This document shows positions 1 to 64,000 of a stretch of DNA of 64,000 bases, one piece after another. Made by a program: the position numbers and the translations under genes. The stretch covers positions 36,275,001 through 36,339,000 of the forward strand of contig OY987265.1 of NCBI GenBank assembly GCA_963920665.1. Reading direction: 5' to 3'. The notes below the pieces were generated by a model. The model was not told the origin of the DNA. It did not search any database and saw nothing but the letters and a program-made list of their open reading frames with translations. This DNA comes from Straminergon stramineum (Eukaryota; Streptophyta; Bryopsida; Hypnales; Calliergonaceae). How positions within the stretch are numbered: the stretch's first letter is position 1; the number at the start of each line of letters is the position of its first letter.

Positions 1-1402
1 GCTATTATAAAAGAGGTCCCGAAGGTAACGACATCCACAAAACAAATGTACCTCATATGAGAGTTAACTTTCGCTATGAGGTAAATGATTTGAGTAAATT
101 TCATAGCTTTATTTTATAATAACTTGAATTGGAAATGTAATATAGTTCTAAAAATTAAGAATCCAAGAAAATTGTCTTTCCAAATATAATCTTTAGTTTT
201 CTCAAAATTTAATACATCTAGAAAGGTGAATAAAGTTATATTTTGTTTTGAAAAAATGATAGGCTTTCAATGCATAGAAGTGCCCATTTGAATATTAGAA
301 TCAATTACATGACTTTTCAAAGTAGAAAATGTAATTAGAAGAAAAAAATCTAGGATGAAGTCAAGTCTATTTCCAAGTTGCTAGAAGTGAAGTGTAATAG
401 AGGACAAAACAATAATAAGAATAAGAATAAAAATATATGCAATAAAGTGCAAAAAGAAGGATGATATAGAGAATGAGCTAATTTTAAATCTTAAATGTTA
501 GTTACTTGGCATTCGAAGATATGTTTTTGTTCAAAGTTGTTCAACTTTGATACAAAATTTGTCTATTAATACTAATTTCTATTTAGGCATTTATTTTTTA
601 GTACATCATTAGATTTTTTTCAATAATATGATAAAAATACAAACACTTTTCAATCATATCATTTTTAATATTTTTTGGTGTGCACATATCAGGTTTGGAA
701 GGATGAATTGCTATATGTGCATCTAGGAGAAGAAAAAATGTTTCCAAACATAATCTTCATGTGATTTTGTAAATAACATGCACATCACAAATAAAGAAAA
801 GAATTCTCAAATGCCAAAGTTGTGAACTAAGAGTGTATTCAAGGCAATTCTAATAGCTATTAGGTCAATTAAACCTATTGTATAACATTCTTAAAAGGAG
901 TTGTGAACATTTTGAACTAATTGCTAAATCAATGAAAAATTAGAGTATCCAAGATGCTTCAATGCTCTAATTTTCCAACAAAGTCTTTTTGTGTGTATGT
1001 TGATCCTCTCCCACCTTGGATTCATTATTGATCATGTTAGTTATTATATAATTGGAAATACTACCAATTGCAATGCAAATATGGTGAAAAGAGTAGGCGG
1101 AGAATGCTAATCTATTATGTTATACAAAAAACAAATCATTTATACAAGGTATACTGAATATAGTAGTTTATTGTAACATGATGCATTTAAAGATATTTTA
1201 GAATACATTGAGATCAACAGAGGACAAAACAACCTTAAAAGAATTAATATCAATGCACTAAAATTACAACACTATAATCTTCCAATGTCAACTCTTCATC
1301 ATGTGATGTTTATTTTACAATTTTTATTCTTCTCAAGGTTATGATGTATCCTTCAAGGCATTCAAATCCAAATTGAGACTATTTATGATCAAATTTTTAT
1401 TG
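1..1402. other. AT-rich intergenic DNA, nothing recognised
   Basis: No open frame of useful length, no splice-linked coding pieces and no clear terminal repeats were seen. It is probably decayed repeat DNA. Confidence 0.5.
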
Positions 1403-1560
1403 AAGGTAAAGTACCCCATTCCAGACCAAATGAGAGCAAGCCCATTGTGAGTTAAATTTTATTTGTGGTATACATTTCAAAACTTAAATGTACACCACAA
1501 ATAAAATTTAACCCACAATGGGCTTGCTCCCATTTGGTCTGGAATGGGGTACTTTACCTT
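1403..1560. repeat. Fold-back (hairpin) MITE, 75-bp arms
   Basis: Positions 1403-1477 and 1486-1560 are inverted copies of each other with about three mismatches and an 8-base loop. The outer ends read AAGGTAAAGTACCCC and GGGGTACTTTACCTT. The AGGTAAA start is shared with the TA-flanked MITEs at 18,093, 45,555 and 58,521, so this is probably a fold-back relative of that family. A transcript would fold into a long near-perfect hairpin, a possible small-RNA source. No flanking duplication is obvious. Confidence 0.75.
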
Positions 1561-1582
1561 AGAATGGAATCTTGTATTTTAA

Positions 1583-1904
1583 CCCCAAGAGTCCTTGAGA
1601 AGAAGGCGGAAATAGATTTTACGTATTTTTAACAAAATAAATTATTGCATGAGTGGAATCTGGGCATCAAATCTTCAATTTTGCAAGTTATAGTTTTCTT
1701 CCTATCCCTACATTAACTCATTCACAACCTTGTACAATAACTATGAAGTACCAAGTGATCACTTCAGTTGCATATTGAAGAATAGACAAAAGTTATTTTT
1801 TCAACATAGTTATTTGGATGTACTTCATTTGTTTCTTATAGCTCCAAAAGTAAGCTTTGTAAAACATTCATAATCTAGATAGTAGATGCTGGCTCTCTTA
1901 GGGA
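1583..1904. mobile_element. TTAA-flanked DNA element, 322 bp
   Basis: TTAA at 1579-1582 and at 1905-1908 flanks a segment that starts CCCCAAGAGTCC and ends GGCTCTCTTAGGGA. The end in reverse complement begins TCCCTAAGAG, so the ends form an imperfect inverted repeat of about 12 bases. There is no coding capacity. It is assigned to the TTAA/CCC group by target duplication and C-rich ends; no empty site for it is present in the window. Confidence 0.5.
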
Positions 1905-2081
1905 TTAAACCCAATTGCAACTCCATTGTAAAATTAACCCCTACATATTATTTTTTTTAAACACATCTTTTTGAACACCAAGATTATAAATACCTGTGGC
2001 TTTAGTCACAATGCTCTAATTGTCGCACCTCAAATTTTTGTGACATTATGTCATGTACCTTTGAATTAGACATTCCATTAG

Positions 2082-2986
2082 CCCTTATTGTCTCTTTGGA
2101 GGACAAAATGGATTTTAGATAGACTCCTATAATCTCAATTTTCCTTTTGATTAAAATTTTTTTTTGAACATAAGAAAACACATTAGCTTTTTGTGAAAAT
2201 CATAATTTTTCCAACAATGCGTGAAAACAAAAGTTATATCACCTTTAGCTGAAATTGGGGATAGATGGGCAACACAAAAGAATCACAAAAAGTAAAAAAA
2301 AAATTTCAAATTTTTTCCCTCATATATTATATTTTTGTGTAAATGTGAACAACTTTGATTCATTCTATTTAGACTAGTGATGAGAAAATTGTGGACAATC
2401 TTGCTTTTTAGACATTCTAAGCATCATCTTGAAAAAATAACTTATAGGATTCATTTTTTTAATGAAATTTTGAAAATTAAAAAAAGTTTTGACAAGATTA
2501 ATTTTTCTTGCTAGAAAAATCTCATCATTGGAATTATAGTGTTTCAATTCCATCTTAGAGCTATTAACAATTTAATTTTGCATTAAATCTTCGACCTACT
2601 TCTACTTCTCAATTTCTTAAAGAATGAAAATCAAGCATCTATTTTTTGAAATTTTTTTCCTAGACTTTCAACTCAATTCTTCAACATAAAAAAAAATTTA
2701 ATTCAAAGTTTGTAGTGCAAAACTTTTCCACAATTGAATGGTAGTCAAAGTCATCTAAAATTGCAAACCAACATTCAAAAAACTATTTTCCAACTTAAAT
2801 GCTATTATCTTCCAATTTGTACGGTCAAAATTCATAAAAAAATTTTACTATATGATTTGAGACAAGTGAAGTACAAGATCCTAAGTTTAGATTCTAAAAA
2901 GACATTTTTTCTATTTTCTTAGGTGAATGCAACAAAAGTGGAAGTATTGAGTGGTTTTCGCCAAAAATGACATTGGGACTTTAGAG
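2082..2986 (+). mobile_element. TTAA-type element, degenerate copy of the 48,087 element
   Basis: It starts CCCTTATTGTCTC and continues with GGACAAAATGGATTT, as the element at 48,087 does. It ends TTGGGACTTTAGAGG against TGGGACTTTAGGGA there. The interior is collinear over about 0.9 kb, including the run around ATCTTCCAATTTGTACGGTC. The flanks have drifted to TTAG and TTGG. It is an old non-autonomous copy; the short open frame at 2734-2922 is chance. Confidence 0.55.
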
Positions 2987-4339
2987 GTTGGTCAATACCA
3001 AAAAAATATTTGCTGACTTAGAAAAAGTATCAACACAACAAATAATACCTAAAAATCATCATTGAAATCACATAGTGACACTAATCTTATAAGTGACACT
3101 ATTATTGCACCTTCACTAATAGATCAAATCATTATACCAAAACCTTTTGCAATAATTTGACTTCATTTGGACACTAGCTCCTGTAATTCTACAAAATTGG
3201 ATTAAAAATTGATAAAATTGAAAAAAAAATCTTGAAAAATCTTAGATTAGCCAATATTTGGATAAAAGTGACTATCAATAGATAATTTTGTAGATGAGCA
3301 TTATGATGAAATGATTCTATCCATCTTTTTCCTAACGTGTATGCATTCTATAATGCAAGTTGCTCCACCAATAAAAAAATAAAAAAGATTGGTTGTGCCA
3401 TTGTACACAAATGAATCCTACTAGTGAGAGGGAAAAATTAACATTACCTAGAAAATTAGTGTCACCACAATTCTTTTCTTTTAGGAAATTAATACAATGT
3501 AGTGTAGTATTTCAACCTGGACTAAATGAAATTAGTGTGACTTTGATAAATTGCCACTTGCACTTTTAGGGCAAATCCATGTAGTAAGGTAGCTAGGAGA
3601 TCCCAAAAACATGCATTTAAGAGATCATCACATTTTGGAGGAAGCTAAATTCCTTGAAATATTTTTCAATAAATTTTTTCTTGAAATACAAATGGGATAG
3701 GCATTTATCTAACTTACATTGTTTTGTATTTTTGGGACCTTTGTGGAATTAGTTACGAAACCATAGAGGTCATTAGAAAGGTCCAACCATTGATATGTTC
3801 ACTTTGGGTACATTGACAAATAGAATTGGTACATTAAAGAAAGTAAAATGTATTTCTTTGTTACATGACATTCTTAACTAGAGGGTTTCAATCCTCCCCT
3901 CAATCTATGGAAGAGAGGTATATCTTGCACAATTCTTGGAAGGGAAACTATAATTCAAGTGGAGCTCTACTATATGCTTGCCACATTGTATATTCAACGG
4001 GGAGGTTAAGTATATTGTAGAGAGAACATTTTTAGAGCCCATTCACTTTACAAAGGCCTCCTACTCTAGAACATCTTCAATGTCATGCACCAAGGGTCTA
4101 ATATGCACCAAATTTAGATGACAAATCTTCAAAATTATTCTTATGGCACAAAATCCTAGCAAGTCAAGCAATGGCTCTTGAAATCATTGTTTATTTTAAG
4201 TTTAGCAAGCTTTATCCTATATTCTACTTGGCAAGTGTTTAGTTAACTATATATGGGTCACAAGAATTTTGAGGATTTTGCAAAAATTATTGTAAACATT
4301 TAGTGCTTCAAAATAAGCGAGTGTTGGTGTTTTTGTTTT

Positions 4340-5256
4340 TAAATGTCCCAATTCCCAAGAGCGTCCTTAAGGGACTCTTAAAAGTTTGGGCAAATACATA
4401 TGATCTCAATTTTTGGCAAGATTTTTTGAATCTTTTTTTCAAGATAGGAAAATTGAATAGCTTTTGGGAAATGTAGTTTTTATTTCAATTAGTGTCTTGG
4501 AGAAAAAACCCCTACAATAAGCTCCTAATAGCCAAAGATGTGCAACAAAAATAAATACAAAAACTTCAAATTATTAATTTTAGATAAATTTCATTTATAT
4601 TTTATTTTTATCTATGTAGAAAGATTTGATTCATTCCATTTAGATAAGTAATGTGAAAGTTATGATGCTTTTTGTTTTGTAGGGTATCTTAGCAAATTCT
4701 TGAGAAAATAATGTATAGGATCCGTTTTTCAACCAATTTTAACAATTTAAAAAATAAATTGCACATGGTTTATTTCACTTTCTAGAACAATCTCACTATT
4801 GGTACTAGTGTGTTTCAATTCCATCTTAGAGCTATCAACAATTCTTTAGTTGACACAATTGTTTTCCTTTTGTCTTGTGACTAGTGAGACTTAACAATTT
4901 TTTCAAGAATGATAATTACAAGAATTTTAAAAAAATCCTTGGAATCTCAACTCAATTCTTCACCTTAAAATTTTTTAATTCACAAACAATAATACAAAAA
5001 TTTTAAGTTAAGAGGATTAAAAGCCTTATAATCTAGTCAAGCGAAGAACATATAAACTTATTTTCTTTACTTAAACAATTACATCTTGTGATTAATAGGG
5101 TTAAAAGTTTTTGAAGTTTCTTCCAAACATTCTCATACTAGTTTAGTGCAAGATCCTACGATTGAATATGTAAAAAACAAATGCTTAAAATTTTATTATT
5201 TGCATTAAAAATGGCAATTTTGAGTGGTTTTCAATAGAAAAATGGCTTTGGAACTC
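4340..5256 (+). mobile_element. TTAA-type element, strongly decayed copy
   Basis: The interior aligns by eye with the elements at 2,082 and 48,087, for example the block describing a TTGATTCATTCCATTTAGAT run and the later CAATTCCATCTTAGAGCTAT run. The ends are eroded (about TGTCCCAATT at the left, CTTTGGAACTC at the right), so the borders are approximate. Confidence 0.4.
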
Positions 5257-5271
5257 TACTACTTAGGAGCT

Positions 5272-5595
5272 TAGGTAGGAGGTTGAAAAAGCACTTGATC
5301 TTTGAAAGTGTCTTGGAACATAGAGGTACATCTTGCTTTCTAATTGCACCCACAATCTACAAATAGTGTACATTTTCAGGAGGTGGACACTTCTTGTGAT
5401 CACTACATTTCCACTTCAAAAATTCATAAGTAATTCCACAAAGCTCCAAAAAACATGAAACAACTTCGGGTAGATGCCTACTCCATTTGCCTCTCAAAGA
5501 AAATTTACTGAAAAAATGTTTCAAGAAGTCTACCCTCCCCAATATAAGTTTCCAGCTCTTATTAAATGGGTGCTTTTAATTTTGAACCTCCTACA
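5272..5595. mobile_element. TA-type MITE with AGGTAGGAGG ends
   Basis: Inverted ends TTAGGTAGGAGGTT and AACCTCCTACATTAA enclose about 320 bp that match 12,901-13,202. The shared interior includes TTTCAGGAGGTGG, CACTTCAAAAATTCATA and a run around GCTCCAAAAAA. The copy at 12,901 has a demonstrable empty site, which fixes the family's target as TA. The minus-strand open frame inside is not thought to be a gene. Confidence 0.55.
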
Positions 5596-5599
5596 TTAA

Positions 5600-5823
5600 C
5601 CCTTAAATATCGAAGTAGACGTTTTGTGTTTGATGGATGACAAAGAATCTCTCCATGTAGGACATAACTATGACTATTCATCCTCAGAAATTTTGTGAAA
5701 ATAGGGTACATCTTCTACAGTAGTATGACTTCCAATGAATATTTTTGATTTTTTTTTAAGTAGATGATGTCCCACGGTTCCAAAAGGGAGGATTTCCACG
5801 GTCACCAGTCCGTCCTTTAAGGG
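5600..5823. mobile_element. TTAA-flanked DNA element, 224 bp
   Basis: TTAA at 5596-5599 and 5824-5827. The left end is CCCTTAAATATCG and the right end in reverse complement is CCCTTAAAGGACGG, sharing eight terminal bases. It is non-coding, shorter than the other members and directly abuts the TA-type MITE on its left. Confidence 0.5.
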
Positions 5824-5849
5824 TTAACAGTGAGCCGTATGTGACTTGC

Positions 5850-7935
5850 AGGGGTCTCAATTTGAATGCCTTCCCAACGGTAATTCGTTAGAGACCGAAG
5901 GCTCCAGAGAAATGAACGTCATGAATGAAAGAAAGAAAACAGTTCTGTGCAGGCAGACTTCATCACAGTCAACTGAACCCCTGCAGAGTCTGGAGTCCTG
6001 GACACAGCAGCAGCTGCGCAGAACTTAAGTTAATAACTTAGGCAGCAGCAGCCTGGCGCCCTGCGAGCGTGTGTGGGAGCCGCGATGGATTCATCACACC
6101 CATCCTGGACGACACCATCGTCCTCGGGATTTGCATCGCAGGAATGCCGCACTCAGTCAAAGACTTTTTCTTACTTCCCTTTCCGGACACACATTGAAAA
6201 TTTTACTTTAACTTAATTAATCCGAAGGGGAGAAAGTAAGAAACACACCACCACCATCACTGAAAAGAAATACGGTGAGGCATGGATTCATCATACCTCC
6301 GTACCTCCGAGGAGAAAATGTAGGAAGGGGCACCTCATCGTAGTCTATATTCAGGGTCTTGAATCCTTACGAGGAGGGTGCAGCATATGTACCATTCACC
6401 ATTGGTGGAGAACTGGAGATGTAATGCTTGCGGAGGTGTAACTTAATGAAGTGGAAGTGAAGGCCGGCCAGCGGGGGAGACTTTTATAACAGTAACTTTC
6501 TAGGACATTCCACCCCAGGTAGGCAGGCAGGCAGGCAGGCAGACTTTCTTCTTGTAGCGTCTTCTCCATTTTTATTTTACTTTTTGACCCAACGTCTCCC
6601 AATTTTCATTGACTCCGTGGAGATCACCATTCGCATCTGCAGCTGGGCACATGGGGAAACAACACCAGCTGCACTATCCGGGCATCCGCAGCATCCCAGC
6701 AGGAGGAGGGGGTGCACGCCATGGCCACATTTAGAACCTCGCAGCTCGCAGCAGCCGGACCAGGCTGAAAAACAGGAAGCCCGCGCTCCCATTAAGTTAG
6801 CACCCGGATGCGGACACAGCACATGGTGAACTGGGTATAATCCTTACCTTACCATCAGTTCTTCTCATCAGCAGGATCCGCTTTCATCGCCCAGCAATAG
6901 TCTCCACTGTTCAATATTCCTCCCCCTTTTGTTCAGTTAAACTCGCCCCGTGGACGCCACCACAGGATATATTCTCTTTTTGGGATGCACCAAAGGGGGA
7001 GGCTTGGCATTGGGGAGGACATTTGGCTTTGTTAAAAGCAACCTTTGCAGAAAGGACTTTACACGATATGCGAGTCAGTGCTATAGGGACAGAGCTTTTC
7101 TTTCTTTCGCAGTGCAATAGCCAGGTTGAATTGGGTTGTTGGGTCTGGATAGAAGAGGAGTAGGCTTTGCATACACCAATGCCACATTTATAGTGAATGT
7201 GAGAAGGTTGGGAGGCTTCGCATCCACTAATGAAGCTACCTTTACAGTGGTTATGAGAAGCTTGATGAGTTGAACCTTACGTGGAATGTGAGCGAGGACT
7301 CCAGGGGCAGAGCGGTGTTTCGCACTACAATAGCCGTTTCTGATCGATTTGAGTGTTGGGGACTGACGGGGTGCGATCTTCAAGATTTAAGAAGGACCTT
7401 ACGAGAAATGTGAGCGACTGTTACAGGGACAGAGCCTTGTTTCTCATTGCGACAGAGCTTGTTTCTCATTGCAATAGCCGTTTTTGAATTAGGTGTTGGG
7501 GATTGACTGAGTGAGATTTACAAGGTTTAAGGTCTGAGGTTTGCGTTTCTGGAATAGAACTATTCGATTGTTTCGGATGAGGCATTGATCAGGGAGCTTC
7601 CGAGTTTGAGGTTTAATGGGGTTTGGGGAATACATCAGTGCGATTCTTTTGGAGGAGGAGTTCTATTGAGGTGGTGGGTAGTGGGATTGCTTTCAAACCG
7701 TTTAGAGCTATGGATACGAAGTTTGTCGCAGGAAGTGACTCCCATCGCGTGCAGTTTTCATGTCGAGTATGTTACGAGGAGCAGGACTGTGATTGAGTTG
7801 ATGGTTGGGGAGGGTTTTCATTATTGAAATGCGAACATCCAGGAACTCGACTGTGCATTGAGAGAGAACGAGAACGAGAACGAGAGAGAACGAGCCTTGT
7901 CGTGAAGGGGAAGGATTCTCTTTGAGCAAAACATA
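5850..7935 (+). promoter_or_regulatory. GC-richer upstream and leader region of the Sec14-like gene
   Basis: Base composition changes sharply from the AT-rich flank to gene-like DNA, but no recognisable protein is encoded; open frames on both strands near 6,580-6,830 overlap each other and look like composition effects. Features inside are a GGCAGGCA-type microsatellite near 6,520-6,540, diverged direct repeats at about 7,050-7,530, and a GA/CGAGAA-rich run at 7,859-7,893 just before the start codon, typical of a plant 5' leader. Promoter plus 5' UTR is the simplest reading; no transcription start can be fixed. Confidence 0.4.
7050..7530. repeat. Diverged direct repeats in the Sec14 leader
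   Basis: A module containing an ACGNGAAATGTGAGCG-like block, AGGGACAGAGC, a TTTCNCANTGCAATAGCC-like block and GTTGGGGANTGAC recurs at about 7,070, 7,270 and 7,390, with a partial extra copy near 7,450. Copies differ by substitutions and small indels. No function is evident. Confidence 0.5.
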
Positions 7936-10900
7936 ATGGAGCGGAATCCTATGATGCCTTACGCTGCTGCGAAGGTGGAGCCTGAAGCGAGCTTAAATGA
8001 GATGATCAAAGAGGTTCTGCGACTCGTGCAGAAAGAGGGGGCTCTCACCAAGAAACAGGCGCGACCTCAAACCTCTTTATTATAACCTTCTCTAAAGTGA
8101 CCTTCTACAATATGATTGACTGTAGCACATTTTAAACTGAAAGAGTTGTGGCCGTTGGAAGTTTGCTTGGGAAGAATGAACAGGTTTGCGTGTAATTTTG
8201 GGTGCAGGAAGTTGATTGTTCCAATTGTTGGGAGATTTATTTATTCTTATGTTTGGCATGATTTGATATTCTGCAGGCTGAGTTTTGTGACGATGCTTGT
8301 GTGATGCGGTACTTGCGAGCTCGTGGCAATAGTGTCCGAAGAGCTGCCAAGATGCTGCGCTCAACCCTAAACTGGCGCGAGAAAATTAATATGGGTAAGC
8401 TTTCTTAGAAGAAATAACATTTTGTCTTAGGTCTTTGGAATCGTATACATTTGGGCATTCATTAGAGTATTGACTTGAGGTTTACTTCTGTTTTTTGTTT
8501 GTGCAGGATACTTGATTGCCGACGATTTTCCAGCGGAGCTCGCGGCTGGGGCTGCTTATGTTGCAGGACTCGATGCTGAAGGTCGACCTGTTTTGGTAAT
8601 TACATTATTCATGTTTGAACAGCAATTTGGTTTATTTTCAGAATTGCTTTGTTAAGTTTTATCACTCTGTAGGGATTTGGGAGCCGGATTGTATCCACAC
8701 TCCAAACGATAGAGCATGAAAAAAGAGTGTTTTCAATAGATTAGAGTTTTTTGGAGAGCGTCGTAAAGATAATCTTCTCATTCATTGGGAGAACTCCCTA
8801 CGGTTCAACTGTATATTGAGGCCTCACGATGTGTCGATCGAGAGACCTCTCCTTGAATTATAGAAAAGATTCTCCTTATGCTGTTTTCCAATAGTCAGAA
8901 CAGACTACTTTTATGAAAACTATATTAAGTTTCATTCCCAGTCCATTTTTAATCTTGAGAAACCGTTATAGAATGATCTGCTGTCTGGCTTTCACGAGCG
9001 AGTAGTTATTTAGTGAACAAAATCATTGCTTTACGGTTCTTGATTCATTTTCTGATGAAGTTGGGTTGCGCTTTCGGGTTCAGGTTATAAAGAAGAAGCC
9101 TGAGTACATCCTCAATCACAGTCAGAAACAGTAAGTTTTTGTGTTTTTAAGGCAGAACTTATCTTTCTGAAGAATACATATATCTATCACTAAACTTGCA
9201 ATAATAAAGTGAGAGCACGAATTGAAGCACCAGAATTTCAGCTGAAATTAGCCATTAGTAGTCAAAGTTTACTATCAGGTATATGTTTCCGTCAACTTGT
9301 AGTTTTCGAAGCAGTGGAGAGGAAAGAGAGTAATTCCGTGTAGCTGATCTTAGAAGCGGTCGCTATTGCTGACAGGCATCTTCGTTATATAATCTTCACA
9401 ATGGAGGTCGCGGTGGCTGCTATGCCTCCGGGTGTTGACCAGTGGATCCTCATTCTTGATGCTGGAGGTAAGCTATTGCTACCGTGCAGAGTCATCCCAT
9501 GGTATCTTCACGTGTTCCGAGTGAGTGATCAACTGAAGAAGTCACTAAATTTATTGTACTCCCCATGCTGCCCCCTCTTTGGAAGTTGACACTAGATCAG
9601 GGTTTTCAGTTAAAATTCGATTATTTCAGGAACTTTTACGCAGCATCATAAAGAGAATCTTTCACATGATTCAAGGAGGGATCTCCTCATGATTACAACG
9701 ATCATACAGTGGCCTCTCAATGATACATAAGGAGACCACCCTCTGTATAATTGAGAGGCCACTTTACGATCGTTGTAACCACCGGGAGACCTCTCCTTGA
9801 ATCAAGTAGAAGATCCTCTTTATGATATTGCCTAAAAGCCCTTGAAAGGGTTAAATTTTACTGAAAATCCTGTCGGCAAGATTTTCTTTTTCTTTCCTGG
9901 GGTTCACGTGAATTACGTTCCAGGGCATATTGTTTAGCATTTTGTTTAGCTTTTCTCATGGGTATCTGGCATGCTTTTTCAGTGAAGGAGCTGCATATAG
10001 TGACTTTCGATGATAAGAGCTCAGATTATTCGAGGTCTCTGATGTCAAGTTAAATTGTTTTGGTCCTCAGGTTACTCAAAATTAAGCGCTCCTTCAACTA
10101 GTGGTATTCTCACCACTCTGAAGGTGCTGGCGGATCATTATCCAGAGAGACTTGCCAAAGCCTTCATTGTGGACGCTTCTTCTATGTTCTATTACGTTTG
10201 GAAGGTGAGTTCTCTTTGAAAGGAAATTTGTAGCATCAGGAGTCTTTTTCTTGTCTGTCAGGAACAGTAGTCGCAGGGCCTGGCTGAACTATTGCTCATG
10301 GGATTACAGGGGGTTTGCACTTTTGTTGACCACTCGACGAGAGAGAAGTTAAGTTTTGCTTACTCAAGAGACTATCGGGTGATACCGAAGCCGCAACAGC
10401 ATAGTCCTACTGCCACTCCCAAAAAGACTTTGACTTTTCCATCACCTTTTTCTAAACATTCTCGGAGGCGCTCCACCAGCTTTTCGGTAGACAATTTCAA
10501 AACTCCGGCTCCCTTCAAAACTAAAACAGGTTACAATCTGCACCTTCATCAAACACTTTGCCCAGTTAAACTGGAAATATGGGTGTGCTCAGCAAATATG
10601 TTCATTAGGATGAGATTATGTCGCTGTTTGATCAAATCTGACGGTTGAGTTGTCTAAATAGCTGTGATTGACTGCGCTTTCAAGTTGCAAAGATCTCCAG
10701 GACAGAGGTTTTCATGGTTTTTAATTGACCAATGTCTTCGATCATATTGCGGAAAATAGGATGAAGATGGAGTCGAGTATTTTATATCATAGTGAAGAGC
10801 ATTGCGCGTGTTGGTCGAGAAAGAAATAAAATTGAACAAGCGAAAGTTCCCATATGACCCGTTCAAAAGTGCAAAAACAACCATGAGGGCCTACTGTAGT

Positions 10901-11719
10901 CTTCATGGTTCTCTTAGCAGTTTTGAGTATGTTGCCTGAGAACATTCCTTTGTCCAATTTTCTTTCCTTTTCGACCAGCACACGCAATGTTCTTCACTGC
11001 TTCTGATGATTTAAAAAATTCGACCCTATCTTTATCATATTTTCCGCAATATGATCAATGACATAGTTTATTCTAGAACCTCGAAACAAGGATTTTTGCA
11101 ACTTGTAAGCACACAGCTCGATCATTCCCAAACCCCTGTCCTTCCTGATCAAACACAGTGAGACTAATCCTTTTTCTCTGCAGCCACCGCAGACTACTCC
11201 ACCTTGGAGCCCATCTTCGACACAAGCCCCAAAAAAAGCGACGAAGAAGGCAGGAAGTCCCGTGGCCGAGGTGGGGAGCTTTCCGAGGGTCCCGAGCTCG
11301 CCAACAGCGTGCGAACCCGGTCCTTCTCCTTCTCCTCGATCTCAGGTACTTGTCCATCCCCAGACAGACGAGAGGGAGAAGGCGAATTTTCCAGCTTCCG
11401 GAAAGACGATAACGCCGCCGACGGCGACCTCTTCACCAAGGACGTGAGTCACTTGGAACCCCCACTGTCAGCGCCGGCGTCTCGGTCAAGAAGAGGCTCA
11501 TGGGATGGGTTCGTCTCGCTCTTTCACCCCGTGAAGAAGGAAGACTCCGCGTTCGTAATAGAGGAGGCCAAACACCGGAATGTGGACACGTTTCGGCCTT
11601 TCTTGCCGTTCATGCAAGCGCCCTATGATGAGAGTGCGTACAGGGCGTTGATGAAGCCGCCGCTTGGGGGCCTGGCGACTATCATCTCGCGAGACTTGAA
11701 ACACATGAATGGTACGTAG
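7936..11719 (+). CDS. Sec14-like CRAL-TRIO lipid-transfer family protein
   Basis: Predicted exons: 7936-8058, 8277-8394, 8507-8595, 9084-9130, 9376-9467, 10071-10204, 10310-10529 and 11184-11719. They sum to 1,359 bases (452 aa plus stop), and every junction keeps phase. Residues about 15-80 form the N-terminal CRAL-TRIO helices (CVMRYLRARGNSVRRAAKML, then NWREKI). Residues about 80-240 are the lipid-binding fold (GLDAEGRPVL, WILILDAGG, HYPERLAKAFIVD). A Ser/Arg-rich tail follows, ending with YDESAYRALMKPPLGGLA, which I recall from plant Sec14-like proteins of this type. Sec14 proteins bind and exchange phosphoinositides and other lipids at membranes; the ligand here is unknown. Introns 2-7 are GT-AG, but intron 1 would use a GC donor (CAG|GCGCGA). 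Introns 3 and 5 carry fold-back MITEs. The start is the first ATG in the open exon-1 frame. Confidence 0.85.
8760..8895. repeat. Fold-back MITE remnant in Sec14 intron 3
   Basis: It shares the runs AGAGACCTCTCCTTGAAT and AAGATTCTCCTTATG with the intact copy in intron 5. The pieces are in fold-back order but eroded. Related copies lie at 25,980 and 63,645. Confidence 0.5.
9598..9872. mobile_element. Fold-back MITE in Sec14 intron 5
   Basis: The outer ends CAGGGTTTTCAGTTAAAATT and TTAAATTTTACTGAAAATCC are inverted copies. Inside, 9642-9828 is almost wholly palindromic, with GCATCATAAAGAG facing CTCTTTATGATAT and GTGGCCTCTCAAT facing ATTGAGAGGCCAC. The family also sits in the intron of the NTF2-like fragments, so it favours gene-proximal or intronic sites in this window. 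Confidence 0.65.
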
Positions 11720-11802
11720 GGGTTTCGGTCGGCTCGCTTTGTTGATTGATTCGTCAAGCTCCTCAAACCCTGAACCCCTAAAACCCTAGAGCCTTCGTTC
11801 GT

Positions 11803-11895
11803 GATGAGCTTGCTTATCGTGCGTTGATGAAGCCTCCTCTTAGTGGGCTTGCCACCAGCATTTCCCGCGACTTGAAACACATGAATAGTCTTTAG
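11803..11895 (+). pseudogene. Second copy of the Sec14 terminal coding segment
   Basis: A 93-base piece in frame with an equivalent stop reads DELAYRALMKPPLSGLA and continues to a stop at 11893-11895. It matches 11627-11719, the end of the Sec14-like CDS, and is separated from it by a short spacer rich in CCCTAAA-like motifs. It may be a duplicated relic or an alternative last exon; no firm acceptor was identified. Confidence 0.65.
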
Positions 11896-11974
11896 AGCTT
11901 TCGTTTGGCTTGCTTCATAGATTCTTCACACTCCTTAAACCCTAAACCCTCGAAACCCTTGACCCTGCGTTCGT

Positions 11975-12067
11975 GACGAGCCTGCTAACCGTGCTTTGAT
12001 GGAGTCTCCTCTCGGTGGGCTTGCCACCATCATCTCTCGCGACTGGAAGTACATGAAAAGTTTTTAG
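11975..12067 (+). pseudogene. Third copy of the Sec14 terminal coding segment
   Basis: Again 93 bases and open to a stop at 12065-12067, reading DEPANRALMESPLGGLA and onward. It is more diverged than copy two but still has no internal stop and no indel. The three copies have periods of 176 and 172 bases. Confidence 0.65.
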
Positions 12068-12900
12068 ATCTTTTCGTTTGCTCTCTTGATTGATACTTCA
12101 CGCTCCCTGAACCGTAAACCCCAACCCTAAAACCCTAAACGCTGAATCCTTAGTTCGTGTACATTATGTCACTGGTATTGGCCTCTTCTGAGCTTGGGGC
12201 GGCTCTGTTTTCGACCAGGAAGGATTGGGTGAGGGTTGTTCATATAGACTTCAGGTTTTCTGAATTTTTTTCTCACCGTAGAAAACGCCTTGTTTGCTTC
12301 TCTGTGGACACATTCACAGTAGAGAGTCCTGAGGATCCTTCATTTGCTTCACAGTAGAATATCCTGTGGATGCTTAGATTGTGAGTATTCAGCTGTTGTG
12401 TTTTGCTGGTGAGTCCTACTCTCACTTGATTTTCAAGATGCTTGGCAACAGAAGATTTTGCACCTTTGAGTGACTTTTTTTTTCTGGTTTCACCGACTCG
12501 GTGACCAAATGACTAATTCTCTCTTTGAAGAGACGACCAGTAGTGACCTCAAGAGAAATCCAACCCGAGTTGTTTTCGTGATTTTTGGACTCAGGGAGTG
12601 TTTTACTCGTTAGTTATGTAGCTGTTGTATTTTGCTTGTGAGGTCAACACTCACGTGAATTTAAAGATGGCTTGGCTACATAGAGCCTGTGCACTTGAAT
12701 CACACAATATTTCTTTTGGTGTCTGGGTGGCCTAAAGACAAAGTGTCTTTGATGCAATTATTAGCAAAGTGAAGAACAACCCAACCCAAGTTGTGTCATA
12801 TGTATTTGACTTTACCATGTTTTCTTTTTCTTTTTTAAACAAATGACATTTGACTTAACCTTGAAGTTGAAGTTTTTAAAGTTGGGAACATTGAGTACTA

Positions 12901-13202
12901 AGGTAGATGGCTCAAACTCCAACCAGGCATTAAAAGCGAACATGATACCGAGGTACATTTTGCTTTCCTCAATGTACTATCTCAACATATTTCAGGAGGT
13001 GGTTGCTTTTCATGCCCACTGTGTTTCAACTTCAAAAATTCATATCTTATTCCACAATGCTCCAAAAAATATGAAATGACTTGGGTTAGATGCCAATTCC
13101 TTTTTTCTTCCTAAAGAAATTTACTGAAAATTGTTTTAAGGAGGTTAGCTTCCCCCCAAAGGCAATCAGCCCTCACATGCACAGTTTATGAACCTCCTAC
13201 CT
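12901..13202. mobile_element. TA-type MITE with AGGTAG ends and an empty site
   Basis: The element runs AGGTAGATGG to CCTCCTACCT, flanked by TA on both sides. In duplication copy 2 the same flanks meet directly: GAGCAC-TA-ATGTATGAAG at about 60,275-60,290, with one TA. That establishes insertion and a TA target duplication, as for Tc1/mariner-like (Stowaway-type) MITEs, although the ends are not the classical Stowaway sequence. The related copy is at 5,272. Confidence 0.75.
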
Positions 13203-13820
13203 TAATGTATGAAGATACAAGTGTCAACATCTCAACACTTCCAGATTGTCTTGCCTGTTGGTGCATGGGTGGAGTGTGATGGAATTGACACATTTTGATC
13301 CAACCTCTCTGTAACCTTAGGTCCATGCTAGAACTTGTTCTAAGGTTCACACATTTGTAATCCTTACTAATTTCAACTGAGTATTGTTACTGTTATTGAA
13401 CACAAAATCAAATTTTTTTATCTTGTTGGCAAATAATAGAGTATTCCAATGCATTTTAAGTATGCATTGACTAGATGCCATCGACCTCTTTTTTAGGCAC
13501 TATTGGCCAAATTGCACCATTTCAAAATAAATGTTTATGTTTAAAAGTAATCTTTTTTTGCCATAAAATTTCCACTTCTAATAGAAATGTGGATGAAAAA
13601 GTTCATGAAAATGATTGAAAAACACTTTTTGGTCCAAAAGATGGATGAATATAGAAATACAATGCCTCACCAACTTTGAAGTGATTGCCATCCTAACACT
13701 TTCTTAGAAAGTTAAAAAAAAGGCTTTGACACCAATTGAATAAATTATGAATATTTAAAGTACTATCTCTAGGTTGTATCAAGATTCAACAATAGGTTCT
13801 CATAGATTTTCATGTTTTCA

Positions 13821-14405
13821 TTCCTAAAGGACCAAGTGTCTGTTCAATGTACACAAGAAATCTCGGGTAGGTTCCTACAAAGTCATTTTTGGTCAGATAT
13901 TCATGAAATTTGGACATAATGTATAGTTGCGTAGTACATATCCCTTTCCTAAAAATTTAATTTTTTTCCGATCAAGTGCCAAGATTAAGAGTTATGTTGC
14001 CTTGAACTTTGCGGGTAGCTTGGGCAACTTTGGGTAGCATGTTCAAAATTCTTCCTATAATTTTGAAATTTGACAAGTGTATAGCTTACATGATAAAAGA
14101 TGCAAATGTAAAAAAAATAACCATGTTTAGTGTAAGAATCTCATTCCAGAAGAAGTTAAAGTTTGTAGGCCATGTCAGGCAAGCTTGGAAAAAATCTTTT
14201 TCACCTCATTTCAAATGTTATAATCTTTCAATCTGTGCGGTCAAAGTCTCTAATTTTTTTTCCACATCGTCCCAAAGAAGTCTACTACCAATTTGTATGG
14301 TTGAATTTTGAAAAAATAATTCTTTTTCTCATTTTTTTTCTTGCTACCCTATAAAGTAGCAGTTTTTGACAATTTTTGCGCAAAATGTACCTCAATCCTT
14401 AGGGT
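13821..14405. mobile_element. TTAA-flanked DNA element, 585 bp, with empty site
   Basis: The right flank is TTAA (14406-14409); the left flank has drifted to TTCA (13817-13820). Ends are TTCCTAAAGGACC and, in reverse complement, ACCCTAAGGATTG. In duplication copy 2 the flanks are joined at a single TTAA (60,621-60,624, context TGCTTTAATTGC). The interior includes ATCTTTCAATCTGTGCGGTC, common to the family. The short open frames inside are not genes. Confidence 0.7.
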
Positions 14406-14514
14406 TTAATTGCTACATCTTGTGTGAAAAATGAAGCTTTTTTTATCCAAATTTGGTTAGTGCATTTTAGAAATTGAAATATTGATTATTGGTGTAAATA
14501 ATTTAGAGCTTTAA

Positions 14515-15446
14515 CCCCTAAAGGTTTTTGACTATATTTTCACCAAAAACGCTTCAAAACTACCATTTCTAGTACAAGTACCAAATTTTAGAGATAACAT
14601 TTTGGAACATGTTACCATAGCATCTTGTCATATGATGGTTTGAGAAGATATGAAAAAAACTTCTGAAATTTCCACTTTGTAGATTGAAAGATATTAGCCT
14701 TTGAATTGACAAAAATCTTTCTTTTGGCCTTGCAAAAACTTGAGCAGCTACACTTCACAAGGTCACATTTGTTTGAAAAAATGTCCCAAATGGTGGTGAT
14801 TCTTTAAATACATTCTTTGAGGCAAGTTGGATGCATGCTTGAAAAAATTAAAATCATTTGGAATTGTACAACATATAGGAAAAAAACAATTAGCAAAAAA
14901 AAGTAGAGAATGATTCAAAATACTAAATTGTTAAGAATTTAGTTATGGAATTGAAAAATGCCAATCCCAATGGTTGTAATGTTGTAATAAACAATCTAAA
15001 TCCTATGATTTCTTTTTCTTTTTCAAAAAATATTGAAAATTGAGTTAAGTATAGGACCTCAAAGTTTATTTTAGAGTAGAGAATCCATAATTGCCCTCAA
15101 ACTAAAACTCCTCATAACTTTCATCTCATTAATTAAAATGGAATGATTCAAAGCTTTCCATGTATATTGAAATCTAGAAAAACAATTTCAAATTTTTATT
15201 TCTTCAAAAAAGTGATTTTTTCAGAATTTTTTTGAGTTGCCTAGGCCGTCACCAAACAATGAAAATTACATACCATGCAATATTTTTTTAACCATGTATT
15301 CAAAAGTTATGAAAATTGTTGGGCATTAAAGCTAATCCTTGGACACATGTTGTGTGAATTTCAAAAAATAAAAATAAAACCTCCGTTCATAGTGAGCTAC
15401 CCCAAATTGCTATGTTGCCAAAAGATGCTATTTGGTCCTTTAGGAG
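14515..15446 (-). mobile_element. TTAA-type element, 932 bp, reverse orientation
   Basis: It begins CCCCTAAAGGTTTTTGAC after TTAA (14511-14514) and ends TTTGGTCCTTTAGGAG before TCAA. The interior resembles the 48,087 element read in reverse. Duplication copy 2 lacks it: the flanking sequence GATTATTAGTGTG is followed at once by CCTTGAAAATGG near 60,700. The empty site has lost a few flanking bases, so this one is supportive rather than exact. Confidence 0.6.
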
Positions 15447-15449
15447 TCA

Positions 15450-17995
15450 AGTCCTTGGAAATGGGTTGGCTGCACGGGTACAAAATATTAAAATTATAAA
15501 ATCCAATGACATGGCAAGGTGTTAGTTTGATTGATCATTACAAAAAGATCCAACAACATAGATATTTGTATAGATGTAGATATGTATGCGGTTGTTGACA
15601 AAGATGTGAATAAATCTATACTTTTGTTAACAACTTGAGCTAGTATTGGTATTTGAATTATTAGATTTTGAAATAATAATTTTTAACAAAACTAGAGTGT
15701 TTGACTCGAGTTTTATTAATTGAGGCTTTGACACATTGATAGACTATCTACTCAAAAACACATAGATCTAAATATAAATAAGTCACAATTTGGATTGCTT
15801 TGAATATGCAATCAATATCTTTCAAGTGGATAACTTTCGAAGAATATTTTGAAGATGAAGTTGGATATTTGTCTACCGCTTTTGTAATGTGGTTCCACTT
15901 GTATTGTTTATAATAAAATCAAGGATCTCCCAAGGAAGTTAAGTGAAGCATGCATTCAATGTGTTCACTCTTTACATTAGGCATAGCATTGTTAATCAAT
16001 GCTAAGGGATCCTTTTTCTCCAATGTGGATGAAATTTAATTAATTTGTTGGGGGTCCTTTTCCATTTCCAACAATGTATTTCCAACAAATTAATCAAATG
16101 TCAACCACATTCAGCCACATGGCTAACAAAAGAAGTAACTCAATCAAAGCAATGGCAAACTTCAATTTAGTTGCCTCTAGGTATCTTATAGGGATCCTAG
16201 GAGAGAATCAAAGGTTTAGCAATGTAAAGACATACTCATTCCATGACTGGTAAATTGTCCTTGCAATGGCCCTAAATAGTAGGTCATGTCATGAACTTGT
16301 CGCCTTCGTGTAGTTTTTCCTTGCTAGAACACCTCAATGCACAACCAACTTTGGGAACCCTACTTCAATTTATGTAGTTGAATAAAAGTATTTACAATTA
16401 AGTTTTTGCAATTTTCATAGAAATATTATGCTATATTTTATTTTATTTTAACAAAATCTTATGGCCCTTTAAGAGAGGAATGATCTATGAATGTAGGTTA
16501 TAAATAAAATTGAACATATATAGATAGTAAAAATTGATTTAAAAAATATATATAAGTTTTTCTTAAGTATGGGTATTATAGGATAAACTACTGGTACCTA
16601 GGTTTGAGGGATTTATATTAAATTTATAAAATATTTTTTTTATAAATATATGATGTTCTAAGAAAAATATGTAGATAGGTGACTTGAAAATATTCTTGGG
16701 GGGGGGGGGGCATGGCTTAAATAGGCATACCCTTACACAATACTACCTCTTAGGAGACACCTAGACTAGTGGTGTCCAAAGCTGGCCCAATGCCACAACT
16801 TCAACAATTCTTCTCTTTAAATCAAAAGTAACCAATAGGAGATGAAGAGTTCTTTGAGGCAACCAATGAAAATTGAAGCATTTCATATTTCAAGGATGTT
16901 CGATTAAAGGTAGTCTAGTATCAATAGTAGGTATTCATGTCTTTAATACCCCTATTTAGTGTATTGGATTTGGGCAAGTGTATACATATCAATCATCTAC
17001 TTGATGTACGTGACTTGACAAAGGTTTCCAACACTACCAATCTACTATTGAAAACAAAGCCTTCTCACTATGGGCAGGATGGATTGACCCCTTGCTTGTC
17101 CCCCCTTAGTCAATCTAGGGGCGCATGTAAATAAAAAGACCCCCTATTTTGTGCTTCATGAATTTATCTTCTATCCCTCACATTGCTAATTTAGGGCCTC
17201 TGATTGCAAATATGAATTCAAAATTTGCAAATTTTATCATGCGTGACAAATAAAAAATTTCAGGGTTTTCCCTTGGGGATGAGCGAGGGGGTCAATCCAC
17301 CCTGGCCCTCACTGTGATCTGGACCTTCAATGTTTCTTCCATCTCCTTAGCAAACTGAGTCAGTGTTCTCGATGAAAACCTAAACACACGCATTTATAAT
17401 TCATGAAACATGAAATTTCAATTGTTGATATGAAATGAAATAGTCATACAGTATATTCAAAATGCAGCTACATGGGAAAAGTCTCATACCTAATTCAGAA
17501 AATTTAAACCCATGAAGGACCAAGCATCCACGCAATCAAATCCAATTTTGACTTGGAAGATGAGTATTCTTGCAATTACTACCAACTGGAAAAAAAGAAG
17601 TTTATCAGATGTATACTAATATATGCTCCACTTTTCAGTCAGATCTTAAAGTTCTAAATATTGTAAACTTAAAAAAATTTGAAAGGGCCAAACATTAAGT
17701 ACCAAAATTCCTAAATTCAAATTCCAAATGCCCATTTAAATTTTTTTATGGAAAATGTATCATACATTAACCCCTACATTAATTTTCTTCATTGTCACTC
17801 ACACTTCCCCCCAAAATTACATTTTTCACAATACTCTATAATTAACATGATGTTGTAAAAGTACTGGACCTAAAAATTTGTAAAAATTTCATTTTGAATC
17901 AAATAGAGTGGAATTCATATAGTTTTAGGCATAAAAATTATTGAACGACATAATTTGATAAATCTTGATGAACTGATTAGGTGAGGATGCAGGCT
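15450..17995. other. AT-rich DNA without recognised genes
   Basis: The left part belongs to duplication A. A run of 13 G lies at 16,698-16,710. The stretch 16,940-17,995 shows no coding signal or clear terminal repeats. Confidence 0.5.
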
Positions 17996-17999
17996 TTAA

Positions 18000-18781
18000 T
18001 CCCTCAAGGCCTAAGCCATTTCTGTACTTTTTCACAAGTTTGAACTTTGAGTGATAGTGTGCATTGTACATCAAGCTGATTACATGATGTTAAGGTAAAC
18101 CTGCCTATGACAGGCAGAATGAGTGGTTTGAACTGTTGCCATTAGCAAAATGATTCAGATTTTTTTCCATACATAGACATATGTGAGAATTGAAGGAAGC
18201 AATTGAAATTTATTTTTTTGATAAAGTAAGAATTTTTGAAGTGTACAGCTCAATTGGTGCAACAGAGTCTGTAGACTACCCCAAATCAGCAAAAGGGGTT
18301 TCCATAATGGTCATCTTACCACCTAAACCAATCACAACATTTTCTAACATGGACACATGGTTACAACATTTTCTAACATGGCCATGACATGAAGGAATAA
18401 AAAAATAACTTTTTATGACCAATTTACACTTGAATGGTGTAAGTGCCCTATGACAACGACTAATAACTCCATGACCATCTCAGAAGACAAGATTATGGCC
18501 ACAAATCAACCTAATGTACTCCTAATCTCATTTATTAGAAAAAATCTGCCATAGGTTGGTGTAAGACTCTAATGGATGGTTTTCTAGATGACTACATTAG
18601 GCAGTTTGCTTGTCATGGGTTAGTTTACCTTAATTGTACTTTCGAACTTCCCTGTTCAATATGAACATTAGAATATGAAATTCACTTAGATATACTTCTT
18701 AGAATGTAGGGAAATGAAGTTATAACTTTGACGTGTTGAACAGGTGAGAGGCCAAAAACAGGCTCCTTGGGCCTTGAGGGG
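18000..18781. mobile_element. TTAA-flanked DNA element, 782 bp, with nested MITE
   Basis: TTAA at 17996-17999 and 18782-18785. The left end is TCCCTCAAGGCCTAAG; the right end in reverse complement is CCCCTCAAGGCCCAAG. That is about 14 of 16 matching terminal bases. The TA-type MITE at 18,093-18,630 is nested inside, so the original element was only about 240 bp. Confidence 0.7.
18093..18630 (+). mobile_element. TA-type MITE family, 538 bp, copy 1
   Basis: Flanked by TA, with ends AGGTAAACCTGCC and, in reverse complement, AGGTAAACTAACCC. It matches 45,555-46,092 (reverse orientation) and 58,521-59,063 (same orientation) along the whole length, including AGATGACTACATTAGGCAGT and AATAACTCCATGACCATC. 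Three copies of nearly constant length with fixed ends define a real family. It is inserted inside a TTAA element. Confidence 0.75.
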
Positions 18782-20623
18782 TTAAGTATTAACCATCAAC
18801 AAATTGAGTAAATTGAAAGCAAAGTCCAACAATTAGACGCTAGTTGTGTCTCAATAGCGAATTTTGTTAGAATAACACTCATTCCACAACTTTGGCACCT
18901 TCACAGTTTAGATTGTGCGATCTGAAATCTATACATGTTCTAGATGGTTCAAATTGCGTGGTCTAAAAATGGCATATGGAATATCACCATTTTAATGAAA
19001 TTCACTATTTGAGTAGAGTTTCAACAAGAATGTAGCTAACATAGCTGTGAGGGTAGCCATTGCCCTTGGTGTATTTAGTCACACCAAAGTTGAATATATG
19101 TCAAATTCCAAGACAATTGTCTTCATTTTATCATCACCATAGCCCACCATTGCGAGCATGTATTGTTAGAAAGCACAAATCCAAATTCCTGAAAAAAAGT
19201 TGGATGACAAAATACTGTAAAATAAGAGAACTTACATCCTCAACAACAATTCTAAAGTGACCAAGCTCATGGAGCTTGGTTTCTAAATGATCTTCATGAA
19301 AACTTTTTCAATATTCAACTAGATATAAACTTCTTGATGTCACCTTCTTTGTATTCATGAGATGCAACTATCAATCTAAGTCTTGGACTTTGAATCACAA
19401 TTTCAATTTGTAGTTCTTTATATTGGAAAGCTTGACAATTGTTTGAATAGTAGTTTTGAAATTACCCTTAGCCTTACAAAGGGCAAAAGCTCATCATTGA
19501 TTGGTCATTTGAATAAATGAAATGATGCTTATAAAAAGAAAGATTTTGAAATCCAAGTTTTGGCAACCCTCTTAGGACCTCAAATGCCCTTCAACCCCTA
19601 AAGGTCCAAGTGTCCATAAAAAAGGATGTGCTTTGGTCAATCTTGATTGTAACTTTTTATACAACCATTTTGGGTATTTGATTCATACTAAGAAAGTGAA
19701 CAAAACTTAGACCCTTGCAACTTTTTGTACTCAATGATATTCAAATAAAACATTGTTTGATGCATTAGAATCCTTAGTCTTTAGTTTTTAATAACTTTAG
19801 CACAATGATGTTTGGCATTTCTTTAGCAATCAAGGTAGAGCATTCTTCTTCTTTTCATTCATACCAGGTCTTTTGTTATCAACAATATATTCTCTCCTTT
19901 GTCATATGTTGGCCTATGCGGCTTGTTCCTTCCCAATATGTTCTTGAATGAAAGACATTCCTGAAATCATGCTATTGTAACATGAATATATTTGTGTCAT
20001 AATGTCGTTGTAGAAAAGGTACCCAATTCTTCTTATTTCAAGAATTTTGTGAAGAAATGTAGAATGATTGAGAGAATTGATGAGGGAAAGTCTAATCTCA
20101 AGTGTTAAGCACATGAACTTGAGGTGTAAGAATTTTTTTATTTTTTTATTTTTTCAAATTTTTTTGAGCAATGTATTGAATCATGGCAATGACAAGTTAT
20201 CAAATGGAGAACCTACTCTAGCAGGTATCTTCAAATAGGTTGCATTTAACTCTTTATAACCTTATTTGGAATAGTATAGATTAGGTTCTTTGTGGCTTTG
20301 TAGATGTGTTCTTCTCTTTTACTATTTTTTAAAATTTTAGCCTTTTGCTTGATTCTATGGAATAAACATCGACTAATCATACACTTCATATACATTAGCA
20401 ATGAGACCATCGCATTCCATGTGCCCACAATGTCTATAAATATAACAACACAAAAATCTCACCTATGAATGATTTCTAGTTTTATACCTAGAGCAATATA
20501 AATATCTATACTTTGTTTGAAATTTTTGCTAGTCATGTCTTTTGGATGCAACATGGCTTCAATGTAAGATTAGGGAGGAGACCCTATTTGACCCATGTGA
20601 CTATTTGTGGTACTTTTTCGAGA

Positions 20624-20624
<1 letters not shown>

Positions 20625-20655
<31 letters not shown>
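20625..20655. repeat. TA dinucleotide microsatellite
   Basis: An uninterrupted TA run of about 31 bases. Confidence 0.9.
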
Positions 20656-20658
<3 letters not shown>

Positions 20659-20999
20659 AGTAGAGTATATTTGAAAGTTTGAAATGTATACTATATATTG
20701 ATGCATCCTTGTACAAATAGTGGTAAATTGTGAATTGTGGCATAAAGGTCTTATACCTAAACTAAAATAGTTAGAGAAAATTGACCTCTCTCTCTATCAT
20801 TTCCTTGTTCTCTCTTCCACCCCTGGAAGAAAAAAATGCTAGAACTTCTTATTTACCGTGGATGACAAATTTGGAAAATTAACCTTTGAATTAGCCAAAA
20901 GAGGTCAAGAAATACAAAAATAATCAAATGCAAAATGGAAGACAAATGCCTACATTTATCCTTGGGAAAACCAATCCAAGACAACAAAGGGAGTATTTT

Positions 21000-21085
21000 T
21001 TTCATAGCCTAGTAGGTAAGGTATGTGATGCATAGTTACCGACATTTTACGACCAAATGTTTGAGTTCGATTTCAATTGAAATCG
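21000..21085 (+). repeat. Possible tRNA-derived SINE head
   Basis: TAGCCTAGTAG fits the RNA polymerase III A-box pattern TRGYNNARNNG. About 55 bases later GAGTTCGATTTC approximates the B box GGTTCRANNCC. No cloverleaf or poly-A tail was found, so this is only a candidate. Confidence 0.3.
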
Positions 21086-23261
21086 AATTCTATTTTAAAA
21101 CAAATTTAATCCCGTTAGGATATATTCAATTCATAATTTTCAGCATTATATACATTATACATGATTTGAAGATTTGACTAATAAATGAAGGCAATTGAGA
21201 AGGTTTTAGACCTCATCGAGGCCTTGATTTACATCCTACCTTGGTCCAATGGTTTGGAACTCCTATCAATTCACTAATTTTAGACTTTGGTCTATAATTT
21301 CTTATAGAGCCTCAAATTACCTATCCAGATTGCTAACACACTTAAGATTTGAACTTTCCTAGTGAGAGTTATGAGTGGATGAAGTTTGATTGCTAATAGG
21401 TACTTTAAACTTCATCTGCTATTTCTTGCCAATCTATAATTTGAAATCGACTTTTGTTTCTACATTGGACCTCTAGATTTAAAACCCTATCCAGATTTCC
21501 TCCAATACTCCTTTTGGATGAATTTAATGAACTTTCATCCAATTTATCTCATAAACTTTATTTGTTGATATCTTCCTTGTTTTAGGTTGGTCTAGACGTA
21601 TTTAATATTTTTGGAATCCTCTCAGCTCCTACTTTTTATTTCTAAACCTAAGCCTAACCTGATTCCCTCTCTTGAGGTCACTACTTCTTCCTTGGCCTCA
21701 GCCTTGATTAGTACTTACTAATTGGAATGGGAAATGAGGTTTTGAGTGTCATACCTCATTATAGGCAAGGTTGTCGATGTTGTCACCCATGACTTCCCCA
21801 TATTCTTCCCCCTCCATCATGGATTCTCACAAGATTAGGCAATTAGTTGTTGCTTTAATAGATTATTGGGTTGCTACTATGGTTGGATGTTAGGCTTCTA
21901 ACCCCCTTCCTTAACTCAATCTCTATTTCATTTTCTTTTGTTTCTACTCTATTCCCCTTACACCCTTAATGTAGCCCAATTATCCTCGTTGCTAGTTTCA
22001 AGACTAATTAAAGATGTGTCATTCCCTCTTACGTGTTGAACTACCTCTTACATCTACTTATCCCAACAACTACCTTTTCACTAATGTAGTCGTTGAAGGG
22101 GAATTAGGAGATCCCTCCTTCAACCTCTCCTCTCTTGTTACCTCCCTATCTATTCTTCATCTTCCTCATATGCCTTCCATACTTCTCCCTCCATCTATAA
22201 GTTCTAGTTCCAATCTTCTTCACTTGAGTGGGTGTTGCATGAGTCTTGATTGAGCCTACTCTTCTTTCACTTATGACATGAGGTAGCATATAAAAATGAT
22301 TGTAACGTTTGTCTGGCCTTTGTCTGATATTGTTTTCCTTCTCCCTTCTATTTGTAGGTGACAAGGAGTTGGATTCCCTACCTCAATACCACTATTGAAC
22401 TACACACCCCAGCTCGACCCAATACCCCTACTATCCCGAATACCTTAATGGGCAACCTTCTCCACTAGCCCCAAACACCCTGCCGGGCTTGGGTTGGCTT
22501 GCCTTTGGCCAAGCTCGAGTTTTCCTTTTTGGTACTTGGGACTAGACTGTTGGTGCTCAGGCCTAGCTGTTGGTACTAAACAACCTAGAAATTGAACAAA
22601 AAATAAAGGAAAGAGAGAGGGTGTAGTTGGGCCTATTAGTGGTGTTGACGTGATTAGAGGATAAATAGGGGTGATAACGGTAAGGCCTAACACCTAATTA
22701 AGTTCTTAGGAGCATCCAAATTTAATGAATTTTATATTTTTAGGAATGGCATGATCTGACCTACAACCTTGAGGTGATAAGTCTAAATTATAATTACTTT
22801 TATTTGACAACCACATCAGCTTAAGTAATTCCAGTTATTTAGATTAGCTTCTACAATTAGGTTAGCTTGGTGATTTCCTTGCTAATTTGCATCCCCTTAG
22901 GAATTTAGAAAAGATCCATTGCTTGAAAGGCACAATGGAACACGCTTAGATACCCAAAATTTGGAATAGTTCAAGTAGAACCAAGAACCTCATTGTGCTT
23001 GCAAATTTACCAAAGGTGGGTAAATTAGCAATCATTGACACTAAAAAAAACCACAGGTTTCTTCTAATGTCTACATAACTATAGTTGAAACCAATAAATC
23101 ATTATCATTTTACAAACTATCTATAGGTCTTTTAGAAATGATTTACTTTGAGCTCTAAGGCGATGTTTGCAATCTTACTTCAAGAGCACAAAAGTATGCG
23201 GTCATCCTCGCAATGTGTTGTTCAACATGTTTGTGTCCAAAAAAAATGCAGTCATATATTA

Positions 23262-23511
23262 CAACGGTGTTAGTATATGAGCTCAAGAATGCAAGCTTGT
23301 AAATATTGAGCCTACATTATAGGTACCTATAATATAGATACCTCACACTATAGAAGGTGTATATATTATAAACACCTATAATATGGGTATTTGTAACATA
23401 TATATCCTATAATCATAGACAGTTTCTATAGTATATATACTTATAATATAGATATGTAGTATTATAGGCTCATGGGCTCACACTTCTATGCTCATATAAT
23501 AGCAATCCTCT
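23262..23511. mobile_element. Small Mutator-like element, 9-bp duplication
   Basis: CATATATTA occurs at 23253-23261 and 23512-23520 as a 9-bp direct duplication. The ends (GTTAGTATATGAGC and, in reverse complement, GCTATTATATGAGC) are inverted. The interior is a TATAATATAGGTACCTATA-like minisatellite related to that in 59,551-60,179. The 9-bp duplication is the Mutator-like hallmark. Confidence 0.6.
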
Positions 23512-24079
23512 CATATATTATTGGCCAAGGTAGGGTAAAATGTGATGACTTCCTCTAAAATGTCCACGACAACTTTCCATAAATTTAGGTTGCCAGAAAT
23601 GCTAACTTCCAAATTTTTTGCTTGTGATAGGCTAGTGATATTTTCCAAAAACAATTGATTTCTTTTCAAAATTTTAATTACAAAAATAAATCCTTTAAAT
23701 TATTGTAACTTAAAATTATAAATCTAAGTAAATAGGTATATTGATTTTACAATTTACAAAGTGAAAAGCTGGCAATAATCAATCAATATAGTGAGATACT
23801 AAATACATTGATTTCTCATACCACATCACTTGATCCAAAATTCTTCACAATTGATCATTATAATTATCTTTTGGGTCTCTAAAGCTTCAAGATTCATACT
23901 CTGCAATAATGATTTCATATGATTCTATGCCAATTGAGAAGTCAAAGTCTTAATTGGTTGGGGCCTAGGGTTTGGTAGAAGGAAGCTTTATCTAAAAGTA
24001 ATATGATTTCCTACAAAGTTGAATGATTATTTCTTCAATTCATTTAAGCCTTTCTAAATTGAAATTTGTTCACTCTTAA

Positions 24080-24082
<3 letters not shown>

Positions 24083-24165
<83 letters not shown>
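24083..24165. repeat. Long TA dinucleotide microsatellite
   Basis: About 83 bases of uninterrupted TA repeat. The open frame reading Tyr-Ile repeats across it is an artefact. Confidence 0.95.
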
Positions 24166-24167
<2 letters not shown>

Positions 24168-24311
24168 TTACAAAATTTCAAAGCCAATCACTACAACCAT
24201 TGGAGAAAACTAACAGGATTGACTAACAACGTCTGTGCACAAGGCTGCTCATTGTTTGGACAACCGACTTCTTGCTCATTGATGGCCAAGCGCGGCTTAA
24301 AGCTCCTTTAA

Positions 24312-25267
24312 CCCCTCACCGCCGAAGGGGATGAAAAGTGTCCTTAGGTCAAATTCAAGGAGCTGTAATTTTTGCATCCAATGTCTGAATTCAATAAAAC
24401 TTGTTGGAAATTTTTTTTTCTCTCTTCTAGTTTGTGTGATAAAATTTTCAGATCAATACAAGATGTACTGAATTTTTGTAAGCCAATCAAAGTTCACAAG
24501 TTCAATTTGAGTTCACTAAACTACATTTGATGGCTGCAACTTTGGGGGCTTGTATCTCCTTCATTCAAAGTCCTTTTTCAATAAAATTTAACGAGTTATG
24601 TTCCCCTTGAAGTCTAGTTATTGTGGTAGAATTTTCATATCAATCTAGATTGTTTTGAATGTCTGGGAGCAATTCGAAGTTCAAAATCCAGACATTTTTG
24701 GATTACAGTGAACTTTGGTGGCTTGTTTCTTCTTCACACAATGTTTGTTTCCAATAATTTTTTTTGGAAAATTTGTGCATACTAGTCTAGTTTTTGTGTA
24801 TAAAATTTCATATCAATCCAAAAAGTTATGAGTGACTGAGAAACATTTTAGTAGGAGGTTCAATTTTTGATGTATTTTTTGTAACTTTTCTTGCTATTTT
24901 TTGACATTTCAAAGCCATTTTGCAGACACAATGAGTCAATTGAATGATATTTTTTTCATCAATGTGTTTGTATGTTGATTTTGAATCAATTTATAGTTTA
25001 AAGTTTCTCAATTTGAGTAGATTTAGAAACCAAATTTCACCTCCAAATGTGTTTTTAGAGAAATTTTAGCATCCTTTTTCAATACTAAAACATTATCATC
25101 TTTCAATCTATGCGGTCAAATGACACCAAATTTGATGCATGTCATCTACAACAAGTGCACTACAACATTGTATGGTTGAGATATCTATAACTAAGTAAAA
25201 ATTATATCTATAACACTTCAAAAGGAATGTTGTTTTTGAACCTGTTCAAGCCTTAGGCGATGAGGGG
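24312..25267 (+). mobile_element. TTAA-flanked DNA element, 956 bp, best terminal repeats
   Basis: TTAA at 24308-24311 and 25268-25271. The left end is CCCCTCACCGCCGAAGG; the right end in reverse complement is CCCCTCATCGCCTAAGG, with 15 of 17 bases identical. The interior shares ATCTTTCAATCTATGCGGTC with the other long members. No coding frame of note, so it is non-autonomous and appears relatively young. Confidence 0.8.
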
Positions 25268-25979
25268 TTAACTTACAGGTATAATTGGAGTTGAGACCTT
25301 GCTTTGGAATTACTTGTTGCACTTTATCTCTGCTCCACAAACACCAGAAGCCTTACCAAGTCCAATGACCAAAAAGGAACAAAATGTTGATACTTGATAG
25401 AGACCCTCTATAACCTTACAATAAATAGAACCCATCCAAAAGATATGCCTGTCTTGAGTGTTTGAAGGTTATGAGTAAAGAAAGGAGATTTTCGGAAGAT
25501 TCATGAGCCTTCTCTTTTCCTATCATGTCAACTGATGTGGAAATCAAACTTGTTGAAAGCTTCGTCACGAGCCTCTTCATAAAGACTTGTAAGGATAGCT
25601 GTTTTTGAATCTGGCCGTGCACGATGTTAAGTCTGAATATCGTCTCAAACTACGAGCTCCATTGTAGAGATCTCCAATTGCAATGCCTAAAATGATCACC
25701 ATTCTCGGAGCATAACTCTTGAACTGCGAGCAGCCAAGCAAGCCCTAATCATCTGTATGTGACATTGATGATGGTGTGAATTTTGTTTTTCAGGCGATCC
25801 TTGAGTTCTTTCAGGACTTCGTGGATTTGGAACTGAAGTTCATTGTAGATGACGTCACCACTGGTGATCCCAATGCTACTGGTTTGACATGGCATTTAGG
25901 TATATAGGAAACCCTCTGAATTATGGTGTTTCCTTTTGGACATGATTTTCAGCAGATATAGATTGCTCTCCGGAGCTTT

Positions 25980-26170
25980 GAGAAAACATCATTAAGAGAA
26001 TCTGAGATCTCTCTATGGTCACAATGATTCCAGTGATATTGCCATGATACGGGACCTCTCTATGATCATCATGATTATATGGGAATATCACCATAATACA
26101 TTTGGGAGACTTCTCCATGAGGCATGGAGAAGAATATCTTTGTGATTCCCTCTGTCTAATGTTTCCAAAA
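25980..26170. repeat. Fold-back MITE in the NTF2-like fragment intron (left arm)
   Basis: It carries AACATCATTAAGAGAATCT at the left and GGGAGACTTCTCCATGA further in. It resembles the Sec14 intron-5 element and is present identically in the right arm (about 41,930-42,115), so it predates the inverted duplication. Another copy is at 63,645-63,830. Confidence 0.5.
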
Positions 26171-26654
26171 CAATCTAATTCTACTGTTAGTAAACCTTGA
26201 TGTTTTGCTTTTCAAGTCAAGATGATGAAACTCTCTCTCTTCATGTAGATTTTAATTGTCTCACGAAACGTTGTCTTTGATGTTTATGAACCAGAGTGGA
26301 ACGGTACGCCATTTCCGTTGAGCAAGGGTTGTACCTTTCATCGCTGCCAAGTGTTGAATGGCAAACAGCAGTTTGTGTAAGCACTTCACCAGCCTGTAAG
26401 TTATGTTTCGGTAATTATTTCTTGGTTTCTGTTTCTTGCAATTGATCATTCGGGGAGTCTCTGATGTCCAGTGACTAAGTTTCACAGTTTTTTCTGATAG
26501 GCAGAAGAGGCTTCAACCAAACCTGGCGATCTGACACTGGTGAGTACTAAGCGTGAACACTTTTTCTCCACCTGAGTCATTTGTCCTGTTCTACTGGTGA
26601 ACCCACCCTGTTTGTTGTGTGTACGGAAAACACGGTAATTACTCTCAACCTTAA

Positions 26655-28959
26655 CCCCTTAACGCCTGAGGGTTTGGAGAGACTCATCATCTACTTCACC
26701 ATATTTTTTATGAAAGGAGAATACAGTAGGCTTTAGGTCTACAATGATAGACTATATTGAAGGCAAAAAAATTTCCTATCATACATATTGTAGTTAAGTA
26801 CATTTTCAAAATGTCAAAACACCAAGTGAAAAAAAATGTTGAACATGATAAATTGGGAAGTATAGGGTGGTTCTAAAATAAGTTGTTCGTATATCATGGA
26901 GTCAATCCGTGTTATTGGGTGGTGAGATACAACCCTGGAGAACAAGTCAGGCGTACCCAGAGAAAGGCTGCTATGACAAAATTGATGGCCTCCAATCATT
27001 ACTCACCGGACTGAGCGGTGTACACTATTCAAGTATTAGTTGCAAGGTTTGAGTGTTAGTTGTGAGATTTAGAGATAAACTTTGAAATACCAAATTGTGT
27101 TTAGGCACAAAATTGCCAATGCCAAATGAATATTTCTATTTATCCCTAATTGCCCAATCAACTATTCATGGTTGATCTAAAATTTCAGGCTTGACATTGT
27201 GTAGGCAATAAAATACCCTTGACTATTTCAAAAAATATTATAGGCAATTTTGAAGGTTTATTATTAAAAACTTTTTTTTCATTAAAAAATGGTAAATATT
27301 TAATTTGTAAGAGGTCCTCAAAGGCATATATGTACCCTTAGATGTTGGGTATGATACACTTGCAAAACAAACATTTATACTTATTGCAATCTTTAATCCG
27401 AACATCCTTCTACCTTTCTACTTTCTTCATCTTCATCCAGGACCTAGACTTGCTCCCCATCCTAGAATTAGAAATAAAAAATATCGATTAAAAAACTTTT
27501 CAAACATTCATTACAAGAGTAATTTCAACAACAAATGTTTCTGAATGTTCTCACATGTTCTATGGTTTGTGTGAATTAATATTTTATAGGGGCACGTGTA
27601 TAGGCAAGTGAAAGTATTGACGTGCATATCATCCAAATGTAAAAAGGTCTGATGCTAGGATGTGCTTCAAAACATCTTGTGATGCTACAAGGTTTGTCGT
27701 AGCAACACTCAGTCGAGGCATTCCCCTATAATTTAGAAACATAGCTTCTACTGTAGGGACTTCAAAACATCTTGACATGCTATAAGGTTATGTCATAGCA
27801 AGTCTCAGTTGAGGTCCCCATCAACTTCATTAGCATTGTTTCTAAATGAACCTTTCTTCAAAATGAGTGTGAGAACATCATTTAATAATGAATTGTCCAT
27901 CATGAATCCTCAAAGGATATGGGATAATTTGAAGATGAGAGCTTGACCACTCATTGTCAAAATGCAAGAATTGTACTCAAAGTAGAATTTTAGTCCTCAT
28001 TTTAGCATAGTAGAATACCTTCTTTCAAAAAACTTTGAACTAAAAAGAAGTGGGTAATTAAGCTAAGTTTAATCTCTAAATTTTTTTTTGAGGTTTTGAG
28101 GCTCATACTAAAAGTTATGGACAAGTTTCAAAGAGGGATTGGAAGGGACATTTTTTTGGACAATTTAAAACCGTCTCTTTGATATTTGTCCATAACTTTT
28201 TATTGGAGTCTTGAAATCTCAAATCAATTTTTGTAAATGAAATTTGGCTTGATTTAACAAATTTTTAAATTTCAAATTTTTTTGGGAAAAATTATTCTAC
28301 TATGCCCAAATGAGGTTTGAAATTCTACTTTGAGATTATTTGAAATTATTGTGAAATTCTTAAGAGAAATATGAAAAAAACTCTTATCTAATATAGAATA
28401 GACTCAAAAAATCTGAAATTTTCACCATATTTGTACCGTAATATTTTAGTGCATAAGAGCATGGTATAAATGAAAGTTATTGTGCTATTCTAAAATTAGA
28501 AAATCAACAAACTAGGCCCAAAGTTCATATTTCCAAGAAAATCTAAAAAACAATTTGGACCCATTTCATTTATTTCCAAAAAATCATTGGGACTCAAGGA
28601 CTAGGCCTGCACTCAAGTTGTATTTGAAGACTGGGGCTGTAATGGGGTTGCTATAATTGTTGCATACTAGCTACATTGGTCACCCTCCATGCAACCTCTA
28701 CAACTCCTGACAAGTATTCTCCCTCATCCCAATGTATGTCTAAAACCTTGTATTGTATTCTTGGTAGAATACAAGCTTTGCATAGGTACAAAATCTTTAA
28801 TTTTGCTGATTTTCTTTATTTTTAAATTGCTAAATTTTCAACTTACTCTTGCCCCCAACTTTATAGTTCAATAGATTTCATTTTGATTCCAATTGTGTTA
28901 TGTAAATGCAACCAGAACACAAACCGTAGGCCATTTCTAGCCATCTCGGCGTTAAAGGG
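26655..28959. mobile_element. TTAA-flanked insertion, 2,305 bp, with exact empty site
   Basis: TTAA at 26651-26654 and 28960-28963. Ends are CCCCTTAACGCCTGAG and, in reverse complement, CCCTTTAACGCCGAG. The right arm of the inverted duplication has the same flanks joined at one TTAA (41,417-41,420), with the preceding CTCTCAACC and following CACACAATAATCC unchanged. This is direct in-window proof of insertion after the duplication, with a 4-bp TTAA duplication. The interior is AT-rich with no long frame and contains a fold-back repeat at 27,976-28,334. Confidence 0.88.
27976..28334. repeat. Fold-back repeat nested in the TTAA insertion
   Basis: CTCAAAGTAGAATTTTAGTC at the left faces TTTGAAATTCTACTTTGAG at the right. 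Inside, AAAAGTTATGGACAAGTTT faces TATTTGTCCATAACTTTT. The arms are about 160 bases and imperfect. Confidence 0.6.
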
Positions 28960-30206
28960 TTAACACACAATAATCCTAAGCTTTTAGTGCTTTGTACGTA
29001 TGCAGGTGGCTTTAAAGGGGCTTGGTGCATGGCTATGGAGATTTCCATCACTTGCGTTTAATTTGGTTTCGGAAGAGTCGTTTCTGAAGGTGTTAGTTTA
29101 GGTCGAAGATGGAAAGGCGTGCAAATTGGAGGACCAAATAAAATGGTTTTGTTACCTGATTTTGTTTTCAGGTAAGCCTGGTTCCCTTCGCCATCCCTTG
29201 CCATTTTGTGCAAGTCAGTTTCAATCATGGCAAATTGGTGGTCTGATTGGAAGGTGTGAGTTTGTGTAGCTTCCACCGCCATATGATTTTATTGAACTGA
29301 TTTGCTGAAATGCCTAAGGTAATTTGCATGCAAGTAAGCTATTGAGCATTGATGCTATTATTGACTTGCCTACTTTTATCTGGTTGGATCTTGTTTGAAG
29401 TCCAAAGAATATTCTAGATTCTCTTTTTATGCATTTTTTGGACTTTGTAGGTATGAACTATGAATTTTGAAAGTGCTAAAAATAGGTGTATCCAAGAGCT
29501 ATCCTAGGCCATCATGAGTAGAGACAATACATTTTAGGTAGGTAAGCATTTGTAGTTTGTGGTTTTTGGAAGAAGTTCCAATTGGGTGCAATTTCCTTAT
29601 ATTTTCTTTTAGCTTACCTATTTAGTTGTGTAGTCCATGTTGTATTGCCTATGAATTGAGAATTTGTTTTTTGGGATGTATATACAAGCATGGAGGTTGA
29701 GAAGGACACATGGAACATCCAATAGTTGACAAGTCTTGCATTGTTGCTATTGGAATAGATAAATGGATTGATGAATGTTCTTGTTTTGAGGTAAGGTGAT
29801 GCTTTGGGATGGGCTTAGTTGTGGGGCATTCTTGCTTGAAAAGAATAGAGTTATGTCAACATTTAGTAACATCGTAGATTTGTCATTGAACCACCAAATA
29901 AGGCTTGCCAATGGCTATTTTCATCATTATTTGTTAGGTCAATCTTGTCTTTCCCTAGAAACAAGCATTGCATTTCTTCTTTGAATTTGAGGATAACTTT
30001 GAACATTTCTATTGACTTACATATTTTTACAAACTCTTGGATCTTCTCTACATTGTTGTTGTACATGTCTTTAGGTACTCAATAGTATTTCTTGAACATA
30101 TGTAATCACTAACTACAATGGATAATGTAATTTCGAGTTCCCATTATGAATGCATATTGCACATATTGGGATCTAAATGTTTATCATGTTCTCAAATATT
30201 GTCTTA

Positions 30207-31979
30207 CGTTATTGTGATGTGGGTCGTCTATTAGTTAAAATTTGTTGCAGCCCTAGTAACACCTTACAACTCCAAACATACTTCAAGAGCCCTTCACAAC
30301 TTTTTGGGCTCATCATGTTCCAGGTCCAGTATCACTTAGGCCCAATTAACTAACATTGTACATGCTATGCACTCATAGCATTAGTTCTCATTTTCAACTG
30401 ACTTTGCTAAATTCCAATGCTTGGGACTACTAATACACACTCCACTCGTGGCACTTGGCATGTCACTTGGTGACATCGGGTGGAATTTCCATCTTACTGT
30501 ACTAGGACTCTTGGTGGCACTACTCACCACAGTCCTAACCAACCTTGATTGTCACCCCATTCCATACTAGCCCCTTTTTGTACTTGCTATTTTCACACCA
30601 ATACTAACCGGGATTCACAACTCGGAATCCATTGCCAAGGGCCTAGCAAGGAGTAGGACTCCAACCAACTGGTGCCCCAGGATACATACACAAGTGTCCC
30701 AAGGAGCCTTGAAGCCGGTGGTGAAGTTACATCACCACCCATGAGTCACCGGGACTCACCAAAGCTCTAAGAAGGAGGGAGGAGGGAGACTAACCCCTCC
30801 TATAGTACTTTTTATGGCATTTGACAAATCCCCCCTTTGTGGGTCAAAGGGACTTCCCAAACCCCCTTGGGTTTTGGAAGACCACTCATTTCCACCCGAA
30901 CTCCCCCCAAGTTCCACCTCCATTTGTACTCCTGAACTTCCAAACGGCGTAACTTTGTTGTCAGGGCTCAAAATCACACATGTGAGCCCATTTTGGATAT
31001 CCGCGCGACGAGAAGATGCCTATGGACTACTCACTTGTCCCTTTTGGAAAATTTCTCACAAAGTTATGGCCCTCCAAAGATTCGGATTCACCAAGAGCGG
31101 CGTCACGCTTTCACCACAACCCTTCTTTTGGTCATAACTTTTGGCTCATGTCTTAGAACCTCGTAATGCTTGGCATTCTAGGTTCCTTGGCTTTGTAGCT
31201 TTCCAATGATATGATACATGCAATGCTTTGTTGAGTGATTCCTTATGAACCCCTCACACCTAGCCTTTAAGTATCTTGGCATCACCAGGACACCCCGAAC
31301 TTTGAACGACCATAGCTTCTAGCCTACTAGTCCAAATCACACGTTCTTTAGATGGTTAGAAGCGTATTCTCAAGAGCTTTCCAAGAATGTATAACATGCT
31401 ACTATTCTCTCCTTAATCAAGGCCCTATTATGCCTTGTTTGCTCGAGAGTCTCTCATTTCTCCCTTCTTAGCCTATTGCAAGGCTAGGGAAGTTACCCCC
31501 AAGGTCCCCCTTGCTCACTAAGGCACTTCGGGCACCCCAAGGAGATAGGGGCGTGAAAAAATTAAACATATATATATTTCAATATTAGTTCTATACTTGC
31601 AAGTTAGTTATCTCAAATCTTAAAGGTCAATGGATAGGTATTTATAAAGTAGCTTGTAATTCCTAATTGCTTTTACTTTATTTAATAGATTAAAAAAATA
31701 GCATATAAAGGTTAAGAAAATAATTTATAGGGAGGAGAGAAGGGTTGTTGGATATATATTATGAGGTTTTGTGGATGAAGATAGATTCACTAAAGCAATA
31801 GTGAAGTTATACTTTATCTAAAATCAAGTATTTTTCAAAATGGGTTTTAACTAATTATTGTGATTGGGTTGGTGTTGGAATTGAGGTTTTCTTGGTCATA
31901 GGCATTTTGAGACAAACAAACACTACCACAGCCAAAAGCCCCATACTTTTCTAGATTGACCGCAAACCTCATGACAACG
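30207..31979. mobile_element. 1.8-kb insertion in the inner part of the left arm
   Basis: By comparison with the right arm, where AATATTGTCTTAT-type sequence runs straight into ATATGGTTACAAGG, this stretch is extra. Its ends are CGTTATTGTGATG and CTCATGACAACG, a short imperfect inverted pair. The interior to about 31,560 is C-rich and distinct from the surroundings, with a 107-codon frame at 30,814-31,137 that I do not recognise. It could be a retrotransposon piece or a DNA element. Confidence 0.45.
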
Positions 31980-32079
31980 TAACATATGGTTACAAGGAAT
32001 AAAAACAACCTAAAGAGTTGATTGAGTGTTAAGATCAAACATTTGAAAATCTTGAAGTTGAATTTTGTTGTGTTCTTAT

Positions 32080-32611
32080 TACCTTTCTACAAATAAATTC
32101 ATGTGTTGCTTATATTATTGTACATGCATTATTTTAAGAACCAAATATACAGTGCAACATAAAAATCATCTAATTGTAAATGAAGAGGATGACTCAAATT
32201 CACTATTCAATAGTGGTATGAAAAGAAAAATTACATAAGCAATAAATGGATTGGCAAGTGGAGACCTCCCATGAATAGAATACCATTGATGAAGAGGTTG
32301 GTCCATGAAGTTAATTTTGTCTATGCATGAAGGATATCACTTTTGGTCTTTGCAAAATGCACAATTTGGTTGGCCTTTCTTCCAAAATGGTTGTTGAACT
32401 ATACATAGTCTTAAGGTTCAATCTTAGATCACCACATTTCTACTAGTGAAGCCTCCCAAAAAATTTGGTAGCTTGTCAAACTACAAACAACATTGTCCAT
32501 TCAACACTTCCAATAGTTCCAAGTTGATCAACTTTCCAAAAGCTATAGGTAAATATCAAATTTTACTTTCTTAGTTTCTCTAACATCCAATTGCCTCAAA
32601 ATTAAAATTCA
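32080..32611. other. AT-rich DNA, nothing recognised
   Basis: No coding signal or clear repeat structure between the inner end of the duplicated arm and the tandem repeat downstream. Confidence 0.4.
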
Positions 32612-33175
32612 TTAGAGGAGATTTTAGGCTCCGGGAGAACTCCAAATTCTCGGATTGCAAGGAACGTGGAAATTGCACTATAGTAATATTGTAGCACTAG
32701 TTTGACGTGGCTAAAGTGTAGCCATATCATTTGAATTTTGTTTTAAAACGAATTTTTTTTCAATTTTAGAACAATTTTTTTTATAAATTTAAAAAAAAAT
32801 GAAATTTTTTCTCACAACGGTGAGTTGTTACCTCTCTACACTGGAAACAAGCTTTAAATGGCCCTCCTAGGGCCCAAAATCTCTTCTAGTGCATGAAAAG
32901 AGATTTGAGGCCTGGGGAGGGCTTCAAGTTGTCAAAATGTAGGAAACGTGGAAATCGCATTGCAGTAATAGTGTGGCCAAGTCATTTTAAATTTTTAATT
33001 AATTAATTATTTCTTTTCTTAAATTTTTTTCAATTATAGAACAATTTTTTTATAAATTTTATAAATTCTTTTAATAGTGGCCAGCCATTCCTTCACTACA
33101 TTGGGAACAACAAAGGGAATAGGCTTGAAACAACCCTCCCTGGGTTTGAAATCTCTTCTCCTAGACAAACCAATT
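32612..33175. repeat. Diverged tandem duplication, period about 280 bp
   Basis: Two consecutive copies share GAAACGTGGAAATCGCA-type sequence, a TTTCAATTNTAGAACAATTTTTT-type run, a CTACANTGGGAAC-type block and AAATCTCTTCT. They lie just beyond the decayed 3' end of the LRR array. Confidence 0.5.
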
Positions 33176-33179
33176 TCTT

Positions 33180-35488
33180 AGCTTCTTTAGTTTGCAACAT
33201 CCCTATAGATTCAATACTTCTAACTTACTCAAGTCTTTCAAAGCATTCAATGTATTTTTGGATTCTACTTCCTCCAAGAAGAAATCAATATCTTTGAGGT
33301 GTACTTCAACATTGCTTGACAATACACTTTCTAGTAATTGGAGATCTCAAATCACAAAGCAATTCTGCAAATGTAGCTTTTGCAAATTCATAAGTTGTTC
33401 CAAAGACCTAGGAAAGCTTCTTAAAGTTGCAATACCATGAAGATCTAGGATTATCAAGTTGCACAATTTTTGAATGACATACTAATTCTAGATAGTCTTT
33501 TCAAATAGAACCAAGTTCCAAAGATTTGTGAAAACCGCGAAAGACTCATGCAAATTCTAGATTGTATATGATTTGAGATTCAAATTCCGAAGACTTCTAA
33601 GATTGTCAAAAGATTTTGGCAAATTTTAGATCCTAATTTGTCCACGATCCAAATGATTCAGATTTACAAGGCCTCCAAATAAATGTAGTAGCTCCACAAG
33701 CTCGCCAAAAGTTCCTTAGCTTCCAAAGAAATACATAACACTTTGGATTCTAGTCCCTTAAAGATCCAAATTATTCACAATTTGGAGGTCTCCAAATGAA
33801 TTTGGTAGCTCTACGAGTTGACTATAGTCCTATAGATTCAAGATTTCCAAATTGCTCAATTTTCTAAAAGATCCAAGAAAATTCTGAATTCCACTCCCTT
33901 CAAAATCTAAATTTTTCAATTTTTGGAGGTCTCCAAATGAATGAGGTAGCTCTACAAGCTCACTACAATATCGCAGATTCAACACTTTTAAGTTGCCCAA
34001 TGCTCCAAAAGATTTAGATAAACTTTGGATTCTATTCCCTTCAAGATCCAAGTTTTTCAAATTTGGGAGTCCACCAAATGAATTTGATAGCCCCAAGAGC
34101 CCATAACAAGCCCATAGATTCAACATTTCTAAATTGCTCAATTTTCCAAAAGATTCAAGCAAACTTTGTACTCCATTCCCTTGAAGATCCAAGTTTTTCA
34201 AATTTTGGAGGTCTCTAAATGAATCCAGTAGATCTACAAGATCAACACAATATGATAGATTCAATACTTCCCAATTGCTCAAGTTTCCAAAAGATTTAGG
34301 TAAACTTTGGATTCCACTCCCTTGTAGATCTAAGTATTTTAAGTTTTTAAGGTCTCCAAATGAATTAGGTAGTCCAACAAACCTATAACAAGCTTGTAGA
34401 TTCAACACTCCCAAATTGCTCAAGTTTCTAAAAGATTCAGGTAAACTTTGGATTCCACTCCCTTTAAGATCCAAGCTTTTTAAATTTTGGAGGTCTCCAA
34501 ATGAATCAAGTAGCTCTATAAGCCTACAACAAGCCCATAGATTCAACACTTCTAAGTTGCTCAACTTTTTGAAAGACTTGGGTAAACTTTGGATTCCACT
34601 CCCTTGAAGATCCAAATTTTTTAGGTTTTCAAAACCTTTCCATGAATTTCGTAGCCCAAATAGCTTATAATAAGTTGGTAGATTCAACATTTTTAAATTA
34701 CTCAACTTTTCAAAAGATTCGGGTAAAATTAGGATTCCACTCCCTTGAAGACCCAATTTTTTCAAATTTGGGAGGCTACCAAAAGAATTAGGTAATCCCA
34801 TGACCCTATAACAATCTTGTAGATTCAAAACTTCGAAGTTCTTCAACTCTCTAAAATATTCAAATAAACTTTGGATTCCACTCTTTTGAAGATCTAAGTT
34901 TTTCAAATTTTGAAGGCCTCCAAATGAATTTGGTAGTTGGATAAGTAGACTACAATCTTGTAGGTTCAATACTTCCAAGTTGTTCAACTTTCCAAAGGAT
35001 TTAGGTAAACTCTGGATTCTACTCCCTTCAAGATCCAAATTTTTCAAATTTGGGAGGCCACCAATTGAATTTGGTAGCCCCAAGAGTCCATAACAAGCTT
35101 GTAGATTCAACACTTCTAAGTTGCTCAATTTTCTAAAAGATTTAGGTAAAAATTGGATTTCACTTCCTTGAAGATCTAAGCTTTTCAAATTTTGGAGGTC
35201 TCCAAATGAATTTGGTAGCTCTACAAGCTCATTGCAACACTGTAGATTCAACACTTTCAAATTGTTCAACTTTCCAAAAGACTCAAGTAAACTTTGGATT
35301 CCACTTTCTTGAACATTTAAGTTTTTCAAAGTTTGGAGGCCTCCAAAGGAATTTGGTAATTTGTTGAGCCTATAACAAGATCGTAGATTCAACACTTCCA
35401 AACTGTTCAACTTTCCAAAAGATTCAAGTAAACTTTGGATTCCACTCCCCTGAAGATTCAAGCTTTCTAAATTTTGGAGGTCTCCCAA
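33180..35488 (-). pseudogene. LRR continuation of the TNL gene, out of frame then decayed
   Basis: From 35,488 down to 33,830 an open frame of 552 codons continues the LRR array of the upstream TNL exon, but in a different frame. Repeats alternate between LPNSFGDLQNLKNLDLQGSG and IQSLPESFGKLSNLEVLNL-type units. After the stop at 33,830 recognisable LRR text continues to about 33,180 with several stops (for example NLRSLRNLNLKSY). So the original LRR domain was longer than either open frame, and its 3' part is dead or is translated only if the frame change is a sequencing error. Confidence 0.8.
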
Positions 35489-36260
35489 AGGAATTTGGTA
35501 GTTGGAGAAGTTGACTATAATCTTGTAGGTTCAAATCTTCTAAGTTGCTCAACTTCCCAAAGGACTCGGGCAAACATTGGATTGCACTCCCTTCAAGATG
35601 TAAGTTTTTCAAGTTTTGAAGGCCTCCAAAAGAATCAGGTAATCCCATGAGCCTATAACAAGCCCGTAGATTCAACACTTCTAATTTATTCAATTCTCCA
35701 AAAGATTCAGGTAAACTCTGGATTCCACTTTCTTGAAGATGTAAGTTTTTCAAATTTTGGAGGTCTCCAAATGAATTTGGTAGCTCTAAAAGCTCACCAC
35801 AACACTGTAGATTCAACACTTTCAAATTGTTCAACTTTCCAAAGGACTCAGGTAAACTTTGGATTCCACACCCTTGAAGATCTAAGTTTTTCAAATTTTG
35901 GAGGCCTCCAAAGGAACCTAGTAGTCCCATGAGCCTATAACAATATCGTAGATTCAACATTTCCAAATTCATCAAATTTCCAAAAGATTCAGGCAAACTT
36001 TGGATTCCACTCCCTTGAAGATGTAAGTTTTTCAAATTTTGCAGGCCTCCAAAGGAATCTGGTAGGTGGACAAGTCGACTACAATATTGTAGTTTCAAAT
36101 CTTCTAAGTTGCTCAACTTCCCAAAGGACTCGGGCAAACTTTTGATTCCACTTTCTTGAAGATGTAAGTTTTTCAAATTTTGAAGGCCTCCAAAGGAATC
36201 TGGTAGCTTTTGGAGCTTGCTACAATACCATAAATCCAATACTTCTAACTTCCTCAAATT
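33840..36260 (-). repeat. 141-bp tandem LRR doublets, about 17 copies
   Basis: The LRR-coding stretch is a tandem array with a period near 141 bases (47 residues, two LRRs). For example, GGATTCCACTCCCTT-type marks lie 141 bases apart at about 34,451 and 34,592. Copies are very alike, suggesting recent expansion or homogenisation by unequal exchange or conversion. Confidence 0.85.
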
Positions 36261-38721
36261 TCCAAAAGATTCAGGCATTCTATCCATCGAATCATCAATC
36301 CACAACAATATCAACAATTCGTTGTCCTTAGGTGCCTCTGGAAAATGTCTCAATGGTGCATCCATATTTTGCCAATAATGAAGCCAACGCAAATTTTCCG
36401 GAAGTGATGACATCGCAAACAAGCCACCATAGCAATTTAATATACGCAATCTTTTAAAAAAAGAAAGGTCAACACAAATTCCACACTTCTTGGAAAGGAT
36501 CAAAGTTTCAAGAGGAATAGGTAGAGGCTGCAAAGACACATCCCAAAGAAACTAACATACAATTAGAAAGCTTCAATATTCATATAATTTTTGGATCAAA
36601 CTAGATATAGATGACTTAGAAAGAATATATTGCAAACATTAGTTACTAAAAATAGAGGAAGACTACATCCACAACAATTCTCAGATCCTCAAACAATCAA
36701 CCTAAGTAACATTCTTCCTCTACTCTATTCAAGTTCTCTCACAAATTGGCTACATTTGCTACATAGTAATATTTCATATTCGGAAGATTGACCAAATTAA
36801 AGTTCAAGGGTTAAAAACCATACCTCATTCCTATTCAATAATGCCGAGGATTCAGAACCCCACAAACGTTTGCAAATATCCATACTTGATCTTTCTTGCT
36901 TGGAAATTGCACGGCCCATGTCTCGCAAGTGGTCATGCATGCCAAAGTCACCAAACTCATCCACTCTAATCAAGGCCTTCTCCACAAGGCTTCGAACACC
37001 CAATGCTGCAGACAAACCTTGGGATCTCCAAACAAGTTTAGCCTTCTCCACTGATTCTCCCAATAATGCACATGCAATATCCAAAAACATTTCTTGATGT
37101 TGTTCTTCTAGAGAATCATAGCTAATTCGAAGACATTCAAATATCTTCTTCTCATCCATGATAGTGCCACAATTCAACTTCTTCAAAACTTCCTTCCAAA
37201 TCTCCACATCCTCCTCATCCCTCAAAAGAGATCCACAAACCTTCAATACCAACGGAACTCCACCACATGCCATACTAACATCTCCAACAAGACCTTCAAA
37301 TCTTGGAGGCACTTTTAAATCACCCCCAAATGCATGACATGCAAAGACACTTCGAGAATCTTCTTTGTTCAAGATTTGAACATTGTGAGTGTGAATCTCA
37401 AGATTGATATGAAATGAAGTAGACTTCTCAAATATACGATGATTTCGAGAAGTAACAATGCACATGCTACCTTCTTGGAGCATTTTGCGTGATATCAAGT
37501 AATCCATCTCATTGTTGTCACGAACATCATCCAAAACCACAAGAATGGGTTTCTTAGATAACCTCTCTTCAAGAATAACCTTACCCTTTGATTTGTCTAC
37601 AATATTTTGTAGCAAATCATTCTCACATAAGGCCTTCATAATATGATTTTGAACACTTGTCACACCACCTTGATTCACCTTCTCCGCCACATCTTCCACA
37701 TAACATCTCCCATCAAATCTTTGCCCCAATTGGTTGTATAACTCCCGAGCCAAAGTGGACTTTCCAATTCCACCCATTCCCCACAATCCCAACATGAACA
37801 CTTTCTTCTCATCAAGTGCTTGAATGAGGTTTTTAGCAACTTGCTTCACCCCCACAATATGATCACCCACATCCAAAGGAAGAGGTTTATTTGCCAATTC
37901 AAAGATCTTTCCAACCACTTCTAAAACCAAGTCCTTTTCCAACCTACAAACAATTTGAAACAAATTTCATCAATATCAACTACATTGTCAATGTCAAGTT
38001 CAACCACAATACTCTTGATAACAAAATCATAGTGTAGATGCACATATAATTACCTCTTGTCTCCCACTTTGTGCTCCCAGCCATGGAGCTTGGAAGCTTT
38101 TTTCAAATCAGCCCTCCATTCTTCAATCAATGACTTATCATGCCTCTCTACCAACCTTGAAAATCCAGTAGCCAATTGACCCTTTTCTAGAAAACTCACT
38201 TCCCATGGTTGAACTTTGTAAAAGATTGGAAGCACCTTCATTGAAGGAGAGTTCAACATTGCATGTAACTCTTTCAAACACCACTCTGATTGGGCAAAAC
38301 CCTTAGAAAAGATGACTAGGGCTAGGGGTGTCGTTTGGATAGCATAATCAATACATTTCCAAGCATCTTGACCTTTACCAATGGATATGCAATCCAAAAA
38401 GGGATGCAAGCCAACTCTTTTCAAAGCTTCATATAAATAGCCCACAAAAGTTGTCTTGGTGTCAAGGCCCCTATGACTTAGGAAAACATCATAGTTTCCA
38501 AATTCATCTGCACAACAATCAATGATCAATCTTATAGACAAATTAACAATTCATCAATTCACATTTGAGATTCCACTTAAAATTCATCATCAAAAAACTA
38601 CAAGCCATGATATTGGAAACTCAATAGGTAAAAGAAAAAGGTCATAAGTGATAGACTTCTATGTACCTTCAAGTGTACACAATTCCTTCGAATGCTCATC
38701 ACCACCTTCCATAGAGCTCAT
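35424..38721 (-). CDS. TIR-NB-ARC-LRR (TNL) immune receptor, LRR exon frameshifted
   Basis: Predicted exons on -: 38667-38721, 38054-38507, 36824-37943 and 36527-35424, totalling 910 aa; all introns are GT-AG and phases match. The start is MSSMEGGDEHSKE in the short first exon, which splices G|AT into the TIR exon; the ATG further inside at 38,541 is intronic. TIR residues 19-169: YDVFLSHRG and SEWCLKEL, with the Glu (98) at the position of the plant TIR NADase glutamate. NB-ARC about 180-520: P-loop GMGGIGKST (225-233), kinase-2 LVVLDDV (304-310), GVPLVL (398-403), MHD (505-507), all intact. LRRs follow from about residue 600. TNLs are cytoplasmic or nuclear pathogen sensors. The open frame ends about 20 codons after a frameshift near 35,484 (CCC where sister repeats have CC), so the product would be truncated within the LRRs. 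It lies inside a 10-kb interval framed by inverted arms. Confidence 0.82.
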
Positions 38722-38749
38722 TGTACCTCACTTCTGCAAAATTGAAATT

Positions 38750-40173
38750 GATACCTATGAGTTCAAGGACAAAAGAGAATACTAGTTTATGTTTCACCAA
38801 CCCCACACAAGGAATGATCTACTTCTTCTTGCCATCTTTAAATCCCAAGTTCTCAACAAGATTTTTGTCAATACAATTTAGATGACAAATGAAAAAAATT
38901 TGGAAGCTATTTGAATACTTTCAAATGTTGTCAAATTGCATTTCTATGTATGCTACTTTGCACATCATCAATTTAAGGATGCTAATGCAGTAAAACTATA
39001 TACTGCAAAAAAGGATTGGAAACCATGGTACATTTGGTGTAGAATAGGTGAATCTAGGAAGAACTAATCTCAAAAGTGGCTATAGTCCTTCCTAAACCAC
39101 TTCATAACAAATCCCTCACAAGAGAATGCATCTATTTCCTTCTAAGTACAAGTGAGGAAGATTCACCAACCTATGCCTCACGTACCCAATTCATGAAGAA
39201 AGTGCCAACCTCTTAGAAACTCACAAAGCTATATCATCATATTTCAATATTTTGATTTAAGATTAGGACACATAAATGTTTCAAGTGCCTAAAAATATCA
39301 ATTAATCAAATGCTCTCATTATTAACACCTCCTAAATTAATATGTACCAATTGGTGAAGAAATAATTGTAAAATACCTACCGAAAAAATTTAATACCTTA
39401 TAGCTTTCACATATGGAATCCAAATGATCAATGAAGTCTTTGTTGATTTGAAATCTCCTCTTAGAAATCAATTGGAATATATATAACTTTTATCAATAAT
39501 AATAAAAATGTTCACAATTGAAAAAGTGGCAAATTTAGGAGTCCCTATTTCAATGTTAAACATCAAATTGGAAACAAATCCAAAATCATTCTTGAAGACT
39601 TGGAAACCAATCACAACATATAACACCATTTCTTGATTAATTCAGAGAGTCTACTATGCCATGAAATAATATATCTCGGGTCCATCTCACAACAAATTGA
39701 GAAGAGCATAAAATTTAATTAAAAAGAGGCATTTCAAAACCTTATGTCTATAAGAAATTCTCAAGGGAATAAAATTAAATACCCAAGTTTCCAAGGGTTG
39801 ACTAAGGACTAGTAAGGAATCTAGCCTTCCACAAATCTAGTCTCTTCATATTTCCTTAAGAATTATAGCCCTCTATCCGAACACTCTGACACAACAGTGA
39901 AAACCCAAAAGCTAATAGTCCTACAATATGATCAAAATGCATATAAAATTGGCAAAAATAAAACACTTGATCCAATTCAATCTCCAACCTAAGGTTCTAA
40001 TTTGACACAAAAATCATACTTGCCCAATGGTACACAATAATTACCAACATTCAAATCATTGCAAAAAAGCACTCGAAACACAACAAAATTCAACTTCAAG
40101 ATTTTTAATTGTTTGATCTTTACACTTCATCAACTCTTTTCATTGCTTTTATTCCTTGTAACCATATAAAACA
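38750..40173. other. Upstream flank of the TNL gene
   Basis: AT-rich with no coding signal. It should hold the TNL promoter, but no convincing TATA box was fixed. The last 90 bases or so match 31,985-32,075 in inverted orientation. Confidence 0.4.
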
Positions 40174-42527
40174 TAAGACAATATTTGAGAACATGATAAA
40201 CATTTAGATCCCAATATGTGCAACATGCATTCATAATGGGAACTCGAAATTACATTATCCATTGTAGTTAGTGATTACATATGTTCAAGAAATACTATTG
40301 AGTACCTAAAGACATGTACAACAACAATGTAGAGAAGATCCAAGAGTTTGTAAAAATATGTAAGTCAATAGAAATGTTCAAAGTTATCCTCAAATTCAAA
40401 GAAGAAATGCAATGCTTGTTTCTAGGGAAAGACAAGATTGACCTAACAAATAATGATGAAAATAGCCATTGGCAAGCCTTATTTGGTGGTTCAATGACAA
40501 ATCTACGATGTTACTAAATGTTGACATAACTCTATTCTTTTCAAGCAAGAATGCCCCACAACTAAGCCCATCCCAAAGCATCACCTTACCTCAAAACAAG
40601 AACATTCATCAATCCATTTATCTATTCCAATAGCAACAATGCAAGACTTGTCAACTATTGGATGTTCCATGTGTCCTTCTCAACCTCCATGCTTGTATAT
40701 ACATCCCAAAAAACAAATTCTCAATTCATAGGCAATACAACATGGACTACACAACTAAATAGGTAAGCTAAAAGAAAATATAAGGAAATTGCACCCAATT
40801 GGAACTTCTTCCAAAAACCACAAACTACAAATGCTTACCTACCTAAAATGTATTGTCTCTACTCATGATGGCCTAGGATAGCTCTTGGATACACCTATTT
40901 TTAGCACTTTCAAAATTCATAGTTCATACCTACAAAGTCCAAAAAATGCATAAAAAGAGAATCTAGAATATTCTTTGGACTTCAAACAAGATCCAACCAG
41001 ATAAAAGTAGGCAAGTCAATAATAGCATCAATGCTCAATAGCTTACTTGCATGCAAATTACCTTAGGCATTTCAGCAAATCAGTTCAATAAAATCATATG
41101 GCGGTGGAAGCTACACAAACTCACACCTTCCAATCAGACCACCAATTTGCCATGATTGAAACTGACTTGCACAAAATGGCAAGGGATGGCGAAGGGAACC
41201 AGGCTTACCTGAAAACAAAATCAGGTAACAAAACCATTTTATTTGGTCCTCCAATTTGCACGCCTTTCCATCTTCGACCTAAACTAACACCTTCAGAAAC
41301 GACTCTTCCGAAACCAAATTAAACGCAAGTGATGGAAATCTCCATAGCCATGCACCAAGCCCCTTTAAAGCCACCTGCGTACGTACAAAGCACTGAAAGC
41401 TTAGGATTATTGTGTGTTAAGGTTGAGAGTAATTACCGTGTTTTCCGTACACACAACAAACAGGGTGGGTTCACCAGTAGAACAGGACAAATGACTCAGG
41501 TGGAGAAAAAGTGTTCACGCTTAGTACTCACCAGTGTCAGATCGCCAGGTTTGGTTGAAGCCTCTTCTGCCTATCAGAAAAAACTGTGAAACTTAGTCAC
41601 TGGACATCAGAGACTCCCCGAATGATCAATTGCAAGAAACAGAAACCAAGAAATAATTACCGAAACATAACTTACAGGCTGGTGAAGTGCTTACACAAAC
41701 TGCTGTTTGCCATTCAACACTTGGCAGCGATGAAAGGTACAACCCTTGCTCAACGGAAATGGCGTACCGTTCCACTCTGGTTCATAAACATCAAAGACAA
41801 CGTTTCGTGAGACAATTAAAATCTACATGAAGAGAGAGAGTTTCATCATCTTGACTTGAAAAGCAAAACATCAAGGTTTACTAACAGTAGAATTAGATTG
41901 TTTTGGAAACATTAGACAGAGGGAATCACAAAGATATTCTTCTCCATGCCTCATGGAGAAGTCTCCCAAATGTATTATGGTGATATTCCCATATAATCAT
42001 GATGATCATAGAGAGGTCCCGTATCATGGCAATATCACTGGAATCATTGTGACCATAGAGAGATCTCAGATTCTCTTAATGATGTTTTCTCAAAGCTCCG
42101 GAGAGCAATCTATATCTGCTGAAAATCATGTCCAAAAGGAAACACCATAATTCAGAGGGTTTCCTATATACCTAAATGCCATGTCAAACCAGTAGCATTG
42201 GGATCACCAGTGGTGACGTCATCTACAATGAACTTCAGTTCCAAATCCACGAAGTCCTGAAAGAACTCAAGGATCGCCTGAAAAACAAAATTCACACCAT
42301 CATCAATGTCACATACAGATGATTAGGGCTTGCTTGGCTGCTCGCAGTTCAAGAGTTATGCTCCGAGAATGGTGATCATTTTAGGCATTGCAATTGGAGA
42401 TCTCTACAATGGAGCTCGTAGTTTGAGACGATATTCAGACTCAACATCGTGCACGGCCAGATTCAAAAACAGCTATCCTTACAAGTCTTTATGAAGAGGC
42501 TCGTGACGAAGCTTTCAACAAGTTTGA
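40174..42527 (-). repeat. Large inverted duplication, right arm
   Basis: Near-identical reverse copy of 25,544-26,654 joined to 28,960-30,206. Visible differences are single bases, for example GTACGTACGCAG here against GTACGTATGCAG in the left arm. It lacks the TTAA insertion and so shows the pre-insertion state. Confidence 0.9.
41279..42277 (-). pseudogene. NTF2-like (SnoaL-like) protein, C-terminal exons, right copy
   Basis: Same four exon-like pieces as the left copy, on the minus strand. The first is 42172-42277 and the last 41279-41374, with the uninterrupted last intron between the PGDLTL and VALKGLG pieces. The GC-richer DNA at 42,530-43,350 lies where the promoter and first exons should be, but I could not recognise N-terminal NTF2-like sequence there. 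This copy could be the 3' part of a living gene; the left copy is the likelier dead duplicate. Confidence 0.6.
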
Positions 42528-43358
42528 ATTGCGCACTGATACGATCGAAAAGAGAAGCATGCGGAAACAAAGTAGTTGAATGAATTCTTATTCATGGTTA
42601 TTCATCTCGTTACTCAAGCTCCATGATCCCTAAACCCTAAACTATGACGTCCTTGCATCCCCACCCTCAGGAATCTTTCAAGAAGTAGCAATTTCAGGAA
42701 ACAGATCAAGCAAATCAGAAACGCAATCCAGAACTACACGGAATATTCCATCCTCCAGTAACCCTGGCGCTACAAGATTCGTTCAGAGGCTCGCAACCTA
42801 ATCCTAATTGTGGACACAAAAAAGGCACAAAACTACTTGCGAAATCTCGTCAGGGATGATTCCACGTACCAGTGACAGAGCAGCCAGGACGAACATGTAC
42901 CGCCGACTGCGGATTAAAGTACGCCAGATCAAACCCTAAGCATCGAACAAGGAATAGACAACATAGTCACCAATCTTTCAGAAATTGAAGAGAGAGCAAG
43001 CCTCAGTGATCGCTGCCTTGAAAACTTCACCATCTCTTGCTGCCGACAGACTCTGGCTAACGACACGCTCTCACCAACAACAATGGCGGAACGACAAGCT
43101 CAAGCTCCTCCATCGCAAGGGCGTGCAAATGCTCCCGCTCGCATTCCAGTTCAAAGCTGCAAATCGATAGAACCCCCGCACAACCGAAAGCTAAGCATTG
43201 ATCATAGCACGAAGAGAACGGAACGTGGGATCTAAGGGACGAGGCTTATGCTTAGAGGAGCAAGGATGGAACTTGAGACGAGGGACGGCCACCAGTGACC
43301 GTGGATCCCTGTGGAAATGGATGCATCAGAGGTGGTGGGCTCAGGGTTTTGCGAGACG
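42528..43358. other. GC-richer unique DNA beyond the right arm
   Basis: Composition is gene-like. A plus-strand run bridging the arm border reads SLYEEARDEAFNKFELRTD then TIEKRS before a stop, and a 61-codon frame lies at 42,985-43,170. I recognise neither. It may be 5' exon or promoter DNA of the NTF2-like gene on the minus strand, or a broken plus-strand gene. Confidence 0.35.
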
Positions 43359-43362
43359 TTAA

Positions 43363-46285
43363 CTACCCCCCCTCGAGCTAAAGGGGGGCCCTGCTTGGCA
43401 GTCGCAGTGGGGCCCTTCCCAGCCTGCCTTGCTCGACTCCGTCCCTGGATCCCGGCCCACGAGATCCGGAGTGGGATCCCGGCCCGGCCGTATGTACAGT
43501 AGCTGCCTCCCGTCCCACTCCAGATCGCCGTCTTCCACTTCAGCTAACCCTGAGGTATAGATTGGCGCTCCAGATCACCGTCTCTAGATCTCATTTTTGA
43601 ACGCTCTTAGCTGTGTCGTTTGCATACTATTGATCTATAAACTTTCATCCCTTCCAGAATGGTAAGAGCATGCCCACTCGTCTTGCAAAACGGATGACTT
43701 GTTAAGAGGACCGGCTTGCAAGTCGACGCTGGCTGGTAAATTGGGGTCAATTTGCAAGCCGGCTTGCAAGTCGACTGGGGCTCGCAAAACAGTAAACGAC
43801 AAATTGAAAATGCCTTTCCTCGACTGCTGGCAGTTCCTCTGCGTCAAGCTTTTTCACCTCCCCGCAAAGGCTTTCACCTCCCAGGCGGGTTGTTTTACCT
43901 ACACCGGTGTATTATTCCACAGATACTCTGAGTTTTAGTGAGGAATCCAAAAACAATCATCAGTATTTTATTGAATTTCCAAGTCCAGTTTGAATGGGAT
44001 CGAGCACAGTGAGAGTTGAACTGGACCTCACTAATACGAGCCACTGAGTAAGATCCTTGCAAATAACGTTGTTTATCTAGACACATTTATCTTCGAGTAT
44101 CAATATCGATGCTCATAGTTTCTGATGCCATTCACTGTTCGTAATATTGTACTCGTAACAATAAACTATGGAGTTGATCTATCTTTGTATTCTCTGGACT
44201 TACTAATAAAGTCACATTCTCAAAGTCCTCTGGACCTTCTAGCAAGGTTTAATTTCTGAATTCCTGCGGTCTAGGGCAAAGTTTGCGCATACAATATGTG
44301 TCTTTTTTTCCGCAGGAGGTTGATTCCCTTTCAGAAAATCTGAAGTTCATCGATCATTGCAACGTTTAGACTTCTCCGTCTTATTAAGATAAGTCTATTG
44401 TTGAGCTTTTTACCTCCTAGTTCACTCCCAGCTTAGCCTGTTAACAAGTCGCGGGTGGGGCAGAGCATATCAACCTGGCTTGCAAAATGGATGGTCTGGC
44501 ATTTTGCCAGCCAAACCACCTTTGCAGTTTGCCAGGCGGGTGGGGATGCTCTAAAGTCAAGATGATCACCTCTATTGGAAAACTCCCTTTTTACAGCTCT
44601 CACAGACAAATCCTGACTTTTGAATTGCAGCACTGCATACCCAAACCGAGTCAGCATGAGAACATTCTTCACAACATTTATCCTCTTCCGGAAATAATCC
44701 AAATCCCAAATATTGTGAACAAATTTGAGAAGACTTACTGAGTCAAGCCTGTAGGACCCGTTCTGCTAAGAGGTTTGAAGCAAATTGGGCAGCACGTACA
44801 AAAGCTCACTCCCTGAGGTGTTTTGTTCGGTACGGAGTATTTTTATGTGGGCCCTAAAAAAAGGTGGAGGAAGAAGTATCAGCCTTTAAACCTTGAACTT
44901 TGTAACATAAAATCCAAAATTGCCAAACCAACCACACAAACATCTTAAACCCCAAAAGCAAAGTTTGAGATGGAGAGTCTCGAGCACGGTCCTCTTGAAG
45001 ATGATGCTTGTAATGCACGAGGCTTGGGAAATGTCATCGCTGGTGAAGATGATAAGAATGAAGACTATTATCTGTAGTTCGAGATTAGTGGTTGTTGTAG
45101 ATGTGATTGTGGTTGTGATCTTCTGATTCCTCATCAAAAGTAATGGTAGGACTTCAGAAGTTGTTGCATGCATTTTGATCATGCTCTTGTGGTTGTTGCC
45201 TCTTCATCATGTGGTAGAAGGGATCGTACTTATTGTCATTTCTTGTCAATAGCAAGTTTAGGAGTGAATCTTATTCGGTCTTTCGAAATATTGGTTGCAA
45301 GTGTTGCTAAAGTTTCCTTGAAAGATGTCTAGGTAGTGGATCTACAACTCTACACTTATGAAAATGTTAACCTTGGCCAATCAATATCATTTACTTACTT
45401 CACAATGTAATTTTGTGTCTAAATCAAATTAGAAGATCACTTCTGTGTAGATCCCTTTGAGCAACATCAATTCCATCATCGGCCATACGGTGGTGGTCCA
45501 TGGCAACCCTAATGTAGAAGTCCAACCTGAAATTGAGCTCTTCCAAGTGTGTTAAGGTAAAGCAGCCCATGATAGGCAAATTGCCTAATGTAGTCATCTA
45601 GAAAACCACACATTAGAGTCTTACATCAACCCATGGCAAATTTTTTCTAAGAAATGTGATTCTGACTACATTAGACTGATTTGTGGCCATAATTTTGTCT
45701 AACTTGGGAGATGGTCATGGAGTTATTAGTGACTGTCATAGGACTCTTACATCATTCTAGTGTAAATTGACCATAAAAAATTATTTTTTTATTCCTTCAT
45801 ATCATGGTCATGTTAGGAAATGTTATAGCCATGTTAAAAAATATTGTGACTGCTTTAGGGGGTAAGATGACCATTATGCAAACCTTTTTTGTTGATTTGG
45901 GGTAGTCTACAACTTTGGTGGGCTAATTGGGTTGTACACTTCAAAAAATCATAACAAATTAATAATTTGTCAAAAAAAATAGAATTTCAATTGCTCTCTG
46001 CATTTTTCCTGTTTATCTTTATATGGAATTTTTTTTTTAAATTTTCAAAAATGTGAACATAGCAAACCAGCCTGTCATGGGCTGGTTTACCTTATATGTT
46101 GAAGCCCGTTTTAGAGTGTAGGACAGAGGGACGGGAGGACGGGAACTGGAGGCCAGGGCCGGGATCCCATTCCGGATCTCGTGGGCCAGAGTCAAGCAAG
46201 GCAGGGACGGAGTCAAGCAAGGCGGGCTGGGAAGGGCCCCACTGCGATTGCCATGCAGGCCCCCCTTTAGCTCGAGGGGGGATAA
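43363..46285. mobile_element. TTAA-flanked element, 2.9 kb, with GC-rich terminal repeats of about 160 bp
   Basis: TTAA at 43359-43362 and 46286-46289. The ends share CCCCCCTCGAGCTAAAGGGG, and the inverted similarity continues for about 160 bases (CAGTGGGGCCCTTCCCAGCC, CCCACGAGATCCGGA, TGGGATCCCGGCCC). These terminal repeats are far longer and more GC-rich than in the other TTAA elements, so it may be a distinct group. The interior is non-coding. It holds a TTGCAAGCCGG-rich segment (43,660-44,555) bounded by AGAGCATGCCCAC and GTGGGGATGCTCT, perhaps a nested hAT-like MITE, and the TA-type MITE at 45,555. Confidence 0.6.
45555..46092 (-). mobile_element. TA-type MITE family, 538 bp, copy 2 (reverse)
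   Basis: Flanked by TA, with ends AGGTAAAGCAGCCC and TGGGCTGGTTTACCT. It is the reverse of 18,093-18,630 and is nested in the 2.9-kb TTAA element. Confidence 0.75.
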
Positions 46286-46289
46286 TTAA

Positions 46290-47365
46290 CCCCAAACTGT
46301 CATTGGGGACAGAAAGTGTCCTTCACAGTAAAGACACAAGCAGTAGGCAATTTTGAATGGGAAAATGCCACAAAGATGTCTTGTAGGGTTCATGAAGACC
46401 TATCCATCGAGCTAAAATGTAGGAAATGTCGATTGGTATTGTGTTTTCAATGCGAGCCAAAAATTCTGGGAGTTCGGGAAGGGCTCCATTCTAGCATCAA
46501 AACGTGGGGGTGCGGCTGACGTCACTCGAGCACACGGCATGGAACAGGTGGCAACCTGGAGAAATATTGTTGCCCTTGTTGATGAGTCACGTGCTTGGGT
46601 GGAAGGCGAGGATGCCATTTCCTGATCACATTGACGAATTAATCAAGCACCTGTGGCCTGACAATGTCCCAACAAATGAGGGCGAAGGAAGCTGACCAGT
46701 TGGCTGCAAGAGCTAGGCTTGTGTTCGGAAGTCCAGTCAACGGGATGCTCCATAGTGCACCCGACAGTTCTCCGGGTTTGATAGCCTGCATTGGTCGAGC
46801 AACATTTGAAGGTGGCTCACGGAAAATCTAGCTGTTGAAAGAGCTTGGAATTTTTTCATAATAGTCCTTGGATCCACTGCAACGAGATGAACCGGTCCGA
46901 TCTCTTTGCATGATTGTGCACTTTTGTGGGATAATTTTAGAACGAGAAGGTAATGCAATTGAAGTGTTCGAGGTACCTCCGTGAACGACATCGAGTACGT
47001 CACGATGATGCAACTTTTGCTAATGTTTTTCGTTGACATGTCAGTTTAGGTGAAGATCTTCAACTTGTTAGTGGAGGTCTGGCACTAATTTCGAAGTTAT
47101 GGTGACAAAAAAGCCTCTCGATGAGAAAGAAACTCCTTTTCAACTTCCATTTTTCTTTGTTGACAACATGATTCTTCATAAAAAAAGTAAATGAAACAAG
47201 AGAATCAACAGGTTCAAATTTTTCTGAGTATGCAAAGCCTACTTCAGTTCCCTTTTGTACGGTTGGATCTACTTGTTCGGCAACAGATTTGTCTACATAA
47301 ATTTTGAAAAACGAACACTCACAGAGTACATCTTCCGAGGTTAGAAATTCAATGTCACTTTGGGG
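46290..47365 (+). mobile_element. TTAA-flanked element, 1,076 bp, with a Cys-rich coding remnant
   Basis: It shares TTAA 46286-46289 with the element on its left and has TTAA at 47366-47369 on its right. The left end is CCCCAAACTGTCATTG and the right end in reverse complement is CCCCAAAGTGACATTG, with 14 of 16 bases identical. It is GC-richer than other members. A 67-codon frame at 46,316-46,519 contains MSCRVHEDLSIELKCRKCR followed by LVLCFQC, a Cys/His cluster. Other coding-like pieces follow in different frames, with stops (for example TWRNIVALVDESRAWVEG). Possibly a decayed autonomous member or a captured gene piece. Confidence 0.6.
46316..46519 (+). pseudogene. Cys/His-rich fragment (piggyBac C-terminal-like or B-box-like)
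   Basis: The spacing is C-x2-H-x8-C-x2-C-x4-C-x2-C (CRVH, then KCRKCRLVLCFQC). piggyBac transposases end in a cysteine-rich zinc-binding domain with CxxC pairs and an LC-x3-C step, which this resembles; a B-box zinc finger is the main alternative. The surrounding TTAA element makes the first reading attractive, but no DDD catalytic domain was found and the fragment is short. Function is not claimed. Confidence 0.3.
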
Positions 47366-47526
47366 TTAACATCTCACCAGGGTTTTTCATGTCAAGTATT
47401 TATTTGGGGTACACCAGCAGATTGCCCTTCTGATTAGGTTGTCCAATCTAGCACATATGCAGGTTCATGATAAAAAAATAGATTTTAAAATCTACCCCAT
47501 AGGTTAATAATAGAAATTCAAATTAA

Positions 47527-48038
47527 CCCTTAAAAGGTTGCAACCCCCATAATTAAGGTAGTCAGCAGTATTGCTCCCATTATTGAACCAATATGTAGAT
47601 TCTTTGTTTCTACACTGAACAATGATGTCATCCATCAACCTCTTTTTGACCTCGGCATCCCTTAACCCTTGAACGCTGGGTTGGTGACCATGGAAATCAG
47701 CCATTTCGAAACCATGTGACATCATTGACTTTGAAAAATAAAAAATACTCATTAGGAGTCAAACTATTGTAGAAGATCTCCCCTTTCCACCCCTAATTCC
47801 AAGGATGAATAATTGCACTTCTATCCTATAGAAGAGAATTCCTTGTCATTCATCGGACAAAAAATGTTCGCCACGTCATTTACAGGTTAGAGGTTAATAG
47901 TGTAAGGATGTGGCCCCCCATGACCAAGGTAGTCACCAAAATTCTCCAATTATTTGACAAATAGGTGCATTCTCATTTTCTACAATCAATAGTGAAGTCA
48001 TCCATTGGACCATTATGGTCCGCAACATCCTCACAAGT
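47527..48038. mobile_element. TTAA-flanked DNA element, 512 bp, with probable empty site
   Basis: TTAA at 47523-47526 and 48039-48042. Ends are CCCTTAAAAGGTTGC and, in reverse complement, ACTTGTGAGGATGTTGC, a weak pair. In duplication copy 2 the flanks CTCAAA and GTGTCTT are only a few bases apart (56,944-56,958, TTCAA in place of TTAA), so the whole segment is an insertion or was lost there. Confidence 0.5.
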
Positions 48039-48086
48039 TTAAAGTGTCTTATTCTTTGTTTTATTATTCATTGTTTTATTGATTAA

Positions 48087-49011
48087 CCCCTAAAGTCCCA
48101 TTGTCCCCTCATGGGACAAAATGGATTTCAGGCAAGCTCCTAGTATGGTCTCAATATTCATCCTGATTTTTTGAAACTTTTTGTGAAGATTGAAAAATTC
48201 GGAAGTTTTCCAGGAATATAATTTTTATTTCATTTAATGCCCCAAAGCAAAAGTTATGGCACAAAAAGTCTTTTTTTTAGTCAGTGGATAGAAATCCTCT
48301 CACACAAAAAAAATTTAAAATAAAAATTAATTATTTCTCATAGATTGTAATTTTATCTATGTGGGAAGCTTTGATTCATTCCATTTGGATTCGTTATGTG
48401 AAAGTTATGGACAATCTTATTTGGGGGGCAGTTAGAGCATCTTCTTGAAAAAATAACTTATAGGATTCATTTCTGAATGCAATTTTCACAATTTTTCAAA
48501 AAAAATTGTTTAACAAGGTTATGTTTGCTTGCTAAAACAATCTGACCATTGTAATTATAGTGTTCCAATCCCATCTCAAAACTATTACTAATTTAGTTTT
48601 TCTTTCAATCTTGGACCTACTTCTACTTAACAATTTTTTAAATAATGAAAATCAAATGTTTTGTTTTTTTTAAATTCCTAAACTTTCACCTCAATTCACC
48701 AATACAAATTTTTTTTAATTCAAAGTCTGTAATGCAAATTTTTTCTATAAATGGCAGTCAAAGTCATCTAAAATTATATGCCAACGTTCAAAAAAAAAAA
48801 AATTTCCAACTTTGAATATTGATATCTTCTAGTTTCCATGGTTCAAACTTCAAGAAATTTTTACTACATGATTTGAGACTAGTGTTTGAAGTATAAGATC
48901 CTATAACTAGATTATTAAAAAAACATTTTAACTATTTTCTTGGGTGAACATAGCAAAATGGGCAATTTTGAGACATATTTGACCAAAAAAATGGTCTTGG
49001 GACTTTAGGGA
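48087..49011 (+). mobile_element. TTAA-flanked DNA element, 925 bp, with empty site
   Basis: TTAA at 48083-48086 and 49012-49015. The left end is CCCCTAAAGTCCCA and the right end in reverse complement is TCCCTAAAGTCCCA: 13 of 14. Copy 2 of duplication B has TGTTTTATTGATTAC running straight into ATAAATTGGTGTG (about 56,966-56,992), an empty site whose TTAA has become TTAC. It is the best-preserved long member; 2,082, 4,340, 14,515 and 62,850 are relatives. Confidence 0.78.
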
Positions 49012-49015
49012 TTAA

Positions 49016-52000
49016 ATCAATTGGTGTAGAATGTCAAGAAGTTAGTATGGGGGCAATCTAACGAGCCTACTTTGTGCGGATGGTGGAGATAGCGATCTTT
49101 GTCCATTTGAATGGATGAAGCATTCAAATTCAATGTAGTTGCCTTGGAAGATGGCAACTAGACACCAAATATAATGCACTATAACCAATTCTGAATTAGT
49201 GGAAGATCTATTCATATTTAGTCGTTGAAAATTGCACAACTAATGTTCATATTGGTTAATATGGTACCATGGCTATGACTCTCTTCTCAAAATTTTGAAA
49301 GAATGACTTTTGAGCTTTTAGATGGGAGTCTGGAGAAGGATAGGTCTATCTCTTGAGAATTTTCCATATAAATGAATATGCCAATACAAGTAGAAGCCTT
49401 AGAAGATGGCAACTAGACACCAAGGATACTACACTATAACTAGTTCTCAATCAATGGAAGATCTGTCAATGTTCTATCATCAAATTTCACGCAACTTATG
49501 TGCTCATATTGGTAAAATCGGTGTCACAAATGTGACATTGCTCTCAAACCTATGAAAGATTTTGATTTGAGGTTTTTGATGGAAATTGGAGAAGGTTTGA
49601 ATCTCTTGAAAATTTGCCATATAAATGAATATGCAAATGAATTGATAGCATCCATTTGCCAATACAACTGCAACAAAAATGTACAGAAGTAGGTCAACAA
49701 GAACCACAATTCTCACCTCAATTGTCCACTTCTAGTAAATCCAATGTATTAGCCTCAAAAGATGGCAACCAGACACCAAATTTAAATACACTGTAACCAA
49801 TTCTAAATTGAAGGAACATTCTCTCATCAAAAATGGCAATGTAGATGAATTCTAACTTATTCATCCCAAAAACTCACCCAAAAACTGCAATTATATTGTC
49901 TCTAGATTTTGTAGGCATTTAGTTGTTTCAACCATTGAGTAAAGGAGATTATGTTGTCAAATATTCACTCAAGAATGATTTTGTATCCCTTTGGAATAAA
50001 AAAATTGTTTAAGAACCTTTGGGGATTTTATGAGAAAATAACACCTAAAATTGTTTGAATAAGCACTTTGAGTATAGTTTCTACTATTCAATTGTAAAAG
50101 TCTTTGTTGAGTCTTGTTGGGAGTCAAAAGGGGGGCTCAAGATTCTCTCAGAATGTATATTTTGGAAATCCTACTAACAACTAAGAAATTTCAAAGTTTC
50201 AAAACAAGGTATATTAAAAAATAAATATGCTTACAATAGGAAGAACATTTTGTCTATAAATGATGTATAAGAATCTCATTTGAAACCATTTGAAAATTTC
50301 AACTTTCATATGGATCCCTTGATCAAAGATATATTTTCTTGGAAGAGAAAATACTTGGATTCAATGCAACACCTTCAAATAAAGATCTTAAAACACATGT
50401 TTCATTTATTGCTCATTGTAATGAAAATGCAACATTTGATGTGACTTGGACTTCAAGTACTATATATAAAAATCTTAATATATTACTAATGTCACAAATC
50501 AATAGATGACAATGGGTTTGTCAATCTAACATGTTATAAAATATGTGCAATAGTAATCGTCACTAATTGCAATTGAGCATAGATACTATCATTATCATAA
50601 GGGTGATTGCAAAAAAGACCAGTCCTATTTTGCTTCACATTCAGAGTGACAAAGTTGTTTTGCGCTAGAACTTTTGGAAGTAGAGTCCAATGAGCTTGAA
50701 ATTTTTATTGAAGATGACTAACTTGATTGTTATCATATCCTTTATTTTTTAGAAATTTTAAAAAATAATTTTATATTCAAAAATCAATTTTTCTAATTTG
50801 TCACACTTTAGGGTTTAGGGTTTTTTAGTACTAGGGAGTATCCAAAATTAATGATCTAGAGCTGAAATTTTTGTGGTCTATTTCCATAGTAGGAGTACAT
50901 GTGCCAACCAAATACATTATTTTATGGCCTTCATATTCATGCAAATAGGGCTCCCTTGCGCGTGCACTTTTGAACATTGAAGATGGTTTTGACTTCATCT
51001 TTTTGGTGAAATCTGATCACCATCAAGTCCTCACAAATTGCCAATTTTTAGATTTTTTTGTTCACGATTTTCTATTTATTATTAATTCATATCTCATTGT
51101 ATCTATTTTTTGTGACAATTGTCTTTTTTTTCAAATATTACTATTTTAGTACTTACTAGTAGTCATAGAACTCAAAACGGTACTTTTAGTCATTGATTTT
51201 TTAGATCAACGGCTAAGATTTTTCAATTTCGTAGTACTCGTAATATTCCTAGTACTAAGCACAAAAATTGTTGTTTTGGCAAAATGCTACATAAAACGTT
51301 CGGTCTTTCTTACAACTGCCCTTAAATAGTCCTTGCAGCCCAAGTATATAGAACTATCAATGAGTCATATTTTCCTTTGACTAGACTTACTACCACCCCA
51401 ACAAATGAGTGTTTTCATATGAGACCCAGGTTTTGAAGGCAAAAGAATCATAATTTACTGCACAATTGGTTTACCCGTCCACCATGTATAGGTAACCAAC
51501 CCTTTTTTTTGGCACCATGGGGTGAGATTGCACCATTCCAAAATAAATGTCTACTTTTCGCCAAAAAAAAGTAATCTTTTTTTGCCATAATTTTTCCATT
51601 TTTATTGAAAAAATGTGGATGAATTTGCCAAATTTGGATGAAAAAGTGTATGAATGTGATTGAAAAGTATTTTTTGGTCGAAAAGATGGATGAATGTAGA
51701 AATACAATACTTCACCAAATTTTAAGTGATTGCCATCCTAGCACTTTTTCAAAAAGTAAAAAAAAAGGGCTGCAGGTAACAGAATATGTGTTCATGAGCT
51801 GTCACTATTATACAAAGTAACTTAAACTAGCAAAAATCATACTAGCAAGAGCTAGTGCTAGTACAATCAATGTGGCTCATGTACATAGAACTAAGGTTGA
51901 CCTACTCAATTCCGTTTGCATCCTAATTCTATCATCCTATATTTGGCCCCAATTTTGTCCATTGAAGCATCTAAATTTGTTTAGAAATTAGTCAAATCTA

Positions 52001-52240
52001 CTCCAGATTCTGACAATATTAGAGAATTACTGTCATTAAGGGTATCATGTCACTCCTTTATTGGTCACTTTCCAAGTGCTATTGGATACATGAAATGGTG
52101 GTTTTAGGTTGTTTCTAGGACATTTATGACTCTAGTCTATAAACAGTTTTGTCATTTCAGGGCAAACCACTTCAGAAATTCATAGAAATTGTAATTTTGA
52201 TCAAAAAATTATAATTCCACTTGGGTTTGACTCATAAAAC
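49016..52240. other. AT-rich intergenic DNA in duplication B
   Basis: No gene is supported. A passage near 51,500-51,760 (CACCATTCCAAAATAAATGT, then AAAAAGTAATCTTTTTTTG) resembles 13,510-13,720, showing a further shared repeat between the two duplicated regions. Confidence 0.45.
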
Positions 52241-52453
52241 AAGCACACACCTATGAAAAATATTTTACCTTCTTTGAAATGGCCCCAACATAGTCAGATT
52301 GCAAATCAGGGTGGTACTAGGCTTGTCTACCTTATCAATCGGAATCACATTACTTTCCCTTCAACTACACTCACTAAATTTCCATCAGTGTCAAGCTGCC
52401 CAGAATGCGCCAATTCAGGTGCCAATTCCAAAGAATGCATGCGTGTTTTCTTC

Positions 52454-53850
52454 TCAACCCCAGTACCTCGGAGTCCCGCTCTTCAAATCCTTCACAGTGG
52501 TGGCATTCACCCCGAACGACCTCTCGATCACAGCACTGGTGATATTCGGCACGAAGATCTGGTTGGACGTGAACAAGAATCCAGGGTTTTGCGACGTCAG
52601 CGTGTTGAACGTGATGGCGGTTTCGTTCCCCACGTTGAGCTGGAAGTGCTGGCTGGCTTTCGGGAAGACGGTGAAGTCGCCGACTTCGAGAACGGAGGCG
52701 AACAGCTGGTTGTCGTCGCTGATGAAGCCTGTATAGATGGAGCCTTTCAAGACGAAGAGAGTCTCCGAGGCGCGAGGGTGGGTGTGGAGGGGGATGACGC
52801 CGCCAATGTCGAAGTCTAGACGGGCGTGGGTGACGCCCATCGTGTTGAGGCCGGGCATTTGTTTCACGGAGGCCAGGTCGGCGGTGGCTCCCGTCTCGGA
52901 CACGGAGGTCGGGTACACTGAGGGGAAGCACAGCACAGAGTTAGGTCTACGAATCCGAGGATATACAACACTACTCATTTGCACTCAAGGGGAGCCCATA
53001 ACAGGAGAGAGATCCAAAAATCCCAGAGACCGAGTATATTCCGTTCTGCATCCCTGCCAGGAATTTCACAACTTGACTAAGATCGAATAGGGCCTGAAAT
53101 TCCATACTCAAGCTTCGAAATTCCATGGTTGCAGTTTGGACTATTTGGACTCCATATTTAGCTAGCTTCGAAATTCCATGGATTCAATACGGACTATTTT
53201 GGATTCCATACTGAAGCTTCGAAGTGAATTCCATTGTTGCACTACGGACTAATTGGACTCCATACTCAAGTTTCGAAATTCCATGGTTGTACTATGGACG
53301 AAGTGGATTTCTCTAGAGCGATAGCCACTGAAATTAATCATAGAAAACACTACACATCGAATCGACCTGACGCGATACCCCACAACAAACTCTCAAGACT
53401 ATATACCCCATAGACAGCATAAGTAACAACCTCACAAGAGTCACAGGTCGAACATCTCACAAGAATCCTAGAAATTTACGACGGTTAATGAGCGCAATAT
53501 ATGCAACCACCTATTTGTAGCTCCTCATTGCTCGATCAAAACTAAGAGAACGTGATTCCCATTCCCCAAGCTCCCCGGGATTGATTTCGGGATTCCATTG
53601 TCCCAATCCATTTTGACAAGAGTACGTGAATAGGAATTGGAGATAGCTTACAAGGTTTGCGGAATCCGGTGTACGTGAAGTCCTTGGCGGTGACTGTGTC
53701 TCGGGCCTTGCACGGGAACCCATTCACCAGCACCTTGGACGTCAGATCCGCCACGCAGTAGTCCTGCAGGGGGGCGGGATCTGCAGCATTCGCAAACTGC
53801 AGAGCGCCCACAAATGCGCAGGCGATCACAAGCCAGTTCATGGCGGCCAT
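52454..53850 (-). CDS. Germin-like protein (secreted cupin)
   Basis: Two exons on -: 53652-53850 and 52454-52917, GT-AG intron, T|TG junction in phase, 220 aa, the usual germin-like length. Residues 1-22 (MAAMNWLVIACAFVGALQ and on) are a signal peptide; this ATG is preferred to the one at 53,946, which would put about 32 extra residues ahead of it. Cys32 and Cys47 are the conserved N-terminal disulfide pair. Germin box 1 (GGVIPLHTHPRASE, then LFVLKG) supplies His111, His113 and Glu118; box 2 (GDFTVFPKASQHFQLNVG) supplies His157, completing the Mn-binding set. Germin-like proteins are apoplastic, oligomeric cupins, some with superoxide dismutase or oxalate oxidase activity; which applies here cannot be read from sequence. 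In box 2, Ala-Ser follows the Lys where Gly is common. The intron carries a minisatellite. Confidence 0.92.
53094..53306. repeat. Minisatellite in the germin-like intron
   Basis: About four diverged units of 50-57 bases, each with CTTCGAAATTCCATGG-type sequence followed by GGACTATTTGGACTCCATA. They begin about 53,113, 53,166, 53,216 and 53,272. Confidence 0.75.
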
Positions 53851-54009
53851 AGCTAGTAACACAGTTGCAATTGAAGCAACAATACGAATGCCAAACTGAG
53901 AAACTGTGATCGATCGAAGAGCTAGATTCAGTTCGTAGTAGTGCACAATATACGTACTCGATGTTGTGAATGATCGATTAAGGTTTGGTTAATTGTGGCT
54001 GTATAATGA

Positions 54010-54019
54010 GCTATTTATT
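54010..54019 (-). promoter_or_regulatory. Possible TATA box of the germin-like gene
   Basis: Read on the minus strand this is AATAAATAGC, about 160 bases before the chosen start codon. Position and sequence are plausible, but no transcription start is visible. Confidence 0.35.
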
Positions 54020-54324
54020 CTTCATGGAAGCTAGGTCCCGTTTCTCATCAGCTAGCATTAAACCGCGGCATCTCGGAGCTGCAGCAGGTTCCAGGACATG
54101 AAAGTGTATTGACTGCACGCGGAACTTGTACCAAATGGCGTCTCAGTTCTGGCTCCGTGCTTCACACTCCATTCTCGGTTGACATCGTCGAAAATACTGC
54201 CTTTGTTTCGTGCAAGCTGATAAGGCTGATTCTGTCAACCCCCCATTTAATTTTTTCATTGCGGGTTTTGCTGACATTTTATATATATATATTCTTCAAA
54301 CTGTGCTTGTGAAAAGTCGACAAC

Positions 54325-54433
54325 CTGCTGCTGTCTGAAAATGTAAAAAATTTCGCCGGGGACTGGCTCCCTTGGTTCGCTGTACCTTTTCCTCTATCAA
54401 TGGAAATTGTCCATGTGTTTCAAAAAAAAAAAA
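54325..54433 (+). mobile_element. Short poly-A retroposon (SINE or LINE 3' end)
   Basis: A direct repeat AAAAGTCGACAAC at 54312-54324 and 54434-54446 brackets about 100 bases ending in a run of A. That is the signature of target-primed reverse transcription. The body (for example GGACTGGCTCCCTTGG and CTCTATCAATGGAAA) could be a truncated LINE tail or a SINE; it has no coding sequence. Confidence 0.65.
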
Positions 54434-54539
54434 AAAAGTCGACAACTTCACACAGGGCGCTGCAGTGAAACAGTTTTGGGTCTATTTGAAGGAGGGTAAA
54501 CCGTGCACCTACAAGACAATTTAAAGGTTTCTTCATAAC

Positions 54540-55770
54540 TTTACTTTGGAAATTCTAAAATGAAAAAGGTCCAAACAAGCTGAAAAAAATGTACACTTAA
54601 AAATATTTGATTCTGATTTGTCAACGAGTAAAAAATGTCTCCTAATTGTAATTTTGAATTTATGTATGCAAATCAACTATAGTGAATAGTTTTAAATTTT
54701 TTACCTGGATTGTCGAAACAAGCAAATTGGTAGCTTAGCGGTCTACATCGACTTGTCTGTCGGAGTCCTGGGCTTGCAGGTTCAGTGGTGGTGCAGAGGA
54801 AGGGAGTGAGAAAGGCCAAGGTTTTGCATATTCAATCAGACTGAGTGGTTTGATGCTCCGAGAGGTGACACATGGAGTGTGAACAGGAGTATAGAACGGC
54901 TTATAAAGCAGTTGACGTTTGTCCCATTTTCATGCTCGTGGAAATTGCTGTGGTCAGCCTTGGAGGGGACGTACTTTACAGTGTTGTTGAATTTTTAACC
55001 AATCCCAGAGAGAAGAATTCTCTACTGGAGGGGAGGGGCGTGACGGTATTGTTTACTGTCGGAACCGTACTGGATCCCCATTTTTATATTTTTTTTGACA
55101 CAAATGAAATGGAAATTCATTGCAAAAAATAAAGTACAAGACCATGAGCCACAAGTGGCCTGGAGGGAATTAAAGCAAGATGCACTACAAAGACAGGGAC
55201 CGGACAGACTGACAAGACATGAAGGTCACTTCAAAAGCGCAGCACTGAGAACTGGATCCCCATTTGAGTACTGGTGACCGCCTCTCAGTGGATGAGGAAC
55301 GATGTGTTATTTTTCATAAAATATAATCCTCTACTTCATGGTACCGAGCATAACCTCAATGCTTGAATGGTTGGATCTTGGTTAACCATTTTGAATCAAA
55401 GGTCAAAAAGTGGTTCATATTGCTAAAGCAGACCTACATTATGAAAATAACATGGCTCTCCTCATCCAATGAAGGGATCTTATATGTAATTATCCAAATG
55501 GAATCAAAAGAATTTTCATGCGATTCCTATTTAATTTTAATTTTGACTCTATCTATATACATCAATTTTATTGAAAATCTTTCTAATTCAATTGTCAAAA
55601 CAAGAAGATTCGTAGTTCAACGTTTTGCATCAACTAGGTTTGTAGGTCTAGTGGTGGTTCAAAGGAAGGGAGTGAGAAAGACACAAGATTAGCAGAATTC
55701 TCAAAGAGAAGAAATCTTGATTGATTTGGAGGGGAGGGGGGTTTTGGTATTGTTTACATACAGAACCTCA
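54540..55770. repeat. Two diverged copies of a repeat, possibly SINE-containing
   Basis: 54,540-55,060 and 55,400-55,770 share, in order, AATTTTGA(A)TTTATGTATGCA-like, TTGTCAAAACAAG-like, AGTGGTGGTNCAAAGGAAGG-like and GGTATTGTTTAC sequence. In the first copy, TAGCTTAGCGG (about 54,731) fits a polymerase III A box, and GGTTCAGTGGT about 40 bases later approximates a B box. The 109-codon frame at 55,363-55,692 lies in the second copy and is not considered a gene. Confidence 0.45.
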
Positions 55771-56869
55771 AACATTGGAGAGACACAGGTTTTTCCCATA
55801 AAGTATGAAACCCATATAAATCTATGTTTTTGAGATTTTTGAAGGAACATAATTGGTCTAGATCCATCCATTTAATCATCAATGATATATGTGGTAATGT
55901 GAAAGTAAAGGTTTGTTATGAAAATAAACATTGTTGAACATTTTGTGGTTAAACTAGTTATTTCTCACAATGAGACTCGATCTACTTTCACAATACCTAA
56001 TGGCTAAAACCTCAATTAATTCCATTTGAATACAAATGAGATCTTTTCATTGGATGTTTCTAGTAAAGTCTCACTAAAAATCTCCTTAAAAGTCATTGCT
56101 TATAATCTTATGTTTAGGACTATACTTTAAAACTCAATTAAAACACCCCTTTCCCTTGTAGTGCATTGAGGCAATGTTTGGTAAGGTGAAAGTAGAGGTT
56201 TGGTATGAGATATAGCATCCCCAATATTCTTGTACCTCATCTTTTTATTTCTCATCATGAGACTCTACTTTCACTTAACGTAATCCACATTGTTTATGAA
56301 ACCTTATCTTGTTACTTTCATAGCCGCATGCTTGGTGAATCATAATCCCATCGTTCATTCTTTTTAGGAGATAGTTGTTGACATTCAAACCTTAACGGTT
56401 ATGATTTGGTTTAATTAAGAGGAAAAGATTATACCTAATTAATGACTGACTCGTCATTCGGTTGTTCACCTTGTAGGCTATCCAGTATTCTAGTACACAT
56501 TGTTTATCTATAGTTACCTATAGATCATGTGATGGATTAAGTCAATTGATTGCAAAAATGACTTGCCAATTTTGTTCTACTTTGGCAATTTTTAGCCTGG
56601 CATGGGGGGAATAATTTGAGAATTATGTCTAATATATACACTTGTAAGAAGCAGGTACCCTAGGAAAGAAAAAGTATAGAAAAGTTCTCTAAGAAGAAGA
56701 ACTAGAAAAATGAAAAATTACAAGAAAATAGATACTTCAACATTTTAATTTATAAAATATAGTAAAAATTTTACAAAGAAACTAAAAATTTTCCATTTCA
56801 AAGGACTTGATGGTGAAGAGATTTCACCAAAAGAATGATCTTGAAACCACCTTTAATTTTTAACTGTAG
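55771..56869. other. AT-rich DNA, nothing recognised
   Basis: No coding frames, terminal repeats or similarity to other parts of the window were noticed. Confidence 0.4.
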
Positions 56870-57895
56870 GTTGCCCTTCTAATTAGGTTGATCACACAAA
56901 AATGAAATTTCAAAACCTATCATATGGTTTAATATTAGAAACTCAAATTCAAGTGTCTTGTTCATTGTTTTATTGATTACATAAATTGGTGTGAAATGTC
57001 AAGAAATTAGTGTGGGGCAATCTAACGAGCCTACTTGGTGTGAATAGTGAAAAAAGTGATCTTTGTCCATTGGCATGGGTGAAGCATGCAAAATGTAGAC
57101 GAAATCTAACTAATTCATCCAAAAAAGAGCAATAATGTCTTTGGATTTTGTTCGTACTTAGTTGTTTTAACCATTCAAAAAGGGGATTATGTTGTCACGT
57201 ATCCTCCCAATAATTTTTTCTATATCTCTTTAGAACAAAAAATTTGTTTAAAAAACCTTCAAGGATATCATAAGAAAACAACACTTGAATTAAATTGTTT
57301 GAATAAGCACTTTGAGCATGTTTCCTATTATTCAATTGTAATTTTTTTTTATTGAGTCTCATTGGGAGTCAAAAAGGGGCTCAAGATTCTTATAGAATTT
57401 ACCCCCTGTTCACAAGTTTTTTGGAAATCCTATGAGCAAACTAAGAAGTTTCAGAGTTTCAAGATGAGGTATATCCAAAGTTATTATACTTATAATAGGA
57501 AGAACAAATTCTCTATAAATGATCTACAAGAATCTCATTTCAATGACTGTATGTTTTCTTATCAGCCCCATGTTTTAAAGGCAAAAGAATCATAATTTAT
57601 TGCATCATTAGTTTCACTGTCCACCATATACAGGTAAGAGGACATGTGTGTTCATGAATCCTCACTAAACTAGCGAATGGCATAACCTTGCAAAAATCTT
57701 ACTTGCAAGAGCTACCTTACCACTGTTCCAATCAGTGCAACTCGTGTGCATAGAACTATCAATGAATCACATTGGTTTCCCTTCAACTACATTTACTAAT
57801 TTTCACCACTATCACACTGCCATGAATGCACAATTTTGGGTGCCAATTTGGGTGCAATTCCAAAGAATGCATTCATGTTGTCTTCTCAACCCTGA
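56870..57895 (+). repeat. Segmental duplication B, copy 2, with germin 3' end fragment
   Basis: A short version of 47,410-52,460. The last 115 bases or so (57,780-57,895) match the 3' end and 3' UTR of the germin-like gene (GTGCCAATTTGGGTGCAATTC, TTGTCTTCTCAACCC in related forms), ending just inside the coding sequence. The match stops at CAACCC and continues as duplication A. Confidence 0.65.
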
Positions 57896-58520
57896 AAACC
57901 TAAAACCCTGAATTTTTCACTTGTGTACATTATGTCACTGGTATTGACCTCTTATGAGCTTGGGGCTGCTCTTTTTTCGACCAGGAAGGATTGGTTGAGG
58001 GTTGTTCATATGGACTTGTGGTTTTCTAAAAATATTTCCTCACTGTAGAAAATGCTTTCTTTGCTTCTCTGTGGACAGATTCACAGTAGAGAGTCCTTAG
58101 GATCCTTTATTTGCTTCTACAATAGAAGATCCTGTGGATGCTTAGATTGTGAGTATTTCATTGTTTTATTTCTCTGGTGAGTCCCACTCACGTGATTCTC
58201 AAGAGGCTTGGCAACAAAAGGTTTTGCACCTGGGAGTGATTTTTTTTTGGTTTCATGAACTCAGACCAAATGACATATTCACCATCCCCTCAAAAGATGC
58301 AAGTACGTCTTATTCCTGCAATTTCCTAATCTCCAATAGAAAAAAAAATCAAAGCTGTTGATCTTGGTTACCCCCCTCTCTAATTCAGTTGATCTCCAAT
58401 TAAAATAAATAAATGGTCTCCATTGATCACCGTTGTGAGAGACACTATCTTCGTTGTCAACACTGCGGGATATGGAATGCAATATGAAATACATATGATA
58501 TGTGGAATACACACGGAATA

Positions 58521-59063
58521 AGGTATACCAACCTATGACAAGCGGAATGGCTAGTTTGCCATGTTCACATTTTTGAAAAAAAATTTAAAAGAATTCATAT
58601 AAAGAGAAACATGAGAAATGCAGAGAGTAATTGAAGTTTTATTATTTTGACAAATTATCAATTTGTTATGATTATTTGAAATGTGCTACCCAATTGGCCC
58701 AAAACAGTTTGTAGACTACTCCAAAATCATCACACAAGGTGCCCATAATGGTTATCTATTTACCTAAAGCAGTCTCAAAATTTCCTAACATGGTCACAAT
58801 ATTTCTTAACATGGCCATGACATAAAAGAATAAAAAGGTTAGCTCTTGAAATGAATTTACACTAGAAAGGTAGAAGGTCCTAAAACAATCACTAATAACT
58901 CTATCAACATTATCCAAGGCATTGATTTCCGCCCCTAACAAACCGAATGAAGTCTGAATTCCATTTATTAGCAAAAATCTGCTATGGATTAATGTAAGAT
59001 TGAAATGGATGGTTTTCTAGGTGTCTGCATTGGGTAGTTTGCCTGTCATGGTCAATTTTACCT
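58521..59063 (+). mobile_element. TA-type MITE family, 543 bp, copy 3
   Basis: Flanked by TA, with ends AGGTATACCAACC and, in reverse complement, AGGTAAAATTGACC. It is the full-length relative of 18,093-18,630 in the same orientation. It lies in about 1 kb of extra DNA relative to duplication copy 1. Confidence 0.7.
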
Positions 59064-59550
59064 TATATATATGGAATATATAGGTATTCATATGAAATAT
59101 GGATAAGAATTATACATATGTATACAAAATACATACAATAAACAAATTTCAGATATCCCATATCCTTTGCGCTCCAAACAAATTTCAGAATAATACAAAT
59201 GTGGGGTGGTGGGTGAGTGTTACACAAGCACCTATCTCATTTTCTCAACCAATAGCCAAGTCACACGTGTAATCCTTTCTGATTTTATAGAAAAGTTTCT
59301 CCACTCTCTTTGAAGAAACAACTAGTAGTGACCTAAAGAAGAATCCAATCCAAGTTATTTTCATGATTTTTATACTCTTGTCTAGTTTTCTACACTTAGG
59401 GAATGTTTACTCCTAAGTATCTAGTTGTATTTTGCTTGTGAGGTCAACACTCATGCGAATTTAAAGATGGCTTGGCAACATAAGGCTTATGCACTTCAAA
59501 CATACAAAACTTATTTTGGTGTTTGGCTGGCCTATTGACAAATTCTATTT

Positions 59551-60179
59551 CATGGTTGCTGGCATATGAACCTAGGATCTTGAGCCCATGAGCTTAGGAG
59601 CCTAGGCTCCCATGTTATTGATTCCTATATTATAAGTACTTTCCATAGTTATAGGATATTTATAATTATAAATGTGTATGTTGTAGGTACCTATGTAATA
59701 AACACCTTCCATAGTTATAGGATGTTCATAATTATAGGTGTCTATGTTGTAGGTACCTATGTTATGAGCACCTTCCATGATTATAGGGGTGTTTATATTA
59801 TAGGTGTATATGTTGTAAGTACCTATACTATAAGTACCTTCTATGGTTATAGGATGTTTACACAATAAGTGCCTAATTATATTATAGGTGTATGGGTATT
59901 TATGCTTTAGGTACCTATGTTATAGGCACCCTCCATGGTAATAGGATATTTATATTAGAGGTACCTATGTTACAAGCACCTTACATGGTTATAGTATAGT
60001 TATATTACAGGTATCTATGTTTCAAGCACCTTACATGGTTATAGGATACTCATATTATAAATATGTATGTTATAATCACCTTTGATTATAACATTCTTCA
60101 ATAGTTGTAGAATATCTACTTACACCTAGGCTCAAGGCTCATAGGCTTGCATTTCTAGGGTCACATGCTAGCATCATTG
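59551..60179. mobile_element. Mutator-like element, 629 bp, with internal minisatellite
   Basis: ATTCTATTT at 59542-59550 and 60180-60188 is a 9-bp direct duplication. Ends are GCTGGCATATGAACCTAGG and, in reverse complement, GCTAGCATGTGACCCTAG. The interior is a tandem array of about 65-base units (GGTACCTATGTTATGAGCAC, ATAGTTATAGGATGTTTATA type). Duplication copy 1 (12,735-12,755) lacks it. Open frames across the array on both strands are artefacts of the repeat. Confidence 0.75.
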
Positions 60180-61252
60180 ATTCTATTTGATGCAATTATT
60201 AGCAAAGTCAAGAGAAATTCAACCCAAGTTGTGTCATATATTTTACTTTACAAATTCTAAAGTTGAAAACATGGAGCACTAATGTATGAAGATACAAGTG
60301 CCAATGTCTCACCACTTCCAGATTATTATGTTTGTTACATTGGTAGAGAGATGGAATTGGCACATTGTGAAGCACCTCTCTGTAACCTCAAGTCCATGTC
60401 AATCTTTGTTTTAAGGTATACATTTATATTCCTTACTATTTACAACTCAACATGGTTACTATTATTGAACATAAATTCTTTTTTATAGATCTTATTGGCA
60501 ATAAAAGACGATTCCAACACATCTTTAATTGGACGTAATATGAATAAGTTATAAATTTTTCAAATATTGTCTTTGGGTTGTACCACAAATCAGCAATAGG
60601 CTCTTATAGATTTTAATGCTTTAATTGCTTACATATTGTGTAAAAGAGTGACACTTTTTAATCCAAATTCTAGGTGCTGCATTTTGGACAATATTGATTA
60701 TTAGTGTGCCCTTGAAAATGGATTGGTTCTCGGGTTGGTTGGGGGTACAAAATATTAAAATTAAAAAATCCAAGGACATGGCAAGGATTTTTTTTATTGA
60801 TCATTAGAAATGGATCCAACAACATAGCTATTTGTGTGTATATATAAGAGTTTCTTGACAAGGATGCGGATTATTGCATATCTTATGTTAACAACTTGAG
60901 TTGATATTGGAATTTGAACTCTTGGATTTTGAAATAATGGTTTTTAATTAGACTAGGGTGCTTGAATTCAATTTTATGAATTGAGACTTTGACAAATTGA
61001 ATGTCTATCCACTCAAAAACACAAATGTGGATTCGAACACAAACATATCACCATTTAGGTTGCTTTGAACATATAGTCAATATCTTTCAAGAGGATAACT
61101 TTCAAAGAGTATTTTTGAAGGTGAAGCTAGATATTTTCTATTGGATTTGCAACTTAGTTGCACTTGTATTGTTCATAATAAAATCAAGGATTTCATGAGT
61201 AAATTAAGTGAAGCATGCATTTAATACACTTACACTTTGCATTAGGCATAAT

Positions 61253-61700
61253 TCAAGGTTGTTTTGTTGAACGCATATTGGGGTTTGAGTTGTTCGTTTG
61301 ATGTCACATGTCATATAAGACAAGTGTCACATATACGAGACAAATTTGTCGCATAAGTCCTTATCCTAACAGCAAAGACAATTTAAAATCTCACTTTAGT
61401 TATGATCCATAATTTAGAATGTAATAAGTGATTATTATATTGAGATACTTCAATAAAATGAAACTCAAATATGTTGAGATTGGAAATAGAAAGTGCTTTA
61501 TTTGAAAGTCAAGCTTAAGGTTGACTATATTAGATGGATGAAGGGATCTGCTAGATGTGTTGGATCACTAGAAGAAACCTGCGTTGGTTTCAACAGAAAC
61601 TAGTTGACGCAAAATTCTGTGTCAGTTGGTTTCTGTTGAAACCAACGTAGGTTTCTTCTAGTGGATGTTGTGTTAGGCGAGTTGTTTGTCGAACAACCAT
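61253..61700. mobile_element. hAT-like insertion, 448 bp
   Basis: Extra relative to duplication copy 1. GGCATAAT (61245-61252) and GGCATAAA (61701-61708) look like an 8-bp duplication with one change. Ends are CAAGGTTGTTTTG and, in reverse complement, ATGGTTGTTCGACAAAC. Superfamily assignment is tentative. Confidence 0.45.
61566..61663. mobile_element. Miniature CACTA element, 98 bp
   Basis: It begins CACTAGAAGAAACCTGCGTT and ends in the inverse form AGGTTTCTTCTAGTG, bracketed by a 3-bp duplication GAT (61563-61565 and 61664-61666). CACTA elements have CACTA ends, often CACTACAAGAAA, and 3-bp duplications. Nearly the whole element is two terminal repeats of about 45 bases, so it folds on itself. 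It is nested in the 448-bp insertion. Confidence 0.8.
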
Positions 61701-62358
61701 GGCATAAAAATATTAATCAATGCTAAAGGGTCATTTTTTCCATTTACCTAAATGTGAGATGGACCCTAAACAAATTGATCAAATCTCAATGACATAGGTC
61801 CACATGGATAACAAAGGAAGTTATCCAATTAGAGCAATGATAGACTTAAACTTGGTTGCATCCAGGTATCTTAGGGGATCAAGGATGAAAGAAAATAAAA
61901 GGCTCATCCATGTTTGGGTAGTCTCAATCCATAATTGGTTAACTAGCCCTATAGTGGTAAATGGTAGATCATGTCACGAGCTCGTCACTTTGGTGTAGTT
62001 TTTCCTTGCCAAAACACCTCAATGCACAATTCACTTTGGGTACCCTAATCAAATGATGTGGCAAATTGCAATTTTTTAAAATCAATTTTCTTAAATTCTA
62101 AATTCTTTTTGTTTTTATTGTATTTGCACTATTGGCTAGAGTCAAATGGCCCTATTGAGACCCTTTTTTCAAATGAACTAATCTAGTGGTGTTCATAGCT
62201 AGCCCAATGATCCAACTTCAATGATTCTTCTCTTTACATCAATAGTAACCAATAGGAGATGAAGATTTTCTTTAAGGCAACCTCTAAAAATTGAAGCATT
62301 TTGTATTTCAATGATGTCCAATTAGATTAGGTAGTCCAATATCAATAGTAGTTGTTCT

Positions 62359-62845
62359 TGTGACCTCCGGTTTGAAAATTTGTAGTTTACTCACATAGTC
62401 TATGAAATTCTCAAACCAATTGCATGAGTGACTTTTGTTTTCATTGCTAACATTATGATATCACATTTTTTCCAAAATATATTAAAAAAAGACTAGATCT
62501 CCAAAAGTATTTGTTTTAGATGATGATACCTTACATACAAGCTAGGGTGCTAAGGATTTGAATTAATTTTGGAACTTAGGATGCCAAAGGGTATTTTTAA
62601 TGCCTTTCTTAGCATATAGGCATAGGGCGGTTTACTAATAGATCAATGAAAACTAATAGATCCTAAAAATAGATGCTTTTAGAACCTTCATTTTCAACAT
62701 GTGAACCCCTAACTTTGTAGTGGTGAGGTTTGGTGTAGACTTTTAGATCATTCTAACTTTTTTAATAATTTGGAGTCAACATTCTCTTCCATTTTATTTT
62801 TTATAATTCTATATTACAACTTATGAACCCAACTTCTAGTTCATT
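62359..62845. other. AT-rich DNA, nothing recognised
   Basis: No coding frames or clear repeats between the end of duplication A and the next TTAA-type element. Confidence 0.4.
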
Positions 62846-62849
62846 TTAA

Positions 62850-63513
62850 CCCCTAAAGGACCAAGGCCCTTTTTTTTCAAATAACACTCAAAAATACCAT
62901 TTCTATTGCAAAGAGTAAAAAAATGGAAACTTATATTTTTTGGACATCTAAATGTGGGATCTAACATCTAATAGTATGAAAATGTGTAGAATAAATTTCA
63001 AAATTTTTGACCTCATAGAAATCTTCCAACATATTTGTGTTTAAAGTGAAGAGAATGATATTTTTTGCGCATTGTAAGACTAGATTATTTGACTTTGAAC
63101 CTTCTTAACGTAAAATTTTTGCATTATAGAGTTTTGAGGTTTAAATCATTAAGGTGGAAAATTGAGTTGAGAGTCTAGGGAAAAAGAGAAATATCAAATA
63201 AACTTGATCTTCATTCTTAAAAAATTGTTAAATAAAAGAAGGTACAAGATAGAAAGAAAATCAAAATTATTAATATCTCTAAGATGGAATTAAAATGCAC
63301 TCATTCCAATGTTGAAATTGTTCTAGAAAGCAAATCAAACCATATTGTTGTTTTTTTAATTATAAAAATTGCATTAAAAAATGAATGCCACCAATTAATT
63401 TTTCAAGAAGATGCTTACATTGCCCGAAAAACAAGTTCGTCCATAACTTTCACATCACTTGCCCAAATGAATCGAATCAAAGCTTCTTTCCATGTAGACA
63501 AAAACATAATCTA
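62850..63513 (-). mobile_element. TTAA-type element, reverse orientation, truncated
   Basis: It starts CCCCTAAAGGACCAAGG after TTAA (62846-62849). The interior is the reverse of the 48,087 element (for example CACATCACTTGCCCAAATGA facing its TTCCATTTGGATTCGTTATG region). Its second end is missing: at about 63,513 the sequence changes directly into an NTF2-like exon. Confidence 0.6.
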
Positions 63514-64000
63514 TGAGATCACCATAGGTGATCCCAATGCTACTGGTTTGACATGGCATTTAGGTGAAGGAACCCCTCTGCACTATGGTGTTTCCTTTCG
63601 GACATGATTTTCAGCAGAAATAGATTGCTCTTCGGAGCTTCGAGAGCTTTCCGAAATCCGAGATCCCTCTATGGTCACAATGATTCCAGTGATATTCCCA
63701 TGATACGAGACCTCTATACGATCATCATGATTATATGGGAATATCACTATGATACATTAGAGAAACTTCTCCATGAGGCATGGAGAGGAATTTCGATCTT
63801 GTGATTTTGTGATTCTCTTTGTTTTCGAAACAACCTAATTCTACTGTTAGTTAGTAAACCTTGATGTTTTGCTTCTCTCCAGTGCAGATGATGAAACTCT
63901 CTCTCGTCATGTTGATTTCAATTGTCTCATGAAACGTTGTCTTTGATGTTTATGAAGCAGAGTGGAACGGTACGCCATTTCCGTTGAGCAAGGGTTGTAG
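63514..64000 (+). pseudogene. NTF2-like (SnoaL-like) fragment, third copy, cut by window edge
   Basis: The 3' part of the first exon (GDPNATGLTWHL, ending 63563 with a GT donor), then the intron with the fold-back MITE (63,645-63,830), then EWNGTPFPLSKGC from about 63,959 to the window end. Most of the first exon is replaced by the truncated TTAA-type element. It is more diverged from the two inverted-arm copies than these are from each other. Confidence 0.6.

Follow-up and report, generated by a model that had tools for sequence, protein, structure and literature searches.

A TTAA-flanked group of nonautonomous transposons, probably of the piggyBac type, in DNA most likely from a moss

The scarless behavior of piggyBac has made it a mainstay of genome engineering, and TTAA is the sequence that Sola3 transposons duplicate. 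According to the available portion of an insect study, TTAA is also the duplication of piggyBac, whose terminal inverted repeats (TIRs) are ~14 bp long with CCC/GGG expected as the first three bases (PMC10140906). In the same portion, a large share of the bee elements have CAC instead of CCC; CCC is therefore no firm criterion for piggyBac. The family is well known in animals and, in the parts of the literature examined, scarcely documented in land plants. That is, as far as the excerpts of these sources go, a review names piggyBac among seven superfamilies of angiosperm MITEs (PMC10004981), a fern repeat table gives 1,230 PiggyBac copies (PMC6890710), and the insect paper mentions that piggyBac is known from plants (PMC10140906). 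No report of piggyBac in a gymnosperm was found in the portions of the literature searched (conifer, Ginkgo, Picea, and Pinus). Among moss genome papers, the Pohlia paper gives DNA transposons as 23.68%, and the word “piggybac” is absent from its available portion; the main text of the Sphagnum paper has neither “piggybac” nor “TTAA.” The MITE Tracker paper, on another subject, lacks both words as well.

The window considered here (the whole stretch of DNA analyzed, 64 kb) contains a group of nonautonomous transposons with TTAA flanks and C-rich ends that is genuine and probably of the piggyBac type. A preliminary description had proposed about 14 such segments, and the analysis agrees: there are 11 bounded elements (of which 47,523-48,042 has a poor TIR on its right side) and 3 decayed or truncated relatives. 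Their combined share of the window, described earlier as roughly a fifth, comes to 17.5%. All six segments that had been named prove to be bounded, their inverted ends rich in C, and their coordinates hold, with exact TTAA on both sides in five; the sixth, 13,821-14,405, has TTCA on the left and TTAA on the right. Across the 11 bounded elements, both borders are exact TTAA in 9, and E6 and E7 each have one decayed border. The members are as follows (coordinates include the flanks; strand is given where one was assigned).

24308-25271, E1: element 24312-25267; TTAA on both sides; ends CCCCTCACCGCCGAAGG / CCCCTCATCGCCTAAGG
26651-28963, E2: element 26655-28959, the longest; TTAA on both sides; ends CCCCTTAACGCCTGAGG / CCCTTTAACGCCGAGAT
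17996-18785, E3: element 18000-18781; TTAA on both sides; ends TCCCTCAAGGCC / CCCCTCAAGGCC
48083-49015, E4 (also F4a): element 48087-49011; TTAA on both sides; ends CCCCTAAAGTCCCA / TCCCTAAAGTCCCA
46286-47369, E5: element 46290-47365; TTAA on both sides; ends CCCCAAACTGTCATTGG / CCCCAAAGTGACATTGA; G+C 0.44
13817-14409, E6: element 13821-14405; flanks TTCA / TTAA; ends TTCCTAAAGGACC / ACCCTAAGGATTG
14511-15450, E7: element 14515-15446; flanks TTAA / TCAA; ends CCCCTAAAGG / CTCCTAAAGGACC
5596-5827, E8: small element 5600-5823; TTAA on both sides
1579-1908, E9: small element 1583-1904; TTAA on both sides; ends CCCCAAGAGTCC / TCCCTAAGAGAG (weak)
47662-47897, E10: small element 47666-47893; TTAA on both sides; right end CCTCTAACC
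47523-48042, E11: element 47527-48038; TTAA on both sides; left end CCCTTAAAAGG, right end ACTTGTGAGG a poor match
2069-2988, plus strand, F4b: decayed relative of E4, 75% over 720 columns; right-end flank decayed to CCAA (read from outside inward)
4340-5262, plus strand, F4c: more decayed; 66% over 626 columns against E4 and 72% over 313 against F4b; ends without clean definition
62846-63518, minus strand, F4d: truncated relative, 69% over 699 columns against E4; TTAA-CCCCTAAAGGACCAAGG preserved at one end, the other end lost

Several copies are related in their interiors, as had been proposed. Besides the E4 relatives, E1 and E6 have 88 aligned interior bases in common at 74% identity, the interior of E7 is partly that of E4 in reverse (70% over 191 columns), and E8 matches E10 at 74% over 210 columns. 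E10 lies nested within E11; its left end is related to the right end of E8, and its right end scores very low against the other ends. A TA-type MITE at 18091-18633 is nested inside E3. Further candidates were set aside. The segment at 43,359-46,289 is a different, long-TIR element with G+C-rich inverted ends that start CTACCCC/TTATCCCC, and its right TTAA is that of E5; the AT-rich TTAA pairs at 1235-1960 and 8949-10085 were left out of the group; and the nested MITE is not a second TTAA family, for its two relatives have TA alone in common with it.

Could TTAA simply have fallen in these places by chance? The window is AT rich and holds 388 TTAA sites, and simple repeats swamp the unfiltered count of flanked pairs (TTAA, 8; AATT, 18; ATAT, 327; TATA, 355). 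When the inverted ends are required to be 12 bases long, with 10 or more matches and 5 or more G+C per end, six TTAA-flanked pairs are observed, whereas 300 dinucleotide shuffles in 2-kb blocks average 0.16 (257 give no pair, 39 give one, 4 give two, and none gives more); one of the six, 43,359-46,289, borrows its neighbor's TTAA and is not to be counted, which leaves five. TTAA ranks first (6) among the 256 flank tetramers, the next best reaching 2 and the other 255 together 25. A scan blind to the flanks returned 886 inverted 14-mer pairs, 15 of them with identical 4-base flanks; the flank is TTAA in 5 of the 15, and 4 of these are the listed elements E1, E3, E4, and E5. (The searches that led to E2, E8, E9, E10, and E11 started from TTAA.) Together with the four empty sites described below, these counts refute chance for the main elements and leave it hardly any probability as an account of the group, although chance may have a part in the weakest members (E9, E10, and E11 at its right end). 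Against the preferred reading, exact TTAA precedes just 1 of the 42 nontraining sites among the top 60 of an end-profile scan, and when an end is scored with its own element left out, those of E5, E9, and E10, and of E6 on the right, reach 0.3 to 8.0, under many background sites. Also kept out of the group are 7 of 25 TTAA-YCCY ends without a partner (1934, 17767, and 21106; 5020, 5104, 9854, and 36814).

The strongest evidence for the elements, absent from the preliminary description, comes from empty sites: the window contains segmental duplications whose second copy is without an element. The clearest case is that of E2.

25509-30210: duplicated segment bearing E2, with its counterpart on the other strand at 40170-42557
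41358-41482, minus strand: empty site of E2 in the inverted sister copy, with a single TTAA

With E2 removed, the segment is 98.9% (1,147 columns) and 99.7% (1,251 columns) identical to 40170-42557, and the sister copy runs through the site with one exact TTAA, as is the mark of piggyBac. E6, E4, and E11 have older, slightly decayed empty sites, each one base off TTAA at one of the three places compared. The empty copy of E6 near 60620 reads TTAA (the left flank of E6 itself being TTCA), that of E4 near 56969 reads TTAC, and the counterpart of E11 near 56950 reads TTCA, its right edge being drawn one base further along than in 47527-48038. For E7, the counterpart near 60707 gives no clean alignment and is not a clean empty site. 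Insertion is thus demonstrated by the empty sites in paralogous copies, with insertion and excision indistinguishable from each other, and the claim of a nonautonomous, TTAA-flanked, CCC-ended transposon group is borne out.

Because TTAA is palindromic, a duplication of TA followed by a terminal A would read identically in any single copy. Might these be Tc1/mariner-like elements that duplicate TA and have inverted ends starting ACCCC, the TTAA being merely apparent? The separate MITE at 18091-18633, 45552-46094, and 58519-59065 behaves in this way, with a TTAA-like flank in one copy and just TA common to all three, and an outer or near-outer base is lost at two decayed ends, 2987 (CCAA) and 17509 (TAAA). 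Against this, the outer T and A are retained at both ends of E1, E3, E4, and E5, which come from the flank-blind scan and were singled out partly by matching flanks. E6 and E7 likewise keep them at either end, their changes affecting an inner base (TTCA and TCAA). TA duplication alone does not predict such retention, and on the six elements considered, a small sample set against two decayed ends with loss or change, we regard the TA reading as quite improbable. The familiar plant MITEs (Stowaway with TA and Tourist with TAA/TTA) resemble the window elements in being short, noncoding, and bounded by inverted ends in plant DNA; they differ in target site duplication (TSD) length and end sequence, in that a 3-base TSD misfits a symmetric TTAA and TA is disfavored.

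Which TTAA-duplicating superfamily, then, is involved? The inverted termini of ~14 bases from CCC expected of piggyBac are present, with YCC at the start of 18 of 22 ends (19 of 22 before the E6 end positions were corrected) and RR at the start of none. Base by base, position 1 is C in 17/22 and T in 5/22, and positions 2 and 3 are C in 20/22 each; these counts use E6 ends displaced by one and four bases, and E11 at its right end (ACT) stood outside the 22. Kolobok elements also duplicate TTAA, and their termini, in the part of the source available, are 5'-RR...YY-3' (PMC9587614); the window ends are the opposite, and we consider a Kolobok-type origin very improbable. The likeness to piggyBac of Trichoplusia ni (T. 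ni) and its relatives extends to the TTAA duplication, mostly CCC/TCC termini, inverted ends of ~14 to 17 bases, and single-TTAA empty sites. The differences are that subterminal repeats of the T. ni type were not identified in the window elements, that no transposase or credible remnant was seen in them, and that they reside in a land plant, most probably a moss.

No credible DDE_Tnp_1_7 (PF13843) transposase was found within the window. In a tblastn search of the window with 240 piggyBac proteins, the best match (E, 0.008, from 1 of the 240 queries) covers 57 residues near the germin gene and is not credible, and nothing inside the elements was better than ~0.06. Profile searches of the window reached at best an E of 2.3 over six frames and 1.9 for a zinc-finger profile, and protein and profile searches show no credible piggyBac coding trace in the interior of E2. 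E5 was rejected as a coding remnant: in Pfam its six frames match nothing except a B-box zinc finger (E, 0.0098; 16.5 bits, the cutoff being 24.1), and its cysteine pattern, by eye like the C-terminal finger of piggyBac, has no match to a profile of that finger. In two piggyBac protein searches (965 and 2,414 matches, the second with 7,989 candidates scored), no plant appears among the organisms named in the 120 matches listed for each, many of those matches bearing no name. In viral_contigs, 128 stretches fit piggyBac peptide patterns and none was confirmed; the end pattern has zero matches there and in prokaryote genome_contigs.

The piggyBac label of the preliminary description accordingly stands on its structural side, in the TTAA duplication and in termini that are YCC and not RR, and lacks a transposase in the protein and profile searches of the window; membership in piggyBac would be a purely structural assignment, by TSD and terminal bases. 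Elements of this same kind could be moved instead by Sola3 or by an undescribed superfamily. The lack of a transposase in the window leaves room for that, as do the 2,739 Sola copies against 1,230 PiggyBac copies in the excerpted fern genome table (PMC6890710). The YCC termini fit piggyBac, a weak argument against it, and we judge this alternative unlikely.

The preliminary description had taken the host for a gymnosperm and had drawn a claim about seed-plant genomes. A germin-like gene in the window instead falls among moss sequences (73% for Ceratodon; support for the clade, 100/99), and no gymnosperm is found among the 25 of 101 germin-like matches that carry an organism name. The host is most likely a moss, judging from this one protein, and with that the claim about seed plants falls.

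In total, the best explanation, and one that we think likely, is that these are nonautonomous cut-and-paste DNA transposons of the piggyBac type in a moss nuclear genome. In this model, a transposase encoded elsewhere would recognize an inverted end of ~17 bases, about YCCYTAAAGGCC-AAGG, which elements with otherwise different interiors would have in common. The enzyme would cut the element out and join it at TTAA, giving TTAA on both sides, and excision or noninsertion would leave a single TTAA. We infer a piggyBac-family (DDE_Tnp_1_7) enzyme that acts in trans and continues to exist, and we take the host to be a moss.

A TTAA nonautonomous group in a moss is moderately surprising. We speculate, with some doubt, that the moss hosts a diversified piggyBac system, in which several nonautonomous families with different interiors obey one end code, movement has been recent (a single insertion separates two segments that are 99% identical), and the transposase belongs to a lineage so far undescribed in land plants, possibly acquired horizontally. 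In the portions of the literature examined, the land-plant range of piggyBac rests on passing mentions and one repeat table. Bryophyte ends with empty sites offer a clean start for finding a native plant transposase; the same ends and empty sites would help to ask whether that transposase arrived by horizontal transfer, and the ends would help to correct repeat libraries that leave such elements unclassified.

The six segments named in the preliminary description (E1 to E6) are each present at the coordinates it gave, and they belong to a larger set of bounded, TTAA-flanked, CCC-ended elements with no credible transposase (E1 to E11), with decayed or truncated relatives of E4 (F4b, F4c, and F4d).

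24312-25267, element E1
26655-28959, element E2
18000-18781, element E3
48087-49011, element E4
46290-47365, element E5
13821-14405, element E6
14515-15446, element E7
5600-5823, element E8
1583-1904, element E9
47666-47893, element E10 (inside E11)
47527-48038, element E11
2069-2988, plus strand, F4b
4340-5262, plus strand, F4c
62846-63518, minus strand, F4d

Segmental duplications within the window provide direct evidence of E2 having moved in one piece, either inserting in one copy or being cleanly excised from the other. Without E2, 25,509-30,210 matches 40,170-42,557 on the opposite strand at 98.9% (1,147 columns) and 99.7% (1,251 columns); E2 sits between two TTAA, and the sister copy reads a single TTAA across a gapless junction. 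Older duplications offer further empty sites (element-free paralogous counterparts) that agree with the E2 case: E6, flanked by TTCA/TTAA, has the counterpart TTAA, and E4 and E11, both flanked by TTAA/TTAA, have TTAC and TTCA, respectively. E7 does not align cleanly with its counterpart near 60,707 and has no empty-site support. The same reading, by eye, gives 7- and 8-base duplications for two other elements; thus, the approach does not force TTAA. These two, which have no counterpart in the paralogous copy (near 57.1 and 57.6 kb), are perhaps hAT- or MULE-like.

49131-49844, element with direct duplication CAATGTAG (8 bases), read by eye
51490-51780, element with direct duplication AGGTAAC (7 bases), read by eye; relative at 13489-13723
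43359-46289, element with G+C-rich inverted ends of ~160 bases, 82% alike, and another element nested inside

The older direct duplications (12.1-17.0 kb versus 57.9-62.4 kb; 47.5-52.4 kb versus 56.9-57.9 kb) hold many insertions in either copy and are useful for reading empty sites. One arm of the inverted duplication has 1.77 kb (30211-31983) that the other arm lacks (near 40167-40170); the edges of this stretch are not TTAA. A third copy of part of the duplicated segment (63513-63999; 86% identical) starts within a few bases of the F4d cut-off point. The window also contains foldback palindromes at 1403-1560 (75-base arms), at 9611-9860 (122-base arms), and, within E2, at 27976-28334 (160-base arms), and a tandem array of ~50- to 66-base units (59612-60119) in an insertion-rich stretch.

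The preliminary description had counted about 14 segments with TTAA flanks and CCC inverted ends. Such pairs are indeed far above shuffled expectation: with 12-base inverted ends and a G+C filter, the window holds 6 TTAA-flanked pairs, whereas 300 dinucleotide shuffles average 0.16 and never exceed two, and TTAA ranks first among 256 flank tetramers (runner-up, 2). One of the six is the distinct long-TIR element at 43,359-46,289, which shares a TTAA with its neighbor; without the G+C filter, simple repeats swamp the count (TTAA, 8; AATT, 18; ATAT, 327; TATA, 355). C-rich starts are commoner at TTAA than elsewhere, with YCCY at 25 of 776 TTAA sides (rate, 0.032) versus 0.005 to 0.021 for eleven other tetramers; 18 of these 25 ends fall in described elements, and 7 are without a partner. 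Among 886 inverted 14-mer pairs from a flank-blind scan, 15 had identical 4-base flanks, TTAA in five cases, four of them E1, E3, E4, and E5. An end profile trained on 20 ends, flanks excluded, recovered 18 of them among its top 60 sites; exact TTAA preceded only one (62850) of the other 42, the next two (19595 and 2987) followed TCAA and CCAA, and 14 of the 42 lay inside the leucine-rich-repeat array. Leave-one-element-out scores were poor for both ends of E5, E9, and E10 and for E6's right end. The profile is thus not specific on its own, and certainty is lowest for the small elements.

Is the duplicated sequence TTAA, or could it be TA, with an extra A in the element end mimicking TTAA? Because TTAA is palindromic, the two look identical in any single copy. 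A MITE family serves as a warning: E3 and the 43,359-46,289 element each contain one of its three copies, and the sole flank that the three have in common is TA. The decayed ends at 2987 (CCAA) and 17509 (TAAA) fit TTAA less neatly. However, the outer T and A are retained in E1, E3, E4, and E5, and also in E6 and E7, where the changes lie at inner bases. In this small sample, TTAA duplication is better supported than TA.

18091-18633, 45552-46094, and 58519-59065, MITE family with ends near AGGTAAACC; copies 71-78% identical

E4, F4b, F4c, and F4d have a common interior (66-75% identity), part of which E7 carries reversed; the E4/F4d local alignment stops at TTAA, and the ends of F4b and F4c are decayed. 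E8 and E10 are 74% identical over 210 columns, and E1 and E6 have 88 interior columns in common. A single rough end consensus, YCCYTAAAGGCC-AAGG, recurs across unrelated interiors, which suggests that one enzyme may serve several families; the poorest fits to the consensus are E5, E9, E10, and E11's right end. Elements and relatives total 11,215 bases (17.5% of the window), a figure that takes in E3's nested MITE as well as F4b and F4c, whose bounds are poor.

Which superfamily would supply this enzyme? In published accounts, piggyBac elements use TTAA with CCC/GGG as expected first bases, yet CAC in many bee elements (PMC10140906), and the TTAA and ATAA of the Trichoplusia ni element TFP3 are called typical of piggyBac (PMC8634313); Kolobok also uses TTAA, but its termini begin with RR (PMC9587614). 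The CCC ends here thus favor piggyBac. The proposed piggyBac assignment draws on TTAA and the terminal bases. The preliminary description had read the segments as free of a transposase, and tblastn with 240 piggyBac proteins and six-frame profile searches found no credible one in the window. A short plus-frame reading frame in E5 (46373-46456) has cysteines arranged much as in a B-box, but the match (E = 0.0098) falls short of the Pfam cut-off, and a piggyBac zinc-finger profile gives it no support. Protein searches returned 965 relatives for the T. ni piggyBac query and 2,414 for a consensus query; no plant is named among the 120 matches listed of either set, which carries little weight, as many rows are nameless.

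The host had been taken for a gymnosperm, a view that the window's germin-like protein speaks against.

52,457-52,984, minus strand, germin-like protein; 101 relatives, 25 with the organism named
31984-38550, minus strand, TIR-NB-LRR gene or remnant, spread across several reading frames (introns or breaks), with ~18 tandem 141-base leucine-rich-repeat units

The closest of the germin-like protein's 101 relatives is 98% identical, and the closest named one is from the moss Ceratodon purpureus (73%); Sphagnum reaches at most 63%, and the top seed plant reaches 46%. In a tree with 37 of the 101 relatives, it falls in a 20-row group with all ten Ceratodon and Sphagnum rows (support, 100/99; long branches are flagged at the group's outer neighbor), and 14 angiosperm rows stand apart. 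Gymnosperms are absent from the organisms named for the hits (25 of 101) and from the named rows of the tree. A moss is far more likely than a conifer, though one gene gives an indication rather than proof. The reading frames for TIR (E = 1.5e-26) and NB-ARC (E = 4.1e-33) are not decisive on the host, and no tRNA genes or Rfam families were found in the window.

In print, piggyBac is listed among angiosperm MITEs (PMC10004981) and in a fern table (PMC6890710) and is said in general to occur in plants (PMC10140906); the passages in question present no ends with empty sites. The literature searched, with most subscription journals outside its scope, yielded no report of piggyBac in a moss or gymnosperm. 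We consider it probable that these elements belong to a known kind, piggyBac, in a little-documented host.
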